This document shows positions 1-64,000 of a DNA stretch of 64,000 nucleotides, in pieces (position 1 is the stretch's first letter; every line of letters begins with the position of its first letter). The position numbers and the translations under genes are program-made. The DNA comes from an uncultured Lachnospiraceae bacterium (lineage in GTDB: Bacteria; Bacillota; Clostridia; Lachnospirales; Lachnospiraceae), in NCBI GenBank assembly GCA_946554445.1, contig CAMNSD010000007.1:1-64000 (forward strand), given 5' to 3'. The notes beneath the pieces are model-generated. The model was given only the letters and a program-made list of their open reading frames with translations, did not search any database and was not told where the DNA came from.

Positions 1-239
1 ATCCCTATATTCTTTTAGGAAGTCCTCATATGATATAATTGATATATTGTTTTTTACCCCCCCCCCGGCACTCTATCCACAATAGCTGTCGGATCTATAT
101 CCTTTGTTCGCAACAAATTAATTATCCAATCCGCACCTTGTCCAGCACCATATAAAATAATTGCCCTCGGATTTTGAGTATATACTTTCATAAACTCTTC
201 AAATAAATTTTTCATTTTACTAATTTCTGTTATATTCAT
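1..239 (-). CDS. Phase-variable gene, 5' part only, currently out of frame
   Basis: Only the beginning of this gene is inside the window; it runs off the left edge. From the ATG at 239, residues 28-56 look like the first beta-alpha-beta unit of a Rossmann-type fold (ILYGAGQGADW, then IVDR), so a nucleotide-, NAD- or SAM-binding sugar enzyme is likely, but I do not recognise the family. At codon 58 the frame enters a run of ten G and stops at TAA directly after it. With 11 or 8 G it continues as VKNNISIISYEDFLKEYRD to the window edge with no stop, which looks like ordinary coding sequence. I therefore read it as switched off by run length rather than decayed. It lies 50 bases after legB and is the last gene seen in the transcript direction. 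Confidence 0.6.
57..66 (-). repeat. Poly-G run (G10 on coding strand), tract 1, OFF state
   Basis: Ten consecutive C on the plus strand, G10 in the gene. The codons are CCG GGG GGG GGG TAA, so the present length ends the protein. Nine G also leads to an early stop (TGA after eight further codons), while 11 or 8 G keeps the frame open to the window edge. Runs of this length are known to slip during replication in Campylobacter and Neisseria; slippage here is inferred. Confidence 0.85.
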
Positions 240-289
240 GTCATTCTCTCCAAATATTTTTCTCTCAAATCTGCATCTTTTGTTCTATG

Positions 290-1270
290 CTAAACATTAT
301 AAATATCCACTTTATATCGGTTTAAATTATCTCTCAACCATTCTATCGTCTCGCTAATCCCTTGCTCAAAAGTATACTGTGGCTCCCATGCTGTGAGTCT
401 CTTGATTTTCCCGTTTGCTCCCAAAAGTCTGTTTACCTCACTTTTGAGGGGACGGAGTCTCTGTTCATCACAGACAATTTTCGCATTTGGATTAATCTGT
501 CTGATAATCTCACATGCCAAATCGCCAATAGAAATTTCCTTTTGTGTTGCAATATTAATCTCCTCCCCGATAGTTTTATCAGATTCCGCAATCGCCACAA
601 ATCCCGCCGCCGTATCCTTCACATAATTAAAATCCCTGGTTGGCGTCAAAGAACCCAGTTTAATCTCCTCTCTCCCCGACAAAAGCTGGGAGATAATTGT
701 CGGAATCACCGCCCTCGCCGACTGCCTTGGCCCGTATGTATTAAACGGTCTCACAATGGAAACTGGCAGACTAAAGCTTCGATAAAAACTCTCTGCCAGA
801 CGGTCCGCACCAATCTTTGTCGCTGAATAAGGAGACTGGCCCTGAAAAGGATGCTTCTCATCAATTGGCACATACTGCGCCGTGCCGTACACCTCTGAAG
901 TCGATGTAATCATGACACGCTCTGTCTCCAAATCCCGCGCCGCCTGTAATACATTCAATGTTCCTTTAATATTGGTATCCACATAGGAATCCGGAGAATG
1001 ATAGCTGAAAGGAATCGCTATCAGAGCCGCAAGATGAAAGACGCCGTCAATACTCCTCATTGCTTCTCGTACCCCATTAGGATCCCTGATATCTCCCGAA
1101 AAAATTTCAATTTCCCTCATTATATCCGGCGACAACGTATCGAGCCATCCCCATGTACTAAAAGAATTATAATAGGTAAATGCCCTTACCTGATACCCTT
1201 TTTCTACAAGCAGTTCTGTAAGATGGCTTCCAATAAAACCGTCCGCACCCGTTACTAATACTCTCTTCAT
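290..1270 (-). CDS. legB: NAD-dependent nucleotide-sugar 4,6-dehydratase, LegB-like
   Basis: Extended short-chain dehydrogenase of 326 residues. It shows the Rossmann motif VTGADGFIG (residues 6-14), the Ser/Thr active-site strand TSTSEVYGT (about 122-130) and YSATK (Y148, K152) as catalytic pair. The stretch FTYYNSFSTWGWLD (31-44) is typical of the LegB family, which removes water from GDP- or UDP-GlcNAc as first committed step to legionaminic acid. The ATG at 1270 is preferred to an in-frame GTG at 1276 because AGGG lies five bases before it. It sits downstream of the LegI/LegG-like genes, which supports the role. The partner aminotransferase LegC and acetyltransferase LegH are not visible and may lie left of the window. 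A different C6-deoxy amino sugar remains possible. Confidence 0.82.
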   Translation of the reverse strand: MKRVLVTGADGFIGSHLTELLVEKGYQVRAFTYYNSFSTWGWLDTLSPDIMREIEIFSGDIRDPNGVREAMRSIDGVFHLAALIAIPFSYHSPDSYVDTNIKGTLNVLQAARDLETERVMITSTSEVYGTAQYVPIDEKHPFQGQSPYSATKIGADRLAESFYRSFSLPVSIVRPFNTYGPRQSARAVIPTIISQLLSGREEIKLGSLTPTRDFNYVKDTAAGFVAIAESDKTIGEEINIATQKEISIGDLACEIIRQINPNAKIVCDEQRLRPLKSEVNRLLGANGKIKRLTAWEPQYTFEQGISETIEWLRDNLNRYKVDIYNV

Positions 1271-1283
1271 ATTCACCCTGCCT

Positions 1284-1940
1284 TTATTGAATCATTTTTA
1301 TCACTTTAAACGCCTCTGCAAATTTGACTCCAGCCTCACTTCCACGCAGCATTGCCAGCGCCTTAATATCATCTAAATTTCTTGGAAAAGGATGTTCCCC
1401 CATCTCCGTATTATATATCATAGCCGCTTGAAGTTTTTGTTCTAACGTATCCGAAATATCAATATAAAAATTAGGACTGAATGGAGACATCGGATGACCA
1501 AAATTTGTTTCTGATAAAATCTCCATTGTTAAAATTGCTTTTATGTTGGGATGTCGGAACGTCTTAGTACATGCAAAGCACCAGTCAAATACATGCTTAT
1601 GATCGGAATGCGCGTCATTATAATCGGGAAGAATAACCCAATTTGCATCAATCTGGTCAATATATGCCCCTATTTGCCCAATGGCCTCATCATCTGATAC
1701 TTTTCCCAGCTTCGTTGTTGGAAGCATAAGATTTTTCATATCATCAAATTCATAAAAATCATTAATCTGCTTTATTTGCATCGCACGAACAACTCTCTGT
1801 TCTTCAGTATAACCCAGTTCAAGCAGCATATCCGTTACATTCAACCAAAAAATTCTGTGTTCTTTTCTTAGCTTTAATATGCTCCCGCCGGCCCCTAATG
1901 TCTCGTCATCCGGATGTGGAGAAACCACTAATATATTCAT
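1284..1940 (-). CDS. PIG-L family N-deacetylase
   Basis: Zinc-dependent deacetylase of the PIG-L/LmbE family, 218 residues. The metal motif HPDDE is at residues 9-13 and the second metal ligand group HSDH at 111-114, as in active members such as MshB. The family removes acetyl groups from N-acetylated sugars. The start overlaps the stop of the upstream formyltransferase by four bases (ATGA), so the two are probably translated together. Deacetylation followed by formylation would exchange an N-acetyl for an N-formyl group on an amino sugar of this pathway; that pairing is inferred from position and chemistry. The exact substrate cannot be read from the sequence. Confidence 0.85.
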   Translation of the reverse strand: MNILVVSPHPDDETLGAGGSILKLRKEHRIFWLNVTDMLLELGYTEEQRVVRAMQIKQINDFYEFDDMKNLMLPTTKLGKVSDDEAIGQIGAYIDQIDANWVILPDYNDAHSDHKHVFDWCFACTKTFRHPNIKAILTMEILSETNFGHPMSPFSPNFYIDISDTLEQKLQAAMIYNTEMGEHPFPRNLDDIKALAMLRGSEAGVKFAEAFKVIKMIQ

Positions 1941-2824
1941 CTCAGATACTCCCCTTCCTTTAAGACAACTTCATCACAATCAAGGATATGTATTGCCCCA
2001 TTTCCCGTCTTCACTACAAAGTCGTGCTTAGAATTTACCCGGAGTATTTTTCCCGGCTCTAAATTATCCGGGATAGATTCCTGACAAACCTGTGTCCTCC
2101 AAACTTTATATTCCTTTTCTTTATCGCAAAAATGCGCACCAACATAAGGATGCGTTATGGCACGAACAAGATTATAGATACTTTCGGAACTCATCCTCCA
2201 ATCAATTTTTCCATCTAACTTATCACGTTTTCGCCATATATTACCGCCTTCATTAATCCTGACAACAGAAAATTTTCCATGCCGTTCCGCATATTCCGTA
2301 AATTCCAACACCTGCTTTGGTGCAACATCTAAAACTTTCTTATAAAGAGTCTGGGCATCATCTTCATATAATATTTCAATAGGCTCCTGACTAATAATAT
2401 CTCCTGCATCTGGTTCTGCTGTCATTTGAAAGAATGTAGAGGCTGTCTCTTTTAATCCCAATGCCAATGCCCATATCAACGGATGTCTGCCACGATTACA
2501 TGGAAGCTGCGCCGGATGAAAACCAATACCTCCTAAAGCTGGAATCTTTAGTATTTGTTCCTCGATGAGTCTGGACCATCCAAAGCAATAAATGACGTCC
2601 GGCATACATTTTCTAATAAATTTTTCCAATTCTTCTTTCGATATCTGTTCTGCACATATATATGGAATATTCCATTCTCTGCATATGGGAATCAGTGATT
2701 CAAAATCCGAATTATAGTTTGAGTTGTTCTGAGTTATCACGCCTACAACATCTTTTCCATTATTAACAAGCGCTTTTAATAGTACCACTGAAGAATAGAC
2801 ACAACCAATGTAGCATATTTTCAT
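1937..2824 (-). CDS. Sugar N-formyltransferase-like protein lacking the usual Asn
   Basis: Member of the formyltransferase fold (methionyl-tRNA formyltransferase/ArnA N-terminal family), 295 residues. The active-site block GFHPAQLPCNRGRHP covers residues 101-115, with catalytic His103 and the Asp of PDAGD at 139. Family enzymes carry an Asn two residues before the His (ArnA N102-H104-D140); here that position is Gly101. So either the mechanism is altered or the protein belongs to a variant subfamily. The ATG at 2824 is chosen because GGAGAGG lies eight bases upstream; a GTG at 2830 is the alternative. The stop overlaps the PIG-L deacetylase start. Expected role: 10-formyl-THF-dependent formylation of an amino sugar. 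Confidence 0.75.
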   Translation of the reverse strand: MKICYIGCVYSSVVLLKALVNNGKDVVGVITQNNSNYNSDFESLIPICREWNIPYICAEQISKEELEKFIRKCMPDVIYCFGWSRLIEEQILKIPALGGIGFHPAQLPCNRGRHPLIWALALGLKETASTFFQMTAEPDAGDIISQEPIEILYEDDAQTLYKKVLDVAPKQVLEFTEYAERHGKFSVVRINEGGNIWRKRDKLDGKIDWRMSSESIYNLVRAITHPYVGAHFCDKEKEYKVWRTQVCQESIPDNLEPGKILRVNSKHDFVVKTGNGAIHILDCDEVVLKEGEYLR

Positions 2825-2826
2825 AA

Positions 2827-3999
2827 TCACACCTCTCCAATATCCAAATCATAAAATCTCTTTTTCAAATCAATCGGTCTCATAAAAAGATGTTCATATA
2901 AAATATCTACAATCGCTTTAGATGTGTTTCCGTCACCATACGGGTTTTCTGCTTTTTTTATTTTTTCACGAAAAGAAATGTCTTGAGCCTTCTCTATACT
3001 TTTTGATATTGACAGCCTATCCGGTCTGCAATTAATAACGCTCTCCGCCTGTATTCTTCCCTTTTGCCTGTCTCCAATATTAATTGTCGGTATACCAAAA
3101 GAAGGAACTTCAATGATACCGCTGGATGAATTTCCAATGACGACATCCGCATACCTCAACGCACTTAAATACCTGCGCATTCCTAGAGACTCATAAACGA
3201 TTATATTGTCTGCTTCTTTTGCACTCTCATCTAGCAAATGATTAATTTCGCGGCCTCCACTATCTGCATTAGCCTTGGTACACAAATATAAATATTCTGG
3301 ATGCTCCATCATCGCTGTCAGCAGCTCCTGCATCTGTAATTTTGCAGTATTCGTTTCCAATGTTACCGGATGAAAAGTAACAACTGCATACGGTCTATCC
3401 AAACTACATTTTAGTGAATCTTGCAATTCTTCTCTGGACATAGTATCTACATGTAATGCATTTTCAACTCCCGTAGCACCTACGTTAAATACGCGATTGG
3501 GCTGTTCTCCCATCTGAATCACACGTCTCCGATACTGTTCCGTACTGGTCAGATGTAAATAACTCATTTTAGTAATCGCATGCCTTATTGCCTCATCTAT
3601 CAATCCTTCAGTAGCTTCTCCACCATGCATATGTATAATCGGAATTTGCGCATTCATAGCCGCACAGGCAACTGCCAGAATCTCGTATCGATCTCCCAGT
3701 ATAAGAATAGCATCCGGCTTACTGGCCTCAAAATATTCCGAAAAACTAATCATGGCAAGTCCCATTGCCTTAGACATCGACACGGCTGTATCTGAACTTA
3801 ATAAAATCTCTATTTTGTTATCAATGTGCTCTCCGTCCTGCTCTATCTCCTTATAGGTAGAACCGAACTCCGTTGATAAATGCATCCCTGTCACGGTCAA
3901 CTCTACCTGGAAATATCCTGACGCTCTTAATCTTTTGATCACAGGTCTTAATAACCCGTATTCTGCTCTAGTAGCAGTAATAATTGATATTTTCATCAT
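2827..3999 (-). CDS. Hydrolysing UDP-sugar 2-epimerase, NeuC/LegG type, copy 1
   Basis: GT-B-fold hydrolysing 2-epimerase of 390 residues. It releases UDP from UDP-GlcNAc (NeuC) or UDP-diNAc-bacillosamine (LegG) while inverting C2, giving the mannosamine-type substrate for the NeuB-family synthase. Visible family marks are TRAEYGLL near the N-terminus, GDRYE, HGGE, GNSSSGIIE with NIGDRQKGR, and an intact NPYGDGNTS near the C-terminus. It is followed by the formyltransferase, with the ATG/TGA region overlapping, and preceded by a close paralogue with no synthase between them. Unlike copy 2 it has no G run. NeuC and LegG cannot be told apart without a tree. Confidence 0.87.
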   Translation of the reverse strand: MMKISIITATRAEYGLLRPVIKRLRASGYFQVELTVTGMHLSTEFGSTYKEIEQDGEHIDNKIEILLSSDTAVSMSKAMGLAMISFSEYFEASKPDAILILGDRYEILAVACAAMNAQIPIIHMHGGEATEGLIDEAIRHAITKMSYLHLTSTEQYRRRVIQMGEQPNRVFNVGATGVENALHVDTMSREELQDSLKCSLDRPYAVVTFHPVTLETNTAKLQMQELLTAMMEHPEYLYLCTKANADSGGREINHLLDESAKEADNIIVYESLGMRRYLSALRYADVVIGNSSSGIIEVPSFGIPTINIGDRQKGRIQAESVINCRPDRLSISKSIEKAQDISFREKIKKAENPYGDGNTSKAIVDILYEHLFMRPIDLKKRFYDLDIGEV

Positions 4000-4033
4000 A
4001 CACTCTGCTCATACACAAAATGTCTGATTCTGT

Positions 4034-5209
4034 CTATTCCCGTAAAGGAAAATCATAAAACTTTTTCTTTAAGTCTATCTGATCTTCTAATAGAAACTTT
4101 TTGCAGACGGACAGAATCTTCATGCTTGTGCCATCCATGTCATACGGATTACGCGCAGATACCCCCCCCCCACTATAAATTGTCATTTCTAAGGCTTTAT
4201 AGATTGCTTCCTTTATCTCTTCTTTTTTTGTTTTACAATGAATCACCGTTTCTGCTGCCACCCTTCCCCTTTGTCTGTCTCCTATATCAACCGTTGGTAC
4301 CCCAAATGATGGTGCTTCCAAAATGCCGCTGGATGAATTTCCAATAACCATAGTACAATATTTTAAAGCACTTAGATATCGTTTCATTCCCAACGACGTA
4401 ACTGCCAACACGTTATCATGTTCTGCCGCATATTCATCAATCAACTGATTGATAATATATCCTCCGGTATCCGCATTTGCCTTCGTAATAATATATTTCA
4501 TTTGAAATGCATCCAGCGCATACAATACTTCTCTAAACTGATCCTCAACACTTCCTTCCTCCAAAGTAACGGGGTGAAAAGTCACCACTGCATACTGCCC
4601 TTTCAAGTCCATACCAACTGAAGCTTCCAGTTCCTCCTGTGTGAGTAGTCTTACATTTTTTATATTTTCTACCCCTAAAGAGCCTACTGTAAATACTCTG
4701 TCCGGAGATTCGCCCAACTGCACAATTCTTTTCGCATATCTTTCCGTAGAAGGAAAATGCAGATAACTAAACTTAGTAATAGCATGACGAAACACATCAT
4801 CCACTGCTCCCTCTGTAATTTCTCCTCCATGAATATGTGCAATTGGAATCCTCATGTTCACTGCTGCCAAACATACTGCAACTGTCTCATAGCGATCTCC
4901 AAGAACTACTAATAAGTCAGGCTTATTTATCTGAAAGTATTTCCCAAACTCCAATAGTGCCACTGCCATAGCTCTGCTTGTTGCAGCCGCATCATGCTTC
5001 TGATCCAAAATCGGAATTTTAGCAGTAATCGAAAAACCATCTTCTATGATTTCCTCATAGGTATATCCAAACTCCTCTGATAAATGCATCCCCGTAACCA
5101 AAATAGCCAGTTCCAACTCCTGATCTTGCTCAATACGTTCCATTAATGGTTTTAAAAGTCCATATTCCGCTCTTGTGGCCGTCAATACAGCAATGTTTTT
5201 CTTATTCAT
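4034..5209 (-). CDS. Hydrolysing UDP-sugar 2-epimerase, NeuC/LegG type, copy 2, phase-variable
   Basis: Paralogue of the gene at 2827-3999, 391 residues, with the same marks (TRAEYGLL, GDRYE, HGGE, GNSSSGILE, DIGDRQRGR). It differs in carrying a G10 run that encodes Gly347-Gly349 just before the conserved NPYDMDGTS segment. The present length keeps the frame open. With nine G translation stops 14 codons later, with eleven it stops after four codons; both lose the C-terminal conserved segment that in the family contacts the nucleotide. The paralogue has no glycine run at this place. Copy 2 directly follows the synthase gene (three bases apart), so the pair likely makes one nonulosonic acid and loses the ability when the run slips. 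Confidence 0.87.
   Translation of the reverse strand: MNKKNIAVLTATRAEYGLLKPLMERIEQDQELELAILVTGMHLSEEFGYTYEEIIEDGFSITAKIPILDQKHDAAATSRAMAVALLEFGKYFQINKPDLLVVLGDRYETVAVCLAAVNMRIPIAHIHGGEITEGAVDDVFRHAITKFSYLHFPSTERYAKRIVQLGESPDRVFTVGSLGVENIKNVRLLTQEELEASVGMDLKGQYAVVTFHPVTLEEGSVEDQFREVLYALDAFQMKYIITKANADTGGYIINQLIDEYAAEHDNVLAVTSLGMKRYLSALKYCTMVIGNSSSGILEAPSFGVPTVDIGDRQRGRVAAETVIHCKTKKEEIKEAIYKALEMTIYSGGGVSARNPYDMDGTSMKILSVCKKFLLEDQIDLKKKFYDFPLRE
4162..4171 (-). repeat. Poly-G run (G10), tract 2, ON state
   Basis: Ten C on the plus strand. Codons AGT GGG GGG GGG GTA keep the NeuC/LegG copy 2 frame open. Either single-base change gives a stop within 14 codons. The run sits in a loop that the neighbouring paralogue does not have, so three glycines are tolerated there. 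Confidence 0.88.
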
Positions 5210-5212
5210 CGC

Positions 5213-6211
5213 TCAAACCTCTATCAGCTCGTCCTCTCTAAAGTCTCTCCGTGCCTTTTTTCCGATAATCTGCTCCCAACACATCGGATTTATCCCAGTT
5301 CCCGGTCTTTTTGTGGTGAGATTATCTTCTGTAAACCTTTCGCCCGTTTTTATATCACATCGTGCAACAATACTCCTTCTCACTACATCCACATTCTTTT
5401 TCTCCGATGCAGAGGGTTCTTTACATCCATTCCCCAATGCCTGTTCAATATTTCTGACTGTCATGACCATTGCCTGTAATTCCTGCGGTTCAAGACTCGC
5501 CTTATGATCTGGCCCATCCATGTTTCTATCCAGAGTAAAGTGTTTTTCTATCACAGTTGCACCCAGGGCCGCTGCTGCTATAGGAACCTCAATTCCCTGC
5601 GTATGGTCAGAATATCCAACCGCAACGCCCAGTTCATCTCTAATCGTCACCATCGCCTGTAAATTCACATCTTTGTATGGGGTGGGGTATTCTGTATTAC
5701 AATGAAGGACTGTGATATCCCCGCTGCCATGATCCTTTAAGACTCTCACTGCTTCCCGAACTTCTTCTAACGTACTCATCCCAGATGACAATATGACTTT
5801 TTTCCCTGTTTTAGCAATTTCTCTCAAATAGGGGTAGTTAGTAATCTCTCCGGACGGAACTTTCAGAATATTAATACCACACTTTACAAGGTAATGTATG
5901 CTATCTATATCAAATGGGGTTGACAAAAACATAATATTCTTATCCATGCAATAGTCAATCAATTGCTCATGCATGTCCGGCGTTAATTCAAGCTTCCTCA
6001 ACATATCGAACTGTGATTCCGACTGCTCTGTTGTCATCATCTGATAATCAGCTTTTTTTGCATTCTTACATACTACCGCTTCTGCCCTAAATGTCTGAAA
6101 CTTTACGGCATCCGCACCAGCTAAAACAGCCTCATCCACCAACCTTTTGGCAATTTCAATATCTCCATTATGATTCACGCCCGCCTCAGCAATAATAAAT
6201 ATACTATTCAT
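5213..6211 (-). CDS. neuB: Nonulosonic acid synthase, NeuB/LegI family
   Basis: PEP-dependent synthase of 332 residues that condenses a mannosamine-type sugar with phosphoenolpyruvate to a nine-carbon acid. The N-terminal TIM-barrel part has IAEAGVNHNGD, VKFQTF, LHCNTEYPTP and GYSDHT; the C-terminal 60 residues (RRSIVARCDIKTGERFTEDN) form the antifreeze-like SAF domain that closes the active site of the dimer partner. It is the only such synthase here yet has two hydrolysing epimerases after it, so it either serves two substrates or one epimerase has another role. It overlaps the upstream formyltransferase by eight bases. The symbol neuB names the family; legI is equally possible given LegB and a PtmE-like gene nearby. 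Confidence 0.88.
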   Translation of the reverse strand: MNSIFIIAEAGVNHNGDIEIAKRLVDEAVLAGADAVKFQTFRAEAVVCKNAKKADYQMMTTEQSESQFDMLRKLELTPDMHEQLIDYCMDKNIMFLSTPFDIDSIHYLVKCGINILKVPSGEITNYPYLREIAKTGKKVILSSGMSTLEEVREAVRVLKDHGSGDITVLHCNTEYPTPYKDVNLQAMVTIRDELGVAVGYSDHTQGIEVPIAAAALGATVIEKHFTLDRNMDGPDHKASLEPQELQAMVMTVRNIEQALGNGCKEPSASEKKNVDVVRRSIVARCDIKTGERFTEDNLTTKRPGTGINPMCWEQIIGKKARRDFREDELIEV

Positions 6212-7097
6212 AGCTCTTTAATCTGTCTCCCATTTTAATTTTGCCATCATAAGTATACTCTATAATCTCCAATACAGTATCCCCTGTTTTGACAATAAAT
6301 CCATCCTCTGTTTTTCCTACAATCTGGCCGACCGTATTTTTATATACATGCGCACCCATTATCATTCTTGCCTTGTTTATATTAATCTTCTTTCCTTTGA
6401 TCCATGATACTGCCTGCGGTCCCGGTATACACAGCGCCCGTATGAAATTAAAAATCTCACGGCTGGTCTGTGTCCAGTCAATAATTTCATCTCCTGGTTC
6501 TCGTATTCCACAATAACTACCTACCGGATCAATATCTCTTTGCACAATACGCTTTACCCTATTTTCCTGAATCATTTTGATAGCTCGATACAATACATCT
6601 GCACAACCATCATACGCTCTGTCGAGCAATGTTGCGTATGTATCCTCATCTGTAATTGGATAAACTTCTTGCAGTATGATATCCCCCGTATCAATGCCTT
6701 CGTCAAAATAATGAACAGTTATTCCAAACTCTTTTTCATCATTAATCAATGCCCAATTTAAAATATTCCTTCCTCTATAAAACGGAAGTTTCCCCGCATG
6801 GCAATTAATGGATTTAAATTTGGGCAGATTTATCATGTCTGTTTTAAATATTTGATTAAAAGACATTGATACAAATAAATCAATATCATATGATTTCATT
6901 TTATCAATAAATAATGGTGCATTTATATTTGGGCTTAATTCCACAGGTATACTATAATTCTCTGCCATTCTTATCAATTCAACGTCTCTTTTATCATATC
7001 TAACAGTCACAAATATAATCTCCAGAGATTCATCTGCAATTATCTTCTCAAATGCCTTATGCGCCCATGGACCATCTGCAAAATATCCTATTCTCAT
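6204..7097 (-). CDS. Sugar N-formyltransferase with intact N-H-D triad
   Basis: Formyltransferase-fold protein of 297 residues. The catalytic triad of the family is complete: Asn98 and His100 in SINCHAGKLPFYRGR and Asp136 in DEGIDTGDI. It should transfer a formyl group from 10-formyl-THF to the free amine of a nucleotide-linked amino sugar, as in Qui4N-formylating enzymes. The ATG at 7097 overlaps the TGA of the methyltransferase (ATGA). The reading frame is also open upstream through GTG at 7118 to the G run in the methyltransferase, so a slipped run would produce a 591-residue fusion of both proteins. Substrate candidates are dTDP-Qui4N made by the VioA-like enzyme at 14591 or a deacetylated Leg intermediate. 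Confidence 0.85.
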   Translation of the reverse strand: MRIGYFADGPWAHKAFEKIIADESLEIIFVTVRYDKRDVELIRMAENYSIPVELSPNINAPLFIDKMKSYDIDLFVSMSFNQIFKTDMINLPKFKSINCHAGKLPFYRGRNILNWALINDEKEFGITVHYFDEGIDTGDIILQEVYPITDEDTYATLLDRAYDGCADVLYRAIKMIQENRVKRIVQRDIDPVGSYCGIREPGDEIIDWTQTSREIFNFIRALCIPGPQAVSWIKGKKININKARMIMGAHVYKNTVGQIVGKTEDGFIVKTGDTVLEIIEYTYDGKIKMGDRLKSYE

Positions 7098-7978
7098 GCA
7101 GATGCCCTCCTGTTCCACACGGCATCCATATAGACTATCCCTATTTGCCCCCCCCCCACTTTTTTATCGGTCTTTTGAAATACATGCATTTTGATAGGTG
7201 AATAATCTCCTATCTCATCAGGTATCACTTCTGACATTACTTTTACAAAATGGGAATTTCTCACAAATGGTTTCCCCTGTAACATGACATCGTGCAAGAC
7301 TCTGCTGACATAATAATGCCCTGACAAGAAATTTGCATTTACCCCTGCTTCCTGATATGAATGAAATTTATCCTGAAATTTATCACACAAATCCGTTTCT
7401 TCTAAATACAAATTATGAAAACTGGGAGTTATCTCTGTCAATCCAAATTCTGTCCTCGCCTCATTAAGAATACGCAGCGGTTCGTTAAAACACTCTATTA
7501 ATATAATAACCCCATTATCACCCACTTTTCTTTTAAGCTGATCCAGTGCCCTGTCCTGATCACTCTTATCTAATAAATTAATGATCACTCTCTGTGAAAT
7601 AATAACATCTGGAACCAGTATATTTAATTCATCTAACTGTCTCACATCCCCAGCGATAACATCTATTCCCTGAGGGTTCAATCTATGATTGGCTATCTCA
7701 CGCAAATCGTCGTTTTTTTCAATTCCAATAAATAAATCTTGCGGCCACACCTTTTTCAATTCTGATAAAGTATATCCATTGCCACAACCCACATCCATTA
7801 TTATCATTTGTTTTTTCCCAAACAAATTATTCTTTTTCATATTAAAAATCACATCTATGATGGATTGTGTTTCTCTGTTACGGACATACAAATTTTTCAT
7901 TGTAGAAGTTTCGCTTTCTTTCTCACATAAAGCCACCTCTGTGTAATGATCCATTACAATTTTCTCATAATTTTTCAT
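7094..7978 (-). CDS. Class I SAM methyltransferase, phase-variable C-terminus
   Basis: SAM-dependent methyltransferase of 294 residues with motif I MDVGCGNGYT at 61-70, the acidic ribose-binding residue in IGIEKND, and motif II around AGDVRQL. Probably methylates a sugar; the target is unknown. A G10 run encodes Gly275-Gly277 near the end. At ten G the protein closes after 17 more residues with a TGA that overlaps the formyltransferase start. With nine G it ends at once (GGC AAA TAG). With 11 or 8 G it runs in frame into the formyltransferase. It overlaps the end of the TPP enzyme by 14 bases. Confidence 0.82.
   Translation of the reverse strand: MKNYEKIVMDHYTEVALCEKESETSTMKNLYVRNRETQSIIDVIFNMKKNNLFGKKQMIIMDVGCGNGYTLSELKKVWPQDLFIGIEKNDDLREIANHRLNPQGIDVIAGDVRQLDELNILVPDVIISQRVIINLLDKSDQDRALDQLKRKVGDNGVIILIECFNEPLRILNEARTEFGLTEITPSFHNLYLEETDLCDKFQDKFHSYQEAGVNANFLSGHYYVSRVLHDVMLQGKPFVRNSHFVKVMSEVIPDEIGDYSPIKMHVFQKTDKKVGGGQIGIVYMDAVWNRRASA
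7148..7157 (-). repeat. Poly-G run (G10), tract 3, ON state with fusion option
   Basis: Ten C on the plus strand, 51 bases before the methyltransferase stop. Codons GTG GGG GGG GGG CAA. Length 10 gives two separate, coupled proteins, length 9 truncates, length 11 or 8 fuses the methyltransferase to the formyltransferase; frames were followed by hand and the fused length (1776 bases) is a multiple of three. Confidence 0.88.
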
Positions 7979-9776
7979 CTACATTTTTCTCCTTTATCTG
8001 AATCATAAGTTTCTCATATTCATCCTTATCAAGGAATGGATACATATCCTGTAATGCCGGTGTAATCATCCTACCGTTCTTGTCCAGTCGTGACATCACC
8101 TTCGGTATCACTGGATCATCAAATCTCTGCTCTACTTCAAGCAGACACCTACTACTACTACTCACTAGCCATTGGACTGCTTCTTCCACCTCTGCATTAG
8201 ATATACATTTGCGATATGCAAATCCAAATAAATCCGCTACCTTGGCAAAACTTGGAAAACTCACGCCCGTATCCGGCGTACAGCCTATATATGCCCCTTG
8301 AAAGAAGTTCTTACTCGTCTGTCTGATGGCACCATAACCCTCATTAGCAAACACCACAACATGCACCAGAAGATCATTCTGCACAATTGTCTGCAACTCC
8401 TGCAGATTCATCATAATACTGCCATCCCCGGTAATACAGTACACCTTTCTGCCCGATGCGACTGCTGCGCCAATTGCCGCCGGGATATCATATCCCATTG
8501 AACCGCATGTATAATTTGTTAAAACCCTCTGCCCAACATACTTCACACCAATCTGAAGTTTCGCTGTATTTGCTGTATTATTGCCAAGTGCCAGAATACT
8601 GTCTCTTTCTTCATATTGCCCGAATATTTTCCAAAAATAATAAGAATTTACCCGATCCCCCAATGCAATATCATCAGCCCCTTCAAATGGTGTAAATCGA
8701 TCCTTAAGCATATTACAATAAGCAAGCCACTCCTGAGACACATATATACTATATTCTTCTTTAACCGTCTTTCTGATAAAATCCTTTAAATCTGCATGAA
8801 TAAATTTCATGATATGAAGTCCTGATTTTTTGCTCTCCTCAATGTCTGCATCCACCATAATGATATCAGCATCCGGCGCAAAACCTTCCAGATTAAATCC
8901 CGTCTGTCTAAATCCAAGACTGTTTCCCATCGCAAGGATCATATCTGAATTCTGTAAAATAAAATTGCCGGTTCTAGGCCCAACATTGCCAGAATTACCA
9001 TAGTAAAGCGGATGTTCTGCATATAAATTATCCGCAACCCATGAGCCGCCAATCACAGGAATCCCCATCTGATTTATAAACTGCTCAAATTCATTCCGGC
9101 AGGCACTGCTGATAATTCCTGATCCAGCCAAAATACAAGGCCTTTTTGCACTCCGAAGCATCTGTAACACATCCCTAACTTCTGTTACATCTACCTCCGG
9201 CACCTCACTAACAAACACCTCCTCCGGATACAAATCGGTTTCCTCTACTCTCGCATTTTGTATATCCTGAGGGATATCCAACCAGACAGGCCCACGTCTG
9301 CCGTCCATCGCAATATGAATCGCCTTAACAAGTTCCCTCTTGACAGATAACGGATCTGTAAGCATCACGGCATACTTTGTCATGTTTCTTACCGTAGGAA
9401 TAATCTCAAACTCTTGAATCCCCCGATAACGCAGTTTGAGCCCTGATTTAGGAACGGATATTTCATATCTGACCTGCCCTGACAACACAATCATCGGAAG
9501 ACTGTCCTGCCATGCCCCCATGACACCCGTCAGTGTATTCGTCGCACCTGGCCCAGAGGTGACACATACTACCGCCGGTTTACCACTATATCTGGCGTAG
9601 GCCTCAGCTGCCATGGCACATGCCTGTTCGTGATGATTAAAGTATTTATGCATTTCTTCACATACAAGCAACGCATTGTCCAAATGCATGGCTCCACCAC
9701 CTACAACCGCAAAACAATCCGTAATGCCATATTCGATTAACGTTTCCATGATAATGTCTGCCAATCTTTTTATCAT
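7965..9776 (-). CDS. Thiamine diphosphate-dependent enzyme, acetolactate-synthase-like
   Basis: 603-residue ThDP enzyme with the catalytic Glu50 in NHHEQACAMAAEAYAR, the central domain, and the cofactor motif GDGSIMMN near residue 445. It resembles acetolactate synthase but stands alone in a sugar cluster without a regulatory subunit. Relatives in polysaccharide loci (for example YerE of yersiniose synthesis) add a two-carbon unit from pyruvate to a keto-sugar, making a branched sugar. That role is inferred. The next gene upstream is a guanylyltransferase and then an epimerase, so a keto-sugar substrate is at hand. The C-terminal part contains four AGT codons in a row (Ser-Ser-Ser-Ser), a short trinucleotide repeat of no evident effect. 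Confidence 0.8.
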   Translation of the reverse strand: MIKRLADIIMETLIEYGITDCFAVVGGGAMHLDNALLVCEEMHKYFNHHEQACAMAAEAYARYSGKPAVVCVTSGPGATNTLTGVMGAWQDSLPMIVLSGQVRYEISVPKSGLKLRYRGIQEFEIIPTVRNMTKYAVMLTDPLSVKRELVKAIHIAMDGRRGPVWLDIPQDIQNARVEETDLYPEEVFVSEVPEVDVTEVRDVLQMLRSAKRPCILAGSGIISSACRNEFEQFINQMGIPVIGGSWVADNLYAEHPLYYGNSGNVGPRTGNFILQNSDMILAMGNSLGFRQTGFNLEGFAPDADIIMVDADIEESKKSGLHIMKFIHADLKDFIRKTVKEEYSIYVSQEWLAYCNMLKDRFTPFEGADDIALGDRVNSYYFWKIFGQYEERDSILALGNNTANTAKLQIGVKYVGQRVLTNYTCGSMGYDIPAAIGAAVASGRKVYCITGDGSIMMNLQELQTIVQNDLLVHVVVFANEGYGAIRQTSKNFFQGAYIGCTPDTGVSFPSFAKVADLFGFAYRKCISNAEVEEAVQWLVSSSSRCLLEVEQRFDDPVIPKVMSRLDKNGRMITPALQDMYPFLDKDEYEKLMIQIKEKNVDEKL

Positions 9777-9835
9777 TTCTAAAAGGGTTCCTTTCCTCAG
9801 CGTATTTTTATACTTTCCCCTGTATTAGGAACTTT

Positions 9836-10876
9836 TTACACCCGTAACTTATCCTTCATCCTATCCAGCTCTTCCAACTGTCCCATATCCATATAGGCAG
9901 ATTCCTCTATGACATATGCACCAATTCTCTTTCCTTCCGCTTTACATCTTTCTATAATCTCCGGAAACGAAATCAACTCATTCTGTGGCATCGTACTAAT
10001 CAAATGAGACTGTACTATATACATACCTGTATTAATCAGATAATTGTTCTCTGGTTTCTCTGTTAATTCCACACAGTTTCCCCCTTCGTCAAGCGAAAGA
10101 ACACCATAAGGAACAACATGTTTATATTTGGCCGCAACAATCGTGATATAATTGTGATTCTTTTTATGATAATTAAAGATTTCACTATAATCCGCATCAA
10201 TAATAATATCGCAGTTTACTAAAAAAAAATCCTCCTCTATTCTGTCCCGCAAAAGATATAAGCCACCGCCCGTCCCTAGATAAGTCTCCTCTTCCACATA
10301 TTCAATCTCATACGACTTGTCCAACCCTTCAAAGTATGATTGTATCATCTTTTTTTTATGATTAACAATCATGTAAAAATGGCGACATCCATAATCCACA
10401 AAGTTATTAAAAATTCTTTCTGAAATCGGAATTTCACCAATAGGAATCAATGCCTTTGGTAAAATCTTAGTATAGGGATATAATCTGGTTCCTTTTCCAC
10501 CCGCCATCATGACGACAGGACAATTTAACTCAAAATTTTTCCGAATTCTTCTACCGTTTCTAAATACAACCTCTACTACTTCACCATTATAATTAACAAT
10601 CGGAATAGAGTATACTTCTGTAGCTTGAAACAATTCATCAATTTTATTTCTATCATAGCGTAGCAAAAACGTTGGACAAAAATTTGCAATATGTTTAACT
10701 GTGACTCCTGTGTCCCCATCCCCAAGTGCATATCTACGCACATCTCCATCTGAAATAGAAGCAATCAACTTACTATTGTCAACAACATAAACAACCTTAC
10801 AACGCACTTTTTCCAGCTGTTCCACCGCTTCCTTAATAATGGCATCTTTTTCTATTAATAAATCTTCTATCTGCAT
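9836..10876 (-). CDS. CBS-domain sugar-1-phosphate nucleotidyltransferase, PtmE-like
   Basis: 346 residues: an N-terminal pair of CBS domains (about 1-115, including SISDGDVRRYALGDGD) followed by a nucleotidyltransferase with the GGKGTRL signature (about 125-131) and the metal-binding Asp in LVNCD. This arrangement is that of Campylobacter PtmE, which makes GDP-glucosamine at the start of the GDP-route to legionaminic acid. Together with LegB it supports a legionaminic-type pathway. ATG 10876 is preferred over 10888 because GGTGAG lies just before it; the upstream stop at 10881 is then just cleared. Inside the gene T9 (10221-10229) is a weak slippage site. Other GDP- or UDP-sugar products are possible. 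Confidence 0.8.
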   Translation of the reverse strand: MQIEDLLIEKDAIIKEAVEQLEKVRCKVVYVVDNSKLIASISDGDVRRYALGDGDTGVTVKHIANFCPTFLLRYDRNKIDELFQATEVYSIPIVNYNGEVVEVVFRNGRRIRKNFELNCPVVMMAGGKGTRLYPYTKILPKALIPIGEIPISERIFNNFVDYGCRHFYMIVNHKKKMIQSYFEGLDKSYEIEYVEEETYLGTGGGLYLLRDRIEEDFFLVNCDIIIDADYSEIFNYHKKNHNYITIVAAKYKHVVPYGVLSLDEGGNCVELTEKPENNYLINTGMYIVQSHLISTMPQNELISFPEIIERCKAEGKRIGAYVIEESAYMDMGQLEELDRMKDKLRV

Positions 10877-10880
10877 AGTC

Positions 10881-11768
10881 TCACCCATATATTAAAGAAT
10901 AAATATCTACAATATCTATATGCTCCTTATACCAGCCATACAATTCCGCCACAGCCGCACGCATATCCGTCAGTTCCCACTCCGGCAACTCCCTGCATAT
11001 TCTGTCATTGTTTGCCGTATACTCATTCGCCCATCCTTCATTACAAACGATTATATCTCTCTGCTCGTTCGCCACTTCATTAACAAGCCTTGCCAATTCA
11101 TACAAACTTACCCTAACACCACTCACTGCATTGTATACATGATATTGGGGATGATCTAACTGCAAAAACATCTCCAACATCCGACAGAAATCATCTATCC
11201 ATAGATAATCAAAGTAACAGTCTCGCCGCAAAGACAGCGGCAATCCCTTTAATGCTTTACAACAAAGATTTGAAATATACTTTGTCCTCCAATCTTCATA
11301 CCGCCCGAAGATACCAAACAATCTCAAATTATAAATATTATCGCTTCTTTCTATTAGCTGGTTGGCGATATATTTCATCAATCCATATTGGTCCACCGGT
11401 ATCCGATGCTTACTAATCTCTTCCTCCGTCACCGATTGGATTGGAGAACGCTTATCATATTCGGCGCCTGATCCAGTATAAATCATCTTGCCATATAAAT
11501 CCGAATATCTGTAAAAATTTTGAAAAATTTTCAGATTATATTCTAAAATTTTGTTCCCATCGTTATTTGAACCAATTTTGTCTCCATAGACCGCAAAATG
11601 CAGAACCACATCATAATGCTCTTTTTGTAAATACTTCGCCACTTTTTCTTCATTAATACAATCTAATTCCCTGCTTGTCGGGGCATAAACATCATAGCCT
11701 TTTGCCAGAAGATACTCTTTTACATTCCTGCCCACAAATCCGGAACCACCAGTCAACAATATTTTCAT
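10881..11768 (-). CDS. NAD-dependent epimerase/dehydratase (SDR)
   Basis: 295-residue extended SDR. Visible are the Rossmann motif TGGSGFVG (residues 5-12), an active-site Ser/Thr strand YTGSGAEYD and YGLMK with the catalytic Tyr-Lys. It acts on a nucleotide sugar, but epimerisation, reduction or dehydration cannot be told from the sequence. The ATG at 11768 has AAGG eight bases upstream; the frame extends further up to 11804 but that part does not look like the family. It is placed before the PtmE-like transferase and the TPP enzyme, so it may supply or reduce a keto-sugar. A TGATATAAT box lies 50 bases upstream. Confidence 0.78.
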   Translation of the reverse strand: MKILLTGGSGFVGRNVKEYLLAKGYDVYAPTSRELDCINEEKVAKYLQKEHYDVVLHFAVYGDKIGSNNDGNKILEYNLKIFQNFYRYSDLYGKMIYTGSGAEYDKRSPIQSVTEEEISKHRIPVDQYGLMKYIANQLIERSDNIYNLRLFGIFGRYEDWRTKYISNLCCKALKGLPLSLRRDCYFDYLWIDDFCRMLEMFLQLDHPQYHVYNAVSGVRVSLYELARLVNEVANEQRDIIVCNEGWANEYTANNDRICRELPEWELTDMRAAVAELYGWYKEHIDIVDIYSLIYG

Positions 11769-11819
11769 AGCATTACCTTCACACATATTATATATTTTCT
11801 GCAATACATACCCGCATCT

Positions 11820-11828
11820 ATTATATCA
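11820..11828 (-). promoter_or_regulatory. Possible extended -10 promoter element
   Basis: On the minus strand the sequence reads TGATATAAT, a full match to the TGN-TATAAT extended -10 box, 52 bases before the ATG at 11768. No good -35 is seen at 16-18 bases; TTGCTG is 20 bases away. Likely a weak internal promoter for the nonulosonic acid block. Confidence 0.4.
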
Positions 11829-11842
11829 TACATCCCAACGCT

Positions 11843-12874
11843 TTACAGCAACTTCCATACATTTTCGAACTTCCCCTCTTTCAGGAAAAAAGTCGCCGTA
11901 TTTCCTCCGCCTACTGTAAGAACCAGACTATGGCATTTCGTCAACAACAATATCTCTTTTATATAATCATTATTTTTCTGCCGTACACCATAATCTTCAT
12001 TACAGATATATAAATCATCAACCGAATTAGGCCCACCTGCATCATCAAAAAAATTTACTCGTGGGCGATCAATACATAAACACCTGTCTCCCATCTCTTT
12101 TTTTATGGTCTTGACATAATAAGTATCCTCGCAGGAAAGAAAAAAGAAATTGTAATGATACTGTTTCATATATTTTCTTATATTTTCTATGCATTGTTCA
12201 ACAGATTTTCCTTTCGGATGGTTTTTCCAGGACTGATCACCTGTAACGCCTCCCCAATGCGCTCCTGCACGAATACCTACACCCAACACTCTTTCTCCTT
12301 CTGGGAACAGTTTTCGATATGATACCTCCACTTCCTTCAGAATGACTGGCTTCACTCTAAGATATTTATGCGCCAGCTGTCGATATCCCCAATACTTGTC
12401 ATCATAGATATCTAACTTATCATTCCAGGAAATACTCCCATAAGGTTGTCCGCGAAGAGGTCCTAATATAACATTCTTACTCTGATATACATCTTCCAAA
12501 GGAAATCCTGGAACCAAATCCTCAAAATAGTAATTCCATGCATTTTCTTTTCCTCTGCTTTCATCATCCTGCAAACCGACCAAAAAATAATTCTTATAAT
12601 CAACTATAGGAATCCAACCACGTTCAACAGCATATTTTACATTTGACAGCACAAATAAATACGTGGAAAAAACACCCCATCGCTGCGTATTATCTGTACG
12701 AACCACATAAAATGTCTTATCTTTATTTAAATCCCCAAACGACTTTCTCTCTAGTTCTGCCAATGTCTTTTTGTTCATTTTCCGTTCATATATCTTCTCT
12801 GAATATCTTTTCCTAATATTTTCGGGCACAATACTTCTATATATCATTACAACCCAGTTATCTTGTCTGTTCAT
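11843..12874 (-). CDS. Putative fucosyltransferase-like glycosyltransferase
   Basis: 343 residues, no membrane segments. The central part VLGVGIRAGAHWG (about 195-207) followed by FFFLSCEDTYY and a late VLTVGGGNTATFF matches the order of motifs in the O-fucosyltransferase/NodZ-type fold (basic sugar-nucleotide motif, an acidic strand, then a Ser/Thr-rich end). The canonical HxRxGD is altered to IRAGAH, so activity and donor are uncertain. It lies in a run with aminotransferases and WbqC, suggesting it acts on or with the same glycan. Family assignment is by pattern only; a hypothetical polysaccharide protein is the cautious reading. Confidence 0.5.
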   Translation of the reverse strand: MNRQDNWVVMIYRSIVPENIRKRYSEKIYERKMNKKTLAELERKSFGDLNKDKTFYVVRTDNTQRWGVFSTYLFVLSNVKYAVERGWIPIVDYKNYFLVGLQDDESRGKENAWNYYFEDLVPGFPLEDVYQSKNVILGPLRGQPYGSISWNDKLDIYDDKYWGYRQLAHKYLRVKPVILKEVEVSYRKLFPEGERVLGVGIRAGAHWGGVTGDQSWKNHPKGKSVEQCIENIRKYMKQYHYNFFFLSCEDTYYVKTIKKEMGDRCLCIDRPRVNFFDDAGGPNSVDDLYICNEDYGVRQKNNDYIKEILLLTKCHSLVLTVGGGNTATFFLKEGKFENVWKLL

Positions 12875-12892
12875 GTTCTTTCTCCTTCAAAT

Positions 12893-13864
12893 TCACTGAA
12901 ACCCCTTCCCCTTGTCTACCTCCAACACTTTCTTAATAATAGCTACAACATCCTCCATATCCCCTGGCTGGTAACGCTGATCGCACGGAATAGGTAAGAT
13001 ATTCTGTGCATAATACGTCTCCAGCTGATAAATATCACTCTCCGTCACATTAGGCCACAAACATGGAATATACAATTTGTGCTCCTGTAATTTTTTCCGG
13101 ACTTTCCCTCCGTTGTTAAGCAGCAAAGGATACATATACGGACCGGTTCCCATCTGTATTTTTAATTCATTCAAACTGGATAATCCACTCTCTAAAACCT
13201 GATAATTCTCTTCCCTAATCCGCTTTATTTTGTCATAATCTACCGCGCATAGAATATTCTTTGCCATCCAAGACATCTGTCTAATCTCCTGCTGTCCCAG
13301 ATACTCTTCATTCTTTATAAAACAATCATAAAATTCTGAGGCCGTTTTCTCATGTCTTCCCGCCAAAAAAAACAGGCGGTCATAACTATATTGCCTAGAC
13401 AGACTGTCTTCTTCCTCGATATGCGTATATAAATAGGCCCCATCAGGCACTCCAAAAAATTTTCTGCAGGTATAAATAGTATCTACATCACTGATGGGTT
13501 GTTGAAAAAAAGCCTGTGCATTATCAATAATCGCCTTCGGATGCTTCTTACATAATTCTCCCAGAAAGGCATTATCCAACTGCCCATAGTAGTTTACCAC
13601 ATACACATATTCTTCTTCCATGTCTGCTGGAAAAATGGGCTGAAAAGCTGAATCAATAGAATAATAGACGATTTTAACGCCCTCCGCCTGACATACGTCT
13701 GTCACAGAATCGCATACATAATAAGGAACCGCCAGTCGTTTTATCCCTCTTTGTCTTATTAAATAGCGAAGACAATTCCTTCCGGTATTCAAGGCAAGAC
13801 AATCTGTATGATACTCTCTACCGTCAAATTTTTCAAACTCCAAATAACCACCATATTCTTTCAT
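12893..13864 (-). CDS. Atypical DegT/DnrJ-type PLP aminotransferase
   Basis: 323 residues, shorter than the usual 360-400 of sugar aminotransferases. The fold-type I pattern is recognisable: IIDNAQAFF holds the PLP-ring Asp and CRKFFGVPDGAYLY the Schiff-base Lys, in place of the standard SxxxxK-GGxGG block. It starts three bases after the WbqC gene ends, so the two are co-translated. Such short aminotransferases are found beside WbqC proteins in glycan loci, which hints at a joint job such as attaching an amino acid or amine to a sugar, but no reaction is established from what I can see. Confidence 0.65.
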   Translation of the reverse strand: MKEYGGYLEFEKFDGREYHTDCLALNTGRNCLRYLIRQRGIKRLAVPYYVCDSVTDVCQAEGVKIVYYSIDSAFQPIFPADMEEEYVYVVNYYGQLDNAFLGELCKKHPKAIIDNAQAFFQQPISDVDTIYTCRKFFGVPDGAYLYTHIEEEDSLSRQYSYDRLFFLAGRHEKTASEFYDCFIKNEEYLGQQEIRQMSWMAKNILCAVDYDKIKRIREENYQVLESGLSSLNELKIQMGTGPYMYPLLLNNGGKVRKKLQEHKLYIPCLWPNVTESDIYQLETYYAQNILPIPCDQRYQPGDMEDVVAIIKKVLEVDKGKGFQ

Positions 13865-13867
13865 CCA

Positions 13868-14578
13868 TCACTCCTGTTCACTGATGAGCGTATATGCCGC
13901 TAAATACTCTTTTACCTTGCTTTGCGGATTAAACATCATCACATCTATAATCGAAAGATTCGGTTGGAATTCATTTCCAAACTGATCATACACGATATCC
14001 TGCGTCTTGACAAAATGCAGCTGTATGCCCTGCTTTCTAAATGCCTCAAAAGAGTATAATTCCTGTCCCCCTATGGCATTGAAATATTCCGTGGCGTTAA
14101 GCTGCCGGCATATCGCTAAAACCTTGTCCTGCCCTTTCAGGGTATTATCTTTCTCTAAATCAGAGGAAACAAGAAGTTCTGTCTGTATCCCCAGATATTT
14201 ACCTATCACATGAAAAGAATATTCAATATACTTGGCGATATTCTCCTCCTCACACCACAAAATATCTTCTAACATTGGATATATAACTCCATAATAAGGC
14301 GCTTTCCTATATGCCCCCTCTATACTTCTTAAGCTTTTACGGATGACGGCTTCGTTATGATCTACCTTAACCTCATTGATCAGAACATTGGGCGAAGCGC
14401 CTAACATCGGCACATTAATATACTTGGGCCCGCCGTTTACTAAAATTCGGTTTCTGTTAATCCAACCGCCTTTGATAAAGTTTACGTCATCATATATAAC
14501 ATACCGATCCACAAGATTCATCAACTGCCAATACCCTATATAGGGAACAAAGTATGGCTGCATAATACCTATTTTCAC
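13868..14578 (-). CDS. WbqC family protein
   Basis: 236 residues with the start IGIMQPYFVPYIGYWQLM and the block YDDVNFIKGGWINRNRI that mark the WbqC family. Members occur in O-antigen and capsule loci and are thought to help add an amino acid or acyl group to an amino sugar; the chemistry is not certain. It sits between the VioA-like aminotransferase (13 bases after its stop) and the atypical aminotransferase, which fits work on a 4-amino sugar. Confidence 0.85.
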   Translation of the reverse strand: MKIGIMQPYFVPYIGYWQLMNLVDRYVIYDDVNFIKGGWINRNRILVNGGPKYINVPMLGASPNVLINEVKVDHNEAVIRKSLRSIEGAYRKAPYYGVIYPMLEDILWCEEENIAKYIEYSFHVIGKYLGIQTELLVSSDLEKDNTLKGQDKVLAICRQLNATEYFNAIGGQELYSFEAFRKQGIQLHFVKTQDIVYDQFGNEFQPNLSIIDVMMFNPQSKVKEYLAAYTLISEQE

Positions 14579-14590
14579 ATGGCACCTCTT

Positions 14591-15700
14591 CTATCGTCTG
14601 CATTGTATCACTGCTTTGCAAATCCGATCCACATCATGAAAATCAAGATCTGCATATAAGGGCAGCGTCAACACTCTCTGACTGATTTTTTTTGCCGTTG
14701 GCGTATCATCCACGTTAAATTTTCCATGAAAACATTCAAATGTATTCGTGAGCGGGTAAAAATATTTCCGAACACCAATATTTTGACGTGCAAGCGCTTC
14801 TTTCACCTCATTGCGGTCAGCGCCAAACTTTGTCTCATCTATGATGACAGGAAAGTATGCATAGTTAGAATACACTTCTTTTCTATTTCTATTTAGCTGT
14901 AGACCTTCTACGCCTTCTAGCTGTTCCCGGTATCGTTCGACCACCTTCCGTCTTTTTTCACGGTTCTCATCAGCATGTTTTAAATTACAAATCCCCATCG
15001 CTGCGCAAAATTCATTCATCTTCGCATTAGCGCCTACGCCTTCCACCGTATCTTCGTCACGAATTCCAAAGTTCTTCAATTGATACAATATCTTTCCTAA
15101 TACCGGATCCTGATAACAGCATGCCCCTCCCTCTATGGTATGAAACACTTTGGTCGCATGAAAACTGAAACAGGAAGCATCCCCAAACTGTCCCACCGTT
15201 TTGCCCTTGTATCGAACGCCAAAGGCATGTGCCGCATCATAGAGCACTTTTAAATGATATTGGCCTGCAATCCGTTCTATTTCTTCCACATCACATACAT
15301 TCCCATAGACATGTACCGGCAGGATAGCGCAAGTCCTTTCCGTAATCAAATCCTCTATTTTAGAAACATCTATGGTATAATCTTTATCATTAATATCACA
15401 AAATACCGGTTCCAGTCCATTTCTGATAATGGCATGTGTTGTGGACGCAAAGGTAAAAGGTGTCGTGATAACCTCCCCTTGCAAGTCCATCGCCTGAAGT
15501 GTAAGTTCCAAGGCCATATGTCCGTTGGTAAACAGCTCTACCGAAGCAACCTCAAGATACTCCTGTAGTTTCTGCTGTAATTGTACATGTTTAGTTCCCA
15601 TATTAGTCAACCAACGTGTCTGCCATAAATCTTTAATTTCTTCCACATATTCGTCCAGTTCAGGCATCGACGACCTTGTTACGTTTATCCTATCTGACAT
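14591..15700 (-). CDS. dTDP-4-keto-6-deoxy-hexose 4-aminotransferase, VioA-like
   Basis: 369-residue DegT/DnrJ/EryC1 PLP enzyme. DAAHAFGVRYKGK carries the cofactor Asp, and SFHATKVFHTIEGGA the Schiff-base Lys. The HATKVFHTIEGG form is typical of VioA, which converts dTDP-4-keto-6-deoxyglucose to dTDP-Qui4N. The product would be a substrate for the formyltransferase at 6204 or the WbqC neighbour. The enzymes that make the dTDP-keto-sugar (RmlA, RmlB) are not in the window and must be encoded elsewhere. It follows the ABC flippase gene by 17 bases. Confidence 0.8.
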   Translation of the reverse strand: MSDRINVTRSSMPELDEYVEEIKDLWQTRWLTNMGTKHVQLQQKLQEYLEVASVELFTNGHMALELTLQAMDLQGEVITTPFTFASTTHAIIRNGLEPVFCDINDKDYTIDVSKIEDLITERTCAILPVHVYGNVCDVEEIERIAGQYHLKVLYDAAHAFGVRYKGKTVGQFGDASCFSFHATKVFHTIEGGACCYQDPVLGKILYQLKNFGIRDEDTVEGVGANAKMNEFCAAMGICNLKHADENREKRRKVVERYREQLEGVEGLQLNRNRKEVYSNYAYFPVIIDETKFGADRNEVKEALARQNIGVRKYFYPLTNTFECFHGKFNVDDTPTAKKISQRVLTLPLYADLDFHDVDRICKAVIQCRR

Positions 15701-15717
15701 ATCACTGCCTTACCCTT

Positions 15718-17505
15718 TCATTCGTCTCCAAATATCTCCTCTTTACTTCTGGCGGATATCTTCTTATCTTTCACCTCGTATATCGTATCACACTTCTTTA
15801 CTGTTGTAAGTCTGTGGGCCACAATAATCAATGTCTTATACCCTTGCAGCGCTTCGATTGCTTTCATAACTTCCGATTCTGTTTCATTATCCAGCGCAGC
15901 CGTAGCCTCATCAAGCACCAACACTTCCGGATTACGATACAATGCCCTGGCAATTGCTACTCTCTGTCTCTGGCCACCTGAAAACCGTACCCCTCGCTCG
16001 CCTACCCTGGTGTCTAATCCTTTTGGAAGATTTCTCACAAACTCATCCAGTTGCGCTATCTTGAGGGCCTGCCATACTTTATCGTCATCAATAGCCCTCT
16101 TACTCTCTCCAAATGCAATATTATAACGGATTGTATCGTCTATAATAAAAGTCGCCTGTGGCACATATCCTATAATCTTATTCCATTGTCCTCCTAAATC
16201 TTCTATATCAATACCATCCATGAATATATGGCCTTCCGTTGGCTTTAAGAGCGCCAAAATGATATCCGAGACGGTCGTCTTACCAGCACCGGATGGACCA
16301 ATAAAAGCGATGGATTCCCCTTTCTTGATGGTAAGATTTACATTTTCAAGCACTTTTTCCTCTGTCTCCGGATATTGGAAACTCACATTTTTCAATTCTA
16401 TCTGTTGATTAAATTGTGCATTATTATACTTTTCTTTCCGTTCTTCTTTTTTCTCATCTTCTTTTTCCAGTTTCTTTACCCGTTGTATAGTCTCGTGGCA
16501 GGCTTTAAGCTGCGATGTACTCATAGTAATCGTATTGATACCACTGGTAATCGTGCCCAATGCCGGTAGAATGCGAAATGCGCCCGCCGCCACCGCCGAC
16601 AACTGCGTAATCAAGGCATCCACATTACTGGTATTTCCCATCTGTACCGCAAGAGTTACCATTACTCCAACAATACAGATCATCTCAATCAGGTAGGCTG
16701 GCACCGTGGTACCCATATCCACTTTAACGGATACCCTGCTATATTTCGCCTTAACATCCCCATAAGCCTTCACAAACTGTTCCTGCTTATGCATGACCAG
16801 CACTTCTTTATGTCCCTGAATCGCCTCCATGGCCACCTTGTTCATATCGACCATCAACTCTCTTCTTTTGATTCCGTTCCTGCTCATGGATTTACGATAC
16901 AAAAGCTGAATCACGATCAAACAGAAAATAGCCAACAGCATCAAAAGAAGTGCCATCTGCACCGACTGTATCATAATATAAGCGCCGATACACATAATCG
17001 TCAATAATTTCATCACACTGGTAAAAATGGTTTTTAAGATGCCATATATACTGGCCGCATCACCGGATATTCCATTGATAAGGCTTGCCGTATTATTCTG
17101 TACAAAAAACATATAGCCCTGTCTCATATAGGCCGCAAGTACCCTCACTGCCAATTCCCGCTGCACCATATAAGAATATTTGGCGGACACCCAGCTATAG
17201 AATACAAAGTACAGAGTCTTCACCAGATATACGCCTATCACAGCCAGACATACAAACCAGATAACCTTCATATCCGTATCCAGACGAAATGCCTCTACGA
17301 AAGGAACCATATACCACCGGCCCCGTATTCCCTTAACATCAAGCATCATATCCAGTACTGGCATAATGACAGCAACGCCCATAGTCTCCAGCAATGCCGC
17401 CATAAGGCTCATAACAAGGACAAGAACGGCATATCTTTTCTGTTTACTGCTTAGAATAAACCACAGCTTCTTTATAACATCCTTTGCTTTTCTAAATTCG
17501 TTCAT
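15718..17505 (-). CDS. ABC transporter, PglK-like lipid-linked oligosaccharide flippase, copy 1
   Basis: Half-transporter of 595 residues: six membrane helices in residues 1-330, then an ATPase with Walker A GPSGAGKTT, signature FSGGQRQRVAIARALY, Walker B VLVLDEATAALD and the H-loop IVAHRLTT. The opening KKLWFILSSKQKRY and LLETMGVAVIMPVLDM resemble PglK of Campylobacter, which flips undecaprenyl-linked glycans with ATP. Its place in a glycosyltransferase cluster supports export of a lipid-linked glycan. A second paralogue is at 39053. A drug or peptide exporter of the MsbA family is less likely. Confidence 0.84.
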   Translation of the reverse strand: MNEFRKAKDVIKKLWFILSSKQKRYAVLVLVMSLMAALLETMGVAVIMPVLDMMLDVKGIRGRWYMVPFVEAFRLDTDMKVIWFVCLAVIGVYLVKTLYFVFYSWVSAKYSYMVQRELAVRVLAAYMRQGYMFFVQNNTASLINGISGDAASIYGILKTIFTSVMKLLTIMCIGAYIMIQSVQMALLLMLLAIFCLIVIQLLYRKSMSRNGIKRRELMVDMNKVAMEAIQGHKEVLVMHKQEQFVKAYGDVKAKYSRVSVKVDMGTTVPAYLIEMICIVGVMVTLAVQMGNTSNVDALITQLSAVAAGAFRILPALGTITSGINTITMSTSQLKACHETIQRVKKLEKEDEKKEERKEKYNNAQFNQQIELKNVSFQYPETEEKVLENVNLTIKKGESIAFIGPSGAGKTTVSDIILALLKPTEGHIFMDGIDIEDLGGQWNKIIGYVPQATFIIDDTIRYNIAFGESKRAIDDDKVWQALKIAQLDEFVRNLPKGLDTRVGERGVRFSGGQRQRVAIARALYRNPEVLVLDEATAALDNETESEVMKAIEALQGYKTLIIVAHRLTTVKKCDTIYEVKDKKISARSKEEIFGDE

Positions 17506-17535
17506 GCAAATCGTTCCTTTTCACAATATCCAAGA

Positions 17536-18441
17536 CTATACATCCATCAATATCCATTCTTTCATATAGATACCCACACTCATATCTTCCGTAAGACACC
17601 ACTTCTTAGGGGCGATCACCACCTTATCTTTGGCCTCGCCCAAAAACTGCGCCCACCAACTGTAAGTACTATTCGACATGATAAAATGGCGACAATTTTT
17701 CATCAGATACAAATCCTCATAATCTTCATGATGATCTTTAATATACACTACCGGACATGGAAATTTCATGTTATTTTCAACCTCATCAACCGTGTCTGAA
17801 AATATATAAAAAACTGCATCCGGCATTATTTCCTGCATATATTTCATGGCATTAAAATAATAGGAATCCCCACATACATCGAAAATTGGGTTATTGACAT
17901 AATCACCTCTTCGTATATGGACACAGACCGCGTTCGTGGAAAGAATCTGTTGACAGGCAAATGTATTGGAGATATCGGTCGGCTTCCATCTAAAATCTTC
18001 TAGCAAAAGTTCACGAATCGGTTGTAACGGTTCTGCTTCCTGAAACCATCCGTTCATATAAATATTTTTATGAAATTTCAACCATAATTTCTCCTTTATG
18101 AGACTATGATCTCTCTGTACAACTCCAAAAAAAGCAAAAAAACTCGACCAAAAATCCTCCCGTTTTCCAGCTATTCCTTCCTGCCGTCCCGCAATAAAAT
18201 AAGAAACCAGCTTCTTATCCAGCATTTCTTGCAACCTTGCTGTTTTACCCTTATTTTCCACCACCTCAACTTTATCAAAAAACTCAAAATGGCACAAAGC
18301 AAAACTACGTAACTTATCCCTATTGATAACAGACAAATCTAATCCTATTGTATCAATTCCATATTCAAGCTGCAATTTTCTTGCCATAGCGTACTCAAAC
18401 ATCTGATTGCCAAGTCCGCCTTTGATTCTGACAATAATCAT
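17536..18441 (-). CDS. GT11 alpha-1,2-fucosyltransferase-like, copy 1
   Basis: GDP-fucose-type transferase of the GT11 family, about 301 residues. It begins MIIVRIKGGLGNQMFEY and has the family motif HIRRGDY at 175-181 and the late SNSTYSWWAQFLG. ATG 18441 is chosen since the family starts there; GAGG lies about 11 bases upstream. Predicted to add fucose to a galactose or GalNAc of a repeat unit. No GDP-fucose pathway genes are visible in the window. A second GT11 is at 59114. Confidence 0.88.
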   Translation of the reverse strand: MIIVRIKGGLGNQMFEYAMARKLQLEYGIDTIGLDLSVINRDKLRSFALCHFEFFDKVEVVENKGKTARLQEMLDKKLVSYFIAGRQEGIAGKREDFWSSFFAFFGVVQRDHSLIKEKLWLKFHKNIYMNGWFQEAEPLQPIRELLLEDFRWKPTDISNTFACQQILSTNAVCVHIRRGDYVNNPIFDVCGDSYYFNAMKYMQEIMPDAVFYIFSDTVDEVENNMKFPCPVVYIKDHHEDYEDLYLMKNCRHFIMSNSTYSWWAQFLGEAKDKVVIAPKKWCLTEDMSVGIYMKEWILMDV

Positions 18442-18492
18442 TTTGTTAGTACCTCGACAAACACGGGCCATCTTTTTTAACCCTATAATCTA

Positions 18493-19221
18493 TTATTTCG
18501 ATACAAAAACAAATCCTTCCGGCTGATATAGACAAGTGTTAAATGCCAGCCTTTTACCATCAACAGTATTCACGGTGTAATATCCAAGCCCTTTATGGTC
18601 TGGTCTATTGATATCCATATCTATCTCAAACGGTGCATATTGAAAATTTTCATATCCATAATCTCTAAATAATTCTGCAATTTTGGGAATAGAATATATA
18701 TTATAATATACTTGTGAAAAATCAGATTCCTTCGTTGGTTTTTCATAGTTTTCAAGACTAATCGTATAATTAATTGCGCCTTCATAAAATAAGGAGGAAA
18801 ATGCAATCCATTTCGGATTCAATTTGCACATCTCCTTAATCGGTGTCCTATACTCTGGCAGCCAAGAAAGCGTTTGTAGACTGATAATACCGTCAAATTT
18901 ATCTTTTAACGTCTCATCTAGCCTGAAAATATCTCCATATTCAAATCGGATATTATCATCTGCCCCCTGATACAAGCCAAATAATTTAGTATTGATATCT
19001 ATCCCCGTAAATCTACTACTCAAATGTTTTTGAGCCAGATAGGATGTCCCTGCCCCCGGCCCACATCCAATATCCAAGATATCCTTATTATCAAGATTTG
19101 TATGCAATGACAAAAACTCATCGAAAGCAACTGTAATCCTGTAGGGTTCCTTGAATTGTCTTGTATACCATTCAAGATTATTTTCCTCTGTCCAATAATC
19201 AATATTTTCTTTTTTCTGCAT
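18493..19221 (-). CDS. Class I SAM methyltransferase
   Basis: 242 residues with motif I ILDIGCGPGAGTSYL (about 47-61), the acidic residue in FTGIDINT and FEYGDIF. Acceptor unknown; the location suggests methylation of a sugar. The gene is clearly A+T-rich compared with the right half of the window, and a TGTTATAAT box stands just upstream, so it may begin its own transcript. ATG 19221 is directly preceded by an in-frame GTG. Confidence 0.78.
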   Translation of the reverse strand: MQKKENIDYWTEENNLEWYTRQFKEPYRITVAFDEFLSLHTNLDNKDILDIGCGPGAGTSYLAQKHLSSRFTGIDINTKLFGLYQGADDNIRFEYGDIFRLDETLKDKFDGIISLQTLSWLPEYRTPIKEMCKLNPKWIAFSSLFYEGAINYTISLENYEKPTKESDFSQVYYNIYSIPKIAELFRDYGYENFQYAPFEIDMDINRPDHKGLGYYTVNTVDGKRLAFNTCLYQPEGFVFVSK

Positions 19222-19265
19222 CACAATCTTTGTTCCCCTGTTCTATTCATAATATGATTCATCCC

Positions 19266-19274
19266 ATTATAACA
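19266..19274 (-). promoter_or_regulatory. Possible extended -10 promoter element
   Basis: The minus strand reads TGTTATAAT, a full TGN-TATAAT match, 45 bases before the methyltransferase start at 19221. The -35 position has only a poor match. It lies in the 72-base gap after the GT2 gene and may start a transcript for the fucosyltransferase/flippase block. Confidence 0.42.
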
Positions 19275-19296
19275 GATTACTCCGCGTATCTAATAT

Positions 19297-20280
19297 CTAT
19301 TTCCTGTGAGTAAATTTTAAAAATCTTTCTCGTCCCAATATTCTATACATAAAATAGAGTAATGGATCATTATACCATTTTGCCCGTTTACTATTCCATT
19401 CACAGTTATCATCTAAAAGGCTGTCATTAAAAAAGCTCTGCTCAACTTGACTAAGTCTATACTCAAAATCCTTATCCATATCCAGTTGCAAACTGCTATG
19501 TTTTCTATAACCCTCTAAATTACCTGTAATATTTTGACCGCTTCCGTCCCAACCCCAATTTCTTACTTTTGACTTCACTGGATTAATTGTGCAAAATCCA
19601 TTAATTGCCAAAAAAATGCCTCTATTAATATCTGTATTTAATAACTTACGCTCGTCTTGGCTACTTATAATTTCTCCAACCATCCTAGAAAAGAGCCGTG
19701 GTCTTGCACGATAAATACTCATCATCAGCCGAATATTCTGTGCTGCACCAATCCAGTTTTGTATTGTCAACTGCTCCTGAATTATCTTTTCTTTCTTTTT
19801 CCAAATTCCCATCCCCCAAGCACAAAAATTAGTCAGCGGAATAACATTGTCTTCTCCACTTCTAAATTTACAGTCATCCGCATAACCGCATACTCCATAA
19901 ATTCTGGGATGATTCTCATATAATTCCAGACCTTTATTCATATATATTAAAAAATTAGTGGAAAACTCATTATCATCTTCCGTAAAAATCAACCTATCAT
20001 ACTTTTTAAAAATCAGCTTTTCCAAATAACTATAATTGTTTTCTGCTCCCAAATTAACTTTTTGGAAAAAAATATGCGTTTTTAAAAAGACTTTTAATGG
20101 ACCATTCAACATCTTACATACTTTTTCCCACCCCTCAATATATTTCTCATTGGGCGGATAATCAACACTAATATATATTTCTGTCCGATCAGCATATGTG
20201 TTTTTCTGTAAAGACTCAATGCATCTTTTTAAATGTTCATATCTGTTGCATGTAGTTATCATAACCGGAGCATATATCAT
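19297..20280 (-). CDS. GT2-like glycosyltransferase
   Basis: 327 residues. The N-terminus APVMITTCNRYEHLKRCIESL and IYISVDYPP fit the GT-A fold, and LIFTEDDNEF supplies a metal-binding acidic motif at about residue 100. No membrane helix, so cytoplasmic or membrane-associated. Donor and acceptor cannot be inferred. It is one of the most A+T-rich genes here: the line 19621-19680 has 18 G/C in 60 bases by hand count. A GGA-containing ribosome site (GAAAGGAT) precedes the start. Confidence 0.75.
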   Translation of the reverse strand: MIYAPVMITTCNRYEHLKRCIESLQKNTYADRTEIYISVDYPPNEKYIEGWEKVCKMLNGPLKVFLKTHIFFQKVNLGAENNYSYLEKLIFKKYDRLIFTEDDNEFSTNFLIYMNKGLELYENHPRIYGVCGYADDCKFRSGEDNVIPLTNFCAWGMGIWKKKEKIIQEQLTIQNWIGAAQNIRLMMSIYRARPRLFSRMVGEIISSQDERKLLNTDINRGIFLAINGFCTINPVKSKVRNWGWDGSGQNITGNLEGYRKHSSLQLDMDKDFEYRLSQVEQSFFNDSLLDDNCEWNSKRAKWYNDPLLYFMYRILGRERFLKFTHRK

Positions 20281-20350
20281 AAACGTATGCCATCCTTTCT
20301 ATCAGCAACCTAACCTTCGCGCTATAAACCCTCTCTATCGGTCTGGAGTT

Positions 20351-20881
20351 TTATATTCCTGCCCCATAAAGATCCTCGATGATCTGCTCCCACTCACCAC
20401 GCATTTTAAGCATGGCACAAATCACATCCCGAACGGCTCCATATCCGCCTTTTACTCCGGAAATATAGTCCGCCTGCGCTTTGACTTCCTCACAGGCATC
20501 CGCCGGACATCCCACAAAACCACATAACTTCATAGGCGCCCAATCGTTTATGTCGTCCCCGATATAGCCGATTTCCTGTTTAGCTATATTGTTTGACTCC
20601 ATAAACTCCTTCAAATAGGAAACTTTATCCTTACAATTCTGCACAATATAATCAAACTTCATCTCCTGAAGCCTACGCATGGTCGCCTGACACTCACGGC
20701 CCGTCAACGCCATCAGCCGAATCCCCTTTTGATGTGCCGCAAAATATCCTGCCGCATCTTTCGTACAAAATTTTTTTAGTTCATTACCGTTTTCGTCATA
20801 ATATATTCCGGCATCCGTCATCGTACCATCCACGTCTATCACCAGATACCTGATTTCCTGTACACTCTGCTTATCAAACAT
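20351..20881 (-). CDS. KdsC-like HAD phosphatase
   Basis: 176-residue HAD-IIIA protein of the KdsC / CMP-sialate synthetase C-terminal type. DVDGTMTDAG holds the nucleophile Asp and acid Asp, ALTGR motif II, K in NCKDKVSYL motif III and GYIGDDINDW motif IV. It would remove phosphate from a 3-deoxy-ulosonic acid phosphate. ATG 20881 has GAGGA nine bases upstream; the frame extends to 20905 but overlaps the upstream gene. With the aldolase fusion at 22466 and the cytidylyltransferase at 26515 it could form a route to an activated keto-acid sugar. Confidence 0.82.
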   Translation of the reverse strand: MFDKQSVQEIRYLVIDVDGTMTDAGIYYDENGNELKKFCTKDAAGYFAAHQKGIRLMALTGRECQATMRRLQEMKFDYIVQNCKDKVSYLKEFMESNNIAKQEIGYIGDDINDWAPMKLCGFVGCPADACEEVKAQADYISGVKGGYGAVRDVICAMLKMRGEWEQIIEDLYGAGI

Positions 20882-20892
20882 AATCTTGTTCC

Positions 20893-22449
20893 TCACTGTA
20901 CACACCGCAGCATCTCCTCCCGGCTGTCGAAGATAAATACCCGATAATTATCTGTCTGGTAATCGGCTTCTCGACTATCCAATGCTGCTTTCAATGGACA
21001 CGCCTCATATTCCTCATTTGTAAAGAGAAAGAACATCCTTCCTTCCGGTTTCACAATCTGATGCACTGCTTCCTGCAGCCACGGTTTTATCTCTTCTACA
21101 TTATACTTGTCGGGCAGACTGCTCCACACCCACACTTCAATCTCGCCATCTGACAATTCCGTCAATACATTCCCATTCCAAAAAGTAGCATACCCTTCCG
21201 ATATCCCCTGGTCTTCTGCCAGATATTCCACAATCAATCTAAATTCCTCCGTCTTATCCACACTGCCATAACGAGCATACCTGAACGCACTGCTGATCAA
21301 TATACCACCAACGATTACCCCCCCCCCTATCAAAAAACACAGTTTCCAATGCTTATTCCATTCCATATCATACAAAGTACTCACGATAATCGGAATGGCA
21401 AACATCATGGCCTGCATGATATACCGATCGGAATAATTCATACTGGTAAACGTATAGATTCCCAAGAAAACTATATACACACATGTAAAATATAGTGTCA
21501 ACAGCCACATTTCATCAGGCTTCCTAATTTTTCTGACAAGCGTCCAAAGTACACATACCACCATAACTAGCGCCAACACACAACTAAATGCACTTGACAG
21601 CGGCGTTCTGGGAGAACCGCCATAAGAATACCCAAAATACCGGAGTGTTCCAAAGAAAAGGTCATAAAAGCCCCTCATGGATACTTGAAAGGTCATTCCG
21701 GACCACGTTGCAAAATGATAAGCAGTCGCCAAGACTATTACATTAATCAGACAACCTGCACAGGAAGAGACAAATGCTGTTACCGCACATATCAGATAAT
21801 CCGTGAATTTCCTCTGGATGAGTGCATGTAATATAGCAGCCCCTAACAACGGTGAATACAGCACCACAACTTGTCTGACACCGCTCATTCCCGCCATAAC
21901 CGCCAACAAAACAGTAAGCGCCAGCAAGATCTTTTTCATTCTTGCAGACGCCTTTCCGTAATGAAACACCATTCCTACTGCAAAAAAGGATATAATAATA
22001 AACGCTGCATATACAAGCCACAGCAGGACAAATTCAAAATAATTATCCGAAAGGGGTAAAAACAAAAAAACTGCAGATACTGCAAAAACCCTATCATAAC
22101 CCATCTGATGAAGCAGATAATAATAACTCACGAGCATCAACAGATAAGTCGTAATACAAGTTGCAGTTCTGACCATTGTCCAGTCCTGAAAGAAATTAAA
22201 AAATAAGGAGTAGAATATCTGCATATTCAATACTTTTATTTCTGTTGAATAAAACCAGTTTTTAGAAAGGAAAGCATGTTCCTCATGAAGAAGCTTTGCC
22301 ATAACCATTTCACTGGAAAGATCCGAATCAGTCAATCTATCCCCACAAACCCACATAAAAACAGAAAGAAAACAAATCAGGCCAATCAAAAAAATCCAGG
22401 GCAGGAACCTCACATATTTTTTAATTCCATTATTCGAAACCTGTTCCAT
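20893..22449 (-). CDS. Multi-pass membrane protein, possible GT-C transferase, phase-variable
   Basis: 518 residues with an N-terminal helix (WIFLIGLICFLSVFMWVCG) followed by about ten more hydrophobic segments and a soluble C-terminal part of about 130 residues. An acidic loop right after helix 1 (GDRLTDSDLSS) is where GT-C glycosyltransferases carry their catalytic Asp, so a polyprenyl-phosphate-sugar-dependent transferase is a fair guess, not proven. A G10 run encodes three glycines inside a late membrane segment (LCFLIGGGVIVGGILIS). Nine G stops translation at once; eleven G gives a stop 22 codons later. Both remove the C-terminal domain. Confidence 0.6.
   Translation of the reverse strand: MEQVSNNGIKKYVRFLPWIFLIGLICFLSVFMWVCGDRLTDSDLSSEMVMAKLLHEEHAFLSKNWFYSTEIKVLNMQIFYSLFFNFFQDWTMVRTATCITTYLLMLVSYYYLLHQMGYDRVFAVSAVFLFLPLSDNYFEFVLLWLVYAAFIIISFFAVGMVFHYGKASARMKKILLALTVLLAVMAGMSGVRQVVVLYSPLLGAAILHALIQRKFTDYLICAVTAFVSSCAGCLINVIVLATAYHFATWSGMTFQVSMRGFYDLFFGTLRYFGYSYGGSPRTPLSSAFSCVLALVMVVCVLWTLVRKIRKPDEMWLLTLYFTCVYIVFLGIYTFTSMNYSDRYIMQAMMFAIPIIVSTLYDMEWNKHWKLCFLIGGGVIVGGILISSAFRYARYGSVDKTEEFRLIVEYLAEDQGISEGYATFWNGNVLTELSDGEIEVWVWSSLPDKYNVEEIKPWLQEAVHQIVKPEGRMFFLFTNEEYEACPLKAALDSREADYQTDNYRVFIFDSREEMLRCVQ
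21318..21327 (-). repeat. Poly-G run (G10), tract 4, ON state
   Basis: Ten C on the plus strand. Codons ATA GGG GGG GGG GTA; at nine G the next codon becomes TAA. The run codes glycines in a membrane helix that also carries GVIVGG, so glycine is naturally acceptable there. Confidence 0.87.
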
Positions 22450-22465
22450 ATAGTATCACATCTCC

Positions 22466-24037
22466 TTACCCATTATATAAAGATTCGGTCAAAAACACAA
22501 CCTCTATCTGTTTGCGGATCTTCTCCACATATGCACGGTTTCTGATGTTTTCTTCCATCCCCTTGGTATGCTGGCTGGCCATATAAGATGTTACATAATT
22601 ATCTCCATCTTTCTGATAACCGTCAAAACCTGCCACACAAATCCTTTCCACTTTCAGCTTCATCAAAAGTTTCATCAACATAATGACACAGTTGTCACAA
22701 ACGCCTTTCTCGTCAAAAGAAAGATCGGCATAATTCAGCATATCACGTTCCTCGCACACATCCATGAGATTAGATGTCACCAGGACCGTACTATCCTGCT
22801 TCTTTTCTTTCAACGCATCATAGCGCATGGCATTGGAGCAGAAGATATAATCCGCCTGATAATCCACCGGTATAAAGTTCGCTGCGATTACCACTGGCTT
22901 TTCTTCTCGAATAAAGGATTCAATCTTGTCCATCTGCTTTAAAATACTTGCCCCAGGCGCAAGTATCAGCACCTGCTTTCCTCTCAATTCCTCCTGAAGT
23001 GCAGCAATCAGCCTTGCATCATCCACCTCGTGATTCTGAAATTTACAATACAACTCTTCGATATATTTCTCATCATATGCAGTTTTCTTATGTTCTTCTA
23101 TCCCTGCCAGAATCTGATTAATCTGCTTCGCCCGCAGCCGTCCCTTTCCGATCAGATACTCCGCATAATTCCTGTGCAGATTAAACTTGGCTGACAATGC
23201 GTAGGGCGTACTATAGCCCCAGGGTTCAATCTGTTTTAACTGGATAATATGATCGTCTATCCCATCCAGCACAGGATTCACATCATAGACGGCCCCCTGT
23301 GTTTTATTCATATAATCCATGATCAATTCCATACACAGGTTCCCCGGCGTCCTGCCCATTCCCAGCATGGAAGCATCGATCACACTCTTTCTCTCGCTGG
23401 CCTTCATGGAAATAAATTCCTGCGCCAACGAATAGGATAAGGCCAGATTCTCATGCAGATGCAGGCCGATAACAATGGATTTGTCCAGGTTATGTTCGAC
23501 CAGAGAATATATTCTGAGCAGATCGGACTTCATCATGGAACCGAAGGTGTCCACAACGGAGAAAGCATACGGCTGAATCTGGTTGACCTTTTCTAAGAGA
23601 TTTAAAATCATCTCGTCCGAATATCCCATAATATTAATGGGATTACAGAACACCTTATAGCCTTTCTCCTTCACTTTCTTGACAAAGGCAAGCCCCTCGT
23701 CGATATCATAATCATGAAACGTCACCCGGACTGCGTCAATGGTCTTTCCATCGTAGGGTTCCAGCTTCTCCACAGAATATTTATTATGAAGCGCCATCGC
23801 GGTAAAAATAGTGTTTCCCTTCTTCTGCGGCAGCACCGGCTGTATCTGGGCGCAGTTATTATACAGGCTTTTATTCCTGTCATATTCGCAGTCCCTTAAA
23901 AACCCCACCTCTACATAATCGACCTGGGAATCTACCAGCTTCTTGATAATGCTTTTAATGGTATGATATCCAAAATCCCAGTCGTTAATATATCCGCCGT
24001 CGCGCAGCGTGCAATCCAATAACTTTATCAGCGACAT
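22466..24037 (-). CDS. HMGL-like aldolase fused to an MptE/DUF115-like domain
   Basis: 523 residues. The first 300 form a DRE-TIM aldolase barrel: LLDCTLRDGGYINDW with the metal Asp, and GLHLHENLALS with the HxH ligands, as in 4-hydroxy-2-oxovalerate aldolase. From about 350 a second Rossmann-like domain starts (KQVLILAPGASILKQMDKIE), resembling the MptE/DUF115 type seen in glycan loci. Catalytic residues for a pyruvate-dependent carbon-carbon bond reaction appear kept. The substrate is unknown; the phosphatase and cytidylyltransferase nearby suggest a keto-acid sugar. ATG 24037 is supported by GGAG nine bases upstream. A strong promoter lies in the gap before it. Confidence 0.75.
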   Translation of the reverse strand: MSLIKLLDCTLRDGGYINDWDFGYHTIKSIIKKLVDSQVDYVEVGFLRDCEYDRNKSLYNNCAQIQPVLPQKKGNTIFTAMALHNKYSVEKLEPYDGKTIDAVRVTFHDYDIDEGLAFVKKVKEKGYKVFCNPINIMGYSDEMILNLLEKVNQIQPYAFSVVDTFGSMMKSDLLRIYSLVEHNLDKSIVIGLHLHENLALSYSLAQEFISMKASERKSVIDASMLGMGRTPGNLCMELIMDYMNKTQGAVYDVNPVLDGIDDHIIQLKQIEPWGYSTPYALSAKFNLHRNYAEYLIGKGRLRAKQINQILAGIEEHKKTAYDEKYIEELYCKFQNHEVDDARLIAALQEELRGKQVLILAPGASILKQMDKIESFIREEKPVVIAANFIPVDYQADYIFCSNAMRYDALKEKKQDSTVLVTSNLMDVCEERDMLNYADLSFDEKGVCDNCVIMLMKLLMKLKVERICVAGFDGYQKDGDNYVTSYMASQHTKGMEENIRNRAYVEKIRKQIEVVFLTESLYNG

Positions 24038-24062
24038 TGACACTCACTCCAATCTCCCAAAA

Positions 24063-24102
24063 CTGAGAATCTTCTCTAGCGTCCACTATATCATATTCTC
24101 AG
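24063..24102 (-). promoter_or_regulatory. Second extended -10 box inside a perfect 8-bp inverted repeat
   Basis: CTGAGAAT (24063-24070) and ATTCTCAG (24095-24102) are perfect inverted copies. Between them the minus strand reads TGATATAGT (24085-24093), then GGACGC, the same series of bases as in the promoter 86 bases upstream (TGATATAATGGACGC). This looks like a duplicated promoter core, weaker because of TATAGT and no clear -35. Confidence 0.4.
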
Positions 24103-24128
24103 ATGCTGTAATCCCTGGCAATGACAAC

Positions 24129-24149
24129 AAGAATTGCATAGCAATTCTT
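24129..24149 (-). other. Hairpin in 5' leader of the aldolase gene
   Basis: AAGAATTGC and GCAATTCTT form a perfect 9-bp stem with a three-base loop. It lies between the predicted start of transcription (near 24164) and the aldolase ATG at 24037. It is not followed by a U run on the minus strand, so it does not look like a terminator. Confidence 0.5.
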
Positions 24150-24150
24150 A

Positions 24151-24170
24151 GGACGCAGACTGCTGCGTCC
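24151..24170 (-). other. Hairpin at the predicted transcript start
   Basis: GGACGCAG and CTGCGTCC form a perfect 8-bp stem with a four-base loop directly downstream of the TATAAT box. It may cap the RNA 5' end or be a protein site; either is inference. Confidence 0.5.
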
Positions 24171-24200
24171 ATTATATCACCGACCCTAACATACAGGCAA
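24171..24200 (-). promoter_or_regulatory. Strong candidate promoter upstream of the aldolase gene
   Basis: Minus strand: -35 TTGCCT (24195-24200), 18-base spacer, then TGA-TATAAT (24171-24179), a full extended -10. It is the best sigma-A-type promoter I find in the window. It would drive the aldolase, the switchable membrane protein and the phosphatase, and probably the blocks further left. Confidence 0.65.
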
Positions 24201-24232
24201 GCTATCCTTTCTCCTTTGCACGCAGTCTAATT

Positions 24233-25235
24233 TTATTTTCTGCATACAATCAATTCTATATTACCATACATCGTAGAAAACTTAGAAAATACGCTTTGAT
24301 AAGATCCCAATATACAATCGCATCTCGACAAACACAAGCAGTCAACAATGGCCGACTCCATCCCCAGCCTGCTGTTTCTTCCCCATGTTTTGTTAGAATA
24401 GGTATAGATACGGCCCGGAAATACCCGACTAAGTTCTTTTTCCACATCACGATCGTCTGTGGCTAAGAAAAAGCGGACCGCCTCATGATCTGCCATTATT
24501 TCCTTCATTTTACAAATAAAACTATCCAGAGTACTTTCTTCTATACTAGCCCTGTGATCTGTTCTCCTAACATGTACGCCAATCCATGTACCCCCCCCCC
24601 TTAGGTACTAGGGCGTTTGCAATTTTGTAAAATTTATCGCGAAAAATAAGCACAGATATATCTACGGACTCCTCCATCTCTTCATCTTTAATCAATCCAC
24701 AATATATCCCCGCGCAGAAATTAACTTTCTTTTCAAGATACTGCTTAATCCTCTTCCAGCAGCCTATTATCCATTCCCCATATGCCTTACCGTCCCATCC
24801 AATCTCCGCCGGAGGATCGTATCTCACATAAGTATCCTTCTCTCTAAAATAATCCATCAGGCGCTGTGCTCTGCAGTTGTAAAGTTTTCTTGCAAGGTAT
24901 AATACCCATTCTCTCAGGCAGGATAGCACTTTTCCTATTTGTCCTTTCCGCACATAAGCCTTGACGCCCTCTCCCCAATTTGGCGGGAAAAACTTGTAGT
25001 TCATGACAATCAAGTTGACATCTTTGAACTGCTCCTTGTCAAAAACGTCGTCATATTTAATGTTGCACCATTTTTCAAGCTGCCATATAACGATTACATT
25101 TGAGATATTATATTTCTTTGCCAGATAATATGCCTGTGACAAAGAAATACAGCGGCTTGTAATTCCACTGTATACATGAACGCATATACACCTTTCCTTC
25201 TTCCAGATTGCTCCAGTAAACATTTTTCTTCCCAT
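24233..25235 (-). CDS. FUT8-like glycosyltransferase, phase-variable, currently out of frame
   Basis: Read in the two frames joined at the G run this is a complete 333-residue transferase. The first part (ATG 25235, with GAGG about seven bases upstream) has CVHVYSGITSRCISLSQAYY and VIVIWQLEKWCN, the usual opening of fucosyltransferase-like enzymes. At present it ends eight codons after the run with YMDWRTC and a stop. With 9 or 12 G the frame continues into IGVHVRRTDH, FFLATDD and SRLGMESAIVDCLCLSRCD, the ordered motifs of the FUT8/NodZ group (GT23). The join falls just before the donor-binding HVRRTD, so the short form must be inactive. An ATG at 25256 that overlaps the GT4 stop is an alternative start. 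Confidence 0.8.
24591..24600 (-). repeat. Poly-G run (G10), tract 5, OFF state
   Basis: Ten C on the plus strand. Codons AAG GGG GGG GGG TAC lead to an early TAG. Nine or twelve G restore a 333-residue protein; eleven gives a stop 15 codons after the run. Clearest case of a frame broken exactly at the run. Confidence 0.9.
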
Positions 25236-25252
25236 AGCTTCCCTCTTTCTAA

Positions 25253-26497
25253 TCATTGCCGTAATACGTCCGCCATCTTCCGGTAACATTTCTCAATGTC
25301 AAACATATCCCGCCATGTGTCCAGACTATTCTGTTTCATCCTCTGCTGGGCTTCTCCATCCAGTTCATAGATAGACCGGATTGCCTGCGCAGTCTCCTGC
25401 GCGTCCGGATCCTTGCTTAACAAAACGCCATTGTCCGATATCATCTCCGTGATGCCTCCCACATCCGTGCCAATAACAGGCACGCCATAAGACATTGCCT
25501 CCTGAATAGATACGGGACACCCTCCCTCCGTGGAAGAAGTCGTGATAAAGCAATCCACTTGATTATCCCTATAATAGGGATCCACCGAGTCCATGGCTCC
25601 TGTAAAAGTATATCTGATATTATCCTTGGCGTCCAGTCTGTCGCCCGCATACTTTTTGATTTTCTCCAGGCTTTCCCCGCCCCCTACATGCGTCCAATGA
25701 ATCTGTCTGTCATCCAAAAGCGCCAGACCGTCTACGATCTTCTCTATCCTTTTTAAGGCAATTGCATTGGAACAGCTGAGCAGCTGCCATTCCGCTCCTG
25801 TTCCAACCGGCATATAGCGGGAAGCCGGTTCTGTCCCAAGCCTGCACACATGCAGCCTGTCCGTCTCTAATACAGCACTTTTGACATGATCGATATAGTA
25901 CTGTCTCCCATACGCACAGGCGAAGGCGATGCCGTCCAGCCCTTTCTCCATCTGATGCTTAAAAGGCTGTCTGACACCTGGTATCCTTTCATGATACAGA
26001 TCATGTCCATGTGTCCTTGTCACCACCCGCACTCTCGGATGTCTGCTTTTCTCCCGAACCATGCTGTAACAAAAGTAATCGTACCAGAAAGCATAATATA
26101 AGATATCTTCTCTCTTTGCAAGCAGTCCGCTCCCACGTAACAGCTTCTGGTCCGCCAGTGATTGCGCAAAGAACGCAAGGGACTGATAAAGCCGTTCCCT
26201 GACATGTATTCCCAAGCGCAGGATCTCCTGCACCTCCTGCCTTCCGTCCCGGTCAAGACAGAATCGCAGCAATGCTTTAATCTTATCCATCCCCGTAAGG
26301 ACCGGCCTTGGATGGCATACTACCTGAATCCCCTCAGGAAGATTTTCCTCCATCCCCTCCGCCAGCTGTTCCTTTCCGGCATGAGAAATAATGGTAATGT
26401 CATATTCCTTTGCAAGCCGTCTTAATTCCGGCATAACAAAGCTTTTCTCGCCGCTGCCATAGGGAAAATTCTCTGTTGCCAATAATAACTTTGTCAT
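25253..26497 (-). CDS. GT4 glycosyltransferase
   Basis: 414-residue GT-B retaining transferase. The opening LLLATENFPYGSGEKSFV is typical, THGHDLY is the acceptor-side His region, and EGGCPVSIQEAMSYGVPVIGTDVGG has the EX7E motif (E at EGG and at QEA). Soluble, probably at the membrane face. It ends in TGA overlapping an ATG of the FUT8-like gene. Confidence 0.85.
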   Translation of the reverse strand: MTKLLLATENFPYGSGEKSFVMPELRRLAKEYDITIISHAGKEQLAEGMEENLPEGIQVVCHPRPVLTGMDKIKALLRFCLDRDGRQEVQEILRLGIHVRERLYQSLAFFAQSLADQKLLRGSGLLAKREDILYYAFWYDYFCYSMVREKSRHPRVRVVTRTHGHDLYHERIPGVRQPFKHQMEKGLDGIAFACAYGRQYYIDHVKSAVLETDRLHVCRLGTEPASRYMPVGTGAEWQLLSCSNAIALKRIEKIVDGLALLDDRQIHWTHVGGGESLEKIKKYAGDRLDAKDNIRYTFTGAMDSVDPYYRDNQVDCFITTSSTEGGCPVSIQEAMSYGVPVIGTDVGGITEMISDNGVLLSKDPDAQETAQAIRSIYELDGEAQQRMKQNSLDTWRDMFDIEKCYRKMADVLRQ

Positions 26498-26514
26498 AGT
26501 TACCTTCTTCTTGA

Positions 26515-27195
26515 TTACACGGTAGGGTTCGGATCCTTCATGGCATACAGCACCTTTGCCATCTCATAATCATAGACGTCGTCAATATCCGCCGCCTCAC
26601 GCTTATTCACTAACAGCCTGTAGGCTTTCGGTCCATAATTATAATGCCATTCCCTGACTTTATCCTTCGGCGCAAGATCAATGCCGTTGGTAAAATGATA
26701 CAACATCGGAAGCTGTTCGGAATTTTTGTGTTCCAGTCCCATCTTAAAGTTCAGAGGCCCGTTCTCATCCATCAGATAGGTCTGATAGGGCGAACAGGTA
26801 ATCAGGGAATCATAACCTTCTTTCAGTTTTTCAAGATATGTCTTCATAGCCTTTTCATACAGATAAGGTTCCACACAGGGCGATGTGGCACAGGCCCACA
26901 TCAGATGATCTCCCTCGATAATATCGCATACATACTCTAAGAACATACCGAACGGCACAGACTCATTGGCATATTGAATGGGACGTTTCACAGCTTTGAC
27001 GCCACACTTTTCACCTATCGCAAGCATCTCGTCCGAATCCGATGATACGATAATCTCGTGAAGTCCTTTTACCTGCTTTAACTGCTCAATCTTGTGCTGT
27101 AACAAATTAGAATCCCCAAAAGGTAAGATATTCTTGTTGGGCAGCCTGGAACTGCTCCCTTTTACCGGTACCACTGCTGTAATCTTGTCACTCAT
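26515..27195 (-). CDS. CMP-sugar cytidylyltransferase, NeuA/LegF-like
   Basis: 226 residues. AVVPVKGSSSRLPNKNILPFG is the CTP-binding signature of the acylneuraminate cytidylyltransferase family, and ADIDDVYDYEMA near the end holds the metal-binding Asp pair. It activates a nonulosonic or other keto-acid sugar as its CMP derivative. It lies 20 kb from the NeuB-family synthase and close to the aldolase and KdsC-like phosphatase, so it may serve either route. It is the only such enzyme in the window. Confidence 0.85.
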   Translation of the reverse strand: MSDKITAVVPVKGSSSRLPNKNILPFGDSNLLQHKIEQLKQVKGLHEIIVSSDSDEMLAIGEKCGVKAVKRPIQYANESVPFGMFLEYVCDIIEGDHLMWACATSPCVEPYLYEKAMKTYLEKLKEGYDSLITCSPYQTYLMDENGPLNFKMGLEHKNSEQLPMLYHFTNGIDLAPKDKVREWHYNYGPKAYRLLVNKREAADIDDVYDYEMAKVLYAMKDPNPTV

Positions 27196-27196
27196 C

Positions 27197-28579
27197 TCAT
27201 TTTCCTCCCTTATTCTTCTCTAATTGTGCCGCTATCCTGCGGATAATCTCTGCAATCTCCTCTTCGCTTGTACGTTCGATCGCAAACCTTTTATTACATT
27301 CCGCCCTTTTCTCACGCAGAGTTCTCTGCTTTTCAAGCCATCTGTTATGATAATGCTCATCCGCAAGAATCTGCCTGTATTTGTCATAAAACCAGTCCCA
27401 TCGCTGCAGCTTTTTCTGCACCTGTATGGGGAAGGGCTGTTTGGTCCTGTAGGAGGCGAGTTGCTCTTTGGTAAGCGCATAGGACGGATCTTTTAAGACT
27501 TCTTCCGCCATATCCGCAAACTTGATATAACTCGGCTCATCATCTACCAAGTAAATCTCATTGATAACATCACGACCAATGGGGAACTCCGGCTTTTCTT
27601 CTTCTATCGTCTGGGCAAAATCCTCATAAGTGGTAATCTTCTTGCCGTTACTAATCAAATGATGCTCATACCCCTCCGTGACTTCATAAGGAAACAGCAG
27701 ATAACACATCCTTCCTGCAAAGAACGCTTCCACAATGGTGGAACTGTTCCCCGTATAAATGATATCGCTGGCAATGATCCACTGCTTCACGGAAAGTTCG
27801 CTGATCACCTTAAAATTATCACAACGCTTGGCCACTTCCGCCATATGTTCACCGATGTGCCCCGGATGCGGCCTGTAAATAAGAAGGATATCCTCCCTGC
27901 TTTTACACAGCTTCTCCATCCATTCCAGTATGGTACGTTCAGATCTCATCATAAAATCATAATAGTCGCGCCAGTCATCCCCATGTTTTACACACATACC
28001 GGCAATATATTCCTCCGGCAGATTGTCTGCGTAGAACGGCGATGCGAAAAGCAGGACCTTCTTATCCATGGGCAGACCATATTCAGCAAACAGATCCTCC
28101 TTACTCCTGTAATAGCCTTTCAGTTCATCCCGCAGAAAATCCATGCCCACATGACCGACCACTTTAATGTTGCGGGGATCCATATGGGCTGCTTCTAAGA
28201 GCCGTTTACGGTTGGCCTCTCCCCAGGACACCCTGACGACTTCTTTGCCAATGCCCGTATAATTCTTGAACACGCCTGCCTTCTCATCCTTGGGGTAAAC
28301 AATATTCTCCCACTGCATATCAATGACCTTGTCAAAGGATACGAAATCTTTGGTATGCCATTCCAGGGAGGCGTTCTGATAACAGGCCATGGTCAGGACT
28401 ACTTTGGCGTGATAGATGGGCTTGACTGCCTCCAATGCTTCTTCATCCTCAATATGCTTGATCAGAACCTTATAGCCTCTTCTCTCCAATTCATACTTGA
28501 TAAGGCACATATTCTCCAGTTCCCTGACCTTATGCTCGTAGATAATGAGAAAATCAATCTCCTGTACCTGTTTTTTCAT
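27197..28579 (-). CDS. Surface carbohydrate biosynthesis protein, GT-B-like
   Basis: 460 residues. The middle has LLIYRPHPGHIGE and later SDIIYTGNSSTIVEAFFAGRMCYLL, the pattern of CDP-glycerol/capsule polysaccharide transferases and of the surface carbohydrate biosynthesis family. The last 60 residues are highly charged (LEKQRTLREKRAECNKRFAIE) and probably form a coiled coil. Likely a transferase that works beside the cytidylyltransferase, whose start is one base beyond its stop. Donor unknown; a CMP-activated acid is attractive because of the position. Confidence 0.68.
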   Translation of the reverse strand: MKKQVQEIDFLIIYEHKVRELENMCLIKYELERRGYKVLIKHIEDEEALEAVKPIYHAKVVLTMACYQNASLEWHTKDFVSFDKVIDMQWENIVYPKDEKAGVFKNYTGIGKEVVRVSWGEANRKRLLEAAHMDPRNIKVVGHVGMDFLRDELKGYYRSKEDLFAEYGLPMDKKVLLFASPFYADNLPEEYIAGMCVKHGDDWRDYYDFMMRSERTILEWMEKLCKSREDILLIYRPHPGHIGEHMAEVAKRCDNFKVISELSVKQWIIASDIIYTGNSSTIVEAFFAGRMCYLLFPYEVTEGYEHHLISNGKKITTYEDFAQTIEEEKPEFPIGRDVINEIYLVDDEPSYIKFADMAEEVLKDPSYALTKEQLASYRTKQPFPIQVQKKLQRWDWFYDKYRQILADEHYHNRWLEKQRTLREKRAECNKRFAIERTSEEEIAEIIRRIAAQLEKNKGGK

Positions 28580-28594
28580 ATAATCTTCCTTTTC

Positions 28595-30289
28595 CTAATC
28601 AAAATATAAGTGTATCGCGGCAAGCACCGTCAGCACCTGCTCCTTTTCCGTGAAACCGCCCTGACGATAAAGGCGTAACATATCCTTTCTTAAATCGTCT
28701 CCGAGCACATTGCTCGTAATCCGCTCTTCAAACTGTTGTCCCAAACATGCTTGAATCTGCTGATTGGAAGAATACCAATAATCAACCGGATTCATGGAAT
28801 CCCGATTCTCCTTATGGAACAGCCTGCATAAATACCCGTATGCCAATCTCTGCGCTGTCTTAGCCATTCTGATCGGAATATGGTTTTCCTTCGGCTTTAC
28901 GCCGCCCCATTTTTCCCATCCAAACTCCGCCGCTCCAGGATATTTCTCCGCGATCCATTTCAAATAAATGTCATGTTCCTTTCGATAAGCAAAGGGAATC
29001 GAAAAGGCTGTCTGCAAGAAGTCCACATCCATGAACGGAGAGCCTGCCTCCACATAATGTTGTCTTATCATATAGGAGGTCTGCATTCCCAAGATACCCC
29101 TGGTAGCTATTACAAATTCTTCCTGGGAATCATATTGTGCAAGCAGATGGGAATCGAACTCGTACCGCACCTGATTGGAATACTGATTATACCCATATTG
29201 CGGCTTACCCTTACTGAACGCCTCATCTTTATAATAAGAGGAGAGCACAACGTCACCCAGCATACCCGTATGCTCTATACCGTACAGATCCCTATTCAGT
29301 GTCCTCAATAACCGGTTGCCGCCGGTAATGCCAAGCCCCAGCGCCGCGCCATTATTTTTTAACACCATCTCGTCCATATCGTACATCCAGAGCGCATCGT
29401 CCAAGGGTTTAAACAGATATTCATGCCCAAGACTGCCAGCGACCTTATAAGATATGACATTGTCAAGATATCCGGCTTTACTGTAGGATATATTGACCTG
29501 CTCCGTGTATCCCAGATCATGGGCAACCCAACTCACCATACGGCTGTCCAAGCCTCCGCTCAGATCCACCAGATGCTTGTACCCATATTCCCTGTCTTTA
29601 CCAAACTCTCTATCAACTGCCTGTCGAAAAGCGGTATCAATGAATTCTACCGCCTCCTCCTTAGACATTTTCTCTTCTTTATGTGGTATTTTATAATAGC
29701 ATTCGGTCTGGACATCCCCACGCAGAATACTTGCATAGCGTCCCGGTAAAAGCCGCTTAATCTCCTGTACAAAAGTACTCTCATCCAGCATATAGCCATA
29801 GGTCAGCATATATTTTGCCGCTGTCTGATTAAAGTGATAGGAAATCCGGTTAGACTGAAGAACACGTACAATCAATTCGACATAATTAGAAACGATCCAT
29901 TTATCGCCTTCTACATAGTAATACAACGCCTTATTTGACACATGGTCCGTATATATAACAACACGATCTGTCTCTTTTTCGTAGAGATAGCCACAATATG
30001 CTCCGCGCAATTTTTGCAAATGGCCATTGATATCCTTTTTCATGGAAAGAATAAAAGACTGCTGCCAGTCATGAAATCCTTCCGCACATATGAAATCGTT
30101 CCTATTATACACGTATCCATCGAGAAAACAAATATAATCCCCACTCTGGGAAAAAATCTGATCCTGCGGGAATTTGTTGAGTGAATCCCTATACTGCGAA
30201 CAAAATTCCAGATTACTATATTTCCCCAGACAACTAATATTCAGGTTTTTCGCGGCAAGCCATCCGCGCAATTTCATTTTCTCGTCCAT
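28595..30289 (-). CDS. Asparagine-synthase-like amidotransferase
   Basis: 564 residues. The second half has the ATP pyrophosphatase loop LVDLSGGLDSRMVSW of asparagine synthetase B. The N-terminal half resembles the glutaminase domain (FLDGYVYNRNDF) but has no Cys at position 2, so it may use free ammonia or another amine. Homologues in O-antigen loci turn the carboxyl of a uronic acid into an amide. The next genes upstream make a diacetamido uronic acid, a fitting substrate. ATG 30289 has GGTGG upstream; a TTG at 30301 is the alternative. Confidence 0.75.
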   Translation of the reverse strand: MDEKMKLRGWLAAKNLNISCLGKYSNLEFCSQYRDSLNKFPQDQIFSQSGDYICFLDGYVYNRNDFICAEGFHDWQQSFILSMKKDINGHLQKLRGAYCGYLYEKETDRVVIYTDHVSNKALYYYVEGDKWIVSNYVELIVRVLQSNRISYHFNQTAAKYMLTYGYMLDESTFVQEIKRLLPGRYASILRGDVQTECYYKIPHKEEKMSKEEAVEFIDTAFRQAVDREFGKDREYGYKHLVDLSGGLDSRMVSWVAHDLGYTEQVNISYSKAGYLDNVISYKVAGSLGHEYLFKPLDDALWMYDMDEMVLKNNGAALGLGITGGNRLLRTLNRDLYGIEHTGMLGDVVLSSYYKDEAFSKGKPQYGYNQYSNQVRYEFDSHLLAQYDSQEEFVIATRGILGMQTSYMIRQHYVEAGSPFMDVDFLQTAFSIPFAYRKEHDIYLKWIAEKYPGAAEFGWEKWGGVKPKENHIPIRMAKTAQRLAYGYLCRLFHKENRDSMNPVDYWYSSNQQIQACLGQQFEERITSNVLGDDLRKDMLRLYRQGGFTEKEQVLTVLAAIHLYFD

Positions 30290-30301
30290 ATAGTCCACCA
30301 A

Positions 30302-31426
30302 TTATTGCAACAAGTTGATCAAGCACTCGCACACCTTTTCAATCTGTGCTTCTTCCAGGTATGGATGCATGGGTAGGGAAAGGCACTTCCCACAGATATC
30401 TTCTGTCGTTGTACAGGATACGGCTTCCACCAGATTCTTTGCAAAAGCCTGCTGTAAATGCATCGGTTTTTTATAATAAACTGCCGTAGGGATTCCAGCC
30501 TCTTTCAATATTGCCATCGCCTGTTCCCTTATTTTGGTATCTTCAAAACAAACGGTATACTGCGCCCAGGCAGAAGTCATGTTTTCCATGATAAAGGGCG
30601 TCTTTACGACATCATGAAGCCGTCTTGTATATTCCATGGCAGCCTGATCGCAGCGCTTAAGTTCCTCATCCAGAAAATCCATCTTAGCAAGCAGAACAGC
30701 CGCCTGCAGGGTATCCAGCCTGGAATTTAGGCCGATGCGGATATTGTCATATTTGTCCCCGCCCTTGCCGTGCACATGCAGGGAACGCAGTATATCCGCC
30801 CAGGCGTCGTTATCTGTAAAGACCGCGCCGCCGTCCCCGTAGCAGCCAAGGGGCTTGGCCGGGAAAAAGGATGTGGTGGAAATATCACCGAAGCTGCATG
30901 TCCTGCGCTCACCTATGCGACCGCCAAAAGCCTGCGCCGCATCTTCCAAGACCAGCAAATGATAGCGGTCCGCCATCTCACGAATCTTCTCATATTCAGC
31001 TGGCTGTCCAAACAGATCCACCGCCACCACCACACGGGGCCTTAAGTCCGTGTAATGTATCACATATTCTATTGCGCTCTCAAGACTTTCCGGGCTGATG
31101 TTATAGGTATCCGCATCAATGTCTACAAACACAGGAGTCGCTCCCAAAAGAGGCACCACCTCCCCGCTGGAAAAGAACGTAAAGTCCGGCACAAACACGG
31201 CGTCTCCTGCCCCGATGCCCCAAGCCATGAGCGCCAGCTGCAAAGCGTCTGTCCCATTGGCACAAGCAATACAATGTTTCACACCCACATACGCCGCCAG
31301 TTTTGCTTCCAGCTGCGCAACCTGCGGACCGCTGATAAAATGAGCCTCTTGTATCACCGCGCTCACCGCGGCGTCTATTTCTTTCTGATGCGTTTGATAT
31401 TGTTTCTTCAAATCCCGAAATTCCAT
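30302..31426 (-). CDS. WbpE-like nucleotide-sugar aminotransferase
   Basis: 374-residue DegT-family PLP enzyme: MEFRDLKKQYQTHQKEID start, ANGTDALQLAL cofactor-phosphate region, EDAAQAFGG with the PLP Asp, and SFFPAKPLGCYGDGGA with the Schiff-base Lys. The start and SFFPAKPLGCYGDGG are typical of WbpE/WlbC, which put the 3-amino group on UDP-GlcNAc-3-keto-uronic acid. With WbpB- and WbpD-like genes directly upstream this is a full set except for the UDP-GlcNAc 6-dehydrogenase. The frame is open to 31567 but the family begins at ATG 31426. Confidence 0.85.
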   Translation of the reverse strand: MEFRDLKKQYQTHQKEIDAAVSAVIQEAHFISGPQVAQLEAKLAAYVGVKHCIACANGTDALQLALMAWGIGAGDAVFVPDFTFFSSGEVVPLLGATPVFVDIDADTYNISPESLESAIEYVIHYTDLRPRVVVAVDLFGQPAEYEKIREMADRYHLLVLEDAAQAFGGRIGERRTCSFGDISTTSFFPAKPLGCYGDGGAVFTDNDAWADILRSLHVHGKGGDKYDNIRIGLNSRLDTLQAAVLLAKMDFLDEELKRCDQAAMEYTRRLHDVVKTPFIMENMTSAWAQYTVCFEDTKIREQAMAILKEAGIPTAVYYKKPMHLQQAFAKNLVEAVSCTTTEDICGKCLSLPMHPYLEEAQIEKVCECLINLLQ

Positions 31427-31484
31427 ATCTTCAATACCCTTTCCGCCACACACAAAAATTTGTGCTTTCCCATGCTGTGAACCT

Positions 31485-31976
31485 TTATACGATATTCCCC
31501 TGCTCATCCACTCTGCCGCACACTCTGGCTGGTACGCCCCTGCACAAAGCATAATCAGGTATATCACTGGTCACCACAGCACCTGCAGCCACCATCGCAT
31601 ATTTCCCGATTCTGTGACCGCACACAATCGTCGCGTTGGCGCCTATGCTGGCGCCCTCCTCCACTACTGTACGCAGATAGCCTTCTCTCCCTTTGGGATA
31701 ACGCGCCCGCGGCGTCAGATCGTTGGTAAAAACACAGGACGGTCCCAAAAATACGCCGTCATGAATCTCCACGCCCTCATAGACGGAAACATTATTCTGA
31801 ATCTTGACTTCATTGCCAATGGTAACATTATTGGATATATTGACATTCTGGCCCAGAGAACATTTCTCTCCTATCACGGCGCCGGACTGAATATGACAGA
31901 AGTGCCATATTTTGGTCCCCTCACCAATACTGACATTGTCATCGATATAACTGCTCTCATGCACATAATAACCCAT
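31485..31976 (-). CDS. WbpD-like N-acetyltransferase
   Basis: 163-residue left-handed beta-helix acyltransferase. Hexapeptide repeats run through most of the chain (IGEGTKIWHFCHIQSGAVIG onward), and GTKIWHFCHI and FTNDLTPRARYP are typical of WbpD/WlbB, which acetylate the 3-amino group of UDP-GlcNAc3NA. Its ATG shares two bases with the stop of the oxidoreductase (TGATG). Confidence 0.88.
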   Translation of the reverse strand: MGYYVHESSYIDDNVSIGEGTKIWHFCHIQSGAVIGEKCSLGQNVNISNNVTIGNEVKIQNNVSVYEGVEIHDGVFLGPSCVFTNDLTPRARYPKGREGYLRTVVEEGASIGANATIVCGHRIGKYAMVAAGAVVTSDIPDYALCRGVPARVCGRVDEQGNIV

Positions 31977-33052
31977 CAGTCAAATCTCCCCTTAAAATCA
32001 ATGGTGGCGCACTGTTCCATCGGGAATCTCACAATCTCTCCGGTTGCCGCAGACTGATAAATCGCAAGTACCAGTTCCAGCGCTCTTCTGCCCGCCTCTG
32101 CGCCCACATAGGGCTCCCTGTCATGGGTAATGGCATCTATCACATCCTCATACAACGGTGTATGTCCGTAACCGTATACATTCGGCGGGTTCTCATGGAA
32201 CTGGGCTTTCACCTCCTCCGCATTATCCAATGCATCCGAAAAACGCCATTCCTCTATGATATTGACAGAACTTCCTCCGGCTTTGACTGTTCCTTTCTCC
32301 CCGAACAGATACAATGTCTCTTCCAAATTAGATGGATATACATTAGTCGTTCCCTCGACAATACCGTAAGCGCCATTCTTGAAGCGGATCAGGGCAATCC
32401 CCAAATCTTCCGCTTCGATATAATCATGCTTCAGCTTGTCCGTCATGCCTACAACACATTCTATCTCATCACCCATCATCCAGCGCAGAAGATCAATGTT
32501 GTGAATACACTGATTCATCAGCGCACCGCCATCCTGCTCCCAGGTGCCGCGCCACTTTGCCCTGGAATAATATTCGTAATCCCTGGCCCAGCGAATATGG
32601 GCTGTGCCGTGAAACATCCTGCCGAAACGATCCATCTCCACTGCCTCACGGATTTTTTGGATGGACTTATTAAAGCGGTTCTGGTGGCAGGCGCAGACCT
32701 TTACGCCCTCCCTCTTGGCCGTCTCAATAATCCTGTCCGCATCAGCAAGGGACAAGGCAATCGGCTTTTCGATAATCAGATTGGCATGACACCCGGTCAT
32801 ACAGTCCACAGCGATCTGCGCATGCTTACCGCTCTCCGTGGCAATCGCCACCAGCTGCGGTCTCTCTTTCTCAATCATTTCTTTGTAATCTGTATAACAA
32901 TTTACCGTATCCGGCAGTTTAAATTTTATGATCTTATCCTGCATATTGTGAGGTTCCAGATCACAGATTGCCACAATTTCCAGACCGTTCTTCTGGGCCG
33001 CCACAATATGATTCGGTGAAATCCTGCCGCATCCAATCAGCGCATACTTCAT
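31976..33052 (-). CDS. WbpB-like Gfo/Idh/MocA oxidoreductase
   Basis: 358 residues. NAD-binding start MKYALIGCGRISPNH, the EKPIAL motif with the catalytic Lys (about residue 95) and GGALMNQCIHNIDLLRWMMG with the active-site His. The family member WbpB/WlbA oxidises C3 of UDP-GlcNAc uronic acid. Gene order B-D-E with overlapping or close genes supports the pathway. Confidence 0.87.
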   Translation of the reverse strand: MKYALIGCGRISPNHIVAAQKNGLEIVAICDLEPHNMQDKIIKFKLPDTVNCYTDYKEMIEKERPQLVAIATESGKHAQIAVDCMTGCHANLIIEKPIALSLADADRIIETAKREGVKVCACHQNRFNKSIQKIREAVEMDRFGRMFHGTAHIRWARDYEYYSRAKWRGTWEQDGGALMNQCIHNIDLLRWMMGDEIECVVGMTDKLKHDYIEAEDLGIALIRFKNGAYGIVEGTTNVYPSNLEETLYLFGEKGTVKAGGSSVNIIEEWRFSDALDNAEEVKAQFHENPPNVYGYGHTPLYEDVIDAITHDREPYVGAEAGRRALELVLAIYQSAATGEIVRFPMEQCATIDFKGRFD

Positions 33053-33077
33053 AATAATCCCCCATTCTTCCTTAACA

Positions 33078-34202
33078 TCAGAGTACGGTAGTATCCTTCT
33101 CTATAAATGCAGTCACAGGGCGCATCACTGCCTCCATACTCACATGTGTAAACGCAAACTCTCTGATTTGATCAGACATCCTGCCCTTATCTCCTGCCAT
33201 GCCTTTAGTCTGTTCAAAGAAACGGATAACCTCCATCATATCGACAGTGCTTCCATCATTGGGAAAAACCTTCGCGTAAGGATAATCGTCGTCTAGCACA
33301 TCAATGGCGCTGCCTGTGAGAAGCGGCATGCCTTTGGCCAGATATTCTCTGGACTTTAACGACATCATCTTACCGAAATATCCCACCTTATACATGCCAA
33401 AGCCCACCAGTCCCAAGTCATTTTCATCATACAGGTCATCCAGTTCCTGTCCGGTAAGTGTTGGATAAAAATGTACCTGTTCTTCCAGATGGTACTTGCG
33501 CACCAATTTCTGATACAGGGGCTTCTCTGGTCCGTCGCCCACCAGATTCAGTTCCACCTGATAATCCCTGGACGCGTCCGTATCATAATATTGACGCAAT
33601 CCTTCTATGATACGCTCGTATCCGTGCTGTCTCTGCATAAACGCAACCGCTATCATCCGCAGTCTCTTCTCTGTAAACTGCCCCGCCACCTGCCTGACAC
33701 TCTCCACATGAATGCCATTGGTGGTGCGAAGTGTGGGAATCCCGAAGATCTCCCGATCCTCCGTATAAGTCACAAAGCGGTCCACATAACGTTTCAATCG
33801 CGGCCTATAGATAAGCTCTTTCAGATAAAAAGGCCAGGCGTTCCATTTGCCAAAGTCACATTTATCGTAGGGATAAGTAAAAATTTCAATGATAATCTTA
33901 CAATGTGGATACCTTTCCTTAATCTTCTTCCAAAAATGCAGATAGGCCCTGTCCGCAACCGACCTCCTGACATACAAAAAGTCAGGCTGCTCCAACTGCT
34001 CCAAAGCCTGTTCGTAATTTCTTCTGATAGACATCGTGGGAAAAAGTCCTATAACCCTTTCAAGCAGAGATCTGTCCGGTGTTATGACCTCCAATTCCCG
34101 CATGTCATATTTTTTATTCAGTTCCTCCATCTGCATGTCTATTTTCTTACTGACGCCGATGGATTCACGGCCTTCAAAATGGATATAATAACCTTTTTTC
34201 AT
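33078..34202 (-). CDS. GT4-like glycosyltransferase
   Basis: 374 residues, GT-B fold. IAVAFMQRQHGYERIIEGL and NLVGDGPEKPLYQKLVRKY mark the donor-binding domain, followed by FYPTLTGQELDDLYDENDLGLV. The usual EX7E is not conserved (SLKSREYLAKGMPLLTGS), so it is a divergent member. It sits between the uronic acid genes and a GT2 and probably helps build the same repeat unit. A promoter with 17-base spacing stands just upstream. Confidence 0.75.
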   Translation of the reverse strand: MKKGYYIHFEGRESIGVSKKIDMQMEELNKKYDMRELEVITPDRSLLERVIGLFPTMSIRRNYEQALEQLEQPDFLYVRRSVADRAYLHFWKKIKERYPHCKIIIEIFTYPYDKCDFGKWNAWPFYLKELIYRPRLKRYVDRFVTYTEDREIFGIPTLRTTNGIHVESVRQVAGQFTEKRLRMIAVAFMQRQHGYERIIEGLRQYYDTDASRDYQVELNLVGDGPEKPLYQKLVRKYHLEEQVHFYPTLTGQELDDLYDENDLGLVGFGMYKVGYFGKMMSLKSREYLAKGMPLLTGSAIDVLDDDYPYAKVFPNDGSTVDMMEVIRFFEQTKGMAGDKGRMSDQIREFAFTHVSMEAVMRPVTAFIEKDTTVL

Positions 34203-34211
34203 AATATTGTA

Positions 34212-34240
34212 ATCATATCACACTTGCCATATCAATGCAA
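34212..34240 (-). promoter_or_regulatory. Candidate promoter upstream of the GT4-like gene
   Basis: Minus strand: TTGCAT (34235-34240), 17-base spacer, TGA-TATGAT (34212-34220). The -10 matches five of six with an extended TG. It ends ten bases before the start at 34202, so the leader would be very short or the ribosome site lies within it. Confidence 0.48.
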
Positions 34241-34264
34241 ACGTTCTTGTGCGTCCAAGCAGTG

Positions 34265-35128
34265 CTACCAACTATCCATCTGCCTTTTGTAATCCCGGTA
34301 TATTTTAGCAGAATCCACAATATTCTGCATCCGAAACTTTATCTTATTCCTCTCGTCCTCATCCACCGTCTCGGTGGCCCGTCCTTCCATATGCAGAACC
34401 TGCAGGGCAGGGCGGTATATCACAGTCTTTTGGCGCTGTCTGCACCAGAGAAGCATGATATTTTCTTCATAGTAAAATCTGGTCTCCGGGGCAAAGACCT
34501 GCTCTCTTTCCTGAAAATAATCTCTTGAGAAAACCAGACAGGCGCCCATCACACAGACATCATTCCAGTCCCTGTCATAGGGCAGACCGGCCTTTACCTC
34601 CAGATTCCGAAAGTAGCGCTTCATAAGCGGATAACACAGTGGATACAGCCGCAATACCAGACTATTCAAGCATATTGTCCTGCCCACCTGTTTTCCATCG
34701 GGCAAAAGATCCGAAATCGGACTCTGGTGAATCTTCCTGTCAGGATCATAGATATCCGGTCCCAAAACGGCAAAAGGCTCTTTCCTATAGGTTTCCCGAA
34801 TCAGCATGGCAAATTCTTGTTGTGCAAAAATAACATCATTATTGGCCACTACTAAAAAGTCGGGCTTCCACTTCTTCATGGCATAGGCACAGCCGGCATT
34901 GTTTCCTCTGGAAAAGCCATCGTTTTCTCTTCTTAAAATAACATCCGTTACTTCATCCTCCGCATATCGCTCGGCCAGCTGCCGGCCGGTGCCATTGGGG
35001 GAGGCATTGTCCACAATGACAATGCGGATGTCCTGCCGCCCGTCAAGCTGTTTTATGGACTGTATGCACTTTTCCGTGTCGTCTATTCCGTTGTAATGCA
35101 GTATTACAAAACAGATGTATCCCATCAT
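34265..35128 (-). CDS. GT2 glycosyltransferase, rhamnosyltransferase-like
   Basis: 287 residues. ICFVILHYNGIDDTEKCIQS, IVIVDNASPNGTG and FLVVANNDVIF (acidic metal motif) follow the WbbL-like GT2 pattern, whose members often transfer rhamnose. Its ATG overlaps the stop of the preceding gene (ATGA). Donor assignment is tentative. Confidence 0.83.
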   Translation of the reverse strand: MMGYICFVILHYNGIDDTEKCIQSIKQLDGRQDIRIVIVDNASPNGTGRQLAERYAEDEVTDVILRRENDGFSRGNNAGCAYAMKKWKPDFLVVANNDVIFAQQEFAMLIRETYRKEPFAVLGPDIYDPDRKIHQSPISDLLPDGKQVGRTICLNSLVLRLYPLCYPLMKRYFRNLEVKAGLPYDRDWNDVCVMGACLVFSRDYFQEREQVFAPETRFYYEENIMLLWCRQRQKTVIYRPALQVLHMEGRATETVDEDERNKIKFRMQNIVDSAKIYRDYKRQMDSW

Positions 35129-36237
35129 GCGCCTCCCAACAACAACTCATAATACTTCCTCGTCAGCAATATCTGGTCATAGGCGCTAAAGTCCACCTCA
35201 TCCACCCTGTTCACAGGATTTTCCATCACTCGGATCCATTCTTCCACATCATAGGGATCCTTCACGTAATTGGCCTTGCCCTGCGTCACTTCCGGAATAC
35301 AGGTTCTGTCCGCAGCGATCACCACCGTCCCAAAAAGCATGGCCTCCACGGGCGGCATCCCAAATCCCTCAAAGACACTGGGAAATAGGAAGGCCCTGCT
35401 GTACTTATACAGTGAATTTCTCTCATCGTTCTCCACGAATCCGGTCAGGATCACCTCCTCCTGCAGTCCTCTTTCTATAATCTGCGTCTGCAGCTTCTCC
35501 TGATTCTTACCGCCCACGCCGGAAATCAATAACTTTTTCGGCAAATTCACCGCTCTTTCCTTGATCTGCGCCATCACCTCGATGATGGTGTCAAGATTCT
35601 TATGGGGAATCAACTGGGCTATGGTGTAATAATACTCGTTCTCCTCAATATGGTACCTCCCGGCAAGCTCGGCAAATGGCACCGTCTCCTGTGCCTTCAC
35701 GGTAATGGGATTATAGATGGTGGTAATCTTCTCCGGCTTTATTCCATACCGGCTGATGATATCCTCCCGCACCCAGTCGGATATGGCCACCAGATGTCTG
35801 GAAAAATGAGTGTCCAGCCACCAGCACAGTTTTGAGTAGGCAATCTCATGGAAGGGATGGTATTGCGGATAATGAGCGGCCTGCAGGTCATGGATCACAT
35901 TCACATATGCAATGCCGCCGTTAAACAACGGTCTGCAATACACCGGAATAAAGCACTTGCGGATCCCCTTTCGCCGTAAAAACCGATTCTGGCAAAAAAA
36001 CTGCCACAAAATTCTGCCCGCAATATTGGCGGACACCACGTTGGTCTGAAGAAGTTCTATCCGTTCATCTTCGGCATAGTGGACGAGGGACTCCCTGTTA
36101 TCCTTCGATACCAGCAAAAAAAGACGAAAAGGCTCCTCCAATTGCAAGAAGCCGTCCAAAAGATTTCTGATATAAAATTCTGTTCCCCCGACCTTCCTCG
36201 GCCGAAGCCACAATAAATCTACCGCTATCTCAAGCAT
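35125..36237 (-). CDS. GT4 glycosyltransferase, mannosyltransferase-like
   Basis: 370 residues. VGGTEFYIRNLLDG, NVIHDLQAAHYPQ and the EX7E-type FEGFGMPPVEAMLFGTVVIA (E of FEG and of VEA) are typical of WbdB-like GT4 enzymes. It forms a coupled pair with the GT2 at 34265. Confidence 0.86.
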   Translation of the reverse strand: MLEIAVDLLWLRPRKVGGTEFYIRNLLDGFLQLEEPFRLFLLVSKDNRESLVHYAEDERIELLQTNVVSANIAGRILWQFFCQNRFLRRKGIRKCFIPVYCRPLFNGGIAYVNVIHDLQAAHYPQYHPFHEIAYSKLCWWLDTHFSRHLVAISDWVREDIISRYGIKPEKITTIYNPITVKAQETVPFAELAGRYHIEENEYYYTIAQLIPHKNLDTIIEVMAQIKERAVNLPKKLLISGVGGKNQEKLQTQIIERGLQEEVILTGFVENDERNSLYKYSRAFLFPSVFEGFGMPPVEAMLFGTVVIAADRTCIPEVTQGKANYVKDPYDVEEWIRVMENPVNRVDEVDFSAYDQILLTRKYYELLLGGA

Positions 36238-36297
36238 ATATCCCCTATCTGAACCTCCCTGTCCTCATTCAGCCTTCGTCATGATCACTGCCTGCCG

Positions 36298-36660
36298 TCA
36301 CCGCTTTTCATCCTGTTCCAGTTCCCGCACGCGTTTATCGAGAATGGCAAGTTCCTGCGTCAGCGTCCGCAGCTTACGATTCTGTCTGGAAGCAATGGAC
36401 GTCAACGACAATAGAATCAATATGATAAATCCGATAGAAAAAATAAACAGGCCGTTCATATTATCCTGGATGCCAAAAATCCGGATAATCTTGGTCAGTA
36501 GTTCCGGCACCACCACCAAAATCCCCATGACAAGACCTGCCACCAGCCACAGCAGCGTATATTTCAGATTCAGCGCCTTTTCCTTCAAAAAATACAATAT
36601 CACTATAAAATAACTGATCACCAGGACGATCAGCACCACTCGCAGATTACTGGGTATCAT
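36298..36660 (-). CDS. DUF2304 small membrane protein
   Basis: 120 residues with three hydrophobic segments (VVLIVLVISYFIVILYFL; TLLWLVAGLVMGILVVV; GLFIFSIGFIILILLSL) and a charged C-terminal coiled coil (RKLRTLTQELAILDKRVREL). DUF2304 proteins stand beside DPM1-like transferases in glycan loci, as here (16 bases downstream of it), and may help flip or bind the lipid-linked sugar. Confidence 0.82.
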   Translation of the reverse strand: MIPSNLRVVLIVLVISYFIVILYFLKEKALNLKYTLLWLVAGLVMGILVVVPELLTKIIRIFGIQDNMNGLFIFSIGFIILILLSLTSIASRQNRKLRTLTQELAILDKRVRELEQDEKR

Positions 36661-36676
36661 CTCTTACTTTCCTTTC

Positions 36677-37417
36677 CTACTCCTGTGTCCTCTTACCTCT
36701 TCTCACGCCATAACTCAGCCGGCAGACCAAGATAGCCAGGGTTACTTTGATCATATAATAAATGGATTTTTTAAAGGTGATAGAACTGATTCCGCCCTCC
36801 CTGGCGCGCATCTGCACCGGCACCTCTTTCACAACGCCCAGATGCATGATGGCCTCCACGATGGCTTCCGGCTCCGGATAATCCGTAGGATAATCTTTGC
36901 TGTAAATGTCAATAAACATACGGTTTACCGCCCGGTAGCCGCTGGTCACATCCATGATCCTCTTTCCAGTGGTCAGCCGAATCAGCAGACTTAAGATATT
37001 GATGCCCATCCGCCGGCTGGCAGAGGACTGGAAGCCTTCCTTTTCCAGGAACCGGGAGCCGATGACTACATCAGCCTCCTTCTTGAAAAGGGGCTGCAAA
37101 AGCTGATCCAGGTAAGCAATGTCATGCTGTCCATCCCCGTCCATCTGCACTGCAATATCGTAATCATTCTTGTATGCATATATATACCCGGCCTGTACAG
37201 CGCCGCCAATCCCCATATTGATGGGTAAGTCCAGGTAGTGGAATTTTTCCCGTTTACAAAGTTCCAGCGTATTATCCGTGGAACCGTCATTGACTACCAG
37301 ATAGTCGTACTGCGGCGCCGTTTCCATCATATGACTGACCACATGTACGATATTTTCCGCCTCATTATAGGCCGGTATGATCACCAAGATTTTTTTCTTT
37401 CTATCTTCCATCATCAC
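36677..37417 (-). CDS. DPM1-like GT2, polyprenyl-phosphate sugar synthase
   Basis: 246 residues. LVIIPAYNEAENI, VVNDGSTDNT and the metal motif QMDGDGQHD, then SGYRAVNR, as in dolichyl/undecaprenyl-phosphate mannose or glucose synthases. It would load a sugar on undecaprenyl phosphate for the large membrane protein encoded just upstream (37414), with which it overlaps by four bases. Confidence 0.85.
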   Translation of the reverse strand: MMMEDRKKKILVIIPAYNEAENIVHVVSHMMETAPQYDYLVVNDGSTDNTLELCKREKFHYLDLPINMGIGGAVQAGYIYAYKNDYDIAVQMDGDGQHDIAYLDQLLQPLFKKEADVVIGSRFLEKEGFQSSASRRMGINILSLLIRLTTGKRIMDVTSGYRAVNRMFIDIYSKDYPTDYPEPEAIVEAIMHLGVVKEVPVQMRAREGGISSITFKKSIYYMIKVTLAILVCRLSYGVRRGKRTQE

Positions 37418-39012
37418 ATTTCCTCATTCCGTTTCAGGAACTTCCGCCTGATAAATTCCCGCACGCGCACTCTCCACAGCTGTCTTAAAAGAAGATAACC
37501 GGCCATATAAAAGGGCCCGAATGTATACACCAGATACCGCTGCTGTCCAAAGAAAACCAGAGACATGATAAGCACCGTGACCACATTACTCCCCAGAATC
37601 AGCGCCATCATCTCGGCTCCTTCTTTCCTCGCCCTTTGATCTGCATATCCCCATATCATCAGCGCAAACGCTGCAAGATATAAGAAGGCCGTCACCAGAT
37701 GGCAGAACAAATACAACGGGGCATACTGAAAGAACACGGTACTGATAAAAGCCTGCGGCAAAAGCTTCAACGCATGATATAAGAATCTCCCCAAATGCGT
37801 CTTGATCAATGTCAGGCCTATGGTCTGTAGATGTCCTGCCCGGATATCGCTGAACTGTTCCGATGCTATAATATCAGGGGCATGTTCTACATAGTACTCA
37901 GAAGGCGTCCTCATGCAGGTAATTCCAATCTTACCGATTCCGCCCACAATGTCCTTCCACATCCATAAACCTTCCTGCGCATAGGCATAGCGTTCCTGCT
38001 CCGCATCCACCGTCTCGTATAATTGCAGGTACAAGCCTTTTAATACCGGATCCGAAAAGAGTTCTGCATCCTCATAGTCAGCTTCATACATGCCACGTGA
38101 AAAGATCAACGTCAGATATTGACTGGTACTGAAACTTCTATCGACCAGATTCTCTTCTTCCTTCTGTTCTTCTACTGGCGGACATTCCTGCTCTTCCGCC
38201 TCTTCCACCTCTTCCTGAGTTTTCCGCTGCACTTCCTCCATAACGATCTCATACACCTCGGGTTGCTGCACTTTGAGGCCAATCAGATACAGACCATAAT
38301 CCGCCTTCATCGCGGTACGATATCCCCTGATCATTCCCATAACCAGAAGAATCCCTGTCAGACTGACTATCACACAGCCTGCAAGTCCTATCAGAAACCG
38401 AACCACTCTTTGGATGCCTCCTTTGCCCCGCCTGCGCATACACACCAGATAGAGAAAAACTATCCCGCATACACCAAAGAATATCTGCAGCTGGGAACGA
38501 ACTCCTGCGAGAAACAAAGTCATGGCAAACGCACCTGTAAGCCAGGCATAACTTTTCTTCCAAATCGCTTTTAACAGGATGGTCAGATAAATATAAAAAA
38601 GGGAGTAGGCAATCCCTTCCGTCAATAAAGCCTGTGTCATTACTGCCCCCGGCATCTCGATCGTATAAGGATACAACGCCAGAATGCAAAACATCACGCC
38701 CTCCAAGGGATGCAGTTCAAACTGCTTCCTGAGCGTCTCTTCCAAAAGAATTATCGAACACGCCGCCAAAACAGCCTGCTCGATCGTAACCACCCACAGA
38801 TAGACGGCATCCCCAAACAGATACTGGCTGCCCAGCAAAAACAACGGATAGACCGGCATGACGCCTTCACGCCAGTGGATTCGGATATAACTACCGCTAT
38901 CATCAAACAACACCGGACCATCATGACCTGCCAACAGGAAAAAAGCCATTAAACCTGCAAACAAGGCCAGTCGAAAACCATATTTAGTTAAGAATCTTCT
39001 TCCCTTGCTCAT
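37414..39012 (-). CDS. Large membrane protein, probable GT-C glycosyltransferase
   Basis: 532 residues with about eleven hydrophobic segments. After helix 1 the loop holds an Asp pair (GPVLFDDSGSYIRIHW), where GT-C enzymes have catalytic acid residues. An acidic insert of about 30 residues (EEVEEAEEQECPPVEEQKEE) sits before the large extracellular loop. With the DPM1-like and DUF2304 genes it forms a GtrABS-like trio that would add a side sugar on the outer face. Function is inferred from topology and context. Confidence 0.65.
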   Translation of the reverse strand: MSKGRRFLTKYGFRLALFAGLMAFFLLAGHDGPVLFDDSGSYIRIHWREGVMPVYPLFLLGSQYLFGDAVYLWVVTIEQAVLAACSIILLEETLRKQFELHPLEGVMFCILALYPYTIEMPGAVMTQALLTEGIAYSLFYIYLTILLKAIWKKSYAWLTGAFAMTLFLAGVRSQLQIFFGVCGIVFLYLVCMRRRGKGGIQRVVRFLIGLAGCVIVSLTGILLVMGMIRGYRTAMKADYGLYLIGLKVQQPEVYEIVMEEVQRKTQEEVEEAEEQECPPVEEQKEEENLVDRSFSTSQYLTLIFSRGMYEADYEDAELFSDPVLKGLYLQLYETVDAEQERYAYAQEGLWMWKDIVGGIGKIGITCMRTPSEYYVEHAPDIIASEQFSDIRAGHLQTIGLTLIKTHLGRFLYHALKLLPQAFISTVFFQYAPLYLFCHLVTAFLYLAAFALMIWGYADQRARKEGAEMMALILGSNVVTVLIMSLVFFGQQRYLVYTFGPFYMAGYLLLRQLWRVRVREFIRRKFLKRNEEM

Positions 39013-39052
39013 AGAAACTTTCTTCCCTGATCCTCGTATCCTGCCATCTCAT

Positions 39053-40834
39053 CTATAAGTCCGCGAACACTTCTTCCTTACTTCGTTCCACAATCTTACC
39101 ATTCTCCACCTCGTAAATGGCGTCCACATTGCGAATCGTAGTCAGTCTGTGGGCAATGATGATCATGGTCTTCATCCCCTGCAGATGCTCGATTGCCTCC
39201 ATGACCGCCGATTCCGTCTCATTATCCAGGGCAGACGTGGCCTCGTCAAGCACCAATATCTCCGGATCGTGGTAAAGCGCTCTGGCGATACCAATCCTTT
39301 GTCTTTGTCCGCCCGACAATCTGACACCTCTGTCACCAACAATCGTATCCAGTCCCAGCGGCAGACTGTCTATGAAATCCGCCAACTGAGCTTTCTGCAT
39401 GGCGGCAATCACCGCTTCCTCGTCAATTTCTGCTTCCCGTATACCGAAAGCTATATTATTGCGGATTGTATCGTCCGATAAGTAGATGACCTGGGGAATA
39501 TATCCCACCTGGGCATGGAACGTTTTAGGCTTTTCATGAACATTGATCCGATCCGCCATGACCGTTCCTTTCTGCGGCGCAAGGAGTCCCAGAATAATAT
39601 CCACCATGGTAGTCTTCCCGGAACCGGTAGCCCCTATGAAAGCCACCGTGGTTCCCTTTTTAATCTTTAAGTTAGCCCCGTCAATTACCGGTTCTTCCGT
39701 GTTCGGATAGTAGTAAGTGACATCCTTCACCTCTATAGCATCCTGCAGGTCCCATTCTTCTCTAATCTCAAGATCCTGCCTGCCCACATACTCCTCAATA
39801 CTCTTCAAGTCATGATAGACCAGTTCCACAGAGGGAAACGCATAGAGCATATTGGTGGCATGTTCGTTTATCTTGCCAACGCTTGGCAGCAGACGCATGG
39901 CAGCCACCGCAAAAGCGGCAAGCTGAGAAATATAATAAAACATATCCGCCTCGCCAAAAAGCAGTTTCACGATAATCGCCACCAGAAGCCCGGTCATAGC
40001 CACCGCCTCCACCATATATTTGGGCATGATGGAAATGGTCCTCGCAATCTGCAGTCCTTTTGCATATTTCGTAAAATATCCCTGAAATTGATCTGTAAAG
40101 TAAGACTCCCGCTCCAGAATCTTAATCTCCTTGATTCCGCCCAGCGCCTGATTCATCCACTGAAAAATCTTCCCTTGATAGCCCTGGTTTTCCAATCCCA
40201 GCTTCCGGCTGTATTTCCTGGTTGTCATCAAAAAAATGCCCACAAAAGCGATCAGAAAAGACAGCACAATGATCGTGATAGATTTACTTTGGACCAACAG
40301 ATACAGCACCAGCACCGTACAGACCACAAGTTCCGCCAGCAGTTCCAGAGTGTACATGACAACCTGCATAAAGCGGGAAGTATCCTCATGGAGACTTCGC
40401 TGCAGAGTGGCAATGTTGCTGTTCAGATGAAAGGTGTACGGCTCTTTCATATAAGCCCCCAACAGTCTTGTGGACAGTTTCATCTGCGTATTATAAGAAA
40501 ATTTGAAAATATATTTTTTCTCCAGGATCAGATATGCATTTTTGATCACATAGATAAAGATAATCACCGCCGTCAGCACTATCATAAAATCCCTGTGCGA
40601 TTTAAAATGCAATCCCTCATAAACCGCCCGCAGATACCAAGTCTTCTCAATCTGATTCTCATTCGCAAGAATATTGATAAAAGGCATAAAAATCACCACT
40701 GCCGCCAGTTCCAGAAAACTTCCCACCAAAATGGCTCCCATCAGGATTCCAATCTTTATCTTATCTCTTTTGTCAAAGATATAGGCAAGCTTGGAAAATA
40801 TAGACTCTCGCTTTTCTTTTTTCTCTCTGTTCAT
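39053..40834 (-). CDS. ABC transporter, PglK-like flippase, copy 2
   Basis: 593 residues, same plan as the paralogue at 15718: six membrane helices (1-330) and an ATPase with Walker A GATGSGKTT, signature LSGGQRQRIGIARALY, Walker B ILVLDEATSALD and IIAHRLTT. Having two of these and a Wzx-type protein in one locus suggests more than one lipid-linked glycan. Confidence 0.84.
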   Translation of the reverse strand: MNREKKEKRESIFSKLAYIFDKRDKIKIGILMGAILVGSFLELAAVVIFMPFINILANENQIEKTWYLRAVYEGLHFKSHRDFMIVLTAVIIFIYVIKNAYLILEKKYIFKFSYNTQMKLSTRLLGAYMKEPYTFHLNSNIATLQRSLHEDTSRFMQVVMYTLELLAELVVCTVLVLYLLVQSKSITIIVLSFLIAFVGIFLMTTRKYSRKLGLENQGYQGKIFQWMNQALGGIKEIKILERESYFTDQFQGYFTKYAKGLQIARTISIMPKYMVEAVAMTGLLVAIIVKLLFGEADMFYYISQLAAFAVAAMRLLPSVGKINEHATNMLYAFPSVELVYHDLKSIEEYVGRQDLEIREEWDLQDAIEVKDVTYYYPNTEEPVIDGANLKIKKGTTVAFIGATGSGKTTMVDIILGLLAPQKGTVMADRINVHEKPKTFHAQVGYIPQVIYLSDDTIRNNIAFGIREAEIDEEAVIAAMQKAQLADFIDSLPLGLDTIVGDRGVRLSGGQRQRIGIARALYHDPEILVLDEATSALDNETESAVMEAIEHLQGMKTMIIIAHRLTTIRNVDAIYEVENGKIVERSKEEVFADL

Positions 40835-40857
40835 AATAGGCCTTGCCCCTTCTATCC

Positions 40858-41436
40858 TTATTCTCCAAACAGGCTCTGACAGAGACTGCTATGGGAATCC
40901 TTATCGCTAATCTTTCTCGCCGGGGCCCCCGCCCAGGTGGTCCCCGCCTCCAGAATATCCTTCGTCACCACTGCATTCGCCCCCACCGCCACATCATCCG
41001 CTATCCTGACAGCGCCGATCACCTTGGCGCCGCTCCCAAAATAACAGTTGTTACCGATTGTGGCCGCCTCATGACTTCCGCCGGTGGCACCGATCGTCAC
41101 GCCCTCCTGCAGGCGGCAGTTTTTGCCGATCTTAGCATTGGCATGCACCACAATCGTGCCATAATGGGGGATGGAAAGCCCCGGTCCAAAAACATTGACC
41201 GGAAGAGTCATTCCCAATCGCACACTCAGACGATGGAACCTGTAGCTGTGGTATTTCGCAATCATGGCTCCCAATGGTCCTTTTTTACAGTTCTTATCGT
41301 ACTCCACCCTGCGCAGAAGCCTTTCCAATTTCCAGATCTCATCTCCAAAAAGACGCGGCTTTGCGTCATTTTGTCTTCCTAAGGCAAGTTGATCCTGTCT
41401 TAAATATTCATAATACGTTTCTTTACTACTAATCAT
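40858..41436 (-). CDS. Serine-acetyltransferase-like O-acetyltransferase
   Basis: 192 residues: a helical N-terminal part and a hexapeptide-repeat beta-helix (IPHYGTIVVHANAKIG, LQEGVTIGAT, NNCYFGSGAKVIG, AGAPAR). The fold is that of CysE, but such copies in polysaccharide loci usually acetylate sugars. Regulatory-looking repeats precede the start. Confidence 0.75.
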   Translation of the reverse strand: MISSKETYYEYLRQDQLALGRQNDAKPRLFGDEIWKLERLLRRVEYDKNCKKGPLGAMIAKYHSYRFHRLSVRLGMTLPVNVFGPGLSIPHYGTIVVHANAKIGKNCRLQEGVTIGATGGSHEAATIGNNCYFGSGAKVIGAVRIADDVAVGANAVVTKDILEAGTTWAGAPARKISDKDSHSSLCQSLFGE

Positions 41437-41450
41437 AATACAATACCTTT

Positions 41451-41470
41451 TATCAGGTCACTTCCTGATA
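41451..41470 (-). promoter_or_regulatory. Operator-like inverted repeat, copy A
   Basis: TATCAGG-N6-CCTGATA, a perfect 7-bp inverted repeat of 20 bases, 15 bases before the acetyltransferase ATG and downstream of the putative -10. A related element lies 65 bases away. Confidence 0.45.
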
Positions 41471-41495
41471 GTTTCATTAGTTGCTGTATCTGTTC

Positions 41496-41504
41496 AATAT
41501 ACCA
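41496..41504 (-). promoter_or_regulatory. Possible extended -10 element before the acetyltransferase gene
   Basis: Minus strand TGG-TATATT, 60 bases before the ATG at 41436. The matching -35 position falls in operator-like copy B; no good -35 sequence is seen. Confidence 0.35.
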
Positions 41505-41515
41505 TACATGCCGCT

Positions 41516-41535
41516 TATCAAATTGTTTCCCGATA
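41516..41535 (-). promoter_or_regulatory. Operator-like repeat, copy B
   Basis: TATCAAATTGTTTCCCGATA, the same 20-base frame as copy A (TATCA-N10-CGATA) with imperfect symmetry. Flanking bases (ATTTCATTGTT versus GTTTCATTAGTT) are also shared with copy A, so a segment of about 35 bases is duplicated with a period of 65. Confidence 0.42.
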
Positions 41536-41569
41536 ATTTCATTGTTGCCTTGCCTGTCGCTTGTACCTG

Positions 41570-42433
41570 TTACAGCCACACTTTTACCTGGGAGAGGTAT
41601 TCCGTATATCCGGCCTCCCTGTTGGCTGCTTCCCCTTCTATCTCGTGCTTTTCAAGTCTGCACTTATCCGGCGTCTGTCTCACATACCACTCATATTCCA
41701 GATCCATATTGCCGATATCCAATACCCGGTATCCCTTCTGGAATAACGCCAAGGCCAGAAATTTGGCCGCCACCCCCACCGAAAGTAAGAACAGCTTGTC
41801 CTTACCATAGGTTTCGCAGGCACCCAGAATCTGCGGAATCGCCGCGTATGCGTCCCTCGGCGGACAGATGATTCTCTCCACACTGGCTGCCGTGTCCAGC
41901 AGATCGTTGCCCACGCCGTTATGCGTCTTCGCGCCCTCTACCACCACGACATCCTTATTCTCCCATATTTTCCTGATTTTAGCAAACCATCTGTCACAGT
42001 TGCTGCGGTCTGAGGCATAATAATAGCAGCGGGAAACAAAGGTCGTGTAGTAAATCCGGTTGGGATTACAATAGGTCTCATAAACTTTTCTACAAAATAA
42101 CAGGTGATCTTTCCAAAACTGCCTGCTGGCTTTATGGTGATCGGAAAGCGTCTCAAATATCCCCGGTATGGTCACCATCAAATCATCATAGGGATAAGAA
42201 AGTATCTCGGCAAGCCCTCTCGCAATCTCCGGGGAAGCCTTCTGCAACATCAGGTCTCCGCCCTTGATCATCAGAATCTCGCCATCCCCAAACCGCACCA
42301 TACTCTTATTCGTGCGAAGCAGTTCATCAATGGTCTCATCAATCGTATGCACTTTTATGCTGTTGTGCAGGATGCCTTTTTCATACAGGAAATAAGCGAT
42401 CGCCGCCAGTATATCTTTTATTTTTCTTTTCAT
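41570..42433 (-). CDS. GT-D fold glycosyltransferase (DUF1792 family)
   Basis: 287 residues. The segment SMVRFGDGEILMIKGGD has the DxE metal motif of the GT-D fold (DUF1792, as in the streptococcal enzyme that extends the Fap1/PsrP-type glycan). Later VVVEGAKTHNGVGNDLLDTA and LLSVGVAAKFLALAL also fit. Soluble; likely adds glucose-type sugar, donor not provable. Downstream lies the 133-base gap with operator-like repeats. Confidence 0.83.
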   Translation of the reverse strand: MKRKIKDILAAIAYFLYEKGILHNSIKVHTIDETIDELLRTNKSMVRFGDGEILMIKGGDLMLQKASPEIARGLAEILSYPYDDLMVTIPGIFETLSDHHKASRQFWKDHLLFCRKVYETYCNPNRIYYTTFVSRCYYYASDRSNCDRWFAKIRKIWENKDVVVVEGAKTHNGVGNDLLDTAASVERIICPPRDAYAAIPQILGACETYGKDKLFLLSVGVAAKFLALALFQKGYRVLDIGNMDLEYEWYVRQTPDKCRLEKHEIEGEAANREAGYTEYLSQVKVWL

Positions 42434-42506
42434 AATAATGTCTGATTACTCTTACTTTCCACGTCTTCCTTGTCCACACGGCTCTCTTTTTCTTTTCTGG
42501 CTTTCA

Positions 42507-43655
42507 TTAATATAGATGCTCCTGCAAAATCTTCTCCCGCATCGCCATGACGGTCTCATAATAAGTCTCAAAATTATATTTCTCCACCACCGCACGGTAA
42601 CCTGCCGCGCCCATCTCACACATATGCACCCGGTCGCTAAGCATCTCGTCCAGCTTCTGAAGCAGATCCTCCTCATCACAATCCTGAAACCAAAGTCCGG
42701 TAACACCTTCCTCCACATAACAGGCCGTACCGTTGGTATTGCTGACAATGACCGGCAGGGAATAACTCATAGCTTCAAGCTGGGAGACTGACGCCATTTC
42801 CAGGGTGCTGGGAATCACATACAAATCCGCCGCCAGATACTCCTTTTCCATATCGCGTCTGGGAACGTTGGTTTTCACCACCACCATCTCTTCCATGTGA
42901 TGTTCTCTGACAAACTGTCTCACTTGTTCACAGTACTCTTTTTGGAAACGGTTGGTGGCCTCGCCCACCAGCGTCAGATGCAGACGGTATTTTCCTTTCA
43001 GCCGCTTTGCCACACGAAGCAGCATCAGATGATGCTTCCTGATCTCATACTTGCCAATGCAGAGAATATGTATCCTGTCATCTGCAAAATATTTCCTCTG
43101 GTCCGGCGCGCACTGCGGCCTCGTCACAAAGGGGACGAAATAATCCTCCGGTTTGATGGCTGTCCCCGGTTTCTTCATCCCCATTACCGGCGTCATGCGT
43201 ATCTTCGGAGAGAACCTGTCCACCAGGCGATGCAGCAGATCGCTCTTGGCGGGCGCAGACCATAACGGATTCTGGTTGTAAAGAATACAGGGGTAACTCT
43301 TTTTCTTACAGATATGGTAAGCCGCCATGGAATACAGGGAACGTTCCCGCAGGATCACCACATCCGGGGCAAATTCACAAATCAGCCTGCGCAGTCTGCC
43401 CATCGGCGGAAATCCGTGCTGAATCTTAAAGACAATCGCTGTCGGATCTTTCCTGCGTATCACCTTGACATACAGGAAATCCAGGATCTGATAAAGCCGC
43501 GAATACCCCAGTACGATCGGCGTCACATAAGAATAATCCTCGATGAGCGCCGCATAATGGCTGATAAAACGCACTTCATCCCCACACTCCACAAGCCCCT
43601 TCATAATATCCATTTGATTGGTATGATAACGGGGCGCCACATACAGAAACCTCAT
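42507..43655 (-). CDS. GT4 glycosyltransferase
   Basis: 382 residues. MRFLYVAPRYHTNQMDIMKG start, ILCIGKYEIRKHHLMLLRV donor-domain entry, and STLEMASVSQLEAMSYSLPVI with the EX7E pair. ATG 43655 is supported by GGAGGAG four bases upstream; the frame extends to a TTG at 43667. Confidence 0.85.
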   Translation of the reverse strand: MRFLYVAPRYHTNQMDIMKGLVECGDEVRFISHYAALIEDYSYVTPIVLGYSRLYQILDFLYVKVIRRKDPTAIVFKIQHGFPPMGRLRRLICEFAPDVVILRERSLYSMAAYHICKKKSYPCILYNQNPLWSAPAKSDLLHRLVDRFSPKIRMTPVMGMKKPGTAIKPEDYFVPFVTRPQCAPDQRKYFADDRIHILCIGKYEIRKHHLMLLRVAKRLKGKYRLHLTLVGEATNRFQKEYCEQVRQFVREHHMEEMVVVKTNVPRRDMEKEYLAADLYVIPSTLEMASVSQLEAMSYSLPVIVSNTNGTACYVEEGVTGLWFQDCDEEDLLQKLDEMLSDRVHMCEMGAAGYRAVVEKYNFETYYETVMAMREKILQEHLY

Positions 43656-43688
43656 AATCTCCTCCAAGACAGGCCGCAGGTAACATTT

Positions 43689-43704
43689 ATGACATTCATG
43701 TCAT
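43689..43704. promoter_or_regulatory. 16-bp palindrome, possible operator
   Basis: ATGACATTCATGTCAT: seven-base arms with a two-base centre, in the 88-base gap upstream of the GT4 at 42507. Could be a dimer regulator site; no -10 is evident beside it. Confidence 0.3.
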
Positions 43705-43755
43705 TTATCTCTTCCATTCACACTAACCTTCCATGTGACAGCGGCCCGCCACTGC

Positions 43756-44763
43756 CTATTTCCTGTCAATATACTTATTCTCCCGCAGGCTGTACTTTCC
43801 GCCTTTTAAGAATTTATGCTTGATCACCCACCAGCCCGGCACCCAGATATATTTATGCATGGCCGGGGACGCGCTGCCGATCATCCAGCAATTCCTGTCG
43901 CAGTTTCTCGTACACCTGCGCACTTCCTCCGCCTGCGGGGAGTTCCACAATTCCTCCCAACTCTGCCTGCGAAGATTGCCCATGACGGCCTTTTTCTCCA
44001 TACCGTTACAAGGAATCACATCACAGAAAGGATCGATAAAGAAAGCATTCCTGGACATATCGCAGGGCAGAAGCCGCTTATTGCCGTAGATATAATTGAT
44101 CAGTCCATGATTGAAATAAGCCCGGAACCACTTCTTGGGAGACTTGCTTTTTAACAGTTCATTGATTAATTTCTCAAAATTCTGAGCCACTTTATACTTA
44201 TCATTTATTTTGTTGTCCGTCTTGCGGAAATAAAAGGAATTATGCAGGGTAGCCGTGGCAAATTCCATATTCATCTCGTTGGCGATATTGTAGAGGGGCA
44301 CCAAGTCCTCGCAGTTCATATCCTGCACTGTCATCCCAAAGCCCACATCCGGATGCTTCATCTCTACCAGCGTCTTTAATGTCTGATATCCCCTATTGAA
44401 TCCGTCTGGGATTCCCCTGATCTTGTCATTGGTCTCCTGCAGTCCCTCGATACTGATACGGATCCCCACCTTGGGAAACTCCTTACAGAGCGCAATGATG
44501 CGGTCCGTAAAATAACCGTTCGTAGAAATGACAATCCTGTCAGATTTCTTGTACAGTTCCCGCACAATCTCCGGAATATCCTGCCTGATAAAGGGTTCCC
44601 CACCGGTGATATTGGTAAACGCCATCTCCGGCAGCTTCTTAATATCTTCCAGGGTAATCTCCTCTTCCGGCCTGGTAGGATCCCTGAAACAATCGCACAT
44701 ATTACATCTCGCGTTACACCTGTATGTCACAATGACAGTCCCGTATAATGTTCTTTTTGCCAT
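43756..44763 (-). CDS. Radical SAM/SPASM-type enzyme
   Basis: 335 residues. CNARCNMC at about residues 16-23 is the CxxxCxxC cluster site for SAM cleavage; NITGGEPFIR is the SAM-binding GGE motif. The C-terminal third has a further set of Cys (PCDMSRN, DPFCDVIPCNG, CTRNCDRNCW) as in SPASM domains that bind a second iron-sulfur cluster. In a glycan locus it may oxidise or epimerise a sugar or modify a peptide; no precursor peptide is seen nearby. The role is open. Confidence 0.82.
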   Translation of the reverse strand: MAKRTLYGTVIVTYRCNARCNMCDCFRDPTRPEEEITLEDIKKLPEMAFTNITGGEPFIRQDIPEIVRELYKKSDRIVISTNGYFTDRIIALCKEFPKVGIRISIEGLQETNDKIRGIPDGFNRGYQTLKTLVEMKHPDVGFGMTVQDMNCEDLVPLYNIANEMNMEFATATLHNSFYFRKTDNKINDKYKVAQNFEKLINELLKSKSPKKWFRAYFNHGLINYIYGNKRLLPCDMSRNAFFIDPFCDVIPCNGMEKKAVMGNLRRQSWEELWNSPQAEEVRRCTRNCDRNCWMIGSASPAMHKYIWVPGWWVIKHKFLKGGKYSLRENKYIDRK

Positions 44764-44775
44764 TTTGGTACTCCT

Positions 44776-44892
44776 TACCTAATAAAATCCGGCTGCTTCG
44801 CATCCGTCCGTCATTCGCAATCCGCATTTCATGCTACTTGCTCATGTTGGGTGTTCGTCAAGTGTATACATAGATTCATGCAAGCATGATCT
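44776..44892. repeat. 117-bp tandem repeat, copy 1
   Basis: Starts TACCTAATAAAATCCGGCTG and ends GCAAGCATGATCT. Nearly identical to copy 2 (two mismatches seen), 136 bases apart. Between the radical SAM gene start and copy 2; no gene inside. The hairpin at its end has a decayed right arm. Confidence 0.85.
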
Positions 44893-44911
44893 TTCCATAC
44901 ATTTTTCTCAC

Positions 44912-45028
44912 TACCTAATAAAATCCGGCTGCTTCACATCCGTCCGTCATTCGCAATCCGCATTTCATGCTACTTGCTCATGTTGGATGTTCGTCAAGTG
45001 TATACATAGATTCATGCAAGCATGATCT
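44912..45028. repeat. 117-bp tandem repeat, copy 2
   Basis: Second copy, ending two bases inside the 3' end of the GT4 gene at 45027. The 19-base linkers after each copy are also similar (both end CTCACTA), so the duplicated unit probably spans the whole 136 bases. Confidence 0.85.
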
Positions 45029-45038
45029 ATGTATACAC
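44998..45038. other. Near-perfect 41-base palindrome over the GT4 stop codon
   Basis: GTGTATACATAGAT pairs with ATCTATGTATACAC, and inside it CATGC pairs with GCATG around AA, giving a 19-bp stem with one bulged T. It covers the last codons and stop of the GT4 gene. No U run follows on the minus strand, so it is not a classic terminator; it may protect or end the RNA or be part of a dispersed repeat. Confidence 0.6.
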
Positions 45039-46235
45039 TTTCCTCACTATTTTATCACAATACTCTCCCACTGTGTCAAAATTTATCTCCCGGCAATTTT
45101 CGCTGTACTTCCGGCACACTTCGGGATGTTCCCATAGATCCTTGATATGCTCAGTCAGTTCCTCCGCGTCACCCCCGCGGAAAATCTCCCCGGTCCTGCC
45201 TGCCTGCACCAGTTCCGGCGCGCCGCCCAGGTCGGAGACCAGCACCGGCGTTCCGTACACTAGAGACTCCATCACGGAAAAAGGACCGTTTTCATACCAT
45301 TCTGATGGATAGACGCTGAACCGCGCTTCTGCAATCAGTTTTTTGAGTGCATCCCCGGTCACAAACCCTCTATTTTCCACATTAGAAGCCTGTTCCACCT
45401 GTTCCTCCAGAGGACCTTTCCCGGCAAACACAAAGGGAATCTGCGGCAGCGCCCTGCAGGCCTCCAGCAGCGTCTGGGTTCCTTTTTCCTGGGCATAACG
45501 TCCAAAGTAGAGCACGTAATCCCCCCCGCTATCTCCCCTGTTCACTTCTTTTGCATCTTCATCAATAAAATTGCGCATCATCACGGTCTTCTCCGCCAGA
45601 AGCGGATTGGTATCCAGCTGCTTTTTCATAAATTCGCTGGGACAGATGATCGTATCCACCAGCCCGTAAGTACGACGCCTTTCATAGAACTTTGCCTCTA
45701 TCGTGCCAAGCAGGCTCTTAATCCTGGAATTATGGATACAGCGGTTCTTACTGCAATTTCCAAAACGACCATCCCGACAGGCAAAACAGATCTGTCCCGT
45801 GGCCGGAACCCGCATCATGTGATTGGGGCACACCCACTGATAGTCATGGGCCGTATACACAATTTTTACCCGTCTGCCCGTCTTTTTCTCATAAGCGCGG
45901 ACCGCATAAATCACAGAAGGCGTCAGCTGGAAATTAATATTGTTCAAATGCACCACATCCGGCTCCATATCCCGCAGCACCACGCCCATCTTCCGCTTTG
46001 CCTCAACAGAATAAACGATACGGAAGGGGTAGAGAAGCTTCTTAAGCCTGCCAGTATGGAAATCCATATTGGAGGTATAGCACTGGGCATGATTGCCGAC
46101 AATACGGTTTTCATGTTCCATGCCAAAATACTGCACCTCATGACCTTTTCTTTGTAATTCTTCCCCCAATTTAAAGATGTAAGTCTCAGATCCGCCATTT
46201 TGATATAAAAACTTATTGACCATTAAAATCTTCAT
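45027..46235 (-). CDS. GT4 glycosyltransferase
   Basis: 402 residues. MKILMVNKFLYQNGGSETYI start, AHDYQWVCPNHMM acceptor-side loop, and EWYENGPFSVMESLVYGTPVL with the EX7E pair. A Cys-rich insert (CFACRDGRFGNCSKNRC) about residue 150-166 is common in this subfamily. A G7 run (45521-45527) codes Gly-Gly here but is shorter than the switching runs. The last codons lie in the palindrome. Confidence 0.86.
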   Translation of the reverse strand: MKILMVNKFLYQNGGSETYIFKLGEELQRKGHEVQYFGMEHENRIVGNHAQCYTSNMDFHTGRLKKLLYPFRIVYSVEAKRKMGVVLRDMEPDVVHLNNINFQLTPSVIYAVRAYEKKTGRRVKIVYTAHDYQWVCPNHMMRVPATGQICFACRDGRFGNCSKNRCIHNSRIKSLLGTIEAKFYERRRTYGLVDTIICPSEFMKKQLDTNPLLAEKTVMMRNFIDEDAKEVNRGDSGGDYVLYFGRYAQEKGTQTLLEACRALPQIPFVFAGKGPLEEQVEQASNVENRGFVTGDALKKLIAEARFSVYPSEWYENGPFSVMESLVYGTPVLVSDLGGAPELVQAGRTGEIFRGGDAEELTEHIKDLWEHPEVCRKYSENCREINFDTVGEYCDKIVRKVYT

Positions 46236-46300
46236 ACATCTGTCTTCCTCTCATCGTCAACTGCCGCGATTGCACCTGCGCAACCCAAACTCTTCGGAAT

Positions 46301-48172
46301 CTATTCCCATTTGGCGTTATATAATCCCATATCTTCATAAACAGGAATATAGGGACTCCACTTCTCGCCGCTGTATTGGTAGATCCAGCCCTGATATTTT
46401 GAGGCATCATACGCCAAAGGCTCCTTCAATTCTTCTCCGTCCATCACATCCATGGTGCCCACCACGCCCTCGTAGACCGAATAGGTAAGATGATGCATCT
46501 GTCCGTTGGAAGGCACCGGAAATTCCTCATACGGCACATGCCAACGCTCGCACAGATAATTCAGTCTCTTGGCAATAAAAAACTTCGTATATTTCACATT
46601 GGCATAATAATCCTCATAAGTGCCCGCAGACTCGCCCCTGATATTTTTATCCTGCCACATCACCTGATCCATCTTTACGGAATCTTCTATCTCTTCCACA
46701 TATTCGTCAATCCCTGTATTTAAAAGATCCTCAAACCAGGGCAGAAGTTCTTCATATTTCTCCAGCATCTGCTCCTGAAATGCAGGCGTATCATACAAGA
46801 GCATGTACCAGTTCAAAATAGAACTGTATAATTTCGTATGATCCACCACGGAATACGTATAATTGACAAACCTTCCTTCCACGGCCTCCACATTACGCTC
46901 CCCAAAGGAATGCTCATAATCCCATACCGGTCCGGTATAGAGTTTGTCGTCTCCCAGATCCTTATAGAAATACATGCTGGTAACAGCCACGTCCGTATCC
47001 AGAGAGATCTCATCCACCAGGAAAGCGTTCACCAAACTGTCCCGATCCAGATAATCCCATACTGCCGGATCGCCATTCTGCACCATCTGATCGATTTTAT
47101 CCACATAATCTGATATATATGCTACCTGTTCCCTGGAGGCATGAGCCGGCTCCTTGATACTGAACAAGAACCCGGCGGAAGTCTCAAAACCATTGCTCTC
47201 CCCGTCATAATACTCGCCAGTGTCTTTCTCTATCAGATAACCGCCCTCAACCGTATTGACACAATCTAACAGGTATCCCTTTTGATATTCCTCCTCAAAG
47301 TGAACCGCCTCCTCAATGTTTGGATTGTTCTGCTTGTTCTCCTTTTCCAGATTATAGATATCAACGCGGCCCTCTCCCACAGTCACTGATTCCGTCAACA
47401 AGTAAATCCCTGCATATTCGCCGTTTAAATACAGATCGATCCAGGTTCCCTGGACAGTGTTGTTCATGCCCAGCCGCTCAGCTATATCGAGGGCAATCTT
47501 CGTGTTCAAACGGCTCCCCTCATTCCACAAAGCCAGTAAGCGCCACTTATCGCCCTTCCGCAGGCCTAAAAGGGGATATTCATCCTGCAGTTTGATCGTA
47601 TAGGGCTTCTTGGGCTTATCCCAGGAAACATTTCCGCGGGAAACAATCTTGGGCAGGACATTCTGATATTCTGTCATACCGTTTTCGAGAACCACGCAGA
47701 TATCCCCGGATTCCAAGTTCTGCCTCTCCTCATTCACATACTCCATGCTGCCACTCTCTGTCTGAATAAAGATAGAGGGAATATTGGCTGATTTCATGAA
47801 ATTCACCTGATACTCATGCAAGGTACCTTCTTCATCCATCAACTGCAGATAATACTCTCTGCCTTCCTCCCAGGTAAAAATATCGCCTTCCTCATATAAA
47901 TCCCCGTCTATCTCCAAACCATCCCCGCAGCATCCTATTTTAACCTTATGATCTCTGACACAGGAGGGCAGAAAGAAATATGACCTGCCGTCTTCCTCAT
48001 CCTGCCATAAAGCTACTTTATTGGTACTTTGCTGCATGTTGACATCCACATAGAGTACGCCTTCATCCTCCTGCAGCACCACACTATTTTCCTTTAAAAA
48101 ATGCAGATAAAATAATGTCGCCATAATAAGAACCGCCACAATTCCGCCCAGCCAATATCTCTTGCGCATCAT
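46301..48172 (-). CDS. CotH-like kinase family protein, membrane-anchored, copy 1
   Basis: 623 residues. One N-terminal helix (GGIVAVLIMATLFYLHFL) anchors an extracellular protein. The CotH domain shows VSRGNVSWDKPKKPYTIKL, NGEYAGIYLLTESV with GRVDIYNL, VDEISLD and GPVWDYEHSFG, the ordered motifs of the spore-coat kinase family. Family members phosphorylate proteins; in a polysaccharide locus the target may be a glycoprotein or the polymer. An adjacent paralogue shares the whole length. Confidence 0.82.
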   Translation of the reverse strand: MMRKRYWLGGIVAVLIMATLFYLHFLKENSVVLQEDEGVLYVDVNMQQSTNKVALWQDEEDGRSYFFLPSCVRDHKVKIGCCGDGLEIDGDLYEEGDIFTWEEGREYYLQLMDEEGTLHEYQVNFMKSANIPSIFIQTESGSMEYVNEERQNLESGDICVVLENGMTEYQNVLPKIVSRGNVSWDKPKKPYTIKLQDEYPLLGLRKGDKWRLLALWNEGSRLNTKIALDIAERLGMNNTVQGTWIDLYLNGEYAGIYLLTESVTVGEGRVDIYNLEKENKQNNPNIEEAVHFEEEYQKGYLLDCVNTVEGGYLIEKDTGEYYDGESNGFETSAGFLFSIKEPAHASREQVAYISDYVDKIDQMVQNGDPAVWDYLDRDSLVNAFLVDEISLDTDVAVTSMYFYKDLGDDKLYTGPVWDYEHSFGERNVEAVEGRFVNYTYSVVDHTKLYSSILNWYMLLYDTPAFQEQMLEKYEELLPWFEDLLNTGIDEYVEEIEDSVKMDQVMWQDKNIRGESAGTYEDYYANVKYTKFFIAKRLNYLCERWHVPYEEFPVPSNGQMHHLTYSVYEGVVGTMDVMDGEELKEPLAYDASKYQGWIYQYSGEKWSPYIPVYEDMGLYNAKWE

Positions 48173-48242
48173 TTTGCTCCGCCACCCCTTTTCCTATCGT
48201 TCAAATCCTTACTCCCTTCCCCCATGCCCGGAAATAAATTCT

Positions 48243-50099
48243 CTACTGCCACTTTGCATTATAAAATCCCATGTCTTCATAAATCGGGATATAAGGACTA
48301 TACTTTTCACGGCTGTACTCATACTCCCACCCCTGATACACAGAGGCATCATATTCCGGCATTTCCCACAGTTCCATGCCATCCATGACTTCCACAGTGT
48401 CCACAACACCCTCATAGACCGAAAAGGTAACCTGATGCATCTGACCGGTAGAAGGCACTGTAAACGGTTCATGGAAAACTTCCCACCTCTGGCACAGATA
48501 ATTCAGTCTCTGGGCAATAAAATATTTCGTATACCTCACATTGGCATAAAAATCCGCATATTTTCCCGAAGAGTCGCCCATGATATTCTTATCCTCCCAC
48601 AACACCCGGTCCATTTTGACAGAAGCGCCAATCCAATCGGCATATTCGTCGATTCTGACATCTATGAGTTCCTCAAAGAAGGGCAGCACTTTCTCATATT
48701 CCTCGATCATTTTCCCATACATCTCAGGTGTCTCATAAAGTTTCTGATACCAATTGATGGCAGCGCCAACCCGTTCATTATTATCAACTATCGTATTAAA
48801 ATAATTCACATAATAACCTTCCCCAGAGTTTCGCTCCCCGAAAGCATTGTCATAGTCCCAAGCAGGTCCGGAATACAGTTTATCGTCATCCTTGTCCTTA
48901 TAAAAATACATACTGGTAAGGCCGGTATCCTTATCCAAGGAAATCTCATCTACCAGAAACCGTCTGACAAAGCTGTCCAGATCAAGGTATTCCCAGACAG
49001 CCGGATCCCCATTCTGTACGAGGTCATCCAGATTCTGTACATAATCCTGGATATAAGCTACCTGCTCCTTGGAAGCATGTTTGGGCGCCTTGATTGTAAA
49101 CTGATCTCCAGAAGAAATTTCAAACCCGTTCAGTTCCGTCTCATAATGTTTGGGGTGATCTTTTTCAATTAAATAACCGCCTTTTATGGTCTCTGCGCTT
49201 TCCAGAAGATATCCCTTATTGTCCTCCTGCACATATGGTATCGCATTATCAATATCTGGATTATACTGCCGGTTCTCCGCCTCCAGGTTGTAGATATCCA
49301 CTCGGCCTTCTCCCACAGACACGGATTCCGTCAATAGATAAATCCCCCTATATTCCCCATTCATATACAAATCAACCCAGGTTCCCTGCGCCGTATAAGG
49401 AATCTCCAGTGCCTCCGACAGGTCCATGGCTATCTTGTTAGCCATCTTACTTCCTTCTGTCCAAAGCGCCAGAAGCCGGAAAGTATCATCCTTGTCCAAC
49501 CCACAGAGCGGATAGTCTGCAGCCAGCTTAATAGAATAAGGTTTCTTCTCATATTCCCAAGTGGAATTGCCCCTGCCGGATATCCTTGGCAGGACATTCT
49601 GATACTCCGTGACACCATCGGAACGCACGACACAGATATCTCCCGATTCATAATTCGCCTTGTCTTCATGAAGATAGGAAAGATCCCCGCTCTTAGTATT
49701 GATAAAGACCGCCGGGACATTCTCAGATCTCATAAAGGTAATTTCATAATGACTGGCAGCAGAAGCATCATCCACAATCGACACAATATATTCCGTATCC
49801 TCCTTCCAGGTAAAGACATCGCCCTTCCTGTAAGTTTCCCCGGCAAACTGTACACTGTCCATCCCCACCGTAATCTTATGATGGTCAATATAGGAGGGCA
49901 GAAAGAAATATGACCTACCGTCTTCTTCATCCTGCCACAGGGTAATCCGGTTAGCGCTCTGCTGCGTGGATACTCTTAAAACAGGTATCCCGTCCTCCAT
50001 CTCCAAAACCACACTATTATTTTGCAGAACATACAAGTAACACAGCGCCGCAATCATGGCCAAAGCCAGTATAAGCCCCATGCAATATCTCTTCCGCAT
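48243..50099 (-). CDS. CotH-like kinase family protein, membrane-anchored, copy 2
   Basis: 618 residues, full-length paralogue of the copy at 46301: N-terminal anchor (GLILALAMIAALCYLYVL), ISGRGNSTWEYEKKPYSIKL, NGEYRGIYLLTESV, VDEISLD and GPAWDYDNAFG. The RGNSTW and WDYDNAFG forms are closer to the usual CotH consensus than in copy 1 (RGNVSW, WDYEHSFG), so copy 2 may be the more active. Its ATG touches the TAA of the GT26-GT4 gene (TAATG). Confidence 0.82.
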   Translation of the reverse strand: MRKRYCMGLILALAMIAALCYLYVLQNNSVVLEMEDGIPVLRVSTQQSANRITLWQDEEDGRSYFFLPSYIDHHKITVGMDSVQFAGETYRKGDVFTWKEDTEYIVSIVDDASAASHYEITFMRSENVPAVFINTKSGDLSYLHEDKANYESGDICVVRSDGVTEYQNVLPRISGRGNSTWEYEKKPYSIKLAADYPLCGLDKDDTFRLLALWTEGSKMANKIAMDLSEALEIPYTAQGTWVDLYMNGEYRGIYLLTESVSVGEGRVDIYNLEAENRQYNPDIDNAIPYVQEDNKGYLLESAETIKGGYLIEKDHPKHYETELNGFEISSGDQFTIKAPKHASKEQVAYIQDYVQNLDDLVQNGDPAVWEYLDLDSFVRRFLVDEISLDKDTGLTSMYFYKDKDDDKLYSGPAWDYDNAFGERNSGEGYYVNYFNTIVDNNERVGAAINWYQKLYETPEMYGKMIEEYEKVLPFFEELIDVRIDEYADWIGASVKMDRVLWEDKNIMGDSSGKYADFYANVRYTKYFIAQRLNYLCQRWEVFHEPFTVPSTGQMHQVTFSVYEGVVDTVEVMDGMELWEMPEYDASVYQGWEYEYSREKYSPYIPIYEDMGFYNAKWQ

Positions 50100-52060
50100 T
50101 ACTTCTTCTCCTTTTGAGGCAAAACGTTCTTTCTCCCCGACGCCTTCCGATAAAGCGACACCGTTTGTTCCACCACATCATCCCAATTATATTTTCCACA
50201 GATAAAATCAGCGCTCCGGCTGCCATATTCTTGTACGGTCTCCGGATGATCCAGCATATACTGAAGTTGTTTCCTCAGGTCCTTTACATCCCCTTTGCGA
50301 AATGTAAGCGCCTTATCCTCCGTCACTTCTGTATTCTCGCAAATATCGCTGACCAGACAACAGTTGCCATAACTCATGGCCTCTAACAAGGTGAGGGCCA
50401 TACCTTCCACATCGCTTGGCAGCACGAAGGCGTAGGCGTTAGAATAAAGTTCTTCCAAAACCTGTCCCTGTACGAAATCCGTCATGATAATCCTTTCATC
50501 CCGCGCCGCCATCCGGTGGATCTGTTCCATATATTCCATGGCCTGACTGCTGCCGCCGGCAATGACCAGTTTCTTATCTGTCTCAATCCGTTCAAATGCC
50601 TCGATCAGATAATGAAGCCCCTTCTCCGGCACGATTCTTGCCAGGAACAGAAAATATCCATCTTTCTTTAACCCATATTTCTCTGTGATCAGTTCCGCCG
50701 CCCGCTGCTGCGGTCTGCTGATGCCGTTGGGGATATAAGTGACTTCTCTATGATAAGTATCCGCAAAATACTGCCGCACATTCTCTGACAGCACGATCAC
50801 CTCGTCCGCATACTTCGCCGCCATCTTCTCCCCGAACTTGATCACATAAGAAGCAAAGTTGCCCCACTTAGCTCTCTGCCAGTCCAATCCGTGTACAGTC
50901 ACTACAACCTTGCGTCCAAAAAGTTTCGGAATCCAGAGCATGGCGCAAGGTCCCTCCGCATGATAATGGAAGACGTCATAGGAATGAAAAAGCGCCATAA
51001 CTGTCGCAAAAAAGGCATAGACAATGGCATTTAAACTGCTGCGCCTGAACGTAGGCACAATATATACCCGTACTCCTTTATAAAATTTACGGCCCTTCCA
51101 GCCGTACTCCTGGTCATATTTCTTGCCTGACACATGATGCCCGAACCGATTGTAAGCGTCCACCTTATGTCCCAGCGCCGCCATGCGCACGGAAAGTTCC
51201 TCCACCACGACCTCCACGCCGCCTTCCCTGGACGGAATCCTCTTGTGGCCGATCATGGCGATATGCATCCCTTCCTTCTTCGCCTTCCTCAGCGCCCTGT
51301 TTTCTTTATGCACGTGATATAAAAAGGCAAAATTTGTGTTCAAATACCGGGGCAGCATCCGTTTGGGATCCCGCAGAATCCGGAAAACCCACTCCATACA
51401 CAATTTCTGCATCCACATGGGAGCCCGTTTGGTTGTTCCCGCTGTAAAATCAAAGGCGGCGCCCACACCCAGCATCAATCCCTTAACCCTGCGCCGATGT
51501 TCATACATCCATATCTCCTGCTTAGGCGCACCCAGGGCCACCCAGACAAAGTCCGCCCCACTGTCATTGATCTTGCGGACGACTTCCTCGTCTTCCTGCC
51601 TGCTCAGTTCCCGGAATGGAGGCGCGTACATACCGGCAATCTGCAGTTTGGGATAACGTTTGGTCAGCACTTTCCTAAGTTCCGTCAGCGTATGTTCGGT
51701 ACTGCCATAGAAATAGTGACGATATCCCTTTTCCTGAGACAATTCCAGAATCTGGGGCATCAAATCTGGCCCCGGCACGCGTCTGGCCTCCGAAAATCCC
51801 CTCTTACGGCTCACAATGGAGAGCGGCTGCCCGTCCGGCAGCGCCATGGCAGCGCTATTCTGTATCCTGCGATACTCCTGATCCCGAAACGCCATCACTG
51901 TGGTGTGTACGTTAGAAACACAGATATAATCCCCTCTGAGGACATCCAGATTCTGTGTGATATATGAAATCGTATGCTCCATATCCGTGACATTGATGTT
52001 CGTCTTTAAAATCTTACAATATGTCAGCTGATTGTTCTGTTCCCTATCCGAATGTCTCAC
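50099..52060 (-). CDS. GT26-GT4 fusion glycosyltransferase
   Basis: 653 residues, two complete enzymes in one chain. Residues 15-250 form a WecG/TagA/CpsF domain (VSNVHTTVMAFRD, PDGQPLSIV, WVALGAPKQEIWM, GVGAAFDFTAGTTKRAP). From about 268 (HIAMIGHKRIPSREGGVEV) a GT4 domain begins, with VTVHGLDWQRAKWG, FLARIVPEKGLHYLIEAF and VEGMALTLLEAMSYGN (EX7E). TagA-type enzymes add the second sugar, often ManNAc, to the lipid-linked first sugar; the GT4 half would then add the third. Such coupling is inferred. The start overlaps the Wzy-like stop. Confidence 0.88.
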   Translation of the reverse strand: MRHSDREQNNQLTYCKILKTNINVTDMEHTISYITQNLDVLRGDYICVSNVHTTVMAFRDQEYRRIQNSAAMALPDGQPLSIVSRKRGFSEARRVPGPDLMPQILELSQEKGYRHYFYGSTEHTLTELRKVLTKRYPKLQIAGMYAPPFRELSRQEDEEVVRKINDSGADFVWVALGAPKQEIWMYEHRRRVKGLMLGVGAAFDFTAGTTKRAPMWMQKLCMEWVFRILRDPKRMLPRYLNTNFAFLYHVHKENRALRKAKKEGMHIAMIGHKRIPSREGGVEVVVEELSVRMAALGHKVDAYNRFGHHVSGKKYDQEYGWKGRKFYKGVRVYIVPTFRRSSLNAIVYAFFATVMALFHSYDVFHYHAEGPCAMLWIPKLFGRKVVVTVHGLDWQRAKWGNFASYVIKFGEKMAAKYADEVIVLSENVRQYFADTYHREVTYIPNGISRPQQRAAELITEKYGLKKDGYFLFLARIVPEKGLHYLIEAFERIETDKKLVIAGGSSQAMEYMEQIHRMAARDERIIMTDFVQGQVLEELYSNAYAFVLPSDVEGMALTLLEAMSYGNCCLVSDICENTEVTEDKALTFRKGDVKDLRKQLQYMLDHPETVQEYGSRSADFICGKYNWDDVVEQTVSLYRKASGRKNVLPQKEKK

Positions 52061-53634
52061 CGATCTTCTTTCCTCCTTCTCTCTCTGCAGCCTATTCCTG
52101 ATACTGCGAGTACGGCACCGGCTGTTGCGCCAATCACAACACTGCCCAGGTAATAACGCAGCGTCTCAAGCCCTACGGCCTTGCCCACAATCACCTGCAT
52201 GGGCGTATCCGCATCTTTGTAATTCATGACACGGTATCCTTCATAGGCCGGATCATCTACGCCTGTGAGATAGACAGGATCATCACCCAGACCGTCCGTA
52301 TAAAAACGCTGTACTACATATCCCGCGGGCTCTTCATAAAACAAGGCGCACAAAACGCCGCCGGCTAAACATCCTGCCAGTGTTACCGCCAAAATACCCT
52401 TCTTATGCACTTTCCAAATCCCCCTGACGCCTGCCAACAGATAGTCCGGCAGCATAGCAAAAGGAACCGCAATCTCCCTTTGCGCCCAGGGCATCAGACA
52501 GTACTCCTTTGCCCCCTCTTTCTGCATAAACAGCATAGCGCCCAGAAAGATCAATGTTATATTTTTAAAAGATGTATTAAATAACAGCTGTTCTGTCCAG
52601 CCCGCCGCCAGGAAACAGACCAATATGACCAGTTCTCTCGTCTTCTGCTTATGTGTCAGATAAAACTGCAGGATAAAATAGCCGATTATAATAATCGTAA
52701 AGGGAATCAATCCGTAATTAATATAGCCCATGACATAAGAATTGTCCATGTTCATGGAGGATTTCACCACCTGCGAGATATCCACCCCGAAAAGGCTTTC
52801 ATACTCTGGCGCCAGAAACTGTAACGCCAGCCAAATCCGCGTATTCAGTTTGAAATTCAAGGCCTGCACTTCAGGGCTCAGACTATGATCAAACAACATA
52901 TGCGGCAGCACAAAAGACAAAATCAGACATATCGGCAGCACCAGATTGGCCAACAGTTTTTCCAAAATACAAAATCTGGGACGAATCTGCACATAAAGAC
53001 ATCCTGTCAAAAGAAGCGCTACAATCCCCACCCCCGTATAGCTGACCGAATATAAAAATACCAGCAGATTACCCAGCATCAACAAAATATAATGGCGGAA
53101 TTTATATCGTTCTCCCATCTGATAAAGAATCAAAGCACAGAGCGTCAGATAGGTAATGTGCAGAATATTAGGATGGGTAAATCCCAGACTCCAGCGAAAA
53201 ATATGTCCCAGCCCCATCTTCATATGCACCCGATAAATCGTGTGTTCCAGACGAAAGAAAGAAAAGATGCTCAAGAAAACTGCACAGACCGACCACACCC
53301 ACAGTCCCGCGTGAAAGACTTTCTTCACACAAATCCCCTTCATGCCAAGCACCAAAAAAGACACAAACAAGATGCCCAGCGAATGGGAGCGGCAATAGAC
53401 TAACGCCGTCAGAGAAAAAAGCACAGTCAGCATCCCCAACTGCCGCGCTGTATAAGGCGTTGCAAGGATTTTCAGCAGACCGCATAAAAGTCCCGGAACC
53501 ACCAACAGCACAAACAATTTCTGCCCCTCGTAGAATCCAAGACCTTTGGCCAGTGACAGCAAAAGGAAAAATCCCCAGAAAAATGCCTCCTGCATCGTTA
53601 TTGTTATCGAAAACTGTTTGGTCAGGTTCTTCAT
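52057..53634 (-). CDS. Wzy-like polymerase with a C-terminal two-helix extension
   Basis: 525 residues. About ten membrane segments fill residues 1-375, with a large extracellular loop (LFDHSLSPEVQALNFKLNTR to SMNMDNSYVMGYINYG) as in O-antigen polymerases. After a short linker come two more helices (GILAVTLAGCLAGGVLCAL and GSVVIGATAGAVLAVSG) that enclose about 60 soluble residues, a layout similar to a small chain-length regulator. Likely joins repeat units outside the membrane. Confidence 0.7.
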   Translation of the reverse strand: MKNLTKQFSITITMQEAFFWGFFLLLSLAKGLGFYEGQKLFVLLVVPGLLCGLLKILATPYTARQLGMLTVLFSLTALVYCRSHSLGILFVSFLVLGMKGICVKKVFHAGLWVWSVCAVFLSIFSFFRLEHTIYRVHMKMGLGHIFRWSLGFTHPNILHITYLTLCALILYQMGERYKFRHYILLMLGNLLVFLYSVSYTGVGIVALLLTGCLYVQIRPRFCILEKLLANLVLPICLILSFVLPHMLFDHSLSPEVQALNFKLNTRIWLALQFLAPEYESLFGVDISQVVKSSMNMDNSYVMGYINYGLIPFTIIIIGYFILQFYLTHKQKTRELVILVCFLAAGWTEQLLFNTSFKNITLIFLGAMLFMQKEGAKEYCLMPWAQREIAVPFAMLPDYLLAGVRGIWKVHKKGILAVTLAGCLAGGVLCALFYEEPAGYVVQRFYTDGLGDDPVYLTGVDDPAYEGYRVMNYKDADTPMQVIVGKAVGLETLRYYLGSVVIGATAGAVLAVSGIGCRERRRKEDR

Positions 53635-54773
53635 ACTTCCTCCACCATATCATCACAAACAATCAGCGCCGGTCCCAGCGACCAGGGATATGCGCCATAT
53701 CTCTGCGGATACTGGCCAAAGCCTTCACATTCCCCCGAACAATCATAGACCTTCCCATCATGAACGGATTTCCTCAGCGCTTCCCTGCCTCGCCTGAAAG
53801 CCTGTCTATAGTTCTCCCCCACGAGGATTTTCAGTTCGATTCCCTCCTTAAGCGCCGCGCAGATCATACCCGTGACAGAAGTATCCGCAGGTCCCTCCAA
53901 AGCCTGCAGCTGCCAGGAAAATGCGCCATCCGGTCTCTGATAATGAAGCACCGTATCCACAAGTCCCACGAAAGGCTCTCGCAGTCTCTCCCTGCCATAA
54001 TCCGACAAGAAACATTTAGACATGCCGCGAAGCATCCAGCCAACACCTCTCCCCCAGCCGATGATGCCATACTTACAATCATCCGTCATATCATAACCGT
54101 GATAGGGAAGCCCGCTCTCACCGTCCATTCCATAAGCTAAGAAATTGGCAATCTGCTTCAAAGCCAGTTCCATACATTCTTTTCTGTTAAATGTCATCCC
54201 ATAGCGATACAGAAATGGACACACAAGCCCCAGCATATCGACAAACACATAGCTATTTCCCTGTCCTGCCCGGTAAAGCAGGCTGCCGGCTTCATCTTTC
54301 GCGTATTCCACCGCATAATCCGCCATCTTGTCCACTGCTTCTCGATACTGCCTGGTGCGGGAATCTCCCCCCTTCAATTCTTTGTCCGTCTTGGCCGCCC
54401 GATTCAAGTACTGTTCCAGAAAAGTCTCGCCCGCAACCAAGTCGTCCAGAAAATAGATAGGCATGCCTTTTCCTCTCCACCTGTCAAAATATGCCTCCAG
54501 CGCTTCCTCAATCTGCAGGATCATCTTATGCATCTGCTCCTCATCGATGGCCTTCTTCTGCCATTCTTTCCCATACTGCCCGGCAAGATCCGCCCGGCAA
54601 TGCCACAGTCCACCTGCCAGAAGTCCGGTAGGCCAGAAGATCATATCCGCCGGCGCCGTCTTTTGACCAAGCAGGTATTTTCTGACAAAACGTTTGCAGC
54701 GTCCCTTGGTGTCCAGGACACCGTAACACATAAGTTCTTTACAGGCATTCTTGATCAATACTGTTTTATTCAT
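53631..54773 (-). CDS. GH88/GH105-like glycoside hydrolase
   Basis: 380 residues, no signal peptide, so probably cytoplasmic. GIIGWGRGVGWMLRGMSKC, RPDGAFSWQ, GPADTSVTGMICAAL and GQYPQRYGAYPWSLGPALI match the six-hairpin barrel of unsaturated uronyl hydrolases (rhamnogalacturonyl hydrolase type). These normally degrade lyase products, so a copy within a biosynthesis locus is unusual. No lyase is in the window. Overlaps the Wzy-like gene by four bases. Confidence 0.77.
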   Translation of the reverse strand: MNKTVLIKNACKELMCYGVLDTKGRCKRFVRKYLLGQKTAPADMIFWPTGLLAGGLWHCRADLAGQYGKEWQKKAIDEEQMHKMILQIEEALEAYFDRWRGKGMPIYFLDDLVAGETFLEQYLNRAAKTDKELKGGDSRTRQYREAVDKMADYAVEYAKDEAGSLLYRAGQGNSYVFVDMLGLVCPFLYRYGMTFNRKECMELALKQIANFLAYGMDGESGLPYHGYDMTDDCKYGIIGWGRGVGWMLRGMSKCFLSDYGRERLREPFVGLVDTVLHYQRPDGAFSWQLQALEGPADTSVTGMICAALKEGIELKILVGENYRQAFRRGREALRKSVHDGKVYDCSGECEGFGQYPQRYGAYPWSLGPALIVCDDMVEEV

Positions 54774-54791
54774 GGCAACCTCACTCCATAC

Positions 54792-56348
54792 TTATCTTTT
54801 CAGACCTGGAATCTTCCCGGCCACTACATTCCACAGATACGAAAATTCATCCGTCCTGTGAAATACTAACAAAAATACCACATTATACAATATTGTTATG
54901 ATCAACACCATGGCCGCGAAGGTGAAGATTGTCACCTGACACATGATCGCACGGCGAACAGGAATCATCACCAACGCCACAGCTAGAATCACCGCCATAT
55001 ACTTGCCTGAATCCAGAAAATAGGACCAGGCTTTCCGGTCAAAACACACCCGGTAAATAATCACAGGACGAATCAGATTTGCCAGGATTCCCGACACCAA
55101 CGTACCCACATATACTCCGGCCACACCCATTCTCTGTACCAGAACAATGGAAATCACCAGATTGATCCCGCCCTGTATCAACGGCAGATAGCGGTCCTGT
55201 TCAAACAATCCTGAGGCAATCTTAAAGTTAAGCAGAACAGTACGGCCGCCTTTTAAATAAAAATCCACCACCAGAAGCGTTACTGTCAACTCACTGACAA
55301 TCCAACTTTCGTCCAGCCATACCCCGCCAATCAACGGCGTAAGCAAATGCCAGAAGCCCACCGCTCCCAAGCCAAACAGCCAGCAGGCAAAGAAACGGTA
55401 GACCTTAAAAAGCTGGTACTGTCTCTCTTTGGATTCCGTAGCCACCAGGTTGCCAAAACCGGAAATCACAGAGTCAAAGATAATATTTACAAAATTTCCC
55501 ACATAAGTGATGATATAAACATAGTTGTCCACCACCGCAGAAGTGTCCACATTGACAAACGAGGCAATAATGATCTTATCCGTCTGCAGTCTCGCCACGT
55601 CGCCGATCTTGTGGCAGATAAGCGCCTTCGTCTTGGTAGCAACCACCTGCGTATCCTCTTTACTCAGCTTCTCCACATTCTTATCCTTCAAATATGGATA
55701 CATCCTGCCCAGATATACGCTCACAAAAATCTTCTGCAAAAGTTCCACCAGCGACTGTGTCAACAGATAAAACAGAAAATTTTTGGTCACTAACAACGTC
55801 ACGATCTGTACCAAGGTGACAACGATCTTGGTGACTGTGGTGATGTTGGTCTGGATATAGTTTTTCTGTTCCGCATTGACAAGACTGTATTTATAAGTCA
55901 CAAAATAGCTGATGACCGTGTTGAACAGAAAGATATAATAATATATCGTCAGTTCCCGTATGGAGAGACTGCCTGGGTTTTTGAGAATATATTTCAGAAA
56001 AGGAGTGATTGCGATTCCAAGCACCGTGATCACACCGGCAATGGAAAGATATGCCCTCTTATAAAACTGCATGTAAGATTTGATCTTCTCGCGGTCGCCC
56101 TGCGCCACCGGCTTATAAAGACTGTAATTGAGCGCTGTGCCGATTCCCATCTCCGTCAGGGACAATACGCTCAGCACATCGGTATAGATGCCGTTAACGC
56201 CCAGAAGTGTCCTGCCCAGCATCCGGATAAAAATGTCCCTTAGCAGGAAATTCATCAGTATGATCACAATATTACTGACAAACCCGAATATGATATTTTT
56301 CCTGGCCTGTTGTATTCTGCCCATATCAAGATTCTCATTCATTTCCAT
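54792..56348 (-). CDS. Wzx-type oligosaccharide flippase
   Basis: 518 residues with about twelve hydrophobic segments from FGFVSNIVIILMNFLLRDIF onward, including the typical polysaccharide-flippase start (helix, then MLGRTLLGVNGIYTDVLSVLSL). Moves undecaprenyl-linked repeat units across the membrane for the polymerase. ATG 56348 (or 56342) is preferred; the frame extends only to a TTG at 56372. Confidence 0.85.
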   Translation of the reverse strand: MEMNENLDMGRIQQARKNIIFGFVSNIVIILMNFLLRDIFIRMLGRTLLGVNGIYTDVLSVLSLTEMGIGTALNYSLYKPVAQGDREKIKSYMQFYKRAYLSIAGVITVLGIAITPFLKYILKNPGSLSIRELTIYYYIFLFNTVISYFVTYKYSLVNAEQKNYIQTNITTVTKIVVTLVQIVTLLVTKNFLFYLLTQSLVELLQKIFVSVYLGRMYPYLKDKNVEKLSKEDTQVVATKTKALICHKIGDVARLQTDKIIIASFVNVDTSAVVDNYVYIITYVGNFVNIIFDSVISGFGNLVATESKERQYQLFKVYRFFACWLFGLGAVGFWHLLTPLIGGVWLDESWIVSELTVTLLVVDFYLKGGRTVLLNFKIASGLFEQDRYLPLIQGGINLVISIVLVQRMGVAGVYVGTLVSGILANLIRPVIIYRVCFDRKAWSYFLDSGKYMAVILAVALVMIPVRRAIMCQVTIFTFAAMVLIITILYNVVFLLVFHRTDEFSYLWNVVAGKIPGLKR

Positions 56349-56372
56349 GCCGCTTCTTACGGCATAATACAA

Positions 56373-57560
56373 TTAATGTGCTGATTCCCAAAGCTTACGG
56401 ATTTCATTCCCCGCTTCCCCGGCTTTCCGACAGTATGCAGGCATAATCTCCATAAGCCGCCCGCGGATCTCCTCTTCCCGCGCCATCATCCAGTCATAAG
56501 CGCCAATCAATTCCTCCGGATCCGATAAAGACTGCACCGGCAGCACATAATGCTCCTCCGTGCCGAACAGGTCCCTGGCAATCCCCCTGGCTTTGACGGA
56601 GTATCCCACCACTAACGTTGGTACCATGGAAGAATAGGCCGCTATGGTGGCATGTGTCCTGGCCCCGATAAATGCCCGGCACTTTGAGATGATGTATTTC
56701 AATCGCTGACAGGACATATCCTCGAAGAGAAGCACCCTCTCATTATCCCGATAGGTCTCATAAAGCTGTGCCAGAGTCTGTCTGTCATCGGTATGATACC
56801 ATATCACATGGGGAATCAAAGCAATTGAGTAACTACTGTTATTTAAAATATGATCCACCAGCCTTTGATAATTGGCAATGGTAATTCCCTTTACCGTCTC
56901 ATTTTCCACAACCATAGGACTGACATTGATGCCGATGGTCTCCTGTTCCCGGAATCCTGCCGGCAGCGCAAAAGCCTCCGGCTGCAGGGAAAAGGCCGGA
57001 TCCGGATACTGTTTCACATTTCCTGAAATTCCGGCGTCCTCTAAAGCCTGTGCGGTGATGGATTCCCGGGGCGTAATCAGCACATACCGCTTCAAATCCG
57101 CCACTACCTCCGAATCCTGCAGAAGTTCCGGCTCCAGGGAACACCCCCACAAAACTGTTTTCGCCCCTGCCCGACAGAAGGTACTGTTGGCCAGCATCGC
57201 CTCTTTTCTGGGTACTTCGTAACAGTACATGTCGCCCCCTATAGAGAGATAGAGAGGCGCCTGTTCTTTTCCCAATACCTCATGAAAACGGTAGCGCATA
57301 AAAGATTCCGGATCATGAAATATCTTACGCCAGGCATAATACCACACATGCGCTAGAAAATGCTCCGCAATCTTACGCTCCTGTAAAATATCACACAAAG
57401 ATGCCACTGAGTAGAGCCTGTCCTCCCGCTCACTGTTGGTCACCAACAGTTTTGGAATCTCCTTTATCATATGGCAGGTGCTGTTGACGATTGCCTCACA
57501 TCCATGATTGCCGCTGCCGCCATGCAAGTACATGACAAGTCTGTCATTTTTATATTCCAT
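56373..57560 (-). CDS. Polysaccharide pyruvyltransferase family protein
   Basis: 395 residues. LHGGSGNHGCEAIV at 13-26, LSIGGDMYCYE, ITPRESIT and FIGARTHATIAAYSSMVPTLVVGYSVKARG are the marks of the CsaB/WcaK family, which adds ketal pyruvate to sugars. Some relatives are glycosyltransferase-like, so the pyruvyl role is likely but not certain. Confidence 0.82.
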   Translation of the reverse strand: MEYKNDRLVMYLHGGSGNHGCEAIVNSTCHMIKEIPKLLVTNSEREDRLYSVASLCDILQERKIAEHFLAHVWYYAWRKIFHDPESFMRYRFHEVLGKEQAPLYLSIGGDMYCYEVPRKEAMLANSTFCRAGAKTVLWGCSLEPELLQDSEVVADLKRYVLITPRESITAQALEDAGISGNVKQYPDPAFSLQPEAFALPAGFREQETIGINVSPMVVENETVKGITIANYQRLVDHILNNSSYSIALIPHVIWYHTDDRQTLAQLYETYRDNERVLLFEDMSCQRLKYIISKCRAFIGARTHATIAAYSSMVPTLVVGYSVKARGIARDLFGTEEHYVLPVQSLSDPEELIGAYDWMMAREEEIRGRLMEIMPAYCRKAGEAGNEIRKLWESAH

Positions 57561-57596
57561 ATCTCTTTCCTTCTGACATATACATCTACACGCTAT

Positions 57597-59009
57597 CTAC
57601 TTGGAGCCTCTGCCTTTCAACACCGCCCCCACAGTTTTAAACAAAATTTTAATATCCAATCCAATAGACCAGTTGTCAATATACTCCAAATCAAGCCGCA
57701 CCACCTCGTCAAAATCAGAGATATCGCTGCGCCCGCTGATCTGCCACAAGCCGGTGAGCCCGGGCGTCATACTAATTCGCCGTCTATAGTGGGAATTATA
57801 CTGCTCAAATTCATCCTCTGTGGGTGGTCTTGTCCCCACCAGGCTCATATCGCCCCGCAGGATATTAAAAAACTGCGGCAGTTCATCAATGCTTGTCTTG
57901 CGAATGAACCTGCCCACTCTGGTAATCCGTGGATCGTTCTCCATCTTAAACATAAGGCCCTGCATTTCATTGGCCTTCTCCAGTTCCTTCTTGCGCGCTT
58001 CCGCGTCAATATACATGGAACGAAACTTATAAATCTTAAAACGGCGTCCGTTCTTACCGATTCTAGTCTGGGCAAAAAAGACAGGGCCCGGAGAATCCAC
58101 CTTGATTGCCAGTGCCACAAAAGGCATGAGCACGGCGGTAATCAGGATTCCCACCAGCCCGCCGGCTATATCCATCAGCCGTTTGAGTGTCATCCGGCGA
58201 TAGTCATAGTGGGTGATAGAATAAGTCATAACTGTGTAACCGGCAAAACTGTCCACCGTAATTTCCCGCTGACCGGCGTCTATGATATCAATATTGTAAT
58301 GACAGACCACGCCCATAGACTCCAGATCATATATGATATGCTTTACATACCGTTTATCCATATCTGGTAGATTGATGAACGCTTCATCCAGCGCCATCTG
58401 TCTGGCAAACGTCAGCACATCGGAACCATCGGCCAGCACCTCGATGCCATCCACGACCTTACCTTTCCGATCTTCGTCCACACAGGCCAGCGCCACGATC
58501 TCATAGTTGATATCCAAATGCTCCTTCAGCTGAGCAATCGTCTTGTCCATCACACTGTCCTTTGTAATGACCATGATCTTGACCAGGTTAGACTCGGAAG
58601 TCAGATACACCCGGAGAAACCGCTTCATAAAAAGACGTACCAACCAGACCACAAACACATCGAGCACCGCAAAATATCCCCATACCATTCGGGAAAAGGC
58701 TGCACCGCGCTGAAGCATGAACAGCACACTGGCCGCCGCCAGCACCATAAACAGGTTGAATTTCAGTACCGCCACAAACTCTACAAAGACGCCGCGTTCC
58801 AGAAAACTCCTGTTCCAGTCTAAAAGAAAACTGTATATCGTACAAAACAGCAGAAAGAACACACACACAAGCGCATGTACTTCCGGCTCCTGCACCCGGG
58901 CAAACTTCCCATAACGCAGAAGAATTGCCGCCACATATGCAATTATGATACAGAGCAGGTCTGAAAACAACAAACAATAACTCTCGATAATCTTTTTCTT
59001 CCGATTCAT
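57597..59009 (-). CDS. Initiating polyprenyl-phosphate sugar-phosphotransferase, WbaP/CpsE type
   Basis: 470 residues. Four to five helices at the N-terminus, a Rossmann-like middle part, then a helix and the catalytic domain: KRLMDIAGGLVGI, RIGKNGRRFKIYKFRSM, TSIDELPQFFNILRGDMSLVG with the catalytic Asp-Glu, and PGLTGLWQISGRS. It links the first sugar-phosphate (often Gal, Glc or GalNAc) to undecaprenyl phosphate and so starts the repeat unit. ATG 59009 begins the conserved part. A promoter candidate lies just upstream. Confidence 0.92.
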   Translation of the reverse strand: MNRKKKIIESYCLLFSDLLCIIIAYVAAILLRYGKFARVQEPEVHALVCVFFLLFCTIYSFLLDWNRSFLERGVFVEFVAVLKFNLFMVLAAASVLFMLQRGAAFSRMVWGYFAVLDVFVVWLVRLFMKRFLRVYLTSESNLVKIMVITKDSVMDKTIAQLKEHLDINYEIVALACVDEDRKGKVVDGIEVLADGSDVLTFARQMALDEAFINLPDMDKRYVKHIIYDLESMGVVCHYNIDIIDAGQREITVDSFAGYTVMTYSITHYDYRRMTLKRLMDIAGGLVGILITAVLMPFVALAIKVDSPGPVFFAQTRIGKNGRRFKIYKFRSMYIDAEARKKELEKANEMQGLMFKMENDPRITRVGRFIRKTSIDELPQFFNILRGDMSLVGTRPPTEDEFEQYNSHYRRRISMTPGLTGLWQISGRSDISDFDEVVRLDLEYIDNWSIGLDIKILFKTVGAVLKGRGSK

Positions 59010-59055
59010 GGTTCCGTACTCTTTCTTAAGGAAAATCTTAAGCAAAACTACATCT

Positions 59056-59082
59056 AATATAGCATACCATTTTTAGCGGCAA
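59056..59082 (-). promoter_or_regulatory. Candidate promoter before the initiating transferase
   Basis: Minus strand: TTGCCG (59077-59082), then TGC-TATATT (59056-59064). The -10 matches five of six with extended TG, but the spacer is 15, which is short. It lies in the 104-base gap before the start at 59009, rich in A+T. Confidence 0.4.
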
Positions 59083-59113
59083 TTTACCACTTTTTTCAAA
59101 TAATTAAAATTTT

Positions 59114-60025
59114 CTACGATATTTCCCCGGCCGGGGAGATCAGCACCCAGCCGGACCACAGTTTCTGCATCTGCTCCGGCACAAACACCTGGGTATTCTT
59201 GTGGATGGAAGGCCGTATCATAATCTTACCGGCATGAGCGTTCAGTCTCGCTCCCCAGAAGCTGAACGTGCTGTTGGCACAGATATTATGCCGGCAGCGG
59301 CTCATCAACATCATATCATAGAGGCTGTCCCCACCTTTATTCCAGTCAACAATCCGGTATTCCTTTCCCTGATACCTCGACCGCGCATAGTCACTGTCAT
59401 CAGAAAAGACATAGAATACCGGATCGGAAACTTTCTCTTTCAGATAGCTGACAGCCCTCTCATAATAGCTTTCCGTACAGATATTGCCGAACATCTCTGC
59501 ATTAGCTGCATCCAGATAATCACCCCGGCGGATATGAATGCTCACGGACTGCGTCTGCTCCATTTCTTCCACCATTGCCGCATTTCGGGGGTTATCACTG
59601 ACAGGGAAACGGATTTCAGACCGCAGCGTTTCCAGAATATCCGCGTAATAAGCTTCACAGGCCCAGTATCCTGCCAAGTATTTACCGTCCCAGCCAAATA
59701 TCTCCGGATGGTACATCCCTGTCTCCTCAAAGACAGGAACAAAAGCCGGGTTCATCCTCCTTCTTACCTTCTCCCAAAGGCCTGCCTGTTCCTCGTAGCG
59801 TCTGCCCAAAAGAGAACGTACTTCCTCTGGGGAGGCAGTTTTTATGGACAAGCCCTCAAAGCGGTTCAGCTCCAAAGGTCTGGGAGCCTGCATCTTCTCC
59901 TGCACTGTATCCGCAAACCAAGAGGTATCCAATCTGGCTTCTTTTCCCAGTATTTCTAATTTTCGATACAGGGCGTACTGTTGCAGCTGATTTCCCAGCC
60001 CACCCATCAGTCTTACAATGATCAT
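59114..60025 (-). CDS. GT11 alpha-1,2-fucosyltransferase-like, copy 2
   Basis: 303 residues: MIIVRLMGGLGNQLQQYALY start, SIHIRRGDYLDA near residue 170 and CANSTFSFWGARLNA. Same family as the gene at 17536 but clearly different in sequence. Predicted GDP-fucose donor. Confidence 0.88.
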   Translation of the reverse strand: MIIVRLMGGLGNQLQQYALYRKLEILGKEARLDTSWFADTVQEKMQAPRPLELNRFEGLSIKTASPEEVRSLLGRRYEEQAGLWEKVRRRMNPAFVPVFEETGMYHPEIFGWDGKYLAGYWACEAYYADILETLRSEIRFPVSDNPRNAAMVEEMEQTQSVSIHIRRGDYLDAANAEMFGNICTESYYERAVSYLKEKVSDPVFYVFSDDSDYARSRYQGKEYRIVDWNKGGDSLYDMMLMSRCRHNICANSTFSFWGARLNAHAGKIMIRPSIHKNTQVFVPEQMQKLWSGWVLISPAGEIS

Positions 60026-60028
60026 CGC

Positions 60029-61057
60029 TCACCGTTTCTTTCTGTCATACAGGCGGAAGGCCATTCGCAAAAGGACCGGCAGAATCCCGCCCGGATGTTT
60101 CGCCGCCAGATACAACAAAGTGTCTGCCTTGCCGTTAACCGACAGGACAGTATTCTGAAACCGCTCCCGGTTCTCATCGGAACCGAAGATTTCCCGGATT
60201 CTCTTCCTATATCCGGAATCCGGATTGCGGAGTTCATTCTTCATCACATACAGGAGCATATAGCAGCATTCACGGTTCACTGCCTGCTCCCCGCCCGGCA
60301 CCTGCTTATCTATGGCCACCCGCATCATGCACGCTATCACCCTCTGCAAGCTGTCGTAGATGCCTTTATCATAACGATGTATCATAGAACTCTCCACATA
60401 ACGGTAATGATAATAAAGAGCGTCTTCCATGACCACAATCCGGGTGCTGTTCAGCATGGCCGGATACATCATATTGGAATCTTCCGCAAACCGTACCCGA
60501 TAATCATAATATTTCTCATTCCCTTCAAAGACTGATTTACTACACAGCTTCATACAGCGGGACATGGGCAGGATTCTCTGCTGCCGGCCAACCAACTGCT
60601 GCTTCACTTCTGTTTCCAGTTTTGCTCCCTCGTAGACACCGGGAGCAAGCGCACTATACACTGGCTCTGTCTTTTTCAGCTTTTCCCGTAGATGGTTACA
60701 ACAGACAATCTCTCCCAGCTGTCCGGTCAGATGCGCCGCCATCCCGGTAAGAGTTTCCGGTTCCACATAGTCATCGCTGTCCACAAACATATAATAATCG
60801 CCGGAAGCCGCGTTCATGCCCGCCACACAAGCTGAACCCGGCCCCCCATTCTCCTTATGAACGACACGTACCCTCGCATCCTGTCGGCCATATTCATCAC
60901 AGATATGTCCGCTGGTATCCGTGGAGGCATCGTCCACAAGGATTACCTCCAGATTCTGATAGGTCTGCGTTAAGACGCTGTCCACGCACTCTTGCAGGTA
61001 GGTTTCCGTATTATAAACCGGCACGATTATACTGATTTTGTAGGGTTCTTTGGGCAT
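60029..61057 (-). CDS. GT2 glycosyltransferase
   Basis: 342 residues. ISIIVPVYNTETYLQECVDS, VILVDDASTD and YYMFVDSDDYVEPETL (metal motif) show a GT-A family 2 enzyme. Two short helical stretches near the end but no clear anchor. Three bases before the GT11 gene. The structured element at 61122 precedes it. Confidence 0.87.
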   Translation of the reverse strand: MPKEPYKISIIVPVYNTETYLQECVDSVLTQTYQNLEVILVDDASTDTSGHICDEYGRQDARVRVVHKENGGPGSACVAGMNAASGDYYMFVDSDDYVEPETLTGMAAHLTGQLGEIVCCNHLREKLKKTEPVYSALAPGVYEGAKLETEVKQQLVGRQQRILPMSRCMKLCSKSVFEGNEKYYDYRVRFAEDSNMMYPAMLNSTRIVVMEDALYYHYRYVESSMIHRYDKGIYDSLQRVIACMMRVAIDKQVPGGEQAVNRECCYMLLYVMKNELRNPDSGYRKRIREIFGSDENRERFQNTVLSVNGKADTLLYLAAKHPGGILPVLLRMAFRLYDRKKR

Positions 61058-61121
61058 TTGTTCCTCCGTTCTGAATGATGTTATTTTCTAGTTCTCTTCA
61101 TATGTTAGGCTGAATTGACGC

Positions 61122-61255
61122 CGAAGCAGATGGAGAATTCTCCGTCAGCCCGCTCTCGCTCCTTTCGCAGCACAGCGGACACTAAGTTCGTGAAAAACCT
61201 CACTAAGTGCCGGTGCTGCTCTAGGGCTTCCTTGAGAATTTTCCATCTGTTCCGG
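61122..61255. repeat. Structured intergenic element with nested inverted repeats
   Basis: Outer arms CAGATGGAGAATTCTC (61127-61142) and GAGAATTTTCCATCTG (61234-61249) pair with one mismatch, and flanking GCCG/CGGC extends the stem. Inside, GCAGCAC (61167-61173) pairs with GTGCTGC (61213-61219), enclosing two direct CACTAAGT copies. A 63-codon frame exists on the minus strand but has no ribosome site and looks accidental. Likely an RNA structure or a dispersed miniature element. Confidence 0.55.
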
Positions 61256-61285
61256 CTGGTTATTGGCATGAACATGTAAAAGTAA

Positions 61286-62356
61286 TTATTTTCCACTTCT
61301 TTTGACTGCCTGTAGTATACGATACAGGCATATATACAGCCTTGGCAGATGACAGAAGAGTGACGCTTTCAGCTGGTATCCTTTCGGCAGATATGCGGCG
61401 TTTCCTGGCACCTGCATCTGTTGTTGCAGTTTTCTTTGGCATTGTGTAAGATAGTCTTTTGCTTTTCGTCGTTCCTGTGCCGTGCACAAGGCTATTTTAC
61501 TCGCCGTGAGCATAACGCCCGTTATGATTTTGGCCGCCGTCTGTGGTCTGAGTGTCTCGTCTATCTTTAATATTTTCTCCTGTGCCATCTCCCAACACCG
61601 GATCTGATCCATATAAGAGGGGGTAAAGGGCCGTTGCATCACTCCGCCGGGATTTTGATAATATCCGTATCCTGGATAGGCCGTCTCCACAGCTTTGTGC
61701 AAATAGGGCAGGATATCTACCAGAAAAAGCATGTCCTCCCCCACGGTAAGTCCTTCCCGGAACCTTACTTTATCAATCAATTGTCTACGATAAAGTTTGC
61801 TCCAGCACCGGCAGTTGTCTCGCAGAATGCTTTCTTTCAGATATTGCCGGCTGTCATACAGGTGCTCAGATTTCACGGATTCACGCTCGTCTGCATCCGG
61901 CATCCCTGCGCTTGCGTCTTCCGCTGCCGGAACACCATCCCCCTGCTCCATACTTTGCCGGATAGACTTCCACGCTTCCTCCGTACTCCATGTCCGGAAC
62001 CGGCAGCCCGCCAGGTCGCTGTCCGTGGCCGTGATCCTCTCATACAGATGCTGCAGCATACCGGGGCACAGCCTGTCATCTGCGTCCACAAAGGTCACAT
62101 ACGCGCCTTTCGACTGTTCTATGGCATAATTGCGCGCCGCAGAGACGCCCTGATCCGCCAGCGTAAACACTACAATGTTCCCATACTTTTCCTGCAGGCC
62201 GGCACAGATTTCCCCGGTCCGGTCTGTGGAACCATCATTGACGATCAGGATTTCCAGATTGTCATAGGACTGTCCCGCAAGGCTGTCTATGCAGTTTTCC
62301 AGATAAGCCTGTCCGTTGTGGACGGGCACGATCACACTGATCAGCTCACTCTTCAT
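61286..62356 (-). CDS. GT2 glycosyltransferase
   Basis: 356 residues. ISVIVPVHNGQAYLENCIDS, LIVNDGSTD and YVTFVDADDRLCP form the GT2 core. Paralogue-like to the gene at 60029. It overlaps the following GT4's stop by four bases. Confidence 0.87.
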   Translation of the reverse strand: MKSELISVIVPVHNGQAYLENCIDSLAGQSYDNLEILIVNDGSTDRTGEICAGLQEKYGNIVVFTLADQGVSAARNYAIEQSKGAYVTFVDADDRLCPGMLQHLYERITATDSDLAGCRFRTWSTEEAWKSIRQSMEQGDGVPAAEDASAGMPDADERESVKSEHLYDSRQYLKESILRDNCRCWSKLYRRQLIDKVRFREGLTVGEDMLFLVDILPYLHKAVETAYPGYGYYQNPGGVMQRPFTPSYMDQIRCWEMAQEKILKIDETLRPQTAAKIITGVMLTASKIALCTAQERRKAKDYLTQCQRKLQQQMQVPGNAAYLPKGYQLKASLFCHLPRLYICLYRILQAVKRSGK

Positions 62357-63399
62357 GCGTTAAGCACCTTTTCATATATCCCAAGCAGGGTTTCCATATT
62401 CTGCTCTATCCCAAATTCTGCAGCCACTTTCTTACGCGCAGCATCGCCAAGACTTCTGCACAGATTCTCGTCCTCCAGCAGTCGTTCCAATCCCACCTGC
62501 AGCGCCGGCGCATCTTTCACGGGCACCAGAAGCCCTGTCTCTTCCGGCCGTATCATCTGGGGAATCCCCCCGGTATCTGTGGCCACAATGCCACAGTAGT
62601 GAGCCATAGCTTCCAGAAGCGATACGGACTGTCCTTCAAAATATGACGGAAGTGTCAGAATCCTGCAATGCCGCAGCCACTTGACTTTCTCTTCCCCGCT
62701 CACCCAGCCCAGCCAGGTGACATGCTCCTTGTCCTGTTCCGCCTCTTTTTTCAGCTGTTCATCTTCCCAGATGCCGCCCAGATAGAGATGAAAGTCTGGG
62801 AATAGCCGAGCAAGTGCCGGCACACAGGCGAGCAGTTCCCTAATACCCTTCTCCCGGCACAGCCGCCCTAAGAACAACACGTCATGATTGGCATAGTCTT
62901 TTGCAAAGGCTTCGGGAATGGCGATGGAATCGGGCAGTACCGTAATCCGTTCCCGGCCGATCAATTCCCCGAAAAAGTCCTTCCAGGCCGGCGCCAGCAC
63001 CAGAAAGGCGTCCCCCATGGATAGCACCCGCCTGATCCGCTCCTGACTCCTCTCGTTCTGTTCTTTCCGGTAAAACGTCTCAAAATCCCCGCCATGCTGG
63101 TGGATGACAATCTTTTTATGAAATCGTTTCGCCGTCCTGATAAAAAGACTCTTACGCCGGTAACTGTTATCCGAAGCCACGTTCACATGTACGATGTCAT
63201 AGCAGGGAAGCGCCAGCAGGAAACACAGATAGGCCGCCGCCGCCTGAAGCAGCTTGCGGAACTTTCCGCCCTCCACCATAGTACCTATATAACGCAGCTT
63301 TATTTTCTGATCTAATCCGGCTTCATAATAATTATTCACCACACCGGAAATACCGCCGTGCACCCGACGGGCCGGACCGATCATCAGCACGCGCATCAT
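62353..63399 (-). CDS. GT4 glycosyltransferase
   Basis: 348 residues. VLMIGPARRVHGGISGVVNN start, IHQHGGDFETFY, VLFLGRLCREKGIRELLACV and SYFEGQSVSLLEAMAHYCGIVATDTGG with the EX7E pair. Its start overlaps the stop of the partial membrane protein. Confidence 0.87.
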   Translation of the reverse strand: MMRVLMIGPARRVHGGISGVVNNYYEAGLDQKIKLRYIGTMVEGGKFRKLLQAAAAYLCFLLALPCYDIVHVNVASDNSYRRKSLFIRTAKRFHKKIVIHQHGGDFETFYRKEQNERSQERIRRVLSMGDAFLVLAPAWKDFFGELIGRERITVLPDSIAIPEAFAKDYANHDVLFLGRLCREKGIRELLACVPALARLFPDFHLYLGGIWEDEQLKKEAEQDKEHVTWLGWVSGEEKVKWLRHCRILTLPSYFEGQSVSLLEAMAHYCGIVATDTGGIPQMIRPEETGLLVPVKDAPALQVGLERLLEDENLCRSLGDAARKKVAAEFGIEQNMETLLGIYEKVLNA

Positions 63400-64000
63400 G
63401 TCGGCCCCCGTTCTGGGATCTCTTTACCCCAATTTTCCAGCCAGAGGAGAGCGCCCATCATCATGAGCAGATAGTTTCTCCCAATATAGACAGAAATCAA
63501 ATGGGCCTCCACCACCGTATACACCGCAAAGGCTACAAACAGCACTAAGCCGCAGGCATCCTTTCTCCTGGCAAACTGCCACAGAAGCGCCAGACATGCG
63601 GCCACATACAAGATACCGGGGATGATACCGTAGCGATAGAACAGTTTGATCCATCCCATATCAAAATAATAACTCATGTTATTTTCTTTAGAAAACAGAG
63701 ACCACGTTTGAATCATACCATTATTTTCCCACGAATCGGTGAGACTGACTATTCTGCCGCTGATCTGGCGGTCAATCTTCCCCAACAGGACAATATGGGA
63801 ATTATCCCTCGGCTCTCTATAGAAAAACTCATTCCACTGGACCTCCCGCACCCGTTGCGCGCAGACGGCCGCGTCCACCGAAAAAACAATACACAAAACA
63901 AACACCAGAAATCCGCAGAAATAAAGCACTTTCTTTTCCCGCAACGTTTTACACAAAGACATGATAAAGGCGCCGCCAATAAAAGCCATGGTAATGAGCA
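63396..64000 (-). CDS. Wzy-like membrane protein, C-terminal part
   Basis: The frame is open through the right edge of the window (no stop upstream of the ATG at 63989), so only the C-terminal ~200 residues are seen. They include a helix (VLYFCGFLVFVLCIVFSV), an extracellular loop of about 65 residues (WNEFFYREPRDNSHIVLLG to NMSYYFDMGWIKLFYRYG) and three more helices. Short TM-loop-TM ends of this type are found in O-antigen polymerases. A second polymerase-like gene is at 52057. Identity is tentative. Confidence 0.55.
   Translation of the reverse strand, partial: LITMAFIGGAFIMSLCKTLREKKVLYFCGFLVFVLCIVFSVDAAVCAQRVREVQWNEFFYREPRDNSHIVLLGKIDRQISGRIVSLTDSWENNGMIQTWSLFSKENNMSYYFDMGWIKLFYRYGIIPGILYVAACLALLWQFARRKDACGLVLFVAFAVYTVVEAHLISVYIGRNYLLMMMGALLWLENWGKEIPERGPT

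What the first reader, a model, noticed from the sequence alone, without database searches (positions are those of the whole stretch)
57..24600. Five G10 runs in one Gram-positive glycan locus: a multi-gene phase-variation system
Seen: runs of exactly ten G on the coding strand at 57-66, 4162-4171, 7148-7157, 21318-21327 and 24591-24600, each inside a different gene; no other C or G run in the window exceeds seven. Two genes are broken precisely at the run and reopen when its length changes, three are intact. Known: poly-G slippage switches glycan and flagellar genes in Campylobacter. Inferred: this locus makes up to 32 on/off combinations in a presumed gut Lachnospiraceae, a group for which inversion-type switching is better known than run slippage.
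Basis: partly seen in the sequence, partly recalled or inferred. Interest (0 to 1): 0.93.

Follow-up and report, generated by a model that had tools for sequence, protein, structure and literature searches.

The report
Poly-G switches across a commensal genome
A bacterium likely of the family Lachnospiraceae carries 34 runs of nine or more G's, five of them in a sugar-coat gene cluster, and two of those genes occur in public sequences in both an open and a broken form, so the runs likely act as slippage switches that would let cells vary their surface at random.

Summary
Five ten-base C runs (G on the coding strand) lie at the stated places; the next longest G/C run is seven. The genome has 34 runs of nine or more against 2.0-6.8 expected, and 73 of 77 genomes of the genus have at least one.

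Phase variation is supported by sequences from elsewhere. The fucosyltransferase-like gene is broken at G10 in the window, but a public protein identical on both sides of the tract runs through it (P0121). A second species shows the same pair (P0122 and genome G082). The GT-C-like glycosyltransferase is open at G10; a public protein differing at 4 of the 374 residues before the tract is truncated as eleven G's predict (P0144). Slippage itself was not observed.

Genus tracts peak at length ten, lie in genes, against -10-like boxes or near start codons, and share an A/T-G/C flank pattern that is alike in all reading frames and outside genes. It held in three genomes not used to find it and is absent from short G runs. 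It is unexplained and is the most novel part.

The parts
57..66 (-). G10 tract; ends the ORF 54-239 (61 aa, ...VPGGG*), 56 bases from the contig edge; gene unidentified
   Evidence: no NCBIfam match
4162..4171 (-). G10 tract in the NeuC-type epimerase gene, open at this length (glycines from residue 347 of 391)
4034..5209 (-). NeuC-type hydrolysing UDP-GlcNAc 2-epimerase, 391 aa
   Evidence: PF02350; TIGR03568 463 bits, cut-off 236; solved relatives 5zlr/5xvs
7148..7157 (-). G10 tract at the 3' end of the methyltransferase gene; at this length its stop overlaps the formyltransferase start (ATGA, 7097-7094)
7094..7978 (-). methyltransferase ORF, 294 aa as assembled
   Evidence: Pfam methyltransferase domains; homologues
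6204..7097 (-). formyltransferase from its conserved start MRIGYFADG (the mechanical ORF begins at 7118)
   Evidence: PF00551/PF02911; P0006
21318..21327 (-). G10 tract in the GT-C-like gene, open at this length (glycines after residue 374 of 518)
20893..22449 (-). predicted GT-C-fold membrane glycosyltransferase, 518 aa
   Evidence: model pLDDT 86; oligosaccharyltransferase and ArnT folds at TM 0.48-0.52; public truncated form P0144
24591..24600 (-). G10 tract that breaks the fucosyltransferase-like gene
24233..25289 (-). fucosyltransferase-like gene in two frames: 24567-25289 as assembled (240 aa) and its remainder 24233-24590
   Evidence: PF10250 under cut-off; P0121 model pLDDT 88 with NodZ/POFUT folds, E 1e-8
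290..63399 (-). surrounding glycan locus: NeuB (5213-6211), nucleotidyl- and aminotransferases, glycosyltransferases, ABC transporters, WecG-type and Bac_transf enzymes, CotH proteins
   Evidence: Pfam; NeuB TIGR03569

Best explanation
Five runs of ten G's sit in or at the ends of five genes of this glycan locus, and two of those genes occur in public sequences in both the open and the broken reading frame, so the runs are likely slipped-strand phase-variation switches. Shown: the tracts, their frames, and both phases of the fucosyltransferase-like gene (in two species) and of the GT-C-like gene. Inferred: replication slippage gains or loses G's, so that a population is a mix of cells with and without the NeuC-type epimerase, the GT-C enzyme and the fucosyltransferase. 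At 7148 the tract would not switch the methyltransferase off; it would set whether its stop overlaps the formyltransferase start (coupled), lies 43 bases before it (uncoupled) or is absent (one fused protein). The locus is one part of a genome-wide set of 34 tracts, of which some non-coding ones likely act by changing the spacing of promoter boxes.
For: Excess over chance (2.0-6.8 expected, 34 found) and a length peak at ten (24 of 34). Own-species pairs: P0121 is identical to the window on both sides of the tract (212 of 212 and 118 of 118 residues) and open; P0144 differs at 4 of 374 residues before the tract and has the out-of-frame tail of an eleven-G tract with one substitution. Second species: G082 has G10 at the same place and is broken, P0122 matches it 209 of 209 and 118 of 118 and is open. 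P0131, 67% identical, ends in the same kind of out-of-frame tail. Seven tract sites are shared between two or more of seven genus genomes, five of them with different lengths. Tract genes elsewhere are often glycan, surface or regulator genes.
Against: No reads or isolates were available, so length change in a lineage, its rate and reversibility are not shown. Database lengths of G tracts can be wrong (B. breve paper PMC9187656, passages), and some gene callers repair frameshifts (recalled), which could produce P0121 or P0122, though not P0144. Mismatch repair is present (own genome has MutS and MutL domains). The third window search gave no same-species pair. Most tract-bearing genes are rare in the genus: the fucosyltransferase-like gene was found in 6 of 77 genomes and the GT-C-like one in 9 of 77, and the two well-matched GT-C homologues examined there (L190, L191) lack a long run at the site.
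Confidence: 0.82

Rival explanations
1. The tract lengths are stable in cells, and the two phases in databases come from sequencing, assembly or frameshift-repairing gene prediction.
For: Only assembled or predicted sequences were seen. The authors of the B. breve study warn that annotated G-tract lengths can differ from those in the culture (PMC9187656, passages).
Against: P0144 has four substitutions before the tract and carries the out-of-frame tail itself, so it is another strain and not a repaired frame. The same gene shows both phases in two species. The tract excess, length peak and shared sites are not made by random error.
Confidence: 0.1
2. The tracts are decaying or neutral G runs: broken genes are pseudogenes and the runs carry no function.
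For: Homologues of the GT-C-like protein mostly lack the glycines (24 of 25 rows other than the window, P0143 and P0144 have a gap there). Expression was not tested.
Against: Breaks sit at the tract and the frames on both sides are otherwise open. Runs of 5-7 lack the flank pattern that long tracts have. Lengths peak at ten instead of falling off (82 of 118).
Confidence: 0.06
3. The tracts act through slippage of RNA polymerase or the ribosome, so every cell makes a mix of products whatever the DNA length.
For: Transcriptional slippage at homopolymers is described (PMC6260861, seen in a search listing only). A flank pattern that ignores the frame could serve such a process.
Against: DNA-level length differences exist between copies of the same gene. 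Non-coding tracts have the same flank pattern.
Confidence: 0.1

Closest known systems
Campylobacter jejuni poly-G contingency loci (29 polyG/polyC loci of seven or more in NCTC11168; PMC4965091, abstract and passages; cgtB switching in PMC6437147, passages)
   Same: Many poly-G tracts of about 8-12 in surface-glycan genes; a frame shift truncates the enzyme.
   Different: Likely Gram-positive host with MutS and MutL domains; a shared flank pattern here, whereas the C. jejuni paper reports no effect of flanks on slippage in PCR.
Helicobacter canadensis homopolymer genes (PMC2823697, passages and section 6)
   Same: Tracts in promoters, in genes and at gene ends; one candidate in which a phase merges two neighbouring genes; one tract at the end of a formyltransferase gene.
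   Different: There read data showed length ranges; here only assemblies. Here the junction joins a methyltransferase and a formyltransferase gene with an ATGA overlap.
Bifidobacterium breve sortase-pilus G-tract switch (PMC9187656, passages)
   Same: Poly-G slippage switch of a surface structure in a gut commensal of the Gram-positive kind.
   Different: There two pilus loci in the strain studied; here 34 tracts in one genome, many in glycan genes, and some promoter-type.
Promoter-spacer switches such as porA, opc and fim (recalled, no call)
   Same: A homopolymer between a -35 and a -10 box.
   Different: Only 6 of 38 non-coding tracts showed both boxes by my test, at spacing 18-19; no expression data.

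Membership tests
Slipped-strand (homopolymer) phase variation | Homopolymeric tract well above chance in or next to genes | tested here: met
Slipped-strand (homopolymer) phase variation | Change of tract length moves the gene between an open and a broken frame | tested here: met
   By frame analysis for 4162, 21318 and 24591; 7148 is a junction, 57 is cut by the contig edge
Slipped-strand (homopolymer) phase variation | Different lengths or phases among strains of one species | tested here: met
   Two of three window genes searched and one gene in a second species; from assemblies and predicted proteins only
Slipped-strand (homopolymer) phase variation | High-rate, reversible change within a lineage | not testable with these tools
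   needs reads or cultures
Slipped-strand (homopolymer) phase variation | Surface or expression phenotype follows the phase | not testable with these tools
   needs cultures
Epsilonproteobacterial-type poly-G system | No MutS/MutL mismatch repair (feature recalled) | tested here: not met
   MutS_I in 19 of 21 and MutL_C in 20 of 21 genomes searched, own genome included
Promoter-spacer phase variation (non-coding tracts of the genus) | Tract between a -35 and a -10 box | tested here: inconclusive
   -10-like hexamer at the tract in 18 of 38 non-coding and 1 of 62 open-gene tracts; both boxes in 6 of 38
Invertible-promoter (inverton) switching | Inverted repeats around an invertible segment, with a recombinase | not tested
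   no inverted-repeat search was run

The most novel reading that the evidence does not exclude
In this genus poly-G switches are not random expansions: a dedicated process installs or holds tracts of about ten G's at sites with a set DNA context (A/T block nine to five bases before, TAAAW directly after, G/C blocks outside), inside genes in any frame and in promoters alike, as a general way to make a gene switchable.
Probability: 0.2. Interest if true: 0.92.

Novelty: new variant of a known kind. Interest (0 to 1): 0.76.

Why it matters
Poly-G contingency systems are known best from Gram-negative mucosal pathogens. A dense genome-wide set in a likely Lachnospiraceae genus would mean that assembled genomes of such bacteria record one of many surface states, that 'broken' glycan genes in them may be switched off and not dead, and that escape from phages or antibodies by slippage could be tested in commensals. 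The flank pattern would make it testable how such tracts arise and are kept.

Tried and rejected
A Pfam hint (E 4e-4, under the cut-off) suggested an acyltransferase for the 518-aa protein; the predicted fold is GT-C-like and I dropped the first name. The 591-aa methyltransferase-formyltransferase fusion as the native form: the homologues listed are separate proteins and the formyltransferase start is conserved, so fusion is one phase only. Loss of mismatch repair as the cause: rejected. TAA after the tract as a mere stop trick: it does not explain the A/T block before the tract, and the pattern is present in all three phases and outside genes. Hidden promoters inside genes: 1 of 62 open-gene tracts has a -10-like hexamer at the tract. 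Flanks that raise slippage: not supported in C. jejuni by PCR (PMC4965091). Nine literature searches listed no paper on poly-G phase variation in Lachnospiraceae; listings were capped, and the library holds only open-licence papers. The genus could not be named.

Rows dropped: tracts beside runs of N were left out of the analysis of 137 tracts; 136 with 30-base flanks were classified, 131 with 100-base flanks entered the profile, and 118 remained after removing shared sites, near-duplicates and two doubtful cases, L107 and L089. The two doubtful cases are still in the 38 non-coding tracts. All 34 own-genome tracts were taken; of the other genomes only tracts with listed coordinates that fitted the fetch cap.

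Full report
CHECK. The window is the first 64 kb of contig C7 of a genome of 4.39 Mb in 87 contigs, 96% complete. The genome has 34 runs of nine or more (16 forward, 18 reverse), with lengths 9 (1), 10 (24), 11 (6), 12 (1), 14 (1) and 16 (1). Markov models expect 2.0-6.8.

SPREAD. In the genus 73 of 77 genomes have at least one tract of nine or more; among those at least 90% complete and at most 5% contaminated, 39 of 39; counts run from 0 to 87. In 396 genomes drawn from the family (three of them from this genus) 261 have at least one, mostly a few. For tracts of ten or more in 398 genomes of the phylum, 191 have at least one; the own genome has 33, and two others have 20 or more (G681 with 55, G595 with 29). 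So long G runs are not special to this group, but a dense set is unusual. The named relative found is an uncultured Lachnospiraceae MAG, 60% identical to the 518-aa protein, without a tract at that site.

THE FIVE WINDOW TRACTS. (i) 4162: NeuC-type epimerase (TIGR03568), open at G10; in other phases the last 40 or so residues are lost or replaced. A paralogue at 2827-3999, 51% identical, could back it up. (ii) 21318: 518 aa, open at G10. The model (pLDDT 86) matches oligosaccharyltransferases (E 2e-4) and ArnT (E 6e-3) at TM scores of 0.48-0.52, so GT-C is a predicted fold. The glycines lie in a predicted long helix, and other phases would remove the C-terminal part. (iii) 24591: broken at G10. 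The open form P0121 is modelled at pLDDT 88 and resembles NodZ and POFUT fucosyltransferases (E 1e-8, TM about 0.5); Pfam O-FucT is under its cut-off. The tract falls just before the strand that leads to HVRRTDH, so the window form lacks the C-terminal domain. (iv) 7148: the methyltransferase is complete, since P0001 (79% identical) ends near there. At G10 its stop overlaps the conserved formyltransferase start as ATGA. In a second phase the stop lies 43 bases before that start, in the third the frames are continuous, 590-591 aa. Coupling is inferred. (v) 57: ORF of 61 aa ending at the tract near the contig edge.

BOTH PHASES. P0121 equals the window on both sides of the tract (212 of 212 and 118 of 118 residues) and is open, while the window is broken. 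The search shows '-' for its sources, which the tool uses for proteins of the window; the window's DNA as assembled does not read it in one frame. Genome G082, 75% identical in the first part, has G10 at the same place and is broken; P0122 matches it without a mismatch on both sides and is open. P0144 differs from the window's GT-C-like protein at 4 of 374 residues before the tract and then has the tail that eleven G's give, with one substitution. The methyltransferase search listed no same-species entry among 120 of 4109 hits. In the genus, the fucosyltransferase-like gene was found in 6 of 77 genomes and the GT-C-like one in 9 of 77. Of the fucosyltransferase-like orthologues, those in G084 and G045 have no long run, G082 has one.

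GENOME-WIDE SET. Further tract genes in this genome include a sugar transferase, acyltransferases, an MBOAT protein, a GT2 enzyme, two sulfatase-family proteins (one under the cut-off), a MatE protein, methyltransferases, solute-binding proteins, two LytTR response regulators and a histidine kinase whose tract lies at the junction with an AraC-type response regulator; several others had no family. Three tandem genes for related proteins with predicted signal peptides (by eye) each have a G10 or G11 tract directly before TATAAT. In six other genomes of the genus, 66 tract genes or pieces matched 51 families, of which 25 were shown: LRR_5 (3), flagellin N-terminus (3), methyltransferases (3 each), prepilin peptidase (2), MBOAT (2), acyltransferase (2), GT2 (2), a DNA methylase (1) and others. 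No background set was scanned, so a bias to surface functions is an impression.

LAYOUTS. Of 136 genus tracts 62 lie in open genes, 17 in broken genes or at gene ends, 18 near a 5' end, 38 without a gene on the G strand, 1 ambiguous (my own rules, not a gene caller). Of the 38, 18 have a -10-like hexamer at the tract against 1 of 62 in open genes (Fisher p 1.6e-8), and 6 also have a TTG-type -35 at spacing 18-19. One 5' site shared by three genomes reads G10-TAAA(A)ATG, where the tract could also serve as ribosome-binding site.

FLANK PATTERN. A/T is high at -9 to -5 and +1 to +5 (mostly T-A-A-A) and low at -13 to -11 and +7 (131 tracts). It was seen in four genomes (97 tracts) and held in three others (39 tracts). 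It is absent around 360 runs of G5-7 and 275 runs of A7-9 from the same loci, and weaker in 46 tracts of other genera. It is alike in open genes of each phase (31, 13 and 18 tracts) and in 38 non-coding tracts, and remains with 118 tracts after removal of shared sites. The mean match score is 10.7 of 15 against 7.7 at 20,000 random places; the score was defined on these tracts, so the held-out genomes are the fair test. In the GT-C-like protein the glycines are an insertion: 24 of 25 other homologues have a gap there, and P0179 has other residues. In NeuC the glycines replace residues, with a one-residue gap to the paralogue. Whether this is where tracts arise, where they are kept, or a binding site, I cannot say.

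MISMATCH REPAIR. MutS and MutL domains are present in the own genome and in 19 and 20 of 21 genomes searched, so loss of repair is not the cause.

KNOWN OR NEW. Slipped-strand phase variation at poly-G is a known kind (C. jejuni, H. canadensis, B. breve; papers seen by passages or sections as cited). The testable defining features are met; rate, reversibility and phenotype are not testable here. New, as far as my nine searches of an open-licence library go, are the dense set in a likely Lachnospiraceae genus and the flank pattern.

Noticed in passing
L018:3001, 3994, 4986 (G000:C13:99034-101029): Three tandem genes for related proteins that look secreted, each behind its own G10/G11 tract placed directly before TATAAT.
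   Followed up: partly
L032:3001-3010 (G000:C35): Tract at the junction of a histidine kinase and an AraC-type response regulator; at G10 the kinase stops right after the tract and the regulator starts 10 bases on, so another phase could fuse or uncouple a two-component pair.
   Followed up: partly
L015:3001, L024:3001 (G000:C10, C20): Tracts just before, or at the end of, LytTR response-regulator genes: possible switching of regulators.
   Followed up: no
L051, L074, L133 (three genus genomes): Shared 5' tract G10-TAAA(A)ATG before a long ORF; the tract could double as ribosome-binding site.
   Followed up: partly
G681 and G595 (same phylum, other families): The only other genomes of 398 with 20 or more tracts of ten or more (55 and 29).
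   Followed up: no
G028 (same order, another family): 119 forward and 23 reverse matches to nine G's, counted as overlapping nine-mers: a dense set outside the genus.
   Followed up: no
G005, G087, G014, G088, G010, G090 (same genus): 63-87 tracts per genome, far above the rest of the genus; not examined, and their base composition is unknown to me.
   Followed up: no
window:46301-50099: Two adjacent CotH-kinase-domain proteins inside the glycan locus.
   Followed up: no
window:2827-3999: A second NeuC-like epimerase, 51% identical to the tract-bearing one and without a tract: a possible backup when the switch is off.
   Followed up: partly
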